This document shows, piece by piece, positions 1 to 64,000 of a DNA stretch of 64,000 bases; position 1 is the first letter of the stretch, and each line of letters starts with the position of its first letter. Made by a program: the position numbers and the translations under genes. The notes under the pieces were generated by a model, which made no database searches, was not told where the DNA came from, and saw nothing but the letters and a program-made list of their open reading frames with translations. The DNA lies in the NCBI GenBank assembly GCA_026874595.1, contig CM049320.1, positions 42,790,714 to 42,854,713 on the forward strand, given 5' to 3'. Source of the DNA: Sipunculus nudus. Taxonomy: Eukaryota; Annelida; Sipuncula; Golfingiida; Sipunculidae.

Positions 1-191
1 ATTAAAGAAGCTGAAATAATTAAGACCACCAGTATTATGAGCCTTCTTGTAAATGACAATAATAAGAAAATTGTGTAGGTAACTGGATGATATAGTTGCT
101 TTTAATATTATTTAAACCTGTGATTGTAGTGCTAGTTTATAGCACTCATGGCTGCACAAAGTCTAGAATCCTACCATCAGTTTAAGTACAT

Positions 192-243
192 GTAATGGTA
201 ATAGTAATAGATACCCCAGTAATAGTAATAGTAATAGTAATAG
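192..243. repeat. GTAATA hexanucleotide microsatellite
   Basis: Repeated GTAATA units, slightly interrupted at about 211-219. The same hexamer recurs at 973-1023. Confidence 0.9.
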
Positions 244-972
244 AAGATAAAATGTGGTAATAGTAATGATACAATGTGGGGTGATGGGGATGCCCCCACC
301 TGTATCACATACAGTTGCTGATGCGCGTGGCAGACAATGTTCCAAGACCAGTTTGATGATAGAAGCCTTTATTCACAGGACAGAGTCTGGGCCAGTCTTT
401 GCTGAGGCCCTGCAGTGCCCAGCTAGACATGGTCCCTCTCTCTCTCTCTCTGTGCGCACTACAGATAGTTTTGTTACACAGCTTTCACGTGACATATGAG
501 ACATTCATATCCATATTTCTGCATTTCGTCATAAAAGCTAAACCTTATTGGATGACTCAAAGTAGGTCACAATTACATCAGAGTTATAAGTGTTCTTCCT
601 CACTTTCATGAGATCAGATTGGACAAAAGTGCTATGGAAAATCCCAAGTCTGACCTGACATGCATCCAGTTATAGACTGACCTACAAGTCCTATTTCCAA
701 ACTCGTATAAACATAATCTGCCTGCCTCATCATAGAAACCAATTTAGAGCTAATTTGTGAGAGTACAATAAGGCTCTACAAACATACTGAATTGCCATTA
801 GATACTTGGTCGTCTGATGAACATTAATTTCCTTTGGCTCTGTCTGAATATCAGAACAGACTGAAACTAAGATTGATTTTCATTTGCCTCTAAAGTAAAT
901 TTTAGATGAAATATTGAAATATTCCTTTAAATATATGTCAAGTCACATATACACCCTTTCTCACTCCATAAC

Positions 973-1023
973 AGTAATAGTAATATCAGAAATTGAAAGT
1001 AATAGTAATAGTAATAGTAATAG
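973..1023. repeat. GTAATA hexanucleotide microsatellite, second tract
   Basis: Same hexamer as the tract at 192-243, interrupted once near 985-998. The shared unit 750 bp apart suggests both belong to one old repeat. Confidence 0.85.
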
Positions 1024-2065
1024 AAAAACTGTAATAGCCCCCATGTCTGGAATTGGTGCATACCCATAGATCTTGGACTCCATCTTGTACTCAAGACTGG
1101 TGGTGCCATCTGCATGCTTACATGTGCTTTGGGTGAAAATTGCTCCTATCTAAGGAGTGGTTCAAGATATTGGTATGAAATTTGGCATCTCAATCCTTCT
1201 TGGAGAGTTTTACTTATAAACCAGACATATATATATATACAATATTTTGAACCGGTTTGTTCCTGAGAGTTACAGCCATCTACCAACATTATATTTTGGT
1301 CATCTAATTCCAGGGTCACAAAATGTTCCAGGTGTTGTGACCTTTGTTCGGCGATCGCTGTGGTTGACCTTCTAAAGTCTCTAAGTCTTGATAGCCACAA
1401 CTAATTTTATACAACTAGCTGATAAACTCGGTAACCAGAGGATGTATTAACATCCTGTCAGGGTTTAAGTGTCTGGTGACAAGGCTAGACCTGGGTGTTA
1501 ATATACTGAAAGTACAAGAACATCTCAGACCAGTTTTCTGAGGAGAGGCTATCAGATTTCACTTTCAGCGTGGAAATTATTGCTTTCTGTTTGGGAAATA
1601 TATTTCCTAGTTTAGCACTATGCTTTTTAGCTCAGCTGACTATAAGTAATCTGATCTATAGTCGTGGTCCATTGTCCGTCGTCCGTCCGTCTGTTGGGCC
1701 GTTCGTCTGTCTGTCCGTCCGTAAGACTGGCACGTTTTGACACACTTGGACGTATGAATCTGAAATTCGGCATACAGTTAGATGTCCCCAAAATCAGGAC
1801 TGCCTTATATCAAAACCACTCATATGGTTTTCTTCATATTTACCATAAATATTACTCTATATAGTTGCTATGTACATGCCAGAAATTAAGTCAGTATTAT
1901 TTAATTTTAAAAAGTTATGGGCCCAAACATAATGGACTTTGTAAAAAAATCAGGAAGATATTTGGTCACTTAAGACCAAAAGTGTTAAAGGTAGGGACTT
2001 TTTCCAGTAATACAACTTTAATCAATCAAAATTTAATTGTATACCAAAAATTAGATCAAAATCTG

Positions 2066-3152
2066 TTCATTAATATTTTAACTTATAGTTTCAGTTTTTT
2101 ACTCTGTATATATAATGATTGCAACTTTTGCAACAATTCTAATATTTTAACTTATATTTTCAGTTTTTTTTTATTAAAAATTTATGAAACCTGTACATAA
2201 AAAAATGATTCAGATAAAAACTTCTTAATGGAAAAAGTGGATATGCTTAAAAAAATAGGATTATATATAAACTTAAATGCATTATTCCCTTGAAAGTGAA
2301 ATAAAGGTATTAGTCCATTCTGTCCACTTGCCTGTCCATCTGTAAATTTTCATATGCATCACAGTATCTCAAAATTTTACTGTTTTTCTTCATGACAGTC
2401 TTGTCAGAGTATTAGTTTGCAATCATATATTTAGAACTTTACTATAACGAAGTAGGAGGGCCCCTTTCCTCTTAGCTTTTCATATTCTTATATAAATATT
2501 TCTACATCCACCTTCGTGCTGCCCTCACTTTTCCCTTCTCTGAACCCCATCCCAAAGTCAGCCTCAGTAAGCAAGAACAAGATGAATCAGATGTATTCAT
2601 ACTTTAATATTTTGTATAACTATTCGTCCATAGGTACCTATGTACATGCCAGAAATTATGTCAGTATTGTGTTATATGTAGACATAGTTGGCATCACAAT
2701 AATGTACCTTGTCAAGACTAAAGAGATATTGTGTCATACAGTCACAAATTCATAAATCACTTCATCAGCATAGTTAATCATAACATCATATCTGTCAAAT
2801 TGAACGCTTGCAGACTACCATACACTTTAGATCCTTCAACAAATAGCCTTATCATCATTCTACTACTGCTTATTACTGCTGTCATTGCATTCATATTTGC
2901 TCAAATATATCACAATTTTCAACTCCTCCTAAATAAATAAAAAATAAACCACTATATTTGACTCTTTTAATCCATCAGTCAGGTAATTTCATGTATCATT
3001 TACTCACATATTACATTACATTCCTTTATAATAGCCCAACATGTCCATGATATTCATAAGCTTTATCGACTCAATATAGTATCACAGTGGAGAAACATTT
3101 ATAGTCCAATCACGATCAGCTGAGCGCCGTGACCCATGGGTCCCTTGTTTTA
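2066..3152 (+). mobile_element. 5'-truncated family C copy nested in the 1626-8244 element
   Basis: This segment interrupts a core phrase that is intact at about 11,250-11,320. Its last 1 kb is closely similar to 7247-8244, and it ends with the full family C terminus: CAGCTGAGCGCCGTGA, the palindrome GACCCATGGGTC, then CCTTG. It has no 5' AGCTCAGCTGA end, so the left boundary is approximate. Confidence 0.5.
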
Positions 3153-4775
3153 TATATTGGCAAAAATATAAAATTGGTACCTTAAATTTTGCCCAACTTT
3201 GGCCACAGCACGTTTTTTTCCTGTAAGAACTGTGGATTTAATTTTCACAGCATGTACACATAAGGATTTAATCTGTTAAAATCTGAAATTTGAAAATAAA
3301 AGCTGCAAAATTAGGCTAGTTATTGAATTTTTTTAGGCTCTTATTGTATTCCCTTACATTGTCAAGCAATCTACTTTGATGACTGTAGGTCATTCAGTGC
3401 ACATCTCTATGCTCCCCAGGCTGTTGGAATAATGTTAGATGTCCCCAAAATCTCCAACCATACAAAAAATTGGGTCATTAGGACTTCGTACCTTCGAGAT
3501 ATTAAGGAAAAAGCTCCGTTTTCCATAAAAAAAGCCATTGTTACACTTCAAGGCTGCCTAATATCAAAACCACATCTGTTTTTGATCATATTTAGTATTC
3601 ACATTCTTTCATACATTTTCTATGAACATACCAAAAATTAGGTCAGTAATAAGTATTGGTTGAAGTTATGGGCCAAAATATAATGCAATTTTTAAAAAAA
3701 ATCAGGAAATATATTTACTCACCTAACATGAGAATTGCTGAACCTAGAGACTTTTTTCAAGAATATAACTTTATTTAATCAAGATTCAATTGTTTACCCA
3801 AAATTAGATCTAAATTTTGCAAATTTCAAAGTTATTAGCATAAATAAAAAATCAATACCTTAAATTTTGTCCAACTTTGGCAATGGCATGTTTGTTCCCT
3901 GTAAGCACTGTTGATTTAATTTTCACAGCATATAAACATAAGGAATTAATCTTTTAAAATCTGAAATTTCAAAGAAATTGATGGGAAAGAATAGCTTTTA
4001 TACACGTTTTCATACACCATGTCAAGTGTTGTTTACATCTAGCCCACCTAGTAGTACAGCCTTCACTTGCATTATGTAACCCACCCCAGGCAGCTTGCTT
4101 TGGCTCAGCTTGGCCACTACCAGCAGGCTTCCCCTCTGCCCTGCACCCCACCCCCCCTGATGGTGCATAAACTAGATGAATGTTATTAATTTCTGTATAT
4201 GATTCATTCTTATTCTAGGCTATGCTACATTTTAGATTTTGTATTGTACCACCAGGGTTACAATGATTAAAGTGTACATTTAATTGTGTCCACAAAGTGG
4301 TGTATTGCTATGAAAGTGTGGATGTTCGTCAGATAAGTAATTCCTTTCTTTAGAAGAGTAAAAACTTCACCAGGTGTGAAATTGACTATTAATGCCAGTA
4401 ATAAATTAAAACTGGGATAGTAATTAGCACAATGATATTGTTTGTCCCTCATTCAACCAACAGTGTGTATACTTTATTTGAAAAGATGTTTTATTTTATC
4501 AAATTTACTGAATCTTTTATTTTATTTTGGTGGATAAAATTAAGCATGTACTGAAAACTCCAATGTGCAAAACTTTTTAATAGTGATTCAAGGAATATTC
4601 TTGTAGATGCCATGTTGTGGCATTATTTTCTTTTAAATTCAGTTTAAACATTTATGATTTAAAAAATAAAAAAATATATGTGTATGCATAATATGACCCA
4701 ATATGAGCTACACTCAGGATATATAATGATTGCAACTTTTGCAACAATTCTAATATTTAACTTATATTTTCAGTT

Positions 4776-7246
4776 TTTAGCTCAGCTGACTATAAGTCAT
4801 CAGAGCTATAGTCATGGTCCATTGTCCGTCTGTCCGTCCGTAGATGTGGCACGTTTTGAAACCGTAAGACCTAGGAATCCAAAATTTAGCATAATGTTAG
4901 ATGTCCCCAAGATCTCCTACCAAGCCGGAAACTGGGTCTTTGCGACTTCGTTCCTTTGAGAAATTAAGGAAAAACCTCAATTTTTTATTAAAAACCTATT
5001 TTCACACTTCAGGGCTGCCTAATATCAAAACCACTCTTCTGTTTTTCCTTATATTTACCATAAATATTCCTCTATATAGTTCCTATGTACATGCCTGAAA
5101 TTATGTCTGTATTATATAATTTAAGAAAGTTATGGGCCAGAACATAATGCATTTTGTAAAAAATCAGGAAAGATATTTGATCACGTAACACAAAACTTGT
5201 TAAAGCTATGGACTTTTTTTCAAGTAATAAAACTTTAATTTATCAAAATTGAATTGTATACCCAAAATTAGATCAAAATCTTTTAAATTTTTTAAAATAT
5301 TAACAAAAATAAAAAATTGGTACCTTAAATTTTGCCTTACTTTGACCATGGCACGTTTTTTTCCTGTAAGTACTTTGGATTTAATTTTCTCAGCATGTTT
5401 TTGTTAGCATTTTGTCTATTAACAAAAAATTTGAAACCAGTTGATAAAAAACTGTAGATTTAATTCAAGTTTTCAAGCACCATGTAATATATTGTTTACA
5501 TCAGGCTAGTGTTATGCAGTTTGCAAGAGCTCAGCTCCCCAGCTTAAGCTCTCAGTTCGTAAAATTTGGCATACAATTAGATGTCTCCAAAATCCCCTAT
5601 CATGCCAAGAATTTGGTCACTAGGACTTAATACCTTTGAGATATTAATGAAAAACTTCATTTTTCAATTAAAAACCCATTGTTACACTTCAATACTGCCT
5701 AATATCAAAACCACTGATCTGACTTTAATCATATATAATATACATGTTTTTCTATACATTTTCTGTGCACATGCCAGAAATGATGTCAGTATTGCGTAAT
5801 TGTTTTAAGTTATGGGCCCAGACATAATGCACTTTGTAAAAAATCAAGAAATATATTTACTCCCTTAACAAGGGGCTTGCTGAAGCTAGAGATTTTTTGT
5901 CAGGGATGTAACATTATTTAATCAAGATTCATTTGAATACCAAAAATTATAGTTCTGAATTTTTAAAATTTTATAAGTTATTAGTATAAATATAAAATTA
6001 GTACCTTAAATTTTGCCCAACTTTGACCATTTCACTTTTGTTTCATGTGAGCTCTGTTTATATAATTTTCATGTCATGCACACATAAGGATTTCAGCTTT
6101 TTAGTTTAGAAAGCTGAAAGAAATTGGCCAAAAATTGTAGCTTTTATTGATGTTTTTATGAGACCATGTCAGACCTTGGCTCTCTCCAGCCACTCTTGAG
6201 TCCTCTGTGTGTTGACCTTGTTGAGCTTTCAGCAAATTATGCACGCTTGAGGCGAGGCATATACTTGGGCAGCCAGGCAGCTTATGGCCAGCCAGAATTA
6301 ACTTGCAGTTACTGATGATATAAGAATCTTGTATCGATGGATAGAATGTCACGTATTCCAAATAACACCATGCAGTCACCTATGGCATATTTCAGTTCAA
6401 TTTTAATAATAAAAAAGTAAATCATATTATTCATTACTAATCATTAGGGATCATATGAAGGAAATTAATGATAGACAAAGATGCAGTTGATAATATTAAT
6501 CTAGATTCCTACTGTGTCTAGTGTGTACATTGAAGTGAAATTAGTCCTAAATGAGTATATCACATTTATTTTTTTTTAATATAAATAAAAGCCATAAAAC
6601 CAGGTACTTATGATCATTATTTAAATGTGTGAATTTTGTACATTCTGGATTCTCAACACCATTATTTGGTGAAAATTGATTAAATACCAGACATGGTGGG
6701 AATACTTTGCAATTGTATTTAAATACGAATATGAATATGTACTCCATTATAAAATTTCTTGCATAAAGAATGGGAATCCAGGTAAAAATGAAAGTATATG
6801 AGTACCAGTGCAAATACTTTCCAAATGTATTCATGAATGCATTCATGAATATATTCTTTAATATTATTTTAATAATCATTTCAGTTGTATTTCATTTTAA
6901 AAATCATACGATTCTTTTATTATTTTTAATTAAAATTATATCTGGGACAACATTTGTAACATTTTTTATTAAATAGTTAAACTCTTATATTATATGTTCT
7001 GCTTATAAGTTATATGGCCAAGTCTAAATCTGTGTGACAATAGTACTCCATTTGTTAATAAAATAAATGAAATCAATTCTCTTCTCTGTCTCCAAAGGTG
7101 CTATCAAAATCATACATAAGCTAAACAACAACAACTCATAATACAGCTTATACTTATTACCACACAAAACCAGCATGTGCCTCATTTCTAAATCATATTT
7201 TTTTATTATATATAACAGCTGAGCACCGTGACCCGTAGGTCCCTTG
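4776..7246 (+). mobile_element. family C HINE-like element, complete, nested
   Basis: It starts TTTAGCTCAGCTGACT with a short GTCC microsatellite (4826-4842) and ends CAGCTGAGCACCGTGACC...CCCTTG. Host sequence ending TTATATTTTCAG on the left and beginning TTTTTATTAAAAATT on the right is continuous at about 2160-2175 and 12,880-12,900, so the insertion point can be read directly. Two core units of roughly 400-450 bp with recurring phrases (CCTAATATCAAAACCACT) precede a unique 3' half. Confidence 0.65.
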
Positions 7247-8244
7247 TTTTTATTAAAAATTTATAAAACCTGTAAATAAAAAAAAAATGATTCAGATAAA
7301 AACTTCTTAATGGATAAAGTGGATATGCTAAAAAATAGGCTTATATATAAACTAAAATGCATTATTCCCTTGAAAGTGAAATAAAGGTATTAGTCCATTC
7401 TGTCCACTTGCCTGTCCATCTGTAAATTTTCATATGCATCACAGTATCTCAAAACTTTTACTGTTTTTCTTCATGACAGTCTTGTCAGAGTATTAGTTTG
7501 CAATCATATATTTAGATCTTTACTATAACCAAGTAGGAGGGCCCCTTTCCTCTAAGCTTTTCATATTATTATATAAATGAAAAACATTACAATAGAATAT
7601 TTCTACATCCACCTTCATACTTCCCTCACTTTTCCCTTCACCGAACCCCATCCCAAAGTCAGCCTCAGTAAGCAAGAACAAGATGAATCAGATATATTCA
7701 TACTTTAATATTTTGTATAACTATTCGTCCATTATGGTACCAATGTACATGCCAGAAATTATGTCAATATTGTGTAATATGTAGACATAGTTGGCATCAC
7801 AATAATGTACCTTGTCAAGACTAAAGAGATATTGTGTCATACAGTCACAAATTCATAAATCACTTCATCAGCATAATTAATCATAACATCATATCTGTTA
7901 AATTGAAAGCTTGCAGACTACCATACACTTTAGATCCTTCAACAAATAGCCTTATCATCATTCTACTACTGCTAATTACTGCTGTCATTACATTCATATT
8001 TGCTCAAATATATCACAATTTTCAACTCCTCCTAAATAAATAAAAAATAAACCACTATATTTTACTCTATTAATCCATCAGTCAGGTAATTTCATGTATC
8101 ATTTACTCACATATTACATTACATTCCTATATAATAGCCGATCATGTCCATGATATTCATAAGCTTTATTGACTCGATATAGTACCACAGTAGAGAAACA
8201 TTTATAGTCCAATCATGATCAGCTGAGTACCCATGGGTCCCTTG

Positions 8245-8879
8245 TTTCTTTTGCAGAACTGCTCAGAATGAAATGAAAGGGAGTCCAAAGTATGATTCAC
8301 CACACTGCTTCTCCTCTGTCAGGCTCTGTGTAAAGGTTAATCTGACCCTTCATTGAGTATCAAAAGCTGAAACTTGTGGTGTATATGTGTGATATATCAT
8401 ATTTACAACAAGCATAATTTAATCTTATGTATAATTTGCCAGTGTAATAGAAAAATTATATTTATTGCCACAACTTAAATATTAATGGTAACCACACAAA
8501 ATGTTGGTTTCATGACCATTACCTCTTCTACACAATCCCTGCTAGCAAGAAAGAATAAAATTGAAATCCACTAATGTGCATCAGACGTCAAAACTGATAA
8601 ATGTAGCTCCAGTCTATTTACCCTGTACATAACAGACATTCATGTGTCACCTATTGTGCCTGATGTGATTTTTAACATTTGAAACATGCTTGCAATGTTA
8701 GAATTCCTTATAATAATGTTATTTCATAAAAGTGGCTTTCAGTAGCAGATTAAGCACCAGCCTGCCACCCAAACATTGATTTTAATTAACGTTGATGTTG
8801 AGGTGGTTGAATGACTACAAGCTATAGGGTTTGGATCAATTCTAGTATAAGTAGTTGTGCACACCAGTTCTAACAGTGC
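8245..8879. other. non-coding, no feature seen
   Basis: AT-rich sequence with no repeat unit, splice-flanked ORF or element terminus that I recognise. Confidence 0.5.
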
Positions 8880-10440
8880 TTTTTAGCAGAGCTGACCGAA
8901 AGTCACCTGATTTGTAGAGATCACTCTTTGTCTGTCTGTGTCCATTAACAGGGCACAAATTGTAACCTTTGGACCAAGAAACTTCTACTTACAACCCATA
9001 GAGGTCCATAAGAAATCTCTTTGGAAACCTGAAATTAGGTCACTCTGACTTATTCCTATGAGCTATGGGGTTCGAAAGTACCCCCCAGAATAATTAAAAA
9101 TTTGATACAAAAGCTCCAATATCTGAATAACTAATGCATTGATTGCCATGATTCTTTCCATGCATATTGATCATTGAGTGTTGCATAATTTCCTGAAGAC
9201 TGATGGTGCCACTTGTATTTTTTCTAATTTAATGCATTTTTTTCTCTATTTTTTACCTTCAGATGAAGCAGAACATCCCTTAAAGAGCCCCCCGCAACAC
9301 GAATATAACCTAGTGTTTTGCACTCACAACACGTGTGAGGTCCATGGGCACATCATATCTACCTCACCTAATTGTATGAAAGTTGTAAACTGGCCACGTA
9401 ATGCCAGGTCTGAAAAGTTTGCTTTGTAATACACAGCTTGTTGTTGTTTTCCCAAGCACATACTTACCATGTTTGAAAATAACAAAATAGCTGTTCTAAA
9501 TGGCAAAGTTTATGGTCAAAGCAGATAATTCTGTCTTACACCCAGTTCCGTTTTTAGCATACAAGTTTCAAAGTCATGACAAATATGTCAGATACATGGT
9601 CTTCTAGCAGAGTTGAATAAAATGAGACACCTTTGATAGGTATGTTTAATTCTCACTACAAGTCAAGAATGATCTTTCAACAGGGCACAACAATTAGACC
9701 GAGAAACTTCCTACTGTACATCAAGGGAGCTGAAAACATGATTTTGAGCATTAACTCAGTCAGATGGGACACAAATTGTATCGGCTTTAGGCCTAGAATC
9801 TTCTAACAGTACACCCATGGAGGTAAAAAAATCTGTATCAAAACCTGAAATTAGGTGAGTGTGACCTATATCCTCCAAGCTATGAAGCTCGAAAGTACCC
9901 CCTGGAAAAATCAAATAATTTATTACAAAAGCTCCAGTATCTGAACAACTAATGAATTGATTGCCATGATTCTTTCCATGCGTTTTGATCATTGAGAGTT
10001 GCATAATTTCTTTAAGACTTGTGGGGCCACCTGTTTTTTTTTTTTTATTTTTTAAGGCTTTTTTCTCTATTTTGAGACCTTCAGATGAAGCAGTCCTTCC
10101 GTTAACAGGGCACAAATTGTAATGGTTAGATCTAGAAACCATTATAACTGTACAACCAAGGAGGTTCTAGGCAAATCTCCTGGGAAACCTTAAATTAGGT
10201 CATGGTGGCCTATATTTGTGACCTACAGGCTGAAAACCTGATTTTGAGCACCCAGTCAGTAAGATGGGGTACAAATTGTATTAGTTGGGCCTAGAATCTT
10301 CTAACATGACATTCAGGTAGGTCCTGGGTAAATCTGCATGGACACCTGATATTAGGTCATGATGACCTATATTCTGTAAACTATGGGCCAAGAGCATGAT
10401 TTTTAACACTCTGAATATCAGACGAGTATCAAATTGTAAC
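8880..10440 (+). mobile_element. degenerate C''-type element, 3' end not found
   Basis: It begins TTTTAGCAGAGCTGACCG, a decayed version of the family C 5' end, followed by CTTTGTCTGTCTGTG and GGGCACAAATTGTAA. The core phrase around ACCTGAAATTAGGTCA recurs at about 9028, 9848, 10,190 and 10,345. The same phrases occur in the intact C'' element at 34,826-36,752, which supports the assignment. ORFs in this stretch are element sequence and are not taken as genes. Confidence 0.5.
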
Positions 10441-10705
10441 ATAAAACAAAGTTTCGTAGATATATTTATATATAAATATTGTTAACTGTATTGAAAGAGT
10501 TCATTCACAATTTGAATAAACATGTACAATGGACACAACAGGGCAACTATACATTTCTATCGTACAATGGCCATGGTTCTCTAAAACTGCGTTGTGTTCA
10601 ATATTGTGCCATACATCATTTTAAAGGTTATTTTAGCCGCAGTGACATAGGCAATATGAAAATAAATAATTTTTAATGTACATATAATTTAGTGATTTTA
10701 CCGTT

Positions 10706-13700
10706 TTTAGCTCAGCTGACTATAAGTCATCTGAGCTATAGTCATGGTCCATTGTCCGTCGTCCGTCCGTCTGTCTGTCCGTCTGTCCGTCTGTCTGTCT
10801 GTCCGTCTGGATGTCCGTCCGTAAGACTGGCACGTTTCGACACCGTTGGACCTACAAATCTGAATTTCGGCATACAGTTAGATGTCCCCATAATCTCCTA
10901 CCATGCCAAAAATTGGGTCAATAGGACTTCGTTCCTTTGAAATATTAAGGAAAACCTCAATTTTTTATTAGAAATCTATTTTCACACTTCAGGACTGCCT
11001 AATATCAAAACCACTCATCTGGTTTTCTTCATATTTACCATAAATATTCCTCTATATAGTTCCTATGCACATGCCAGATATTAAGTCAGTATTATATAAT
11101 TTAAAAAAGTTATGGGCCCTAACATAATGGACTTTGTAAAAAAATCAGGAAGATATTTGGTCACTTAAGACCAAAAGTGTTAAAGGTAGGGACTTTTTTC
11201 CAGTAATACAACTTTATTTAATCAAAATTTAATTGTATACCAAAAATAAGATCAAAATTTGTTAAATTTTTTTAAATATTGGCAAAAATATAAAATTGGT
11301 ACCTTAAATTTTGCCCAACTTTGGCCATGGCACGTTTTTTTCCTGTTAGTACTGTGGATTTAATTTTCACACCATGTATACATAAGGATTTAATCTGTTA
11401 AAATCTGAAATTTGAAAATAAAAGCTGCAAAATTAGGCTAGTTATTGAATTTTTTTGGAGGCTCTTGTTGTATTCCCTTACATTGTCAAGCAGTCCACTT
11501 TGATGACTGTAGGTCATTCAGTGCACATCTCTATGCTCCCAAGGCTGTTGACATAATTTTAGATGTCCCCAAAATCTCCTACCATACCGAAAATTGGGTC
11601 ATTAGGACTTTGTTCCTTTGAGATATTAAGGAAAAAAAAACTCTGTTTTCCATAAAAAAAGCCATTGTTACACTTCAAGGCTGCCTAATATCAAAACCAC
11701 TGATCTGTTTTTGATCGTATTTAGTATTCACATTCTTTTATACATTTTCTATGAACATACCAAAAATTAGTCAGTATTGGGTATTATTTTGAAGTTATAG
11801 GCCAAAACATAATGCAATTTTTTTTTAAATCAGGAAATATATTTACTCACCTAACATGAGAATTGCTGAACCTAGAGACTTTTTTTCAGGAATATAACTT
11901 TATTTAATCAAGATTCAATTGATTACCCAAAATTAGATCTGAATTTTGCAAATTTTTCAAGTTATTAGCATAAATAAAAAATCAATACCTTAAATTTTGT
12001 CCAACTTTGGCAATGGCATGTTTGTTCCCTGTAAGCACTGTTGATTTAATTTTCACAGCACATATACATAAGGAATTAATCTTTTAAAATCTGAACTTTC
12101 AAAAGAAATTGATTTTATCATGTTTTCATACACATTGTCAAGTGTTGTTTACATCTAGCCCACCTAGTAGTACAGCCTTCACTTGCATTATGTAACCCAC
12201 CCTAGGCAGCTTACCTTGGCCCAGCTTTGCCACTACTAGCAGGCTTCCCCTCTGCCCTGCACTCATCCCCCCCCCCCCCCCAGCTGGTGCATAAACTAGA
12301 TGAATGTTATAATTTTTCTGTATTTTATTTTATTCTTGGACATGCTACATTTTAGATTTTGTATTGAACCACCAGGGTTACAATGATTAAAGTGTACATT
12401 TAATTGTGTCCACAAAGTGGTGTATTGCTGTGAAAGTGTGGATGTTCATGAGATAAGTAATTCCTTACTTCAGAAGAGTAAAAACTTCACCAGGTGTGAA
12501 ATTGACTATTAATTCCAGTAATTAATTAAAACTGGGATAGTAATTAGCACAATGATATTGTTTGTCCCTCATTCAACCAACAGTGTGTATACTTTATTTG
12601 AAAAGATGTTTTATTTTATCAAATTTACTTTTATTTTATTTTGGGGAAAAAGATTAAGCATATCCTGAAAACTCCAATGTGCAAAACTTTTTAATAGTGA
12701 TTCAAGGAATATTCTTGTAAATGCAATGTTGTGGCATTATTTTCTTTTAAAATCAGTTAAAACATTTATGATTTAAAAATAATAAAATATATGTGTATGC
12801 ATAATATGACCCAATGTTTTTTACTATGTATATATAATGATTGCAACTTTTGCAACAATTCTAATATTTTAACTTATATTTTCAGGTTTTTTAATTAAAA
12901 ATTTATAAACCTGTAAATAAAAAAATGATTCAGATAAAAACATCTTAATGAAAAAAGTGGATCTGCTTAAAAAAATAGGCTTATGTATAAACTTAAATGC
13001 ATTATTCTCTTGAAAGTGAAATAAAGGTATTAGTCCATTCTGTCCACTTGCCTGTCCATCTGTAAATTTTCGTATGCAACACAGTATCTCAAAACTTTTA
13101 CTGTTTTTCTTCATGACAGTCTTGTCAGAGTATTAGTTTGCAATCATATATTTAGAACTTTACTATAACCAAGTAGGAGGGCCCCTTTCCTCTTAGCTTT
13201 TCATATCTTATATAAATGAAAAACATTACAATAGAATATTTCTACATCCACCTTCATGCTGCCCTCACTTTTCCCCTCTCTGAATCCATCCCAAAGTTAG
13301 CCTCAGTAAGCAAGAACAAGATGAATCAGATATATTCATACTTTAATATTTTGTATAACTATTCGTCCATAGGTACCTATGTACATGCCAGAAATTATGT
13401 CAATATTGTGTAATATGTAGACATAGTGGGCATCACAATAATGTACCTTGTCAAGACTAAAGAGATATTGTGTCATACAGTCACATATTCATAAATCACT
13501 TCATCAGCATAGTTAATCATAACATCATATCTGTCAAATTGAACGCTTGCAGACTACCATACACTTTAGATCCTTCAACAAATAGCCTTATCATCATTCT
13601 ACTACTGCTTATTACTGCTGTCATTGCATTCATATTTGCTCAAATAAATCACAATTTTAAACCTCTCCTAAATAAATAAAAAATAAAACACTTTATTTGA

Positions 13701-13820
13701 CTCTATTAATCCATCAGTCAGGTAATTTCATTTATCATTTACTCACATATTACATTACATTCCTTTATAATAGCCCAACATGTACATGATATTCATAAGC
13801 TTTATCGACTCGATATAGTA
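10706..13820 (+). mobile_element. family C HINE-like element, long form, 3' truncated
   Basis: This is the least interrupted long copy here: 5' hairpin (AGCTCAGCTGACT / AGTCATCTGAGCT with loop ATA), a long GTCC/GTCT microsatellite at about 10,755-10,822, two core units to about 12,110, then a unique 3' half. It breaks off at CGATATAGTA (13,820), where other copies continue for about 65 bp to the terminal GACCCATGGGTC hairpin. The next element or rearrangement begins exactly there. Confidence 0.65.
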
Positions 13821-14395
13821 AATTCAAGGTCCCAATTTCAGGAACAGGGCCGGGGTAGTGTCAGCGGTTTCAGGCCTCAAAATTTGTCTGATACGATGAA
13901 AAAAAGGTTGCGGTGGCTGAAAATGGGATATGGACCCACTGCATGGAGTCCCGCTGGGTCCGCTTCTGCTACTTACGATGTATGCATATTTCTGTTTCCT
14001 TCTTCAGGAACAGTTTCCTTGCAACGTACATTTAAGTAATCTTTCATGTGTTCCTCAAATCAACATATTCTTTATACGTCCAACGATAGAAACCAGTCAA
14101 ATATCAACGAAACACTGTATGCCTCCGCGTCTCATTCCGGTTCGCAATGTAAACCTTCACTGACCAGGTCTTCAAGGTAAACATACCAGGATATGATTTT
14201 TGCCACGAGCACAGCGCCACAAAATTACAGTAAAACATTATTTGTACATATCGTATTCCAAGAGTATCCCACTAAAAATCTATATTTTCTTTTAACTTTT
14301 ATAATGATAAATGAGCCAAAATTTAATATCTCAGTAAATATATCTCCCAAACCGCGGTAAAAAGCCCGGTATACAGGGTTTATCAGCTAGTATAT
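13821..14395. other. unclassified insertion-like segment ending CTAG
   Basis: The sequence replaces the missing 3' end of the neighbouring family C copy. It is more GC-rich and ends with an imperfect hairpin (AAAGCCC ... GGGTTT) followed nine bases later by CTAG and a T, which resembles a rolling-circle element 3' end. I could not find a convincing matching 5' end, so this is only a possible Helitron-like element. Confidence 0.25.
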
Positions 14396-15604
14396 ATGTA
14401 AATATATAATCTCTTTGAAGAAATTTTCATGTATATGGATATGATTCAGAACACATGTTGAATTTCCTATGTCTTTTGCTATAGTATAAAAAATATGCAT
14501 TAGAGGAAGGGCCCTATTATAAAGGGGTTAGTCAAGGTTTTAGGATACTATGTCATCCCTGATTCCAGAAATATCTCGTTTAAATCACTTCGTTCATAAT
14601 TTTGGTTCGATATAAACAAATGGTTAAAAAGGCTTTGAATTTGTGACAGGTTTTGTGCCCATATGATTAAGTTTGTCCAGAATATCTTTAACAACAGTTA
14701 ATTTATCTATTTTTAGAAATGGAGACAAAAGGAACCGGTCACTCTGGTGTATCGTTTCTGTAACCACCCCAGGATGTAGTGGCAGCCTGCCAACAGAATT
14801 TCGATATTAAATTCTGGAGACCCAGTCCGTAAAATATTTAAAAAAAGGCCTGCGAGTCATGTTTTCATTACTACCCTTACGATGAATGCCGTCCATTGTC
14901 ATGAACTCTTGAGTCTTTTTTTTTAATCTCTTTTTTTGTGGGAATTATGTGGAATAATATAATCCCTGATCTAGTAAACACAAAAGAAAAACTATTACTA
15001 CTAATTACCTACTAATTCAACATGATAAAAGCAGGGCAGGATTTGATGACCACTAACATTTGTTTGATGGTCCAGGGAATTTTTGATAGGACAAAAGATA
15101 TTATCAGGAACTCTGTATTGTTTTGACAAGATTGATGATATTTGGCATGCCTGTGTCTGGTGTAATGTTATAGGGGGTTCCTGTTTTTTTGGAATGCATG
15201 ACAGCCAGCACATCATCAGCTGAGTGATCGGGCACGCTGATATGGGTGACTGGGTGCTTTCTTGGCCAAGGTCATCAAATGCATGATGTGAATACTGTCC
15301 GCTGCTGACTGTATACTGCATCTCTAGTTTAACATCTTACTGATACTTTTACCACTGTTGCTTGAATCCCTATTTGTGGTTGTGTTTTTATATTAGAGAA
15401 ATGGATGAAACTGTGTACTACAGGAGTATATATGGTTGTGCCTTAAATGCAGTCATGTATAATCACTGTGGAGGTGTGATATGCTCTGTTTCTTCCCATT
15501 TCCTCCTGAATTAGGGATTTGAGTGACTGTGTTTATACCCTTCCCTCTTTACAATATTGTTGAAATCTCTAAAGCTGAAAGTGTTCCTGATGTTAACATT
15601 ACAG

Positions 15605-15667
15605 ACTGGTACATCTGATGGTGTTCTAATACATGCTAACTTTAGGAACACCATCAGGTTTACCAGT
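15605..15667 (+). other. long hairpin, pre-miRNA-like geometry
   Basis: Two 22-nt arms (15,605-15,626 and 15,646-15,667) enclose a 19-nt loop. Pairing is 7 bp (ACTGGTA/TACCAGT), a 3x3 internal loop, then 12 uninterrupted bp (CTGATGGTGTTC/GAACACCATCAG). Size and shape fit an animal pre-miRNA, but I recognise no known miRNA seed. A chance or MITE-derived hairpin is equally possible. Confidence 0.35.
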
Positions 15668-16215
15668 TTATGGACTGGTACGTTATCTGCTATCCCTTAA
15701 TCCGGAGTCCCGTGAGTACACATGATACTCCAGCTAATTCAGACCCTGCATGCACAGACCAGAGTCCTGTATCAAACCAGGATGCACGCACCTGACTGCC
15801 GGCCATCCTGCTGTACATATTAATATCATAAGAATATCACAAGGTGTTGATTGTTTAAATATATTGACATATAGCGTCACACACAGTGGTTTATTCAGCC
15901 CTTTATATGTAATCTTTTTTGCACGCTCTGGTATGTATAATTATATACAGTGAATGACAGTCATATTCGCAGCAGTCAGCCAGGTGCTCCTTATGGGGAA
16001 GGTGTTTTGATCCTCGTACAAAAGACTTGTCAACCTGAACTGCACTAAATAGTCATTTAATAAAGCACTTTTGGCTCTGGTTCACATTCAGTAACTTTAA
16101 TAATAAACTGCGAAGCCCATCCATCCCGGTGCCTCAGATATGAAAGATATCACTTCACATTTCTTAAGGACAGTTTTTGTTGTTTTTTTTTCTCTTGGAG
16201 TCAGTTAACCAGTAT

Positions 16216-16282
16216 ATCAGTGATACAGCATGTGTGAGGGCATTAAGGATCAGTGATACCAGCGTGTGTGAGGGCATTAAGG
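16216..16282. repeat. 33-34-bp tandem duplication
   Basis: Two adjacent copies beginning ATCAGTGATAC and ending GGGCATTAAGG, at 16,216-16,248 and 16,249-16,282, differ by about two changes. Confidence 0.85.
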
Positions 16283-17399
16283 ATGTAATGTATGTGTGTA
16301 CCAGTGGAGTGTTGACAGGGGACATGAAGTGTTGTACCAACATCAAACAGGTGATTCATCCATTTTATATCTATCTGTATACTGTGGTTGGCTTTATTTT
16401 GAGAGGCTGAAATTTTAAAATTTGTTTATTTTTAACATTTCACAAGGGTTTCATTATCACAATTGCAACAGAGCCTATAAAATCAAAGTTAAGTAGTTTT
16501 TGTACAGATTTTAAATTTAGAATAAAGCCTACATGACCTCACTCATTTCTGGTTCAGTCATTCACATTATGACTGGTGTCACAATCGATATATCTTGTGT
16601 GATTACTGCGTTTTACTATGAGTAATGCTTGGATGCATGGGCCAGTTTTGGATAACATGCACACAGAGATTAGGTTGTGACTATAGGTGTTTCCAGAGGT
16701 ATGAGCATTAATCTGTTCATACAGATGCATCATCCCCTCTTGTTCGTCTAAGTTGATGGGGCATCTTATTCCTCAAGGGTCTCATATCCGCGATTATGTT
16801 TAATTCGCAAATATTGTGAAAATAAAGCCCTCGTGAATAAAAAGGCAACCACAGTATATGTAACAGGCAAACTGTGTAATCTGGCATTACCTAAAATTAC
16901 TGAAAATATCAGGCATTACAAGAAATGATTGATTCACTCAACCATTTCATGAAATGACTTAAATTTGGTCATCATTATTAAACAGTTTGCTTGAAGTGTT
17001 TCAGGCAAATAGTGAAACAACCTAATCTAATTCCCAGTCCATTATTTTGCATAGTCAGCTTAACCTATATTTGTTTAGATTTTTAGCAGAAGAAATAACT
17101 TCTCATATTTTTTTTTAAATGGTTCTGAGGCTTATGAGGTAACAATGGCAAACCCAGGCAATTTATTTTGTCAGTAATAAATTACTCAGTATCTGGCAAG
17201 ATTGAGCAACCCACACCATGGGGTACCAGGAGTACCAGTTATCAGTTTTTACTGATCTGCTCACATCCTCCACTAATTTACTGTGGAGGGCGGGGGTATG
17301 AGATGACCAGGGTTTTATCTATCATTTGTCACTTGTTGTTGGCAACTGAACTGCAGTCAGTTGTTATCTCAGTGAAAGTTAAATGACAACAAAATTTAA

Positions 17400-19130
17400 C
17401 TAGAATACGGGTAGTCGACAAGCGACCTAAATCAGAGTGGAACGGGTGAAGTGAGGCATGGATTGAGTGGCAAGGGGAAATAGAGTGAAGTGTTGCATAT
17501 TAGCATGGATGTCTGCAGCCTAATTGTATATGTAGGTTGCCCCCCCCCACCCCCACCACAAAATCCAGAAAGCTGTCCAAGTTGTATACATATGCAAAAT
17601 TTAAGGCAGATAAGTCAAACCACTACATGTATATGAGTGATTTTAGCCGGTGGCAGACAAACAGATGGACGCTGAGCAAAAATGGTTGCAGGTGACGCCA
17701 CCAGTTTTGCGTATGATAAAGAGCTATGTGAGAACTATACACATGCAAAACTTTGGCCCAATCGGTCAAACGGTTCCAAAGATATGAGCTTGGATGTCTG
17801 CTGCATAAACTAGAATGCAGGTGGCGCCACCTGTCATAAAATCAAGAGAGCTGTCAGGGATGTATAAACCTGCAAAATTTTAGGCAGATATGTCAAACCA
17901 CTGCTGAGATATGAGTGATTTTATCCCATGGCAGACAAACAGACAGGAGCTGTGCAAAAATGGCTGCAGTTGGCGCCACCAGTTTTGCATATGATAAAGA
18001 GCTATGTTAGATCTATACACATGCAAAATTTCAGCCCAATTGGTCAAAAGGTTCCCGAGATATGAGCTTGGATGTCTGCAGTGTAAACGTGAATGTAGGT
18101 GGCCCCACCTGTCATAAAATCAGAAAAGTTATCCAGGATGTATACGCATGCCGAATTACAGGTGAATAAGTCAAGTCACTGCAGAGATATGAGTGATTTT
18201 AACCCAAGCCAGACGAACAGATGGACACTGTGCAAACATGGTTGCAGGTGGCACCACCATTTTTTGTGTATATTATAAAGCTCTCCAAGGGCTACATTTG
18301 TGCAAAAAAATTTTCCTGATCGGTCAAACAGTTCCCGAGATATGAGCTTGGATTTCTGCAGCGTAAACTTGAATGTAGGTGGCGCCACCTGTCATAAAAT
18401 CAGAAAAGCTATCCAGGATGTATATGCATGCCTAATTTCAGGTGAATTAGTCAAGTCACTGCAGAGATATGAGTGATTTTAACCCAAGGCAGACAAACAG
18501 ATGGACACTGTGCAAAAATGGTTGCAGGTGGCGCTACCATTTTTTGTGTATGTTATAAAACTCTCCAAGGGCTACATTTGTGCAAAAAAATTTTCCTGAT
18601 TGGTCAAACGGTTCCCGAGATATGAGCATGGATGTCTGCAGCGTAAACGTGAATGTAGGTGGCACCATCTGTCATCAAATCTGAAAAGCTATCCAGGATG
18701 TATACGCATGCCAAATTTCAGGTGAATAAGTCAAGTCACTGCAGAGATATGAGTGATTTTAACCCAAGGCAGACGAACAGATGGACACTGCAAACATGGT
18801 TGCAGGTGGCGCCACCATTTTTTGTGTATGTTATAAAGCTCTCCAAGGGCTACATTTGTGCAAAAAAATTTTCCTGATCGGTCAATGGTTCCCGAGATAT
18901 GTGGGTTTATGTGTGGAAACAGACGCACAAACGGACGCAGAGCGCAGAGGAAAGGTCAGAGGTCAAAACAAAATTGGGGCGCAGCAGTTCACATGTGACC
19001 CAAACATAATCCCGGGTTTCGTAAAATTCCGCCCAGCGGTTACATAGGAGTTCTCTGGACACCTACGCGCCGGTTCTGGCGGCGGTGGGCTGAAAACATA
19101 GTATCCGCAAAACTCTGTTTTGGCGGATAC
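17400..19130 (-). mobile_element. family A HINE-like element, inverted
   Basis: Read on the minus strand it starts at 19,130 with GTATCCGCCAAAACAGAG, which folds back on GTTTTGCGGATAC. Core repeats bearing the GGTGGCGCCACC palindrome follow, then the inverted subterminal copy of the 5' end (GGCGG/GGTCGC region), the hairpin GTCGCTTGTCGAC and CTAG at 17,400-17,403. AA flanks both sides (TT on the element strand). No coding capacity is seen. Confidence 0.7.
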
Positions 19131-20507
19131 AATTAAGAGAAGATTTTTTTTTAAAGTGTGCAAAGTGTCAAAAGTTCTTGTTCCAATTGATATGTTTACA
19201 GTTCAACAACTGAAGAGTAAACAATGCATCTCAGAACACTTCTTCCAAGTCCAGGCATGCTAATTACAGAGTATATGAATATTATAGAGAGTATCAGAGA
19301 TTTGCAGTTTGTGATTTTCTAATTAATGAGCACTTTAAGCTCATTTCATTTGTTTATAAAATATTTTGTCTGCTTCTGAAAATATTAAACAAAATATTAA
19401 TGTATTGAGCGCTTTCTTCACTGTAATGCCAGATATTACATTAAGTACCTAGTTTTGAATTATGGCTTTATATTATCTTAAAAATTATTAAGACAGGGAA
19501 TATGTTATTATCTATTTTTCATATATATATAACCTCTCTTATTTACAGTTACATTTTATTTTCAAGAAGCAAAATATCAGTTATAAGTACACACTGAGTT
19601 AGTTATTTTAAGTATACACTTTGTCTGTGTTTTTTACTGCCACTTAATTAAAGTCAACTAAGTTTGCCTATTATTTTCAAGTGATTAACCTGAATTAACC
19701 TTGTATTTTGGTAGCTTTCATTAACATACATATATAAATATTTCACCCAAATTTCAGAATAGTGTATAGATTTTTGTTTTCTTAATCCTTGCAAATATAT
19801 GATAAAAAAAAATCTGTAGATACCACTGAAAAACATTAATTCATTTTTATGAAGTTTGAAGAACTAAACAATATAACAGAATTTTTACCACAAGAAAATT
19901 TACTATTATAAATACAAAAGGTCAAAGTAAACAGATTTATTTACTTAACACACATTTGGATGAAAACAAGATCAGGATAAATGACATACATCCTATGTTC
20001 CAATACCATACATACAATTCATATATACATACTTTATGGTATTAAAGGAAATCCACAATAGTTTAATTAAAGATTTTTTATATAATTTTCATTAGTAGTG
20101 TGAACTTGTTTGCATAAGAAAAAAAGACAGTGTATGAGTATTTTTGTGTTGTTACATCAGTAATGATGACTTGTGTTTACTGTCAAGTTCTTATGACTCT
20201 CTTTTGGGATTGTGATATTCCAATACTAGTGTAAGATTAGGGGGGGGGGAGAAAGAAAATGAGAGAGAGAGACAAAAATGGTTGATTATGGATGTAGAAC
20301 CAGTGCTGATTTATTTACATCATTATTTATCATGCACAAGTACCAAATATATTAAATTCATTTTTACATAATTATGCACTATTTAACAGTTATTAATATA
20401 GCAATCTATAATATAGCAATCTACAAACATTAATTCCGGATGTTTTTATTTGATTTTTCAATCTTGATCTTGTAAAATTTTGAGTTTGATCATGACTACC
20501 CTATATT
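19131..20507. other. AT-rich non-coding sequence
   Basis: No gene or recognisable element terminus. It contains a short poly-G plus GA-rich microsatellite at about 20,239-20,275. Confidence 0.5.
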
Positions 20508-22145
20508 TTTAGCTCAGCTGACTATAAGTCATCTGAGCTATAGTCGTGGTCCATTGTCCGTCGTCCGTCCGTCTGTCGTGCCGTCCGTCCGTCCGTCAGT
20601 CCGTCCGTCCGTCCGTCCGTAGATGTGGCACTTTTTGAAACCGTAAGACTTAGGAATCCAAAATTTTGCATAATGTTAGCTGTCCCCAAGATCTCCTACC
20701 AAGCCGAAAACTGGGTCTTTGCGACTTTGTTCCTTTGAGAAATTAAGGAAAAACCTCAATTTTTTATTAAAAACCTATTTTCACACTTTAGGACTGCCTA
20801 ATATCAAAACCACTCATCTGTTTTTCCTCATATTTACCATAAATATTCCTCTATATAGTTCCTATGTACATGCCTGAAATTATGTCTGTATTATATCATT
20901 TAAGAAAGTTATGGGCCAGAACATAATGCATTTTGTAAAAAATCAGGAAAGATATTTGATCACTTAACACAAAACTTGTTAAAGCTATGGACTTTTTTTC
21001 AAGTAATATAACTTTAATTAATCAAAATTAAATTGTATACCCAAAATTAGATCAAAATCTTTTAAATTTTTTAAAATATTAGCAAAAACAAAAAATTGGT
21101 ACCTTAAATTTTGCCTAACTTTGACCATGGCACGTTTTTTTCCTGTAAGTACTGTGGATTTAATTTTCTCAGCATGTTTTTGTTAGCATTTTGTCTGTTA
21201 ACACCAAAAATTTGAAACCAGTTGATCAAAAACTGTAGATTTTATTCAAGTTTTCAAGCACCATGTAACATATTGTTTACATCAGGCTAGTGTTATGCAG
21301 TTTGCAAGAGCTCAGCTCCCCAGCTTAAGCTCTCAGTTCCTTAAATTTGGCATACAATTAGATGTCTCTAAAATTCCCTACCATGCCAAGAATTTGGTCA
21401 CTAGGACTTAATACCTTTGAGATATTAATGAAAAACTTCATTTTTCAATTTAAAACCCATTATTACACTTCAATACTGCCTAATATCAAAACCACTGATC
21501 TGACTTTAATCATATATAATATACATGTTTTTCAATACATTCTCTGTGCACATGCCAGAAATGATGTCAGTATTGCGTAATTGTTTTAAGTTATGGGCCC
21601 AAACATAATGCACTTTGTAAAAAATCAAGAAATATATTTACTCCCTTAACAAGGGGCTTGCTGAAGCTAGAGATTTTTTGTCAGGGATGTAAGATTATTT
21701 AATCAAGATTCAATTGAATACCCAAAATTAGTTCTGAATTTTTAAAATTTTATAAGTTATTAGTATAAATATAAAATTAGTACCTTAAATTTTGCCCAAC
21801 TTTGACCATTTCACTTTTGTTTAATGTGAGCTCTGTTTATATAATTTTCATATCATGCACACACAAGAATTTCAGCTTTTTAGTTTAGAAAGCTGAAAGA
21901 AATTGGCCAAAAATTGTAGCTTTTATTAATGTTTTTATGAGACCATGTCAGACCTTGGCTCTCTCCAGCCACTCTTGAGTCACCTGTATGTTGACCTTGT
22001 TGAACTTTCAGCAAATTATGCACGCTTGAGGCGAGGCAGATACCGGGGCAACAAGGCAGCTTATGGCCAGCCACAGTTGATCCAGGTGTCCAACCCAACT
22101 CATCAAGTAGTTTTAACAAACAACATAACAATAAATTAATCAATT

Positions 22146-24761
22146 TTTAGCTCAGCTGACTATAAGTCATCTGAGCTATAGTCGTGGTCCATTGTCCGTC
22201 GTCCGTCCGTCTGTCCGTCCGTCCGTCCGTAGATGTGGCACGTTTTGAAACCGTAAGACCTAGGGATCCAAAATTCGGCATAATGTTAGATGTCCCCAAG
22301 ATCTCCTACCAAGCGGAAAACTGGGTCTTTGCAACTTCGTTCCTTTGAGAAATTAAGGAAAAACCTCAATTTTTTATTAAAAACCTATTTTCACACTTCA
22401 GGACTGCCTAATATCAAAACCACTCATCTGTTTTTCCTCATATTTACCATAAATATTCCTCTATATAGTTCCTATGTACATGCAAGAAATTATGTCTGTA
22501 TTATTTAATTTAAAAAAGTTCTGGGCCCAAACATAATGCATTTTGTAAAAAATCAGGAAAGATATTTGATCACTTATCACAAAAAATGTTAAAGCTATTG
22601 ACCTTTTTTCCAGTAATATAACTTTAATTAATCAAAATTAAATTGTATACCCAATATTAGATGAAAATCTTTTAAATTTTCTAAAATATTAATAAAAATA
22701 AAAAATTGGTACCTTAAATTTAGCCCAACTTTGACCATGGCACGTTTTTTTCCTGTAAGTACTGTGGATTTAATTTTCACAGCATGTTTTTGTTAGCATT
22801 TCAACTGTTAACACCAAAAATTTGAAACCAGTTGATCAAAAACTGTAGATTTTAATAAGTTTTCAAGCACCATGTAACATATTGTTTACATTAAGCTAGT
22901 GTTATGCAGTTTGCAAGAGCTCAGCTCCCCAGCTTCAGCTCTTAGTTCCTTAAATTCGGCATACAGTTAGATGTCTCCAAAATCCCCTACCATGCCAAGA
23001 ATTTGGTCACTAGGACTTAATACCTTCGAGATATTAATGAAAAACTTCATTTTCCATTAAAAACCCATTGTTACACTTCAAGACTGCCTAATATCAAAAC
23101 CACTGATCTGACTTTAATCATAAATAATATACATATTTTTCATTCTCTATGCACATGCCAGAATGATGTCAGTATTGCGTAATTGTTTTAAGTTATGGGC
23201 CCAAACATAATGCACTTTGTAAAAAATCAAGAAATATATTTACTCCCTTAACAAGGGCATTGCTGAAGCTAGAGATTTTTTTGTCAGGGATGTAACATTT
23301 TTTAATCAAGATTCAATTGAATACCCAAAATTAGTTCTGAATTTTTCAAATTTTATAAGTTATTAGTATAAATATAAAATTAGTACCTTAAATTTTGCCC
23401 AACCGTGACCATGGCATGGTTGTGTCCTGTGAGCACTGTTGATATAATTTTCATATCATGCACACATTAGGATTTCAGCTTTTTAGTGTAGAAAGCTGAA
23501 AGAAATTGGCCAAAAATTGTAGCTTTTATTAATGTTTTTTATGAGACCCTGTCAGACATTGGCTCTCTCCAGCCCCTCTTGAGTCACCTGTATGTTGACC
23601 TTGTTGACCTTTCATCAAATTATGCACGCTTGAGGCGAGGCATCCAGGCAGCTTATGGCCAGCCACAGTTGATCCAGGTGTCCAACCCAACTCATCTAGT
23701 AGTTTTAACCAACAACATAACAATAAACAATAAATTAATAAATTTTTATTGGTTTTTAATAACAAATTAAAGAAAAATAGAAAAGGAATTTGTTAGTTTA
23801 TAATAACAGGAAATTAACTTGCAGTTACTGATGATATAAGAATCTTGTATCGATGGGTAAAATGTCACATATTCCAAATAAAACCATGCAGTCACCTATG
23901 GCATTTTTCAGTTCAATTTTAATGATAAAGAAGTAAATCATATTATTCATTATTAATCATTAGGGATCATATGAAGGAAATTAATGATAGACAAAGATGC
24001 AGTTGACAATATTAATCTAGATTCCTACTATGTCTAGTGTGTACATTGATGTGAAATTAGTCCAAAATGAATTTTTTACAGTTAATTTTTTAATATAAAT
24101 AAAAGCCATAAAACCAGGTACTTATGATCATTATTTAAATGTGTGAATTTTGTATATTCTGGATTCTCAACATCATTGGTTGGTGAAACTGAATAAATAC
24201 CAGACATGGTGCAAATACTTTGTAATTGTATTTAAATACGAATATGATTATGTACTCCATTATAAAATTTCTTGCATAAAGAATAGGAATTTAGGTAAAA
24301 ATGAAAGTATATGAATACTCGTGCAAATACTTTCAAAATGTATTCATGAATGCATTCATGAATATATTCTTTAATATTATTTTAATAATCATATCAGTTA
24401 TATTTCATTTAAAAAAATCATATGATTCTCTTATTATTTTTTATAGAATTATATTTGGGACAATATTTGTAATTTTTTTTAATAAATAGTTAAACTCTTA
24501 TATTATATGTTCTGCTTAAATAAGTTATATGGCCAAGTCAAAATCTGTGTGACAATAGTACTCCATTTGTTAATAAAACAAATGAAATCAATCCTCTTCC
24601 CTGTCTCCAAAGGTACTATCAAAATCATACATAAGCTAAACAACAACAACTCATAATACAGCTTATATTTATTACCACACAAAACCAGCATGTGCCTCAT
24701 TTCTAAATAATATTTTTTTATCATATATAACAGCTGAGCGTCGTGACCCATAGGTCCCTTG
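22146..24761 (+). mobile_element. family C HINE-like element, nested, complete
   Basis: Complete 5' hairpin, GTCC microsatellite (22,190-22,230), two core units and a 3' end CAGCTGAGCGTCGTGACC...CCCTTG. It sits in the 20,508 copy at a point whose uninterrupted form can be read within this element at about 23,735-23,755 (AAATTTTTATTGG). This is direct empty-site evidence for insertion between T residues. Confidence 0.7.
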
Positions 24762-25824
24762 TTATTGGTTTTCAATAACAAATTTAAGAAAAATAGAAAA
24801 GGAATTTGTTAGTTTATATTAATAGGGAAATAACTTGCAGTTACTGATGATATAAGAATCTTGTATTGATGGATAAAATGTCACGTATTCCAAATAACAC
24901 CATGCAGTCACCTATGGCATTTTTCAGTTCAATTTTAATAATAAAAAAGTAAATCATATTATTCATTACTAATCATTAGGGATCATATGAAGGAAATTAA
25001 TGATAGACAAAGATGCAGTTGATAATATTAATCTAGATTCCTACTGTGTCTAGTGTGTACATTGATGTGAAATTAGTCCAAAATAAATATATCACATTTA
25101 TTTTTTTTTTAATATAAATAAAAGCCATAAAACCAGGTACTTATGATCATTATTGTATCCCCAGACAAAGTTGGGGGATACTATGTTTTCATACCGGTCC
25201 CGCCGCCGCCGCCGCCGCATATAAATCTTGTTGGCGCGATAACCCAAAAAATATTTCACGGAACTTTACCAAATTTAGTATATGTATAGATATGGGTGAG
25301 AGGACGACGCCTATTTAAAATGAGGTCATGACCTTTACTAAGAGAGTGTCCTTGACCTTGAATAGGTCCAATTTTGGGGAAAATCACACAAATTCTTTAA
25401 TATCTCAAGAAATCTTGCATGGATTTATCCCAAAATCAAGTTGATGGAAGATCATGGATAGGGTTGTCATGTTCCAGAAACTGGTGGCGCCACCTATTAT
25501 TCTTTACTTGTTTTCGTGCCGTTTAATACCCCCAAAATTGCTACCTTACAGTACTGTGAGCATTGTAAGTCAAAAACTAATGGACAGATTTCTTTTATAT
25601 TATGCATATACATAGGTATGGGTTATGGGATGATGTTTATTTAAATTGGGGTCATGACCTTTTCATATGATAGTGGCCTTGACCTTGAATATTGCCATAT
25701 ATGGTGAAAATCACACACCTCTTATGATATCTCCAGTGTTGATAGCCATATGGATTTCAAACATGACTTATGTATGGCCCACCACTAAAGTAAGAACCCT
25801 ATAGGTTCTAGGGTCATGAGGTCA

Positions 25825-26560
25825 AAGGTCAAGGTCACTGGACTGGCATTTTAAAAGATACTGTGGATGCATTTTAAGCCAAACTTTCATCCTAGGTCTT
25901 CCATCTTTAATATATAGCTCACTTGCCAATAGTGGATGTTCCATATAAATTTTGGGGTCACAAGGTCAAAGGTCAAGGCCACAGGAGCTATCTGTCCAAA
26001 AATTAGTTTCTGGATGATAATTCCTGCTTTTATTGATGTATTGATTTTAAACTTGACTTATATATGTCCCATTGAAAAAGCAAGACTCCAATTGATTTTG
26101 GGTTCATGAGGTCAAAGGTCAAGGTCACAGGACGGGCATTTTAAAAGATACTGTATATGCATTTTAAGCCAAACATTTCATCTCAGACCTTTTATCTTGC
26201 ACATGTAAGTCACCTGCCAATAGAGGAAGACCCCTATCAGTTTTGAGGTCACAAGGTCAAAGGTGAAGGTCACAGGAGCCATCTGTCCAAAAATTAGTTT
26301 CTGGATGATAATTCCTGCTTTTATTGATGTATGGATTTCAAACTTGACTTGTATATGTCCAATTGGAAAAACATAACCCAAATTGATTTTGGGGTCATGA
26401 GGTCAAAGGTCAAGGTCACAGGAAACCTCTTTAAAAAGATTGTGGATGCATTTTCAGCCAAACAATTCATCTCAGATCTTTCATCTTGCACATATAGTTC
26501 ACCTGCCGAGAGTGGAAGACCCCTATCAATTTTGAGGTCACAAGGTCAAAGGTGAAGGTC
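25825..26560 (+). repeat. tandem core of family B, left part: AGGTCA direct repeats
   Basis: About six boxes of the form AGGTCAAAGGTCAAGGTCA (some with GGTGAAGG) recur at about 140-150-bp spacing. The box reads as nuclear-receptor half-sites spaced 1 and 0. Alternate units begin with a variant of GGGGTCATGAGG or GAGGTCACAAGG, giving a two-unit higher-order period. Confidence 0.8.
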
Positions 26561-26614
26561 ACAGGAGCCAACTGTCCAAAAATTAGTTTCTGGATGATAA
26601 TTCCTTCTTTTATT

Positions 26615-29050
26615 AGCTCAGCTGACTTTCAGTCATGCTGGGCTATAGCGATGGGTCTTTGTCCGGCGTCCTTCCGTCTGTCCGTCCGGCCGTCCGGCCA
26701 GCCGTCCGTCCGTTAGCAGGGCACAAATCGTAACCGTAGGGGCTAGGGCCATGAACCCTATGCAGTCTTAGAGGTTATAAAAAGATCTCCTTGCAAACCT
26801 GAAATTAGGTCACTGCGACCTATATTCTCGAAGTTATGGGGTGTGTTTGCACCCCCCAGAAATAACTCTTTGAGACAAAATTTTCATCCCAAACCTTCCA
26901 TCTTTCACATACAGCTCATCTACCAACAGGGGAAGAACCATAATTTTTTTGAGGTCAAAAGGTCAAAGGTCAAGGTCACAGGGGCCTCTTCTTTGAAAAG
27001 CCTGTGGATACATTTTAAGCCAACCCTTTCATCCCAATTCTTTGATCTTTCACATATAGCTCACCTACTAAGTTGGAGAAGAATCCTATAGATTTTGAGG
27101 TCACAAGGTCAAAGGTCAGGGTCACAGGATCCACTACTTTGAAAAGGTTGTGGACACATTTCAAGCTAGACTTTTCATTCCAAACCTTTCAGCACTGATA
27201 TCGCTTCTCTGCCAACAGGGGAAAAGACCTGTTGATTTTGAGGTCAAAGGTCAAGTTCACAGCACCCACTTCTTGCGTGGAGTCTTTTTCAGGCAAACTT
27301 TTCAATCTGTACCTTCAATCTGTCATATATGGCTTACCTACCAATAAGGGAAGAAGCCTATTGATGTTGAGGTCAAAAAGTCAAAGGTCAAGGTCACAAT
27401 ATTTAATTGCTCTAAATGCTTGTGAGCATATTTCAAGTGTAACTGTTCAACCCAAACCTTCAGTCTTTCACATATGCCACATCTATGCATCACTCAGTTT
27501 GACTCAAACTTCATATTTATGGGTCTTTTTGCTTGAATAAATAACTTATTGATTTTGGGGTCAGCTGGTCAGCAGGTTAAAGGTTGCAGGTCAGAGTTAT
27601 TCACCCATTGGTTGCCAAGTAATTACACCAGATTTAAGTGGTCAGTAGTTACCCATCATTTAGAAAGAATCCAGTTGATATATGGGCAAAAGGCCAAGGT
27701 CATAGGTCAGGGATGTTCACAATTACTTATTTTATAGACCATCTCTATTTTTCTTGTATATATAACCATCCCACTCCAGCTGTTACATCTCCCTGCTGTA
27801 ATTGTGAGTGACACTGGTGACATATGACTCCCTTTTGTATCAGCCTATTAAGTGATAAGGCTCAGTGATAAGTACCTCGTTACCTCATAACAAAAACACT
27901 GTTGTCAGAATGCTTCAGCCAGGCATTAAGACTATGAGAGTATAGTACTAAGGTTTAGCTACTGATTTATAAGATGATGGGAACATTTTGCAGTTTATTT
28001 TATGGAATCCTAGCAATAAACTTAATTTCCTAGATATCTGAATATTTTAATATATATCACCACATATAAAAGCAAGTGTTTGTTCTCATAATATGTGGAT
28101 GTGTACCTTGATTTAGGATGGCTTTTTGTTTTATTTCAAGACTCTTAGTCATGCTTTCTGCATTTCTTTTCTTTCAGGTTTGGCAGTTTACCTACCCTGC
28201 TGGCCCCATTGAAAAGCAGAGTGATAATAAAAATATTGGACTTACACTTTATACAATTGCATATCTATAAATCTTATATGAGGGCCTGGACATGCCTTTT
28301 GAATTATTTTGGGCATTTATTACTGGATAATTTGCCCCAAGTTTGGTCTCTTATTGGAGAATGTGGGATATCAAATGTCATACTTGTCAGAAATCCGTTA
28401 TGTCTGCCAGTTAGCCACCTTAGAAATTCTTTCTTCAGGGCAGTTTCAGTAATTTTTCTTTAATGTTTGGTCCGATTTAGAGAATGTTTGTTGTCTGATT
28501 TCAGACTTGTCAGAAGTCCAATATGGCCACCAGGCAACCATCTTTTAATTCCTTTTGATCATATTATCTCAAGAACAGTTAAAGTGAATGCAGTTGGATG
28601 TAAATTTTTGTAATCTTGTAAAGGATTGGGTCAAATATTTCTGAATAAATATTACCATCATTTATAAAAGTGCAGTACAGTTGGCTTGTATTGAATAAAA
28701 ATTCATAAAGAAGCACCTGTTTCTCAATAATTCTTGCATGTATTTCCTTGATTTTTGCTATATATTTTGATCTTATATTTGCCCTTTGTGGTGTTCCTTT
28801 TGAGACTGACATGTTTCAAGCAAGCTGTTGGAATAGTTCCTGATAGCTTAACAATCATGCATTTTCCTCAGACCATCAATTCACTGTGTTTTAACCAGGT
28901 ATAGGTGATATATATATTTCTGTTGTCATAGAAAATTTTCAACAAATTGGCAAATTGGTTCTTCAAAATTTGACTGGAAGTTGTGAATCTCAGTCCATGA
29001 AGTCACAGGTCATGCTTGGCAGCTGAGCGTCATGACCCATGGGTCACTTG
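26615..29050 (+). mobile_element. C'-type HINE-like element nested in family B
   Basis: It begins AGCTCAGCTGACTTTCAGTC, with CCGTC/CCGGCC microsatellite (26,660-26,714), and ends CAGCTGAGCGTCATGACC with palindrome and CACTTG. It interrupts the phrase CTTTTATTGATGTATGG, which is intact at about 26,318 and 29,334, so the empty site is certain and TT flanks both ends. Its own core (26,940-27,400) also carries AGGTCAAAGGTCAAGGTCA boxes. Confidence 0.75.
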
Positions 29051-29109
29051 TTGATGTATGGATTTCAAACTTGACTTATATATGTCCCATTGGGAAAGCA
29101 AGACCCAAA

Positions 29110-30330
29110 TTGATTTTGAGGTTATGAGGTCAAAGGTCAAGGTCACAGGACACACCTTTAAAAAGATGTGGATGCATTTTCAGCCAAACATTTCATCTCA
29201 GATCTTTCATCTTGCACATATAGTTCACCTGCCATGAGAGGAAGAACCCTATCAATTTTGAGGTCACAAGGTCAAAGGTGAAGGTCACAGAAGCCATCTG
29301 TCCAAAAATTAGTTTCTGGATGATAATTCCTTCTTTTATTGATGTATGGATTTCAAACTCGACTTGTATTTGACCCATTGGAAAAGCAAGACCTGAATTG
29401 ATTTTGGGGTCATGAGGTCAAAGGTCAAGGTCACAGGAAACCTCTTTAAAAAGATTGTGGATGCATTTTCAGCCAAACAATTCATGTCAGATCTTTCATC
29501 TTGCACATATAGTTCACCTGCCAAGAGTGGAAGACCCCTATCAATTTTGAGGTCACAAGGTCAAAGGTGAAGGTCACAGGAGCCATCTGTCCAAAAATTA
29601 GTTTCTGGATGATAACTCCTGCTTTTATTGATGTATGGATTTCAAACTTGACTTGTATATGTCCCATTGGAAAAGCAAGACCCAAATTGATTTTGGGGTC
29701 ATGAGGTCAAAGGTCAAGGTCACAGGACACACCTTTAAAAAGATGTGGATGCATTTTCAGCCAAACATTTCATCTCAGATCTTTCATCTTGCACATATAG
29801 TTCTCCTGCCAAGAGAGGAAGAACACTATCAATTTTGAGGTCACAAGGTCAAAGGTGAAGGTCACAGGAGCCATCTGTCCAAAAATTAGTTTCTGGATGA
29901 TAATTCCTTCTTTTATTGATGTATGGATTTCAAACTTGACTTGTATATGTCCCATTGGAAAAGCAAGACCCAAATTGATTTTGGGGTCATGAGGTTAAAG
30001 GTCAAGGTCACAGGACACATCTTTAAAAAGATGTGGATGCATTTTCAGCCAAACATTTTATCTCAGATCTTTCATCTTGCACATATAGTTCTCCTGCCAA
30101 GAGAGGAAGAACACTATCAATTTTGAGGTCACAAGGCCAAAGGTGAAGGTCACAGGAGCCATCTGTCCAAAAATTAGTTTCTGGGTGATAATTCCTGCTT
30201 TATTGATGTTTAGATTTCAAACTTAACTTCCATATGTCCCATTGGAAAAGCAAGACCAGAATTGATTTTGGGGTCATGAGGTCAAAGGTCAAGGTCACAG
30301 GACACATCTTTAAAAAGATCAAGGTCACAG
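29110..30330 (+). repeat. tandem core of family B, right part
   Basis: Eight or so further AGGTCA-box units follow the nested insertion, at roughly 140-150-bp spacing and with the same two-unit alternation. Units here are more alike than those on the left, consistent with recent local amplification. Minus-strand and plus-strand ORFs in this stretch are the repeat read repeatedly and are not genes. Confidence 0.8.
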
Positions 30331-31118
30331 GACCAACATCTTCAACAAGATTGTGGATTGTTAGATGGAAGAAACAATAAATATGCCAAGTGTCAGTATA
30401 TGCTGCTAAAAATGGGGGTCTTTTTATAAAGGGGGTGGGGGCCTACTATGTCTGGGGATACTCTGGCACCTGCGGTGCCAAGAAATGTCTAGTTTAAATG
30501 TGTGAATTTTGTACATTCTGGATTCTCAACACCATTGTTTGGTGAAAACTGAATAAATACCAGACATGGTGGGAATACTTTGCAATTGTATTTAAATACG
30601 AATATGAATATGTACTCCATTATAAAATTTCTTGCATAAAGAATGGGAATTCAGGAAAAAATGAAAGTATATGAATACCAGTGCAAATACTTTCCAAATG
30701 TATTCATGAATGCATTCATGAATATATTCTTTAATATTATTTTAATAATCATTTCAGTTATATTTCATTTTAAAAATCATACGATTCCCTTATTATTTTT
30801 AATAAAAATTATATCTGGGACAATATTTGTAATTTTTTTAATAAATAGTTAAACTCTTATATTATATGTTCTGCTTATAAGTTATATGGCCAAGTCAAAA
30901 TCTGTGTGACAATAGTACTCCATTTGTTAATAAAATAAATGAAATCAATTCTCTTCTCTGTCTCCAAAGGTACTATCAAAATCATACATAAGCTTAACAA
31001 CAACAACTCATAATACAGCTTATACTTATTACCACACAAAACCAGCATGTGCCTCATTTCTAAATCATATTTTTTTATCATATATAACAGCTGAGCGCCG
31101 TGACCCATAGGTCCCTTG

Positions 31119-32196
31119 TTTTTCATGTACAAATTCAACTGATTATCAGAACCAGCAGAGACATTGGTGAAATTGAACTGAACTGGTGCTCAAAAACACA
31201 ATCTCTGTCTTAAAATATATTAAATGATTTCATTTTTTTAGTAAAAATTTGAAATAATTAGGACTTTTCTGGTCATTGTTGATGTGCCACATACTTAATT
31301 ATCGATTTTGATAGAAATACTGTCCTTTTCAGCTTGTTAAAAATAGCAGTCATGAAGATACCTTCATCACTCATACACATCATGCTCACCACCAGAGAAA
31401 TAAAAAAAAATGTTTATGACATGTCCACTTGTAATCCTCAGACCATGCAACATTGATACATTATTTAAAACTTTAATATGACAGTCATAACAACCACACT
31501 GTTCATCAGCTTCAGATTTATGCTTGAAATCATTTTTTTTTACTATTATAAAAATTCAGTCCAGGTTATGCAAATGAAATAGATAAATAAATTTCAGTTT
31601 CCTGAAAAATAAGAAAGCCCTATTGAGCACTCTCTCCCAAATTGTCATGAATTACAAATGCTCACATAAGAGCAGAGGGTCCTTGTTTACTGGCCTGAGC
31701 TGACTTGTAAGCATGCTGAGCTATAGCCATGAACCATTGTCTTACATACGTCTTTCTGTCTGTCAGTCAGATAGCTCAGGTAGGAGAGAAAAAAATTCTT
31801 TTCATAAGACCTAGTTCTAACTTAACACGCAGACACCAGTGTAATCTGAGAAACATGAATGTAATATTCTGTGATCTATGGAATGGAAACACCTTTTCAA
31901 ACATCATAAAATTTTTTAAAATTTTTTATTAGTATTTTACATTTTTCCTCCTACTAAAATAATATGTAAGCCTCATATAAACACCTACATATTCCTCTCA
32001 GCAAACAAATTTGAATTTAATCTGCATGGATAGCCGGTGAGGTGATGGTGAGGATATGGTGAGCAGGAGTGAAATGCTACTGCAATAAAAATAAGTGTAT
32101 AAAAGCTCCCTCTTTCTCAGTAATAAATGCATAGATGACCTTTAATTTACCATCTTTACTTATCTTGCCTCATATGTAGTATAAGACTATTTAATT
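31119..32196. other. non-coding, with a decayed element start near 31,690
   Basis: No gene seen. At 31,690-31,780 a degenerate family C 5' end (CTGAGCTGACTTGTAAGC ... CTGTCTGTCAGTC) is visible without a matching 3' end. Confidence 0.5.
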
Positions 32197-34418
32197 GTAT
32201 CCGCCTAAACAAAGTTTTGTGGATACTATGTTTTTGACCGGGTTGCACTGCCGCCGCTGCCGCGTTCGTTTCCGGAGAACTCCTCTCAGACTACTGGACG
32301 GATTTTTCCGAAACTTACACAAATTATCGTGTCACATGTGAACTGGTGCCTAACCAAGTGGCCTTGACCTCTGACCTTTCCTCTCTGCCCAGTGTCCATT
32401 TGTGGGTCTGTTTCCACACATAAACGCACATATCTTGGGAACCGTTTGACCAATCAGGAAAAAAATTTTACACAAATGTAGCCCTTGGATAGCTTTATAA
32501 CATACACAAACAAAAGTGGCGCCACCTGCAACCATGTTTGCACAGTGTCCATCTGTTCATCTGCCTTGGGTTAAAATCACTCATATCTCTGCAGTGGTTT
32601 GATTAATTGTATCCGCCAAAACAGAGTTTTGTGGATACTATGTTTTCAGCTGCACGCCACCGCCGCCGAATAGGTGTCCAGAGAACTCCTCCGTAACCGC
32701 TGGGTGGAATTTTACAAAACCCGGGATTATGTTCGGGTCACATGTGAACTGCTGCGCCTCGATTTTGTTTTTTCCTCTGACCTTTCCTCTGCGCTCTGGG
32801 TCCGTTTGTGCGTCTGTTTCCACACATAAACCCACATATCTCGGGAACCGTTTGACGGATCAGGGAAATTTTTTTGCACAAATGTAGCCCTTGGAGAGCT
32901 TTAAAACATACACAAAAAATGGTGGCGCCACCTGCAACCATGTTTGCACAGTGTCCATCTGTTGCAGACATCCAAGCTCATATCTCGGGAACCGATTGGG
33001 CCAAAATTTTGCATGTGTATAGATCTCACATAGCTCTTTATCATACGCAAAACTGGTGGCGCCACCTGCAGCCATGTTTGCATAGCTCCCGTCTGTTTGA
33101 CTGCCATGGGATAAAATCACTCATATCTCAGCAGTGGTTTGACATATCTGCCTAAAATTTTGCAGGTTTATACATCCCCGACAGCTCTCTTGATTTTATG
33201 ACAGGTGGCGCCACCTGCATTTTAGTTTATGCAGCAGACATCCAAGCTCATATCTTGGGAACCGTTTGACCGATTGGGCCAAAATTTTGCATGTGTATAG
33301 ATCTCATACAGCTCTTTATCATACGCAAAACTGGTGGCGCCACCTGCAACCATTTTTGCACAGCTTCCATCTGTTTGTCTGCCACGGGCTGAAATCACTC
33401 ATAAACATATAGTGGTTTGACTTATCTGCCTCAAATTTTGCATATGTATACAACTTGGACGGCTTTCTGGATTTTGTGGTAGATGGCGCAACCTACATAC
33501 ACCATTTGACTGCAGACATCCATGCTAATATGCAACACTTCACTCTATTTCCCCTTGCCACTCAATCCATGCCTCACTTCACCCGTTCCACTCTGATTTA
33601 GGCGGATACACGTAGTCGCTTGTCCACTACCCATATTCTAGTTCACCTAAAATTCGGCATGCGTATACATCCTAGATAGCTTTCTTGATTTTATCACAGG
33701 TGTCGCCACCTACATTCATGTAAACGCTGCAGACATCCAAACTCATATCTCAGGAACCGTTTGACCAATCAGGAAAAAAATTTTGCACAAATGTAGCCCT
33801 TGGATAGCTTAATAACATACACAAAAATGGTGGTGCCACCTGCAGCCATTTTTTGCACAGAGTCCATCTGTTTGTCTGCCTTGGGCTAAAATCTATCATA
33901 TCTCTGCGGTGGTTTGACCAAATTACCTGTAATTCGGCATGCGTATACATCCTGAATAGCTTTCTTGATTTTATGACAGGTGGCGCAGGCTTCATTCACT
34001 TTCACGCTGCAGACATTAATGCTTATATCTCCGGACTCTTTTGACCAATCAGGAAAAAAAAATTACACAAATGTAGCCCTTGGATAGCTTTATAAGATAC
34101 ACAAAAATGGTGGCGCCATCTGCAGCAATTTTTGCACAGCGTCCATCTGTTTGTCTGCTGTGGGATAAAATCACTCATATCTCTGCAGTGGTTTGACTTT
34201 TCCACCTGAAATTTTGCATGTGTATACATCTTGGATAGTTTCTCATGCAAATAACAGGTGGCGCCACCTACAATCATGTTTATGTGGCTGAGATCCATTC
34301 TAATATGTAACACATGTAACCCTATTTCCCCTTGCCACTCAATCCATGCCTCACATCACCCGTTCTACTCTGATTTTGGCGGATACACGTAGTCGCTTGT
34401 CGACTACCCGTATTCTAG
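32197..34418 (+). mobile_element. family A HINE-like element, outer copy
   Basis: 5' end GTATCCGCCTAAAC folding on GTTTTGTGGATAC, then a short GCC-rich tract. Core repeats have GGTGGCGCCACC palindromes. The 3' end has TTTGGCGGATAC, hairpin GTAGTCG-CTTGT-CGACTAC and CTAG at 34,415-34,418. Flanks are TTAATT on the left and TTAATAG on the right. Interrupted by another family A copy at 32,609-33,641. Confidence 0.7.
32609..33641 (+). mobile_element. family A HINE-like element nested in family A
   Basis: A complete second copy: 5' GTATCCGCCAAAACAGAG, and 3' GGCGGATAC, a hairpin with one mismatch, then CTAG at 33,638-33,641. The host phrase is GACTAATTCACCTAAAATT, intact at about 40,150 and 40,431; here it is split as GATTAATT and TTCACCTAAAATT. 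This shows a TT target directly. Confidence 0.75.
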
Positions 34419-34640
34419 TTAATAGAGGTCTAGCAACAGACATTTGTTTCAATCAGCCCTGGCAAGTCCAAAAGCAGGACACATTTTGTAACCTTTCAAG
34501 CATTATTTTCTCTTTTGGCCCAGATCATCATGATAACTTACACCAAAATGAATGTAAATTCCATGACTTGTCTTTATGAGATGCTGATTAGAGTGAGTTT
34601 ACTTCCTTAACAAAAAAAAAACCAAATTTGGTTGTCTCTT
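34419..34640. other. short non-coding spacer
   Basis: No repeat or gene recognised between the family A element and the first unit of the 80-bp minisatellite. Confidence 0.4.
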
Positions 34641-37199
34641 TGCTGTGTTGGCTGTATTCTTGCAGAGTGACACAATTTATGATACTAATATAACATTTTG
34701 TTCTCTCTGTAAACTGTGACAGCCTTTGTTGTGCTTGCTGTATTGTTACTGAGTGACACCATGTATGATATGACGTTTTGTTCCTTCCGCAGACTGTGAC
34801 AGTCTTTGCTGTGCTGGCTGTGATTTTAGCTCAGCTGACTGTAAGTCATCTGAGCTATAGCGATCACTCTTTGTCAGTCTGTCTGTCTGTCCGTCCGTCT
34901 GTCGTTCTGTCCGTCTGTCCGTGTCCGTTAACCTGGCACAAATCGTCACCGCTGGACCTAGAGTCTTGTAACTTTACATTCTGAGAGGTCCATGAAAAAT
35001 CCTTTGAAACCAGAAATTAGGTCTCTGTTACCCATATCCTTCAAGCTATGGGGCCCCAAAGTACTCCCCAGAATATTCAAACATTTCATACAGAAACTTC
35101 AATATCTCATTAACTACATCACTGATGGTCATGGTTTTTTGCATACATATTGATCATGAGAAGTTTCATCAGTTCCTGCAGACTGGTGGTGCCACCTGTA
35201 TTTTTCGATTTATTACAAATTTTTTTCTCTATTTTGAGACCTTTAAAAATGTGAACATATGTTAACAGGGCACAAATTGTAAAGACTGGACCTAGAATCT
35301 TAATTCTTGATACACTGAGAGACCTATGATAAGTCTCCATGGAAACCAGAAATTAGGTCTGTGTTACCCATATCCTTAGAGCTATGGGGCCCCAAAGTAA
35401 CCCCCCCCCCCCCCCCCCAGAATAGTAAAAAATTTCATACAAAAACTTCAATATCTCATTAACTACATCACTGATGGTCATTTTTTTTTTGCATACATAT
35501 TGATCATGAGATGTTTCATCAGTGTCTGCAGACTGGTGGCGCCACCTGTATTTTTAGATTTTTTACAAATTGTTTTCTCTATTTTTGAGACCTTTAAAAC
35601 TGTGAACATCTGTCAACGGGGCACAAATTGTAAAGACTGGACCTAGAATCTTCATTCCTCACACAGTGAGAGACCTATTAAAAGTCTCTATGGAAACCTG
35701 AAATAAGGTCTCTGTTACCTATATCCTTTGAGCTGTGGGGCTCCCAATTGCCACCCAGAATAATGGAAAATTTAATAAAAACAAATTGCAACATCTCAAT
35801 AACTACAACACTGATGGTCATGATTTTTGGCATACATATTGATCAAGAGGTGTTCCATCAGTTCCTGTAGACTGGTGGTGCTACCTGTATTTTTTCAAAT
35901 TTTTACAATTATTTTTCTCTATTTTTGAGACCTTTAAGGATGTAGTTATCTGTCAACAGGGTACAAATAGTAACCACTGGACCTAGAATCTTCATTCTTG
36001 ATACACAGCGAGACCCTTGAAAAGTCTCCATGGAAACCTGAAATTAGGTCTCTGCTACCCATATCCTTTGAGCTATGGCACTCAAGTACAGCTCAGAATA
36101 ATGGAAAAATTGTTACAAAAGCTGAATAATCTGAACAACTGTTGCAGAGATCACCATAATTGTTTGTATTGATATTGATCATGGAGTGTCTCATCAGTTT
36201 CTGCAGACTGGTGGCACCACCTGTATTTGTTCGGGTTTTTTTACAAACTTTTTTCTCTATTTTTGAGACCTTTAAAGATATGAACATCTGTTATTTGGGC
36301 ACAAATTGTAATAACTGGACCTAGAATCTTCATTCTTGACACACTTGGAGACCCATGAAAAGTGTCTATGAAAACCTGAAATTAGGTCTCTGTTACCCAT
36401 ATCCTTCAAGCTATAGGACTCCAAAATATCCCTCAGAATAATGGAAAATTTGATACAAAAGCTGAAGTATCTGAACAACTAATCCAGAGATCACAATGAT
36501 TCTTTGCGTGGATATTGACCATTAAGTGTTTTTATTAATTTCTGCAGACTGGTGAAACCACCTGTATTTTTTTTAAAGATTATGCATTTTTTCTCCAATT
36601 TTGAGATATATAAATACAGTCACAATCTTGGCCTGTTGGTTAATTTGTTTGATGCTTCAGTTGAATGGGTATATACTACCATTCAGATGATAAAATTTCC
36701 TTTGGTGAATCTCTTTCCAGTCAGCTGAGCGTCATGACCCATGGGTCACTTGTTGCTGTGTGACACTATGTATGATATGATGTTTTGTTCTCTCTCTAAA
36801 CTGTGACAGCCTTTGCTGTGCTGGTTGTATTGTTGCTGACTGACACTATGTATGATATGATGTTTTGTTCTCTCTGTAAACTGTGACAGCCTTTGCTGTG
36901 CTGGTTGTATTGTTGCTGAGTGACACTATGTATGATATGATGTTTTGTTCTCTCTCTAAACTGTGACAGCCTTTGCAGTGCTGGTTGTATTGTTGCTGAG
37001 TGACACCATGTATGATATGATGTTTTGTTCTCTCTGTAAACTGTGACAGCCTTTGCTGTGCTGGTTGTATTGTTGCTGAGTGACACCATGTATGATATGA
37101 TGTTTTGTTCTCTCTGCAGACTGTGACAGCCTTTGCTGTGCTGGATGTGTTTTTGCTGAGTGACACCATGTATGATATAACGTTTTGTTCTCTCTGCAG
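34641..37199 (+). repeat. 80-bp minisatellite carrying the exon 1 splice acceptor
   Basis: Eight upstream units precede the exon, each containing a version of TTTTGTTCTCTCTGCAG joined to ACTGTGACAGCCTTTGCTGT, the first bases of the exon at 37,200. Unit starts can be read at 36,811, 36,891, 36,971, 37,051 and 37,131, exactly 80 bp apart; older units lie at about 34,641-34,823. The AG is kept in three units (near 34,793, 37,119 and the functional site) and changed to AA (CTGTAA, CTCTAA) in the others. A 1.9-kb mobile element (34,826-36,752) splits the third unit. Confidence 0.85.
34826..36752 (+). mobile_element. C''-type HINE-like element inside the minisatellite
   Basis: It starts TTTAGCTCAGCTGACTG, with GTCT/GTCC microsatellite (34,872-34,926), and ends CAGCTGAGCGTCATGACC with palindrome and CACTTG at 36,752. 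Core units of about 330 bp contain GGACCTAGAATCTTCATTC and a GGTGGCGCCACC palindrome (35,534). Neighbouring 80-bp units give the uninterrupted target (GCTGTATTGTTGCTGAG). Confidence 0.7.
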
Positions 37200-37374
37200 A
37201 CTGTGACAGCCTTTGCTGTGCTGGCTGTGGTTTTGCCTACTGCTCTTCAGAGTCAGGAATGTCGTGTTCATGACCCATGTGATTTAGGTCTGACAGTAAA
37301 GCCGGCAGGAGCTACGTTGTGTCATGGAAACGCAAGTGTGAGGCGATGCTGTGTTGCCAGCGCATGTGATGAAG
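37200..37374 (+). CDS. TNF receptor superfamily member, exon 1 of those visible (signal peptide, first cysteine-rich repeat)
   Basis: The exon follows CTCTCTGCAG and ends GATGAAG before GTATGT; it starts in phase 0 and ends in phase 1. The first ~20 residues are hydrophobic (AFAVLAVVLPTAL) and followed by QSQEC, which looks like the core and cleavage region of a signal peptide. No in-frame ATG lies between the acceptor and that core, so the initiator must be in an upstream exon that I could not locate. Six cysteines follow (ECR, PCD, LCH, RCC, ACD) with one N-glycosylation sequon (NAS), fitting a first TNFR cysteine-rich domain. The first ~37 bases of the exon are homologous to the 80-bp minisatellite units upstream. 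The receptor would sit in the plasma membrane and bind a TNF-family ligand; this is inference from family. Confidence 0.8.
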
Positions 37375-38093
37375 GTATGTCCAAACCTGACTGTAGATGC
37401 AGCTTAGAAACCTCCCCCTGAATTGTCTATCCATCTCACTTCAGTAACACAGGTTCACTTGTTGAGGGGCATAACAAATGATGTCCTCTAATACCTATGA
37501 ATGGGTGACCTTAACCTAGGATAAAGAAATCACCCTGTGTCACAATGGTTTGTAAATCCTTTGACTTAAAAATATATTATGTTGATCCAGATTACCTAAA
37601 AAATGTAATTGATGTTCCTTGGGCATTACACTTACCCTCAGAAAAGTTTCACCATATTTCATAGTCTTTAGCTCGCCCGGAACAAAGTTCAGGAGAGCTA
37701 ATACCACACCCAGGGCATTATAAGCCTCAGTATCATCAGTAGACAGCTCAGGTTAAAGTTTTTTTATCTCTTATAACTCGGCATCCAATTCAAAGTCAGA
37801 GATCACCAGACTTTGTGACATCATGATGACTTAGCACTTTCATGCATTTTCATGAAATTCATTCAAGTATTTACCAATATAGTTTCTTACCTGAATTATA
37901 CAATCTGCATATTTAATGAGGCCTGTCTATCCAACTCTCTGTTAAACGGGCACATCTTGAAATCGTTGGACCTATGAATCCAAAATTTTACACACAGTTA
38001 TGTAACTTTATTTGGGCAGCACCAGCAGTAACCACCACCTGCAGAAATTAATCTCTGTACTTTTGTCTGTCTCTCTCTCTCAGACCCATCACC
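37375..38093. other. intron sequence with decayed element start
   Basis: Start of the 7.6-kb intron between exons 1 and 2. At about 37,668 a phrase TTTAGCTCGCCCGGAACAAA resembles another class of element 5' end in which AGCTC pairs with GAGCT 25-30 bp later (TTCAGGAGAGCT). A CT tract lies at 38,071-38,081. Confidence 0.45.
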
Positions 38094-39745
38094 TTTTGTA
38101 GTTCACCTGTGAACTTATGCCATGGTGCAGCATCCGCCGTCCACTGTCAACTGTCCACCGTCTGTTACCAAATATCTCAACAGCCACAGCAGCTGCCTTC
38201 ATGAAACTCTGCAGAATTACTGATCATGGGATGAATATGCAAAAATAAGCTTTTGGTGGCGCCACCTATGTTGACCTAGTTTCTGCGGGCCAAAATGGTC
38301 TTTTTTACTTCTTCCAAGATAAGTCATAAAGTATAAATATTATGGCCTTCATATCATAGGCAAAAGTTCCTTAGAGGAAGGGGAAAATTTGAGTATAAAT
38401 TCAGTCAAGTCATTTTCAAAATGGTGTCTCTACAGAACTTAAATTGTTTCGATCGCAAATTTTGGCAACTTGATGTGTTTCCATACATGATGTATTGTCT
38501 GATACCAAATATCTTAGGAACTGCTAGCCCCTTCAGTTTCAAATTTCACAGGAATATTGATCATGTGACAGGCTAAATGATTTTGACCTCCAGGTGGCGC
38601 CACCTGTGTTGACCTACTTTCTGCTGGTTGTAATGGTCTTTTCTGCTTTTTCCAAGATAAGTCATAAAGTATTAATATGTTGGCCTTCTTCTCACAGGCA
38701 AAAGTTCTTTAGAGGAAGTGGACTAATTTGAGTATAAATTCAGTCAAGTCATTTTCAAAATGGCATCTCTACGGAACTTTAAATTGTGTCGATCATAAAA
38801 TTTGGCAACTTGATGTGTTTCCATACATGATGTATTGTCTGTTACCAAATATCTTAGGAACTGCTACAGCCTTCAGTTTCAAATTTCACAGGAATATTGA
38901 TCATGTGACTGCGCAATGATTTTGACCTCCAGGTGGCGCCACCTGTGTTGACCTTTCTGCTGGTTGTAATGGTCTTTTCTGCTTTTTTTCCAAGATAAGT
39001 CATAAAGTATTAATATGTTGGCCTTCATCTCATAGGCAAAAGTTCTTTAGAGGAAGGGGAATAATGTGAGTATAAATTCAGTCAAGTCATTTTCAAAATG
39101 GCATCTCTATGGAACTTCAAATTGTGTCTATCGCAAAATTTGGCAACTTGATGTGTTTCCATACATGATGTATTGTTTGTTACCAAATATCTTAGGAACT
39201 GCTGCAGCTTTCAGTTTTAAATTTCACAGGAATATTAATCATGTGACTGCTAAATGATTTTGACCTCCAGGTGGCGCCACCTGTGTTGACCTACTTTGTG
39301 CTGGTTGTAATGGTCTTTTCGGCTTTTTCACAGATAACTTATAAAGTGATAATATTGTGGCCTTCATATCATAGGCAACAGTTCCTTAGAAGAAGTTGAA
39401 TAATTTGAGTATAAATTCAGTCAAGTCATTTTCAAAATGGCGTCTCTACGGAACTTTAAATTGTGTCGATCTCAAATTTTGGCAACTAGATGTGTTTCCA
39501 TACATGATGTATTGTCTGTTACCAAATATCTTAGGTACTGCTACAGCCTTCAGTTTCAAATTTCACAGGAATATTGATCATGTGACAGGCTAAATGATTT
39601 TGACCTCCAGGTGGCGCCACCTATGTTGACCTACTCTCGGCTGGTTGTAATGGTCTTTTCTGCTTTTTCCAAGATAAGTCATAAAGTATTAATATGTTGG
39701 CCTTCATCTCATAGGCAAAAGTTCTTTAGAGGAAGGGGAATAATT

Positions 39746-41214
39746 GTATCCGCCAAAACGAAGTTTTGCGGATACTATGTTTTTGACCGGGTTCCGCCGC
39801 CGCCGCCGCCGCGTTCGTTTCCGGAGAACTCCTCTGAGACTACTGGACAGATTTTTCCGAAACTTACACAAATTATCGGGTCACATGTGAACTGGTGCCT
39901 AACCAAGTTACCTTGACCTCTGACCTTTCGTCTCTGCCCAGCGTCCGTTTGTGCGTCTGTTTACACACATAAACCCATATATCTCGGGAACCGTTTGACC
40001 GATCCGGAAAATTTTTTTACACAAATGTAGCCCTGGGATAGCTTTATAACATACACAACAAAAGGTGGCGCCACCTGCAACCATGTTTGCACAGTGTCCA
40101 TCTGTTCATCTGCCTGGGGTTAAAATCACTCATATCTCTGCAGTGGTTTGACTAATTCACCTAAAATTTGGCATGCATATACATCCTAGATAGCTTTCTC
40201 AATTTTATGACAGGTGGCGCCACCTACATTCACGTTAACGCTCCACACATAAACCCATATATCTCGGGAACCGTTTGACCGATCCGGAAAAAAAATTTAC
40301 ACAAATGTAGCCCTGGGATAGCTTTATAACATACACAACAAAAGGTGGCGCCACCTGCAACCATGTTTGCACGGTGTCCATTTGTTCATCTGCCTGGGGT
40401 TAAAATCACTCATATCTCTGCAGTGGTTTGACTAATTCACCTAAAAATCGGCATGCATATACATCCTAGATAGCTTTCTTGATTTTGTGACAGGTGGCGC
40501 CACCTACATTCACGTTAACGCTCCACACATAAACCCATATATCTCGGGAACCGTTTGACCGATCCGGAAAAAAATTTTACACAAATGTAGCCCTGGGATA
40601 GCTTTATAACATACACAACAAAAGATGGCGCCACCTGCAACCATGTTTGCACAGTGTCCATTTGTTCATCTGCCTGGGGTTAAAATCACTCATATCTCTG
40701 CAATGGTTTGACTAATTCACCTAAAATTCGGCATGCGTATACATCCTAGATAGCTTCCTTGATTTTATGACAGGTGGCGCCACCTACATTCATGTTAACG
40801 CTGCAGACATCCAAGCTCATATCTCGGGAACCGTTTGACCGATCCGGAAAAAAAATTTACACAAATGTAGCCCTGGGATAGCTTTATAACATACACAACA
40901 AAAGGTGGCGCCACCTGCAACCATGTTTGCACAGCGTCCATCTGTTTGTCTGCTGTGGGATAAAATCACTCATATCTCTGCAGTGGTTTGACTTTTCCAC
41001 TTGAAATTTTGCATGTGTATATATCTTGGATAGTTTCTCGTTCAAATAACAGGTGGCGCCACCTACAATCATGTTTATGTGGCAGAGATCCAATACTAAT
41101 ATTTTACATATGTAACTCTATATCCCCTTGCCACTCAATCCATGCCTCACTTCACCTGTCCTTCTCTGATTTTGGCGGATACACGTAGTCGCTTGTCGAC
41201 TACCCGTATTCTAG
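39746..41214 (+). mobile_element. family A HINE-like element in a family D core unit
   Basis: Complete copy: GTATCCGCCAAAAC-GAA-GTTTTGCGGATAC hairpin, GCC microsatellite (39,793-39,812), 280-bp core units starting ACACATAAACCCATATATC at 39,965, 40,245 and 40,525, TTTGGCGGATAC, GTAGTCG hairpin and CTAG. The intact target GAATAATTTGAGTATAAATTC is present in the preceding D units at about 39,059 and 39,401. Confidence 0.8.
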
Positions 41215-41461
41215 TTTGAGTATAAATTCAGTCAAGTCATTTTCAAAACGGTGTCTCTACAGAATTTCAAATTGTGAAGATCGCAAAATTTTGCAACTTG
41301 ATGTGTTTCCATACATGATGTATAGTCTAGCTTTTACCAGATATCTTAGGAACTGCCGCAGCTTTCAGTTTCAAATTTCACTGGAATATTGATCATGTGA
41401 CTGCTAAATGATTTTGACCTATGCCACCTATGTTGACCTATTTTCTGCAGGTTGTGATGGA

Positions 41462-42913
41462 AGTTTTGCGAAATGAAGTTTTGCGGATACTATGTTTTTG
41501 ACCAGGTTCCGCTGCTGCCGCCGCGTTCGTTTCCGGAGAACTCCTCTGAGACTACTGGACGGATTTTTCCGAAACTTACACAAATTATCAGGTCACATGT
41601 GAACTGCTGCCTAACCAAGTGACCTTGACCTCTAACCTTTCCTCTTTGCCCAGCGTCCGTTTGTGCGTCTGTTTCCACACATAAACCCACATATCTCAGG
41701 AACTGTTTGACCGATCAGGAAAAAATTTTTACACAAATGTAGCCCTGGGATAGCTTTATAACATACACAACAAAAGGTGGTGCCACCTGCAACCATGTTT
41801 GCACAGTGTCCATCTGTTTGTCTGCCTTGGGTTAAAATCACTCATATCTCTGCAGTGATTTGACTAATTCACTTAAAATTCGGCATGCATATACATCCTG
41901 GATAGCTTTCTTGATTTTATGACAGGTGGCGCCACCTTCATTCATGTTAACGCTGCAGACATCCAAGCTCATATCTCGGGAACCGTTTGACCAATCAGGA
42001 AAAAAATTTTACACAAATGTAGCCCTTGGATAGCTTTATAACATACACAAAAATGGTGGCGCCACCTGCAGCCGTTTTTGCACAGTGTCCATCTGTTTGT
42101 CTGCCTTAGGTTAAAATCACTCCTATCTCTGCAGTGGTTTGACCAAATTAACTGAAATTTGGCATGCTTATACATCCGGCATAGCTTTCTTGATTTTATG
42201 ACAGGTGGCACCACCTACATTCACGTCACGCTGTAGACATCCATGCTTATATCTCTGGGCTTGTTCAACCAATCAGGAAAAAACTCAAATGTAGCCCTTG
42301 GATAGCTTTATAACATACACAGAAATGGTGGCGCCACCTGCACCCATTTTTGCACAGCGTCCATCTGTTTGTCTGCCTTGGGTTAAAATCACTCATATCT
42401 CTGCAGTGGTTTGACCAAATTACCTGTAATTCAGGATGCGTATACATCCTGGATAGCTTTCTTGATTTTATGACAGGTGGCGCCACCTACATTTACGTTC
42501 ACGCTGCAGACATTATTGCTTATATCTCTGGAACCATTTGACCAATCAGGAAAAATGTTTTACACAAATGTAGCCCTTGGATAGCTTAATAACATACACA
42601 AAAAAGGTGGCGCCACCTGCAGTCATTTTTGCACAGTGTCCATCTGTTTGTCTGGTGTGGGATAAAATCACTCATACCTCTGCAGTGGTTTGACTTTTCC
42701 ACATGAAATTTTGCATATGTATACATCTTGGATAGTTTCTCGTTCAGATAACAGGTGGCGCCACCTACAATCATGTTTATTAGGCAGAGAGTCATTCTAA
42801 TATGTAACATAGTAACTCTATATCCTCTTGCCACTCAATCCATGCCTCACTTTACCCGTCCTTCTCAGATTTTGGCGGATACACGTAGTCGCTTGTCGAC
42901 TCTCCGTATTCTA
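41462..42913 (+). mobile_element. family A HINE-like element, second copy in the D array, 5' end lost
   Basis: The right junction (CTAG then TTTGAGTATAAATTCAGTC) is identical to that of the copy at 39,746, while the left junction is broken: the D unit stops at GTTGTGATGG and family A resumes at GAAGTTTTGCGGATAC. The matching insertion point argues that the D unit with A inside it was duplicated, followed by a deletion. Confidence 0.7.
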
Positions 42914-43387
42914 GTTTGAGTATAAATTCAGTCAAGTCATTTTCAAGATAGCATCTCTACAGAACTTCAAATTGTGTAGATCGCAAATTTTGGCAACTTG
43001 ATGTGATTCTATACATGATGTATTGTCTTTTACCAAATATCTTAGGAACTGTTGCAGCCTTCAGTTTCAAATTTCATAGGAATATTGATAATGTGACTGC
43101 TAAATGATTTTGACCTGCAGGTTGCGCCACCTGTATTGAGCTACATTTGCTGTGGGTGAAAATTGCTCATATCTCAGGAGCATTGTTCTGAAATTGGCAT
43201 GTGCATTTATCTTGGAAAGTTTTCTGTAAAACCAGACAGGTCGCGCCACCTATCTTGTGCAATATAGAACACTGTCCATTTGGAAAGGAATTAATGGTTT
43301 TTTCACATTCACTTTTTTTCTTTTTTTAATCACCCACCATCATGCACAGTAATTCACAGAGTGAACATTAGACCCCTGGGTCTCTTG

Positions 43388-44791
43388 TTCCTTATTACGT
43401 TAGAAAATGGTTTCAGGTCACAATGTTCACATATGATAATATACTCTATCAGATTTAGTTTATGCTCTATTGAAAATGGAAAATTTTTGTTACAGTATTT
43501 TATGTCAGATAATAAATTAGTATTATTATACTTCAGCTCAGCTGCACTTTCTTCCTTAAATTCTATAAATAACAGGGTTTCATACATTACCAGTTGGTAT
43601 TCTACACACATATCACAGTCACATAGTTGAAATACTGATATTTTTACAAATATTTGATCATGAGAGGCATCATACAAGTAAATCATAAAGTGCACACAGG
43701 ACTGTTAACATGACCATTAGAATTTTATACAAATATTCTCAAAATTATTTTCAGGTCAGCTTTCTGGACTTTCACTACATTTTGGATTTTGTTTTGTATT
43801 ACAAGAGATTACAATGAATAAAGTGCACTTTCAAATGTGTCCACAAAGTGATGTATTGCTGTGAAAGTGTGGATGTTCATATTGTGAGGTATTGCATTCT
43901 TTCTTAACATGTGTGAAATTGAGTGTTAATGTTGGTATCAAATTATTGTCTAGAAACAATAATAATGAGATTTATGATATTGTTTCTTCCTCATCCAATC
44001 AACAGTGTGTATACCTGATTTGAAAAGGGAACATTAAATCAGTTTTACTTAATCTTTTATTTTAGTTTATAAAATTTAAGCAAGTACATTGAACTGAAAC
44101 TCCAATGTACAAAACTTTTTTCAAAAAGTTATCTAAGGAATAATCTCAGAGATGCCATATTGTACCAATATGGATGTTTTTGTGATTTATCTTAAAAATT
44201 ACATTTTCTTTTGAATTCAGTATGAAAATATTAAAGTTTAAAAAAAAATCATTACTTTGTATAATCTGACATGATATGAGCCAAATTAAGGATATTTAAG
44301 TTTGCAACTTCTAATTCTGTATTAACTTATATTATCAGATTTTGTATAAATTTGTACAATTAAAAAATATTGAATATGATTGAAAAAATTTAGTCTTTTC
44401 AGACATGCTTTTATTATTCTCTTGATAAAAATTGATATGCTGAAAAAAAGGGTTCAGTATAAACATGAAATCATTATTAACCTGCATAAGCAAAAAGTGA
44501 TCAGTTCTGTCCATATGAAATTGTTCATCTTTAAATATTTCATATCAACATAGTATCTCAAACAGTTATTGCTTTTGTCATGGCAATCAATTGTAAGAAT
44601 ATTTGGGTGGCAATCATAGATTTAGTATCTGATTATCACCAAATAGCAGGAAAATCATTTAGCACTGCCATTACTTCTAAGCTTTTTAAATGCTAATATA
44701 TGTGAAAATAAAGAAAATTAGAAATAACAATATTTGCATTCGTGTAAATTTTACAAAATGCAGCTGAGTGCCGTGACCCATGGGTCCCTTG
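43388..44791 (+). mobile_element. decayed family C 3' half
   Basis: The stretch around 43,770-43,880 (TTTTGTATTACA...GTGTCCACAAAGTG) matches, with many changes, the unique 3' half of family C at about 4235-4330. It ends with CAGCTGAGTGCCGTGACC, the GACCCATGGGTC palindrome and CCTTG at 44,791. No 5' half is visible. The family D element lies directly upstream and may have landed in it. Confidence 0.55.
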
Positions 44792-44970
44792 TTTTTCAAG
44801 GGTTTGTATATTTTGTAATGTACCTTTTACATTTATGTTTCCATAGTGAAGGTGAGTGTATACAGTGTACGGCAATAAAACAAGTGACTGGTATTTAATC
44901 CATTGTAATTTGTGATTTGATGATACAAAGGGATAAGGCAGATCCTGATGTTCTGTACCTCATCTATTAG

Positions 44971-45117
44971 GCACTCAGGTCAAACTTTGTGATATCAGCC
45001 AGGGCGTGTACAGGGCTCAGTGTGTACCATGTCCAGAAGGGTACTTCCAGGCAGGCAAACACTTCACAACTGATATGTTTTCATGTGGCAGATGGAAATC
45101 CTGCCTGTATGACAGAG
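44971..45117 (+). CDS. TNF receptor superfamily member, exon 2 (cysteine-rich ectodomain)
   Basis: Acceptor TCTATTAG, donor GACAGAG|GTATGT, 147 bp, phase 1 to phase 1. The exon encodes TQVKLCD, then QCVPCPEGYF, a phrase typical of TNFR cysteine-rich domains (C-x-x-C-P-x-G-x-Y/F), followed by SCGRW and SCLYD. Five cysteines in all. Phase-1 joining with exon 1 restores a glycine (G|GC). A symmetrical 1-1 exon of this sort can be gained or skipped without frame loss. The ORF is open only in this frame across the exon. Confidence 0.88.
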
Positions 45118-45756
45118 GTATGTTGATAAAACAGCTAATGGAAATACTGTCTGTATGAATATTTAAGCCTTGACATTTTGCTATGCATGCATGTTTTTCT
45201 TTCATTTATCATATGTATTGAACCAGTGGTGCCCCCTTAGCCTTTCTTTTCATATTTGGCTTGTATAATGGTTGTTTTGAGACAACAAATATCGATCTTC
45301 AGACAGAATCATCCCATCAATCAGGCATTCTTCCCTTGAGGAATCAAGAATTGTGCTTTAAACAGATGCATTTTCTTGTCTTCCTTCCATGTTTTAACAA
45401 AGTTGCCAATCAGTTTTCTCAAACATGTCACAGATAGTTGTAAAATTTCAGGCCATGTAATGTTGGTCATTTGAGCATCATGCCCCACGTGTCATTTGTT
45501 ATTATAAAGAAATCAGTTGAGCTGTTGCAGCAGAAACGTTTCCTATTTGCAGTGCACAGATGAAGTACTTGTATACCAGTATCTACAGTTGGTTGATGGT
45601 TTATTGACACAAGTTAAAATCTTGTTTCAGTATAAGCATGTTCAGATTTTTAACAAAATGCAAACTCAATATCTTTTATGTTAATATGCATTAGATATTT
45701 GTCAGAAGAAGAATACAAAGACTTATTTACATGTGGTGTACTGTTTACCTCTAAAG
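45118..45756. other. intron between exons 2 and 3
   Basis: No repeat family recognised. It ends TTTACCTCTAAAG, a short but acceptable acceptor. Confidence 0.6.
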
Positions 45757-45891
45757 GTTGGAGAATAATAAAGAACGGGACATCGCGTCAGGATCGCAAG
45801 TGTGTGTGTGACCAGAGCCGAGGCTACTATGAGGAGAGTGACGTGTGTTACCGGACCCGTTGTCCAGCAGGGGAACAAGTTGATGAGTTTG
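45757..45891 (+). CDS. TNF receptor superfamily member, exon 3 (cysteine-rich ectodomain)
   Basis: 135 bp, phase 1 to phase 1, joined as GG|T (glycine). It encodes WRIIKNGTSRQDRKCVCD, then RGYYEESDVCY and TRCPAGEQVDEF. RQDRKCVC...GYY is the classic linker between the last cysteines of one TNFR repeat and the first of the next (compare the R-D-T-V-C-x-C pattern of vertebrate members). One N-glycosylation sequon (NGT). The last 31 bases of the exon and its donor TTTG|GTAATA are the founder of the 51-52-bp minisatellite that follows directly, so several near-identical donors compete downstream. Confidence 0.88.
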
Positions 45892-46272
45892 GTAATACAG
45901 CTAACTTTATATTGTCCAGCAGGGGAACAAGTTGATGAGTTTGGTAATACAGCTAACTTAATATTGTCCAGCAGGGGAACAAGTTGATGAGTTTGGTAAT
46001 ACAGCTAACTTTATATTGTCCACCAGGGGAACAAGTTGATGAGTTTGGTAATACAGCTACTGTTATATTTTCCAGCAGGGGAAAAGTTGATGAGTTTGGT
46101 AATACAGCTACCTTTATATTTTCCAGCAGGGGAAAAGTTGAAGTGTTTGGTAATACAGCTAACTTTATATTGTCCAGCAGGGGAAAAGTTAATGAGTTTG
46201 GTAATACGGCTATCTTTATATTGTCCAGCAGGGGAACAAGTTGATGAGTTTTGTAATACAGTAACGTTATAT
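45861..46272 (+). repeat. 51-52-bp minisatellite carrying the exon 3 splice donor
   Basis: Eight units start at 45,861, 45,913, 45,965, 46,017, 46,069, 46,120, 46,171 and 46,222. Unit 1 is the end of exon 3. Each unit has TCCAGCAGGGG (CCACCAGGGG in one), GTTGATGAGTTTG or a near version, then GTAATAC, so a donor and a possible AG acceptor recur in each. Units 1-4 are 52 bp; later ones lack a base in the GGGGAACAAG segment. Unit 8 has TTTT before GTAATA. Overlapping ORFs across this tract are repeat read-through. Confidence 0.9.
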
Positions 46273-46275
46273 TGT

Positions 46276-46435
46276 GTGCATATATTTTTTAAATCTCATA
46301 GTAAAGTGAGACTGATAAATGTCTGTGCATATATTTTTAAAACTCAAAGTTAAGTAAGACTGATATTTGTGTGTGCATATATTTTTAAAATCTCATAGTA
46401 AAGTGAGACTGATATTTGTCTGTGCATATATTTTA
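46276..46435. repeat. 49-bp tandem repeat, about 3.3 copies
   Basis: GTGCATATAT occurs at 46,276, 46,325, 46,373 and 46,422, with intervening TCTCATAGTAAAGTGAGACTG. It begins where the previous minisatellite ends and stops about 40 bp before exon 4. Confidence 0.85.
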
Positions 46436-46472
46436 ATTAACTAGATTCCTGTATTTAGTTTGCTTTTTACAG

Positions 46473-46545
46473 GTGATTGTGAACCATGTCCCAGGTACAC
46501 ATACAAATCATCCCAAGGCTTCCACGGGTGTATTCCTGTTACACA
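46473..46545 (+). CDS. TNF receptor superfamily member, exon 4 (cysteine-rich ectodomain)
   Basis: Acceptor TTGCTTTTTACAG, donor ACACA|GTGAGT, 73 bp, phase 1 to phase 2. It encodes GDCEPCPRYTYKSS and FHGCIPVT, another C-x-x-C-P start of a TNFR repeat with three cysteines. The short length and change of phase mean exons 4 and 5 must be used together to keep frame. Confidence 0.85.
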
Positions 46546-46658
46546 GTGAGTATTGTACAGTGATCATAGTAAACCACCAGCCCTTCACCTGCTGACTGAA
46601 CTGCATATCACCATGTTTTATAACGGTTTGCAGTCCAGTGTTTTACCAGTGGACACAT

Positions 46659-46750
46659 TAGACACTATGAAACTAGACACTATGAAAGTAGACACTATGA
46701 AACTAGACACTGAAACTACTAGTAGCACTATGAAAATAGACACTATGAAG
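46659..46750. repeat. GACACTATGAAACTA 15-bp repeat
   Basis: About six imperfect copies. An isolated further copy sits at about 47,194-47,216, right after the inverted-repeat element, as if that element had landed within the same tract. Confidence 0.8.
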
Positions 46751-46826
46751 ATTTTTTGAAAACTACAGGATTATGACCACCAGCCTTGTCCTTTGTTTTG
46801 TAACAGTTTAATAACTTTAACCTACA

Positions 46827-47194
46827 CTAGGGTAGTAGGTGGCATCATCATACATGCAAATTAGCTAAAGTTAAGTTCTAGGCTAGTCCAAGTCCAAGTC
46901 CATGCTCCATGAGCCTGAGTGAACAAAATCAAGTCAAAGTCTAGGTCATTTATACAGCATGATTAAAAAGCATATTAGCTTAGTTTTTTTGTGTCTGGTG
47001 AAATTAGATCACTGTGGCCTATATTCTTAGAGTTTCAGGGGTATGTTTGAGCACCCCAGAAATAATGCAATATACACACAAATTGCCAGATTCCTCAGGA
47101 AAGGCTTGATTGATTGTCATCAAATTTGGTGTGCTTATGGGTCTTGATTAACTTTAGCTAATTTGCATGTATGATGATGCCACCTACTACCTAG
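46827..47194. mobile_element. MITE-like element, 47-bp terminal inverted repeats
   Basis: Left arm 46,827-46,874 starts CTAGGGTAGTAGGTGG; right arm 47,148-47,194 is its reverse complement ending CACCTACTACCTAG, with one base difference. The 273-bp interior carries a fragment resembling the C' element core (ATTAGATCACTGTGGCC). ACA occurs on each outer side and may be a target duplication. Confidence 0.65.
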
Positions 47195-47402
47195 ACACTA
47201 TGAAACACTATGCTGGGAACAAATTTCTGCCAGTGGTTCTGGTACATTTATTTTCACATGATATAAATTCAACAATAGCACAGACCATTAAATTTCCAGA
47301 GATCTAGTCCAGGGGTAGGGGGTCCGATATTTTGTGTTGCAGGTCTGGTCTAGACAAAAATTGCAGACTGGACCATTCCAAGTGGTCCAGTCCTCACCTC
47401 TA

Positions 47403-47550
47403 ACTGATACCTCAGAAAAACCCCAGATGTTGATACCTCAGAATACTACAGATGTTGATACCTCAGAAAACTACAGATGTTGATACCTCAGAAAAACCAC
47501 TTATGTTGATACCTCAGAAAAACCACTGATGTTGATACCTCAGAAATAAC
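47403..47550. repeat. 25-26-bp tandem repeat, six copies
   Basis: Repeated GATACCTCAGAAAA followed by CCACTGATGTT or CTACAGATGTT. Confidence 0.9.
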
Positions 47551-47589
47551 TCTGATCCTTTTGTTGTTCCATCTATGGAAATATAAGAC

Positions 47590-47905
47590 GCAATAAGATT
47601 TCTGTTTATTTACATTATGTGAAAGCTAACATAAATTAAGATGAAATAAGATTACCATCATTTACTTTATATGACAATGAATATAAAGTAAGATCAATTA
47701 AGATTTCTTTTTTCTTTAACTTATATAACAATTAACATAAAATAAGACACAAGAAGATTTCTATTTGTTTATCTTAAATATGACAATTTACATAAAGTAA
47801 GATTAAATAAGATTTCTGTTTATTTTTCTAATATGGAAAAGTTAATAATAAGTAAGATGCTACAAGATTTCTATTTATTTCTATTTCATATATAACAATT
47901 AACAT
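47590..47905. repeat. about 52-bp AT-rich tandem repeat, six degenerate copies
   Basis: AAGATTTCTGTTTATTT or a variant recurs near 47,597, 47,648, 47,700, 47,754, 47,808 and 47,861, with a shared AACATAAA-TAAGAT tail. Confidence 0.75.
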
Positions 47906-48147
47906 AAGGTTGCAGTCCTGTGTGTTAGATATAGCATCACAGTTATAACTAAATTGGATACTTAAAATGTTTGTTTGTCCAAATATAAAATCATAGGCGT
48001 CATATCATCACATACAATTTTGATGTATTTTGACAATGCAATAAAAACTTATTAACAAACTCTCTTTTACTATCAGTTTTCTGTAACAAATCTTTAACAC
48101 ATCAGGAAATAAGTAACACAGTGAAGACGTGCTGCTTTTGTTTTCAG

Positions 48148-48212
48148 TTGTGAAGATAATGGGTGGATAGAGATTGCTCGTTACAACAAAACCCATGATG
48201 CTGTTTGTCAAA
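48148..48212 (+). CDS. TNF receptor superfamily member, exon 5 (end of cysteine-rich ectodomain)
   Basis: Acceptor TTGTTTTCAG, donor GTCAAA|GTAGGT, 65 bp, phase 2 to phase 1. It encodes HCEDNGWIEIARYNKTHDAVCQ in two parts: a cysteine, a hydrophilic stretch with a glycosylation sequon (NKT), and a closing cysteine in a T-H-D-A-V-C pattern comparable to the T-x-D-x-x-C end of TNFR repeats. This is the last cysteine-bearing exon before the membrane. Confidence 0.85.
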
Positions 48213-50823
48213 GTAGGTATCCTGTTTTTATTTGTTGAATTTATGAACTTTCATTTAAAAGTAGATTACCTGATATATCATTGAGTAGGGATAAAGTCAA
48301 GTTGTTTTAGATTTTTTAGCTCAGCTGACTATAAGTCATCTGAGCTATAGTCGTGGTCCATTGTCCGCCGTCCGTCTTTCTGTCTGTCCGTCCGTCTGTC
48401 TGTCCGGATGTCCGTCCGTAAGACTGACACGTTTCGACACCATTGGACCTACGAATCTGAAATTCGGCATACAGTTAGATGTCCCCAAAATCTCCTACCA
48501 TGCCAAAAATTGGGTCAATATGACTTTGTTCCTTCCAGATATTAAGGAAAAACCTCCATTTTTTATTAGAAATCTATTTTCACACTTCAGGACTGCCTAA
48601 TATCAAAACCACTCATCTTGTTTTCTTTATTTTTACCATAAATATTCCTCTATATGGTTCCTATGTACATGCCAGAAATTAAGTCAGTATTATTAAATTT
48701 AAAAAAGTTATGGGCCCAAACATAATGGACTTTGTAAAAAAAATGAGGAAAGATATTTTGTCACTTAAGACCAAAAGTGTTAAAGGTAGGAATTTGTTTT
48801 CAGTAATACAACTTTGATTGATCAAAATTTAATTGTATACCAAAAATGAGATAAAAATCTGTTAAATTTTTTTTAATATTGGCAAAAATATAAAAATGGT
48901 ACCTTAAATTTTGCCCAAGTTTGACCATGGCACATTTTTTTCCTGTAACAGCTGTGAATTTAATTTTCAAAGCATGTTTTTGTTACCATTTCAACTGTAA
49001 AAACAGGAAATTTGAAACCAGTTGATCAAAAACTGTAGATTTTATTCAAGTTTTCAAGCACCATGTCACATATTGTTTACATCAAGCTAGTGTTATGCAG
49101 TTTACCAGAGCTCAGCTCCCCAGCTTCAGCTCTAAGTTCCTTAAATTTTGCATACAGTTAGATGTCCCCCAAATCCTCTACCATACTAAAAGTTTGGTCA
49201 CTAGGACTGCATTCCTTCGAGATATTAAGAAAAAACTTCATTTTTCCATTAAAACCCCATTGTTACACTTAAAGATTGCCTAATATCAAAACCACTGATC
49301 TGACTTTGAGCATATATACTATACATATTTTTCTATACATTCACTATGTATATGCCAGGAATAATGTCATTATTGTGTAATTGTTTTAAGTTCTAGGCCC
49401 AAACATAATGCAAACTGTAAAAAATCAAGAAATATATTTACTCTCTTAACATGAAAATTGCTGAAGGTAGACATTTTTTGCCAGGGATATAACATTATTT
49501 AATCAAGATTCAATTGTATTCCCAAAATTAGTTCTGAATTTTTCAAATTTTATAAGTTATTAGCATAAATATAAAATCAGTACCTTAAATTTTGCCCAAC
49601 TTTGGCCATGGCATGTTTTTTTCTCTGTAAGCACTGTTGATTTAATTTTCATATCTTGCACACGTAAGGATTTTAGCTTCTAAATTCTGAAGTTATAAAA
49701 GGAATTGGTCAAAAACTAGCTTTTATGAAAGTTTTTATGAGACCATATCACACCTTGGCTGTACTGAAGCCCCTGTTTTATGTCCCCACATTGACCTTTC
49801 AGGCCAATTATGCATGCTTGAAGTGAGGCACTCTGCAGCCAGCCAGCTCTTGGGTGGCTTCAACTGGATCTAACTGTCCAACCCCCTCCACTAGTATTTG
49901 TTTAGGCCATAAACAAACAATAAACTTTTTTTTAATTCTTGGTTTATGATAAGAATAAATGGAAAAGGAATTTATAGTTAATGATTTACAGGGGAGTACC
50001 TTGCAATTACTCATCATTTATGGATCTTCCATGGATGGCCAAAATTGTATTTCAAATGACACCATGCAGTCACCATTGGGTATTTTTCATTTCAACGATA
50101 AAAATGAAAAATAAATAATTAAAATAAATTGTTGTTTACTATTAGGGATTATATGAAGCAAGATAATGATAGACAAGGATGCAGTTGATTATATTAAATT
50201 AATCTAAATTTCCAGGTCTTTTCCAGGTGTTTAACTTGTTGGTTTATATTTATTACAAAATTAAAATAATAAATAAATGTGTCAAAAATTAAAATATTAC
50301 TCAGACAAGTGCTCATTAAAGATTATAATTTGTTTGACTTATAACTCTTGGTTGTATCAGTTGTTACATGATACTGGCTAAATAATCAAAATTTATATTG
50401 CTGGTCCTTTATTTCAGTTCATAAAATTAAACATTCCCAACTCCAGTTTGCTCCAAGTATGATATATTGGGTGTTTTGATCCTTGGATTAATTTAACACA
50501 TGTATTAGTTTTATAGCTGAGAATACTTTTCTTTTTTTCCTGATACCATTTAAAAAAATATAAATATTCAAATTTTTCCTGTTAGTGCTGTGGATTTAAT
50601 TTTCATAGCATGTACACATTAACATTTCATCTGTTAAAATCTGAAATTTGAAACCAATTGATCAAAAACTGCAGATTTTATTCAAGTTTCCAGGTACCAT
50701 GTCTTCATTGTTTACATCAGATCAGTATAAATGCAGTGTACTGGGCAGTAACATAACACCTTCAGGTCTGACCTACTGCCACTGTGAGTGTCTGGGTCAG
50801 GCTGGGTCAGGCAGTAATTACCA

Positions 50824-50918
50824 GAGTTTCTCTCTTTCTCTCTCTCTCTGGCAGTCTAGGTCTCTCTTTCTCTCTCTCTCTCTCTCCTCTGCTTTTTCTC
50901 TTTCTTTCTCCATCTTTC

Positions 50919-50967
<49 letters not shown>
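50824..50967. repeat. CT microsatellite / long pyrimidine tract
   Basis: Almost uninterrupted CT and CTTT repeats; gives Ser/Leu-rich or Arg/Glu-rich spurious ORFs on the two strands. Confidence 0.95.
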
Positions 50968-50971
<4 letters not shown>

Positions 50972-51490
50972 AATTGCCAATTGCCTCCCTTCCTCCCTCC
51001 ATCCCATTCTGTTGACAGGTACTATAAACTAGATACATTAGCTATAAATGTTGATGCAATTTAGAAATGCGAATCAACTGAAACATTCATAATAACATGT
51101 ATGTTATATTGTAAATTTATAGTAACATTCAGAAACTTGGATTAAAATTATGTAATGAAAAAAAGGAATAAATGCAAATATTGTTAATTTTTTCTTGGCT
51201 CAGTAGAATGGGGAAAAAATTATTTGCTTTGTTTCTCCATCTTTCTGTCTGTTTTAAATATTTAATGTTCATGAATAAACTTTTTTTTATAAGCACTGTT
51301 GAATTAAATTTCATATCTTGTATGTATATGCAAGGGTGTTGTAACTCTCACCATCCCCTTCTTCATCCCACTGAGGCTTTGCTCTTTGGCACTGTGAACA
51401 ATAGTTCTATGGCTATAGCATAAAATTTGATAATTAAAGAAAATATCTACAGAGAGACAGAGGCATTGTAACTCTGATCATAACACAACA

Positions 51491-51506
51491 CCCCCCCCCC
51501 CCCCCC
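51491..51506. repeat. poly-C tract
   Basis: Sixteen C in a row; similar poly-C runs lie near 12,268 and 35,401 inside other element copies. Confidence 0.9.
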
Positions 51507-52353
51507 AACCCCCCATCAAGTCATTGCTCCTGAGGAATGGGGACGTTATCGCAACTGTATACATATCATAAAATTGATAAAAAAAGGTTTACCAAATAAA
51601 TTGGATCTCATCAGACAAATGTGTAAACTGTTGAACTGTCAACAGCTTATCAAAAAGGTAACCAATGGAAAGGCATGGTCAGGTCTCAAATATTATTTGC
51701 AACATTTTCTTCAATCATATAAACCAACCATGGCCCAGATTACCTCTTCCTCTCAAACATTATCTACATTTCATCATATTTTTAAGATTTTAACCTTCCA
51801 GGTGGTTCAGTACTGTTGACCATTTGTCCATAGGTACCTATGTACATGCTTGAAATTATGTCAATATTGTGTAATATGTAGACGTGAGAGGCATCAAAAT
51901 AATGCACCTTGTCAAGACCGATCTTGTCAAGATATTATGTCATACAGTCACAAATTCATAAATCCCCTCATCAGCATAGTTAATCATAACCTTGTATCTG
52001 TCAAATTGAACTCTTGCAGTTTTCGGTACACTATAGATCCTTCAACAAATAGCCTTATCATCATTATACCACTGCTTAGCATACTGTCATTGCATTCATA
52101 TTTGCTCAAATAAATTGCTTTTTTCGACCCCTCCCAAATAAATAAAAAATAAATCACTATATTTTACTCCATATTAATCCATCTGTCATGTTATTTCATA
52201 TATTATTTACTCACATATTACATTATATTCCTTTATAAAAGCCCAACATGACCATGATATTCTAAGCTTTATCTACTCAGTATAGTATCACAATGGTCAT
52301 ACATTTATAGTCCAATCATGATCAGCTGAGCGCCGTGACCCATGGGTCCCTTG

Positions 52354-53091
52354 TTTTTTTAAGTCAAATAGTAAATTTTAGCTCAACTGTAATGTATTGA
52401 TTAGTTTTGAGTGTCTGGCTTAGTGTTTGGCTGCCAGGATGTATCCAAAAATATTGCTTGTTGGTCCTCTATTAACAGGGCACTTTGCATTATAATTCCT
52501 GCGAAAACTCATTTTACAGTCAAACAAGGTTTCCCCTGAAAAGTGTTTGTTTCTCTACACAATACCTAAAAAACAAATTGATCATTACTTAGGAACATTT
52601 ATACATATTCTGAGGCCAAGTAAATGGAATACAGACAAGGATATAAGCCCTCAGCCCTCAAGTCCCAGAGTGAGGTAATAAGGTCATCATGGTGATTTCA
52701 TCATATTGCAGCAACTGTATCACCTTGATGATGTCATATGACAAGGTTTGGCACAGTCACCAGATAGGCTTTCCTGTTTTCAGTAAAACAACACAAGTCC
52801 TCAGGCTGCAAGTGAGCAGTAATTATACTGAAATGTGATATACATTTGAAATTTTTATTATCTATTTATAATCAACAAATTGTCTTCTTGTCAACATATC
52901 AGGAACCATTCAGTAAAAATTAAAAAAGAGTTTGTGAAGATGGGCCAGTACTTAGTTTAAAGAAATGATTTAATGAAATGGGGTGGATATTTTATGTGTC
53001 ATGGATATATAATTCAGACATTGGTGGAGGTGTGTGTCTTATGAGTGCTTTCTAGTTTATGTTGTGATTTTGTATATTATTGATATTGCAG
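52354..53091. other. intron 5, 3' part
   Basis: No repeat family recognised. It ends TATTGATATTGCAG, the acceptor of exon 6. Confidence 0.5.
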
Positions 53092-53221
53092 GACCAGCCG
53101 CGAAAGAAATTACTACCAAAGTCAAAGTTAATCAGAGTACAGAAGCAACAGTGTTCACTGTCCAACCTACAGGACAAGTTGAATCACGTCGCCACGGTAC
53201 CAGATCTGCCAAATTTAATCT
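53092..53221 (+). CDS. TNF receptor superfamily member, exon 6 (juxtamembrane linker)
   Basis: Acceptor GATATTGCAG, donor AATCT|GTAGGT, 130 bp, phase 1 to phase 2. It encodes about 43 residues without cysteine, rich in Lys, Thr, Val and Gln, with one sequon (NQS) and a basic cluster (ESRRHGTR). It lies between the last cysteine repeat and the transmembrane exon, so it is an extracellular stalk; the basic cluster could be a site for proteolytic shedding, which is inference only. Confidence 0.8.
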
Positions 53222-53367
53222 GTAGGTATCACTTCGCAGTTTGAGAACCAGCTGACAAGCATGGTTGTTTACAAAGTGTTTGTTTCTCATGTGCCTATCA
53301 ACAGTTGAATGATTGTTTATTCCTTAATTTTGCAGACATCATTGTACAATTTTTGAAAGACAATTGT

Positions 53368-54180
53368 TTTTTAGCAAACCTGTGAGCTTATGGGATGGTG
53401 CGTCATTGTCTGTCGTATGTCGTGCGTCGTCTGTACTTTAACCATAGCTATCTCAAAAATGGCAGGAGCTAGCATCACCAAATTTTTGCAAATAATCTGT
53501 AATCTGAAAAACTCTATTGAATTTTATTTATTTTTTTTCTAACTGTATTTTCTTAGATTTTATGGGGAAAAAGCTAAAAAGCTATAAAAACCTTCTTCTC
53601 CGAAAATGTCCAGCCAAATTGTCCATTATTTCACAGAAATGATCCCTGGAACAATCTGAAACCATATGACCAAAATGTTTAATATCGCACAGAAATGATC
53701 CTAGACCAGTGCTTTCTGAAGTTTGTTCAAATGGTCTCTGTTCAGTGATTTTGGCTAAGTTATGGGAAACTGAAGTTAGTCATATGCCATAACAGCCCAT
53801 TTTAGCTCAGTGGCTACAAAGATCTTCTTCTCAAAATCCACTTGGCCCAATTCTTAAATCTCACATATTAATTATCCTCAGATGTTGATAATTCAAGTTT
53901 GTTCAAATGGTTTTGGTCCAGTGCTTTTCGGCTGAGTTACAGGAAACTGAACTTAGCCAAGTTGCTGTATCTTCCTATATGAGTTATAAACCTGCGAAAC
54001 GTTTTTCGGCTGATGCCACTGAAGCCAGTTTGTTAAATATTAAACAAGAATAATCCCTACAATAATTCTTATAATAATTGTCATTAATGGTTCCAAATGA
54101 ATGATTTTTGGCTGAATTATAAAGATTGAATTGAGTCATTTTACCATATATGTTAGCTGTGTAGAGCAGATACATCTAGC
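53368..54180 (+). mobile_element. family D-related element, decayed
   Basis: It starts TTTTTTAGCAAACCTGTGAG, as does the element at 63,774, followed by a GTC-rich tract (53,408-53,445) and the phrase ATCTCAAAAATGGCAGGAGC. Core phrases around GTTTGTTCAAATGG recur at about 53,724 and 53,896. I could not find the 3' terminus. Confidence 0.5.
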
Positions 54181-54644
54181 CTGGCACCAGTTTATCAGCA
54201 TCTATTACATCATACCACTAGACATTTAGATTTCAGGTTATCTTTGGTTAATATTGACAAGAAAGTTTTTTTAAAAGCTTTTAAAAAAAATTAGATTTAT
54301 GATTTAAGTTGTTCATCATACCAGGCAATGTTACAATCATGGATATACAGCTCTCTGTGGCTATATAAAGACAACTGTACATGGATTATAAATTATTGGT
54401 ATCCCTACTCAACTTTATTCAAGTATTTTGCATTCAGTATGTATCTGTAATAATTTTACATATATTCCTGATTTCTTTTTTTATAAAAAGTCAGCTGAAA
54501 AGCATTTTGTATTGGGAAAATTAATTTCAAAGTTATTTCAAGTAGGGACCACTTTTGTGTACAGATTGCCAGTGCCTTGATGTTGGTCATTAGCCAAGAT
54601 GATGTCAGTTCTATAAATAGTTTTGGCACAGTGCCAGGATTGGA

Positions 54645-54862
54645 AGAAGTGCAGCCAGGTATAGGTCAAGAGTTCACTCAGTGCAGTAGCTGAATTCTAT
54701 TTATTGCTTTGGCAGACTGCTCACTGCATCAGATTTGGCACCAAAGTTCAGCCTGGATCTATTTATAGCTTTGGCAGACTGTCAACTATGTCAGATTATG
54801 CAACAGGTCAAGAGTTCACTCAGTGCAGCCAGGTACAGGTCAAGAGTTCATTCAGTGCAGTA
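54645..54862. repeat. dispersed short duplications
   Basis: AGGTCAAGAGTTCACTCAGT (or ATTC) occurs three times (about 54,664, 54,807, 54,837), with CCAGGTATAGG/CCAGGTACAGG before two of them; a second phrase GGCAGACTG also recurs. Confidence 0.75.
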
Positions 54863-54939
54863 GCTTGAGGCAGCAATTTGTCACAGTTCACTCGGGCGCA
54901 ACTGCCTTACTCACCTAAGCCTTGTCAGCCCAGTGCATC

Positions 54940-55285
54940 AAACGCTGGGGAAGTTTGATATATTGGCCTGATATTTTGACCTGTGTATGCCTCTTTGATG
55001 GTATTCTCATTTACAAGACAGGTGGTGCCACCTACATTGACTTTTGCAGGGTATGCGCCCGCTTATTTCTACTGAGGAATATGATACATCAGCCTAAAAT
55101 TGGGCATGTTTATACATATCGGGTAGCTTTATAGTGTACAAGACTGGTGGCGCCACCTACAATAAATTTTGCACAGTGTATGTCCCTGCTTATTTCACAG
55201 GAAGGGTTTAACATATCAGTCTAACATTGGGCATATGTATATATCTCTTCGTTGCATACAAGACTGATGGTGCTAGCTACAATCA
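54940..55285 (+). mobile_element. GGTGGCGCCACC core-unit fragment
   Basis: Three units of about 115-120 bp each end in a GGTGGCGCCACC-like palindrome (55,020 degenerate, 55,146 exact, 55,267 degenerate). Belongs to an A/D-type core but carries neither terminus. Confidence 0.5.
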
Positions 55286-56153
55286 TTCTATCTGCCAAAA
55301 CAGAGTTTTGCAGAAACTATGTTTTCAGTTGGACACCGCTGCCGCTGCCACCGCCACATAGATTTCAGACGAACTCCTCTGTAACCACATGTGAACTGCT
55401 GTGCCCTCATTTTTGGCTGACCTCTGACCTTTCTGCTCTGCCCAACGTCCATTTGTGCATCTGTTTCCACACATAAACCCACATATCTCGTTAACCATTT
55501 GACCGATCAGGCTAAAAAATTGCACAAATGTAGCCCTTGGATAGCTTTATAACATACACTAAAATTGGTGGTGCCATCTGCAACCATTTTTGCACAGCGT
55601 CTATCTGTTCATCTACCTTAGGATAAAATCACTCATATCTCGGCAGTGGTTAGACTTATCCACCTGAAATTTAGCAGGTTTATACATCCTTGACAGCTTT
55701 CTTAATTTTATGACAGGTGGCGCCACCTACATTCACATTCACGCTGCAGACATTCAAGCTCAATCCTCGGGAACTATTAGACCAATTGGGCAAAAATATT
55801 GCATGTATAGATCTCACATAGCTCTTTATCATACGCAAAACTTGTGGCGCCACCTGCAACCATTTTTGCACAGCATCCGTCTGTTTGTTAGCCGTGGGAT
55901 AAAATCACTCATATAGAAGTAGTGGTTTGACATATCTGCCTAAAATTTTGCATATGTATACAACTTGAACAGCTTTCTGGATTTTGTGGTAGGTAGCGCA
56001 ACCTACATACACATTTTGGCTGCAGACATCCAGGCTATTATGCAACACACCTCGCTCTATTTCCCCTTGCCACTCAATCCATGCCTCACTTCACCCATCC
56101 CACTCTGATTTTGGCGGATACACGTAGTCTCTTGTTGACTACCCATATTCTAG
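55286..56153 (+). mobile_element. family A HINE-like element in intron 6
   Basis: 5' end decayed (ATCTGCCAAAACAGAG pairing with GTTTTGCAG), GCCGCTGCC tract, core palindromes at 55,718 and 55,846, then TTTGGCGGATAC, a hairpin with mismatches (GTAGTCT/TGACTAC) and CTAG at 56,150-56,153. Shorter than other A copies because it has fewer core units. Confidence 0.65.
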
Positions 56154-56790
56154 TTTTTGTGTTGTGTGCACCCATGCCAAAATTTCAGCAGTGATGTTTG
56201 TAATTGTTTCTTGTTTTAAGTGTTTAGTACTTTCATTGTTCATATACATGTTACACATGTTCTTGAAAAGTAATTGTCCAGCAATGAAGCATTATACCAT
56301 GTGTAATCTCATTGCACAGGTTCACATTAGGCCTGTAGGCCTTGTTTATTGTCATCCACTGTTCTTTCAGAAAAAAATGTGTACCATATATCTCTCAGCA
56401 CCTAGACTCTCCCAAATTTCCAGTTGTAAGCTGACCAGGCATTCAGATATTAAGAAACCCCAATTAACAGCATACAGCGCTACAGATGGCAAGGTTTAAC
56501 CTGTAATATAAACCAATATCACAGTTCTGCCACCCTATATTCTACAAGTCAACAAACACTTCCTCATGACATTGCTGTCTCATATCATTTCCTTAAGCTT
56601 AAATAACCATTCCTGGTACCCATCTCTGTCTGATGATGTAAGTAGGATATGATAATAGAAGAGATCTTGGACAATGGTTGTCAAGTAAAACATTTAATTT
56701 CTTCAACTCACCTGTCCTTGAGACTGTACCTGTCAAAGAACAGTCTACACCTCAAAGAGGAAGTACTTGTTATCTGCAAACAGGCACAAG
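56154..56790. other. intron 6, no feature seen
   Basis: A 111-codon plus-strand ORF at 56,164-56,499 has no recognisable domain and is not supported by splice context. Confidence 0.45.
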
Positions 56791-57440
56791 GTAGAAATCT
56801 ACTAGTCAGTTAGCTTAACCATTAGGTACTATTGTACATAATTTGTACTCAAGATGGTACAAATCTACTGATCATTTAGCTTAACCATAAGATACCATGG
56901 TACACAAGTTGTACACAAGATGGTACAAATCTACTAATCAGTTAGCTTAACCATAAGATATTATGGTACACAAGTTTTAAACAAAATAGTACAAATCTAC
57001 TAATCAGTTAGCTTAACCATAAGATACCATGGTACACAAGTTGTACACAAGATGGTACAAATCTACTGATCAGTTAGCTTAACCATGAGATATCATGGTA
57101 CACAAGTTGTACACAATATGGTACAAATCTACTAATCAGTTAGCCTAACTATAAGATACCATGGTACACAAGTTGTACACAAGATAGTACAAATCTGCTA
57201 ATTAGTTAGCTTAACTATAAGATACTATGGTACATAATTTGTACACAAGATGCTACAAATCTACTGATCATTTAGCTTAACCAAAAGATACCATGGTACA
57301 CAAGTTGTACACTAGATGGTACAAATCTTCTTATCAGTTATTTTAACCATAAGATACCATGGTACACAAGTTGTACACAAGATGGTACAAATCTTCTAAT
57401 CAGTTATCTTAACCATAAGATACTATATGGTTCATAAGTT
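56791..57440. repeat. 66-bp minisatellite, about ten copies
   Basis: GTACAAATCTACT recurs at exact 66-bp steps (56,857, 56,923, 56,989 and on). Each unit contains the inverted repeat GTACA-CAAGT-TGTAC and the phrase TTAGCTTAACCATAAGATA. It ends about 200 bp before exon 7 and does not include a splice site. Confidence 0.9.
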
Positions 57441-57644
57441 GCAGTCATAATCCTCCCAGGCACCAGAGTGGTTATATTTAACATTGATTCATGATCAGTT
57501 AAAAAAATATTTTGTTTACAAACATGAGGTGAGAAAATGAAATTATTAGAAAGAATATAATCCAATCTTCAATGAATCTACTTTCTATGAACTTAATGTG
57601 CCGGTACGGTTACAGTTGATATACCTGTATGTTTCTATTTGCAG

Positions 57645-57838
57645 GCCTCTTTTGATAGGAATACCTGTCGGATGCACCATCATATTGCTGGTGCTGGTTT
57701 TGGTGCCATGTTTTGTTTTACGGGGCTGTCGTTTGAAGAACTCTTATTCAGACAATGAGTCCTGTGAGTCACTGAGTGGCAAATATACATATAAAGGAAA
57801 AGACAAATACATCACAGAACCCAGGGAGGAACACCAGA
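57645..57838 (+). CDS. TNF receptor superfamily member, exon 7 (transmembrane helix and start of tail)
   Basis: Acceptor TTCTATTTGCAG, donor CACCAGA|GTAAGT, 194 bp, phase 2 to phase 1. The first ~24 residues are one hydrophobic helix (LLIGIPVG, then IILLVLVLVPCFVL) followed by LRGCRLKN, a positive-inside stop-transfer flank. With the upstream signal peptide this gives a type I topology. The tail start is polar and rich in Ser, Tyr, Lys and Glu; TEPREEHQ contains P-x-E-E, which agrees with the loose TRAF-binding consensus (P/S/A/T)-x-(Q/E)-E, but a four-residue match is weak. If the intron were retained the frame stays open for 13 more codons to a stop at 57,877-57,879. Confidence 0.88.
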
Positions 57839-58722
57839 GTAAGTCACAGTATATAAAAAAACCCTGTGCAGTAAATTAAATTTTACAGATAAGAAAGAAT
57901 ACAAGAGGTAACTAGTGACAAGACACTTTATGAATGTAAAATATCCTGGGTACCAAATATGAACATTAACAGGAGTATGTCAGTACAATATTAAAGCAGT
58001 GCAGTTTGTCATGCATTTATGCAGGCTTGTTATTTATATCTAAGTGATTGAATACAATTTTTTTAGGTTGCATAAAAAATATTCTTTGATTACTGATTAA
58101 CTGAATATTTTTCTTCATGGAAATAACTGTTAAAAGAGAACACTGCTGTAAGCCCCATGCCTTCTGTATGTTAGCAGGTTGACCTGACATAACATTATAT
58201 CTTCTGAAGTGATTAATGTCCATCACTAATTATAATTTAATGATCAGTTACATAACAGCTTTGTAAGTTAAGGTCTATATTTTTAACATTACAGATTTAT
58301 ATTTAATGCTTAAAATAATATTATGGCATTGAGAGTTTTATATTAATGTTAACATAAGTATCAGCTGTGTAACTTTAACATTAGTATCATAATTAATATT
58401 ATTTAATGCTCACACTGGTTATATCAGGGCAGTGTAAGTTAATGCTAATATTAGTAACTTTGCAGAAATATAACAATACAGCTTTGTTAGTTTATGTGAG
58501 CATTAGTTGTATTACAGCAGTTTTATAAAATGTGAGGGTTAATGAAATTACAGCAAAATAAAATAATGCTGACATTAGACAAAAATAGGGCAATATATGC
58601 TAACACTAACATCAGTAACATTACAGAATAATGCAAGTTAAAGCTAATATTCCTAGATATGTCTTGCTTTGTTGTAAATGTACTAGTATGAGAAATACAC
58701 TTTCTTTCACCCTAAATTTCAG
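57839..58722. other. intron 7, AT-rich
   Basis: Contains loosely repeated AGTTAATGCTAATATTAGTA-like phrases between 58,250 and 58,650 but no clear unit. Ends CCTAAATTTCAG. Confidence 0.55.
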
Positions 58723-58857
58723 ATAAAATAAACGACAAGTTGGACAGTATATCAGATGTTAAGGGGTACCACTTAGCAGTCAAAGAAGCTGTCAACAGAC
58801 AGGAGTCCTGTGACAGCGGGTATGAGGCCTACACCAGAGCAGACAAAGCAGGGCAAG
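58723..58857 (+). CDS. TNF receptor superfamily member, exon 8 (cytoplasmic tail)
   Basis: Acceptor CTAAATTTCAG, donor GGGCAAG|GTGAGT, 135 bp, phase 1 to phase 1. It encodes 45 polar residues including DKLDSISDV and RQESCDSGYEAY; no domain is recognised. The last nine bases (CAGGGCAAG) and the donor are repeated about 73 times in the intron that follows. Being symmetrical, the exon can be skipped without changing frame. Confidence 0.85.
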
Positions 58858-61800
58858 GTGAGTATCTCATAACAACATAACAGGGCAAGGTGAGTTACCA
58901 ACATCTGTCATCTCATAACAACTAGAAAAGGGCAAGGTGAGTTACCAACATCTGTCATCTCATAACAACATAACAGGGCAAGATGAGTAACCAACATCTG
59001 TCATCTCATAACAACATAACAGGGCAAGGTGAGTTACCAACATCTGTCATCTCATAACAACATAACAGGGCAAGGTGAGTTACCAACATCTGTCATCTCA
59101 TAACAACATAACAGGGCAAGGTGAGTTACCAACATCTATGATCTCATAACAACATTACAGGGCAAGGTGAGTTACCAACATCCATGATCTCATAACAACA
59201 TAACAGGGCAAGGTGAGTTACCAACATCTGTCATCTCATAACAACATAACAGGGCAAGGTGAGTTACCAACATATGACCTCATAACAACAAAACAGGGCA
59301 ACATGAGTTACCAACATCTGTCATCTCATAACAACATAACAGGGCAAGGTTAGTTACCAACATCTGTGAATTCATAACAACATAACAGGGCAAGGTGAGT
59401 TACCAACATCTGTCATCTCATAACAACATAACAGGGCAACATGAGTTACCAACATCTGTCATCTCATAACAACATAACAGGGCAACATGAGTTACCAACA
59501 TCTGTCATCTCATAACAACATAACAGGGCAAGGTTAGTTACCAACATCTGTGAATTCATAACAACATAACAGGGCAAGGTGAGCTACCAACATCTATGAC
59601 CTCATAACAGCATAACAGGGCAAGGTGAGTTACCAACATCTGTCATCTCATAACAACATAACAGGGCAACATGAGTTACCAACATCTGTCATCCCATAAC
59701 AACATAACAGGACAAGGTGAGTTACCAACATCTGTCTTCTCATAACAACATAACAGGGCAATGTGAGTTACCAGCATCTATGATCTCATAACAACATAAC
59801 AGGGCAAGGTGAGTTACCAACATCTATGATCTCATAACAAAATAACAGAGCAAGGTGAGTTACCAACATCTGTCATCTCATAACAACATAACAGGGCAAC
59901 ATGAGTTACCAACATCTGTCATCTCATAACAACATAACAGGGCAAGGTGAGTTACCAACATCTGTTATCTCATAACAACATAACAGGGCAAGGTGAGTTA
60001 CCAACATCTATGATCTCATAACAACATAACAGGGCAAGGTGAGTTACAAACATCTGTGATCTCATTACAACATAACAGGGCAAGGTGAGTTACCAACATC
60101 TATGATCATCATAACAACATGACAGGGCAAGGTGAGCTACCAACATCTATGACCTCATAACAGCATAACAGGGCAAGGTGAGTTACCAACATCTGTCATC
60201 TCATAACAACATAACAGGGCAACATGAGTTACCAACATCTGTCATCCCATAACAACATAACAGGACAAGGTGAGTTACCAACATCTGTCTTCTCATAACA
60301 ACATAACAGGGCAAGGTGAGTTACCAGCATCTATGATCTCATAACAACATAACAGGGCAAGGTGAGTTACCAACATCTATGATCTCATAACAAAATAACA
60401 GGGCAAGGTGAGTTACCAACATCTGTCATCTCATAAAAACATAACAGGGCAAGGTGAGTTACCAACATCTGTCATCTCATAACAACACAACAGGGCAAGG
60501 TGAGTTACCAACATCTGTGACCTCATAACAACACAACAAGGCAACATGAGTTACCAACATCTATGATCTCATAACAACATTACAGGGCAAGGTGAGTTAC
60601 CAACATATGACCTCATAACAACAAAACAGGGCAAGGTGAGTTACCAACATCTGTGACCTCATAACAACACAACAAGGCAACATGAGTTACCAACATCTAT
60701 GATCTCATAACAACATTACAGGGCAAGGTGAGTTACCAACATATGACCTCATAACAACACAACAAGGCAACATGAGTTACCAACATCCATGATCTCATAA
60801 TAACATAACAGGGCAAGGTGAGTTACCAACATCTGTCATCTCATAACAACACAACAGGGCAAGGTGAGTTACCAACATCTGTGACCTCATAACAACACAA
60901 CAAGGCAACATGAGTTACCAACATCCATGATCTCATAACAACATAACAGGGCAAGGTGAGTTACCAACATCCATGATCTCATAACAACATAACAGGGCAA
61001 GGTGAGTTACCAACATCTATGATCATCATAACAACATGACAGGGCAAGGTGAGTTACAAACATCTGTGATCTCATAACAACATAACAGAGCAACATGAGT
61101 TACCAACATCTGTCATCTCATAACAACACAACAGGGCAACATGAGTTACCAACATCTGTGACCTCATAACAACATAACAGGGCAACATGAGTTACCAACA
61201 TCTGTCATCTCATAACAACATAACAGGGCAAGGTTAGTTACCAACATCTGTCATCTCATAACAACATAACAGGGCAACATGAGTTACCAACATCTGTGAT
61301 TTCATAACAACATAACAGGGCAAGATGAGTTACCAACATCTGTCATCTCATAACAAAATAACAGGGCAAGGTGAGTTACCAACATCTATGATCTCATAAC
61401 AACATAACAGGGCAAGGTGAGTTACCAACATCTGTGATCTCATAACAACATAACAGGGCAAGGTGAGTTACCAACATCTATGATCATCATAACAACATAA
61501 CAGGGCAAGGTGAGCTACCAACATCTATGACCTTATAACAGCATAACAGGGCAACATGAGTTACCAACATCTGTCATCTCATAACAACATAACAGGGCAA
61601 GGTGAGTTACCAACATCTGTCATCTCATAACAACATAACAGGGCAACACGAGTTACCAACATCTGTCATCTCATAACATAACAGGGCAAGGTGAGTTACC
61701 AACATCTATGATCTCATAACAACATAACAGGGCAAGGTGAGTTACCAACATCTATGATCTCATAACAACATAACAGGGCAAGGTGAGTTACCAACATCTG

Positions 61801-62215
61801 TGATCATCATAACAACATAACAGGGCAAGGTGAGTTACCAACATCTGTGACCTCATAACAACATAACAGGGCAACATGAGTTACCAACATCCATGATCTC
61901 ATAACAACACAACAGGGCAAGGTGAGTTACCAACATCTGTGACCTCATAACAACACAACAAGGCAACATGAGTTACCAACATCCATGATCTCATAACAAC
62001 ATAACAGGGCAAGGTGAGTTACCAACATCTGTGATTTCATAACAACATAACAGGGCAAGATGAGTTACCAACATTTGTGATTTCATAACATCATGACAGG
62101 GCAAGGTTAGTTACCAACATCTGTGACCTCATAACAACATAACAGGGCAAGGTTAGTTACCAACATCTGTGACCTCATAACAACATAACAGGGCAAGGTT
62201 AGTTATCAACATCTG
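58849..62215 (+). repeat. 46-bp minisatellite carrying the exon 8 splice donor
   Basis: Unit: CAGGGCAAGGTGAGTTACC, AACATCTGTCATCTC, ATAACAACATAA, about 46 bp, some 73 copies over 3.37 kb. The first unit is the real boundary. By eye about 45 intronic units keep CAAG|GTGAG, about six have CAAG|GTTAG, and about twenty have CAACATGAG or CAAGATGAG, in which the GT is destroyed. The variants are interspersed in recurring blocks, so multi-unit higher-order duplication has taken place. Confidence 0.92.
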
Positions 62216-62890
62216 TTATATCATAACAGCAACCATATAGAAAAGGTACAAATATAACATACACGTCATCTCACTAACACATGTAGACAAGTTACAAATA
62301 TAATATACATGTCATCTCACTAACAAATAACAACACATAGACAAGTTACAAATATAACATACACTAAGACATAACAACACATGTAGACAAGTTACAAATA
62401 TAACATACACTAAAACATAACAACACATGTAGACAGGTTACAAATGTAACATACACAAATACACAACAGCATATGTTGACAAGTTACAAGTATAACATAT
62501 ACATGTGATCTCACTTACACATAACAACACATGTTGACAAGTTATGAATATAATGTACACTAATACACATAACAACACATGTAGACAAGTTACAATTATA
62601 ACATACACAAATACACAACAGCATATGTTGACAAGTTACAAGTATAACATATACATGTGATCTCACTAACACATAACAACACATGCTGACAAGTTATGAA
62701 TATAACGTACACTAATACACATAACAACACATGTACACAAGTTACAAATATAACATACACTAATACACAACAGCACATGGTGACAAGTGAAAGTATAACA
62801 TATACATGTGAAATCACCAACACGTAACAACACATTTGGACAATTTACAAGTATAACATATACATGTGTTCTCACTGAGGCATAACAATG
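62216..62890. repeat. 48-60-bp minisatellite abutting the 46-bp array
   Basis: About twelve units built on ACAAGTTACAAATATAACAT and AACAACACATGTAGAC; two unit lengths alternate because some include CATGTGATCTCACTAACACA. The shared ATAACAACA word and direct adjacency suggest it derives from the 46-bp array or the same founder. Confidence 0.85.
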
Positions 62891-62995
62891 ATACATGTAG
62901 ACATATTTTATACATGCATGTGAACACCACAAGTAGGCATGTTTTTCAGCACATAATTTACCCTAAAATATTTATAATATACCTATATATATATA

Positions 62996-63272
62996 GGTAT
63001 GGTTCTCAGGCACCGCCCGCATCAATTTTAACCCCCTCGCATAAAACTTTTTTCATTTTGATTTTCATCTTTCAAGAAAATAAAATAATACAATTTCGAT
63101 ACGATTTCCTTTTATATGTAGTGCCTTAACCTGTTTAGCAAGAAGAAACCTGTCATTTTCATGCTTTTCCCAGATCAAATGACATTTTTATCGAAACTTA
63201 CAAAAAAAGTCAAAAATAAAATAGTGCCCGCCCGCATTGATTTCTGAAAAAAAAGTGCCTGAGAACCATACC
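62996..63272. mobile_element. MITE-like element, 18-bp terminal inverted repeats
   Basis: GGTATGGTTCTCAGGCAC at 62,996-63,013 is the exact reverse complement of 63,255-63,272. The 277-bp element also holds a subterminal direct repeat CGCCCGCAT on both sides. Flanks are TATA and CTTTTAT, with no obvious target duplication. Superfamily unknown. Confidence 0.75.
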
Positions 63273-63403
63273 CTTTTATTTTATTGGCCTTATGGTCAGA
63301 GGTTTAGAGGTTTATTTGGCTTTCTATCATCTCCTTTGTATTATTTCTAGATCTACATGTTTCAATGAATGCTTGAAAAAATTTTACTTGGTTTCAATTT
63401 TAG

Positions 63404-63556
63404 TTGATGAAAAGCTAAAAGAGAGTGGGAGAGTGGAAGCCAGTACTCCTGATGACGACCTGGAGGTTGATGACACAGAGTCTGTCTACCTGGATGACAC
63501 GTCACAGACAGAGAGCTTAAGTGACCTCACAGGGATACAACAGGAGCTGCCAGCAG
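63404..63556 (+). CDS. TNF receptor superfamily member, exon 9 (acidic cytoplasmic tail), gene continues beyond window
   Basis: Acceptor GGTTTCAATTTTAG, donor CCAGCAG|GTCAGG, 153 bp, phase 1 to phase 1. The 51 residues are strongly acidic (STPDDDLEVDDTESVYLDD) and rich in Ser/Thr, with casein-kinase-like S/T-x-x-D/E patterns. No death domain is visible; if one exists it lies in exons beyond 64,000. The ORF stays open past the donor to 63,703, which would give an alternative C-terminus if the intron were retained. Confidence 0.82.
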
Positions 63557-64000
63557 GTCAGGACACTCAGTCTTATCAAACAGGCAGTCTCTGTGTGTTC
63601 CTGTTCAGTGCTGTAGATATACATCCTCATTGTGTTTCAAATTGTGCACTTTTGAAACACATTAAGCTCATTAATTATTTGAAGCTAATTAATTGTTTGG
63701 AATGACACACAGACACAGTGTTTAACTCATCATCCACCATCCGTCCACAATTCACAATAAATGCTACTTCTCCTTTTTAGCCAACCTGTGAGCTAATGCG
63801 ATGGTGTGGCGTCGTCCGTTGTCCGGAGTCTGTCGTTTGTTGTTTGTATGTTTACCCATACTATCTCGAAAACAACAGGAGCTAGCATCACAAAATTTTA
63901 TGCGATAAATTAGCCACTTTAAATATTTTACAGAAATGATCCCAGAGGTGAGCCCTCTCATGTTTGTTCAAATGTTTGTACATTTGATGAATTTTGGTAG
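63557..64000. other. start of intron 9, with a family D-related element from 63,774
   Basis: From 63,774 TTTTTAGCCAACCTGTGAG is followed by a GTC-rich tract (CGTCGTCCGTTGTCC) and ATCTCGAAAACAACAGGAGC, the same order as at 53,368. The element runs off the window. Confidence 0.55.

Follow-up and report, generated by a model that had tools for sequence, protein, structure and literature searches.

Three tandem arrays lie within one receptor-like gene of Sipunculus nudus; their unit sequences are unrelated, and each unit contains a splice junction of that gene. The locus raises the question of whether minisatellites meet exon-intron junctions by chance and, if they do not, how such arrays arise and whether the repeated splice sites are of use to the gene. 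We addressed it in a window of 64,000 nucleotides (the whole stretch of DNA analysed, part of contig C15 in a 1.43-Gb genome assembly) and by pattern searches run genome-wide. The partial gene model comprises five exons, a gap and three further exons, joined in frame on either side of the gap (Table 1). Its assignment to the TNFR superfamily (TNFRSF), made in the first-pass annotation, is plausible but not secure: the joined Cys-rich exons matched TNFR_c6 with E 0.0015 and 19.3 bits, below the Pfam cut-off of 29.4, and DUF5874 and Ephrin_rec_like scored about as well. A recent paralogue was sought as an outgroup, and only a distant one emerged (G000:C15:55323507-55325815, minus strand, best E 0.05).

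Table 1. Predicted exons of the receptor-like gene and tandem arrays associated with them (window coordinates)
Feature	Position	Strand	Unit and copies	Basis and remarks
Isolated, older stretch of A1-unit sequence	34657..34827	+		84% identity to A1 end
A1	36750..37228	+	80 bp x 6.0	TRF; unit is intron tail, acceptor and exon head
Signal-peptide-like exon (TVTAFAVLAVVL...)	37200..37374	+		Open frame, in-frame junction with next four exons; acceptor multiplied by A1
Cys-rich exon	44971..45117	+		In-frame model; weak TNFR_c6 match across joined exons
Cys-rich exon, donor multiplied by A2	45757..45891	+		Sequence reading, in-frame model
A2	45860..46275	+	52 bp x 8.1	TRF; unit is last 32 nt of exon, donor and intron head
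Cys-rich exon downstream of A2	46473..46545	+		In frame with exon preceding A2
Further ectodomain exon	48148..48212	+		Donor position chosen between two candidates
A4	56790..57423	+	66 bp x 9.6	TRF; purely intronic
Exon with hydrophobic helix, probably transmembrane	57645..57838	+		Translation read by eye
Presumed cytoplasmic exon, donor multiplied by A3	58723..58857	+		Sequence reading, in-frame model
A3	58864..62228	+	46 bp x 73.2	TRF; every unit has donor GGCAAG/GTGAGT or a decayed form
Next exon, 5' part only	63404..63559	+		In frame with exon preceding A3

TRF, the sequence itself and the in-frame exon joins agree on the three junction-containing arrays that the first-pass annotation had described. 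Its statement that the arrays begin at junctions holds for A2 and A3, both of which start at donors, but A1 is their mirror image, running from the intron into the exon and ending at the acceptor CTCTCTGCAG/ACTGTG (37199/37200). The A2 junction reads TTTG/GTAATA at 45891/45892, with a 32-nt exon tail identical to the second unit, and that of A3 reads GGCAAG/GTGAGT at 58857/58858, where the identity to the exon covers 9 nt (from 58849). The sequence near position 34,641, where the feature had been taken to start, is the older patch of the A1 unit and stands apart from array A1. The 66-bp array A4 is free of junctions, as first reported; it ends ~220 bp upstream of the next exon, which probably encodes a transmembrane helix. 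The count of three arrays in four at junctions was selective, since it left out other arrays in the gene region: TRF also detected arrays of period 26-55 bp at 46275-46434, 47405-47546, 47584-47907 and 62234-62802, and arrays of longer period at 34952-36571, 38255-39745, 39964-42777 and 55012-55245.

When the eight arrays of period 26-80 bp were placed at random in 27.6 kb with 15 junctions, 0.23 junction overlaps were expected, and three are seen (P 0.0017). Because this test is post hoc, we turned to the rest of the genome, searching for three perfect copies of a 9-mer spaced 15-45 bases apart, a pattern that marks minisatellites of period 24-54. The donor word AAGGTGAGT gave 217 such matches genome-wide against 4 for its backward control, while as a single word it is the rarer of the two (8531 vs 11149). 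For a second donor word, CAGGTAAGT, there were 393 matches against 128, the single-word counts being 15332 and 12946. A scramble of its letters, CAGTGAAGT, yielded 193 matches (its reverse 36), about half of the 393, a point against the junction-seeded reading set out below. Triple matches clump, and arrays are therefore the fair counting unit. On C1-C4 we counted 13 arrays for CAGGTAAGT, three for the backward control and five to six for the scramble; AAGGTGAGT formed eight arrays among the first 100 matches listed, compared with at most four for its backward control in the whole genome (Fisher P 0.024 for CAGGTAAGT and 0.0015 for AAGGTGAGT). These counts rest on the first 100 matches listed per pattern (complete for the acceptor word TTTTGCAGG), which span C1 to part of C6 for AAGGTGAGT, C1 to the start of C5 for CAGGTAAGT, up to C12 for the backward control, up to C8 for the scramble and up to part of C3 for the acceptor word TTTTACAGG. 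The backward control comprised 10 places, of which nine were fetched; a pair among the 10 is separated by 8 kb on C10 and may be a single array. The scramble comprised 12-13 places, of which eight were fetched.

An evident coding exon ends at the first donor copy in 15 of the 22 donor arrays, and none of the 17 control arrays (nine backward, eight scrambled) starts at an exon end when read in the same way (Fisher 7e-6; 6e-5 once L050, L053 and L105, control arrays whose start lies outside the fetched stretch, are set aside). Exon ends were found at five of eight AAGGTGAGT arrays (L014, L016, L017, L018, L020) and at 10 of 14 CAGGTAAGT arrays (L023-L028, L032-L035), and the arrays lacking a clear one were L015 (perhaps a coding repeat), L019, L021, L022, L029, L030 and L031. 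Exon calls were made partly by eye by a reader not blinded to array class, and a mechanical coding score pointed the same way but separated the classes only moderately (14 of 22 donor and five of 17 control arrays above the 90% point of the null; Mann-Whitney P 0.011); both points count against the junction-seeded reading. The score was rejected as sole judge, as the known exons of the receptor-like gene score 5.8-20.9 and the 90% point of the null is 7.2. It is too weak for that role, and the calls therefore rest on an open frame from the acceptor through to the first donor copy, on identity between unit and exon and, in some cases, on homology. One control array (L046, G000:C1, ~49.30 Mb) is a 24-bp repeat within an open reading frame, away from splice sites. 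Much the same peptide (YERA.WSWNQST) precedes CAGGTAAGT at L029 (near 838) and at L062, so that a dispersed repeat accounts for some CAGGTAAGT sites.

Junction arrays exist at both ends of introns. Triples of the acceptor word TTTTACAGG numbered 347 against 64; nine of its arrays were fetched and eight could be evaluated (L044 was dropped, its end being unreached), of which one ends at a coding exon (L039). For TTTTGCAGG there were 31 matches in 10 places against one, an unfair comparison in that the backward control holds a CpG; four of the 10 places end at a coding exon (L094, L096, L098, L100), L097 is no array according to TRF, and the ambiguous L102 was counted as non-exon. Only five of 18 evaluable acceptor places thus end at a coding exon, a share that again speaks against the junction-seeded reading. 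The phenomenon looks stronger at donors than at acceptors, but the acceptor words are less specific, so the contrast between the two is weak.

Homology fixes the junctions in several of these genes. A LARS1 intron (L018/L114, G000:C5, ~2.849-2.855 Mb) carries a donor array of 42 bp x 25 at its 5' end and an acceptor array of 41 bp x 10 at its 3' end, and the exons flanking it encode adjacent residues of cytosolic leucyl-tRNA synthetase in a gapless alignment (E 3e-22). If the protein is intact, the outermost copies must be the sites used. L094 (G000:C2, ~4.430 Mb) matched USP39 (E 1.2e-15), itself a splicing-factor gene, and bears an acceptor-seeded array. The array L112 lies where an exon of TUBGCP6 ends (E 1.6e-6), and further matches were to an aquaporin (L016, E 6.6e-10), an ABC transporter (L026, E 3.4e-5, below the cut-off), a PH domain (L025, E 0.016), HADH (L028), thioredoxin (L035), DNA-PKcs (L034, E 0.6), a natriuretic-peptide receptor (L098, E 1.3e-6) and a RIM-like protein (L096, E 0.1); L100 offers an open frame only. 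In L072 (G000:C1, ~2.4615-2.4631 Mb), a TPR exon lies between an acceptor array of 40 bp x 27 and a donor array with a unit of 62 bp; arrays likewise stand on both sides of the L034 exon. Copy number reaches ~136 (L017). Pfam searches gave no match for the peptides of L014, L017, L018 (first exon alone), L020, L023, L024, L027, L032, L033, L034, L039, L015, L029, L031, L046, L094, L096, L098, L100, L066 and L102, and PDB searches gave none for those of L033, L024 and L023. Since homology places junctions in LARS1, USP39, TUBGCP6, HADH and others, the class is not immune-specific, and the link to immune genes proposed in the first-pass annotation did not survive: array-bearing genes, the aquaporin gene included, are mostly non-immune.

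We consider it very probable that these arrays are junction-seeded minisatellites of the 'mirage' type known from amphioxus, begun by a silent duplication across a splice site and enlarged by intronic growth. The first step would be a tandem duplication of a short piece of DNA straddling the splice site. Where this is a donor, the copy adjacent to the exon would keep the complete exon end and a working 5' splice site, and later copies would become intron; at an acceptor, the copy beside the exon would work and earlier copies would become intron. With the outermost site still working, the duplication would be silent, escape selection and be as free to expand as other minisatellites in introns. 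This model would explain both the polarity of the arrays, with donor arrays running from exon into intron and acceptor arrays up to the exon, and the slice of exon in their units. Homology and open frames point to use of the outermost site; the inner copies presumably take no part in splicing. Anatomy, polarity, the slice of exon, the recurrence across many unrelated genes, the excess over control motifs and the neutral-looking drift of the repeated sites are direct observations, whereas the route of duplication, and the choice between a hotspot and a merely tolerant place, are matters that we infer.

The strongest competing account agrees on the nature of the arrays and denies a hotspot: duplication may occur at a uniform rate in a genome with abundant minisatellites, junction arrays being the tolerated share that falls on splice sites. 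We give this account about an even chance. Many intronic arrays lie away from junctions; the exonic slice of the unit measures 3-42 nt, or 0.05-0.93 of the unit, in 19 donor arrays, as random placement would give; and the repeated sites look neutral (see below). How large the excess is turns on the share of motif sites that are real donors. Among single CAGGTAAGT sites, 16 of 37 passed the coding threshold and fewer did so by eye, which brackets the real share. Real shares of 20, 27 and 50% give odds ratios of exon-verified arrays to backward control of 10, 7.5 and 4.0, respectively (P 7e-6 to 0.004), contrary to mere tolerance; if all sites are real, the excess falls to 2.0-fold (P 0.10), as tolerance would have it. 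For a share of 20-50%, the donor excess is thus about 4-10-fold, relative to control sites spread over the genome, so that the odds ratios would be inflated if arrays were overabundant in genes at large. The earlier suspicion that more than chance is at work is borne out by this genome-wide excess, measured against control motifs across the genome rather than at matched intron positions. Arrays on both sides of an exon (L072, L034), at both ends of the LARS1 intron and three times in the receptor-like gene also argue against tolerance alone; such clustering in single genes could likewise stem from array-rich genes.

A less selected sample consisted of 40 places on C1 (37 single CAGGTAAGT sites and three clusters, about half of the first 100 listed), and TRF or clustering revealed arrays over the motif at L064-L066 (probably one), L068, L072, L081, L083 and L086. 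An evident exon was present at two of these six (L066 and L072, not L068, L081, L083 or L086), a lower share than in the pattern-selected donor arrays and a further point against the junction-seeded reading. Both of the two clusters among the first 100 listed single AAGGTGAGT sites lie at exons (L014, L112). L064, L065 and L066/L113 (G000:C1, 1.777-1.794 Mb) present one 53-bp unit type at three places over ~17 kb; the repeat begins at an exon end and perhaps forms one array spanning the ~17 kb.

We advance tentatively, and hold to be somewhat doubtful, the proposal that in this lineage splice junctions, chiefly donors, are genuine hotspots at which minisatellites arise, through a process coupled to transcription or splicing that acts on exon-intron boundaries across the genome and often strikes both ends of an exon or intron. 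If true, the genome would hold numerous natural rows of identical splice sites, with the outermost alone in use. The account in which DNA damage coupled to splicing or transcription (R-loops, breaks at junctions) would turn splice sites into duplication hotspots, also raised in the first-pass annotation, appears unlikely. The donor excess over control motifs and the seemingly smaller effect at acceptors (five of 18) are what such damage might produce, but nothing in the sequence identifies damage, the donor-acceptor contrast is weak, and the same picture would result from a step in GC content where exons end or from genes being rich in arrays overall.

Under selection for variable splice isoforms, for instance in an immune receptor, the repeated sites would serve as alternative donors or acceptors, with the length of the array kept for diversity. 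A3 could supply 43 such donors, all perfect copies of AAGGTGAGT (within 58801-62300), and in five of the 15 arrays computed, the frame continues open for 186-417 nt beyond the true donor. The minisatellite of human IFI6, described in 1995, reportedly lies at an exon end with a short unit carrying donor sites; the title of that description says that it provides multiple splice donor sites, which implies that the donors are used. Our arrays resemble it in lying at exon ends with donor sites in their units, but IFI6 is a single human gene with donors implied to be used, and the sequences examined here give no sign of such use. In the other 10 of the 15 arrays, at least one of the open frames runs into a stop within ~80 nt. 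The unit length is a multiple of three in six of 19 arrays, which indicates no preference for frame, and divergence at the repeated GT does not differ from that at the unit's other positions (P 0.28; the mean percentile is 0.65 over 17 entries, of which 16 are donors). The remaining entry, A1, was represented by another dinucleotide because its consensus has lost the AG: this is kept in the last two of six units, and the other four read TAA there. The repeated splice sites, as far as their letters tell, drift in a manner that fits neutral intronic DNA and so lend no support to selected isoforms. With the same structure in mostly non-immune genes, the isoform selection raised in the first-pass annotation strikes us as highly improbable.

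Least credible, to a degree we regard as close to negligible, is an assembly artefact or a mobile repeat with splice-like motifs by chance, since, although tandem arrays are hard to assemble and copy numbers could be wrong, each array compared copies the tail of its own exon, the loci are alike in architecture and not in sequence, and the ends of A1 and A3, used as DNA queries, found matches only within the region of the receptor-like gene among the best-scoring candidates, and hence no mobile units.

The closest parallel to junction-seeded arrays is found in amphioxus, where 'mirages', minisatellite-like tandem duplications of exon-intron boundaries, are described in Adh3 and the globin genes BflGb6 and BflGb9 (PMC3087553). 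According to that report, they affect both 5' and 3' boundaries, leave regular splicing undisturbed, have the outermost copy used and are unstable in length, and their authors left the mechanism open (PMC3087553); a second report adds troponin C and PGBD5 (PMC3902484). As in the mirages of PMC3087553, the unit spans an exon-intron boundary in A1, A2 and A3, and both types of boundary are hit (donors in A2 and A3, an acceptor in A1, both in LARS1). The LARS1 homology across the junction would agree with use of the outermost copy. The lancelet cases, as presented there, came gene by gene, whereas ours involve many unrelated genes of one genome, set against control motifs, with up to ~136 copies per array and, in some cases, arrays at either end of the same intron or exon. 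The arrays of the receptor-like gene belong to the mirage kind, and what is new is their frequency across unrelated genes of another genome. In the material that our literature search brought up, an earthworm paper included, no report of such a class was found outside lancelets except the IFI6 reference, which does not prove absence. A related process is intron gain by tandem genomic duplication, in which an exonic piece reportedly yields a new intron (PMC4974935). It too copies splice signals by tandem duplication, but our arrays multiply junctions that were already there, and no new intron was seen.

Dozens of identical strong donors, as in A3, or acceptors in a row constitute a natural test of how the spliceosome chooses its sites. 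Junction-seeded arrays also quantify one route of intron growth and offer material from which introns or exon extensions could newly arise. Should the excess hold up against matched controls from within the introns, a mutational process linked to exon-intron boundaries would be indicated. The window further contains, at 32991-42777 and 55012-55245, tandem units of 127-340 bp with the palindrome GGTGGCGCCACC, which represent a different, longer class of repeat.
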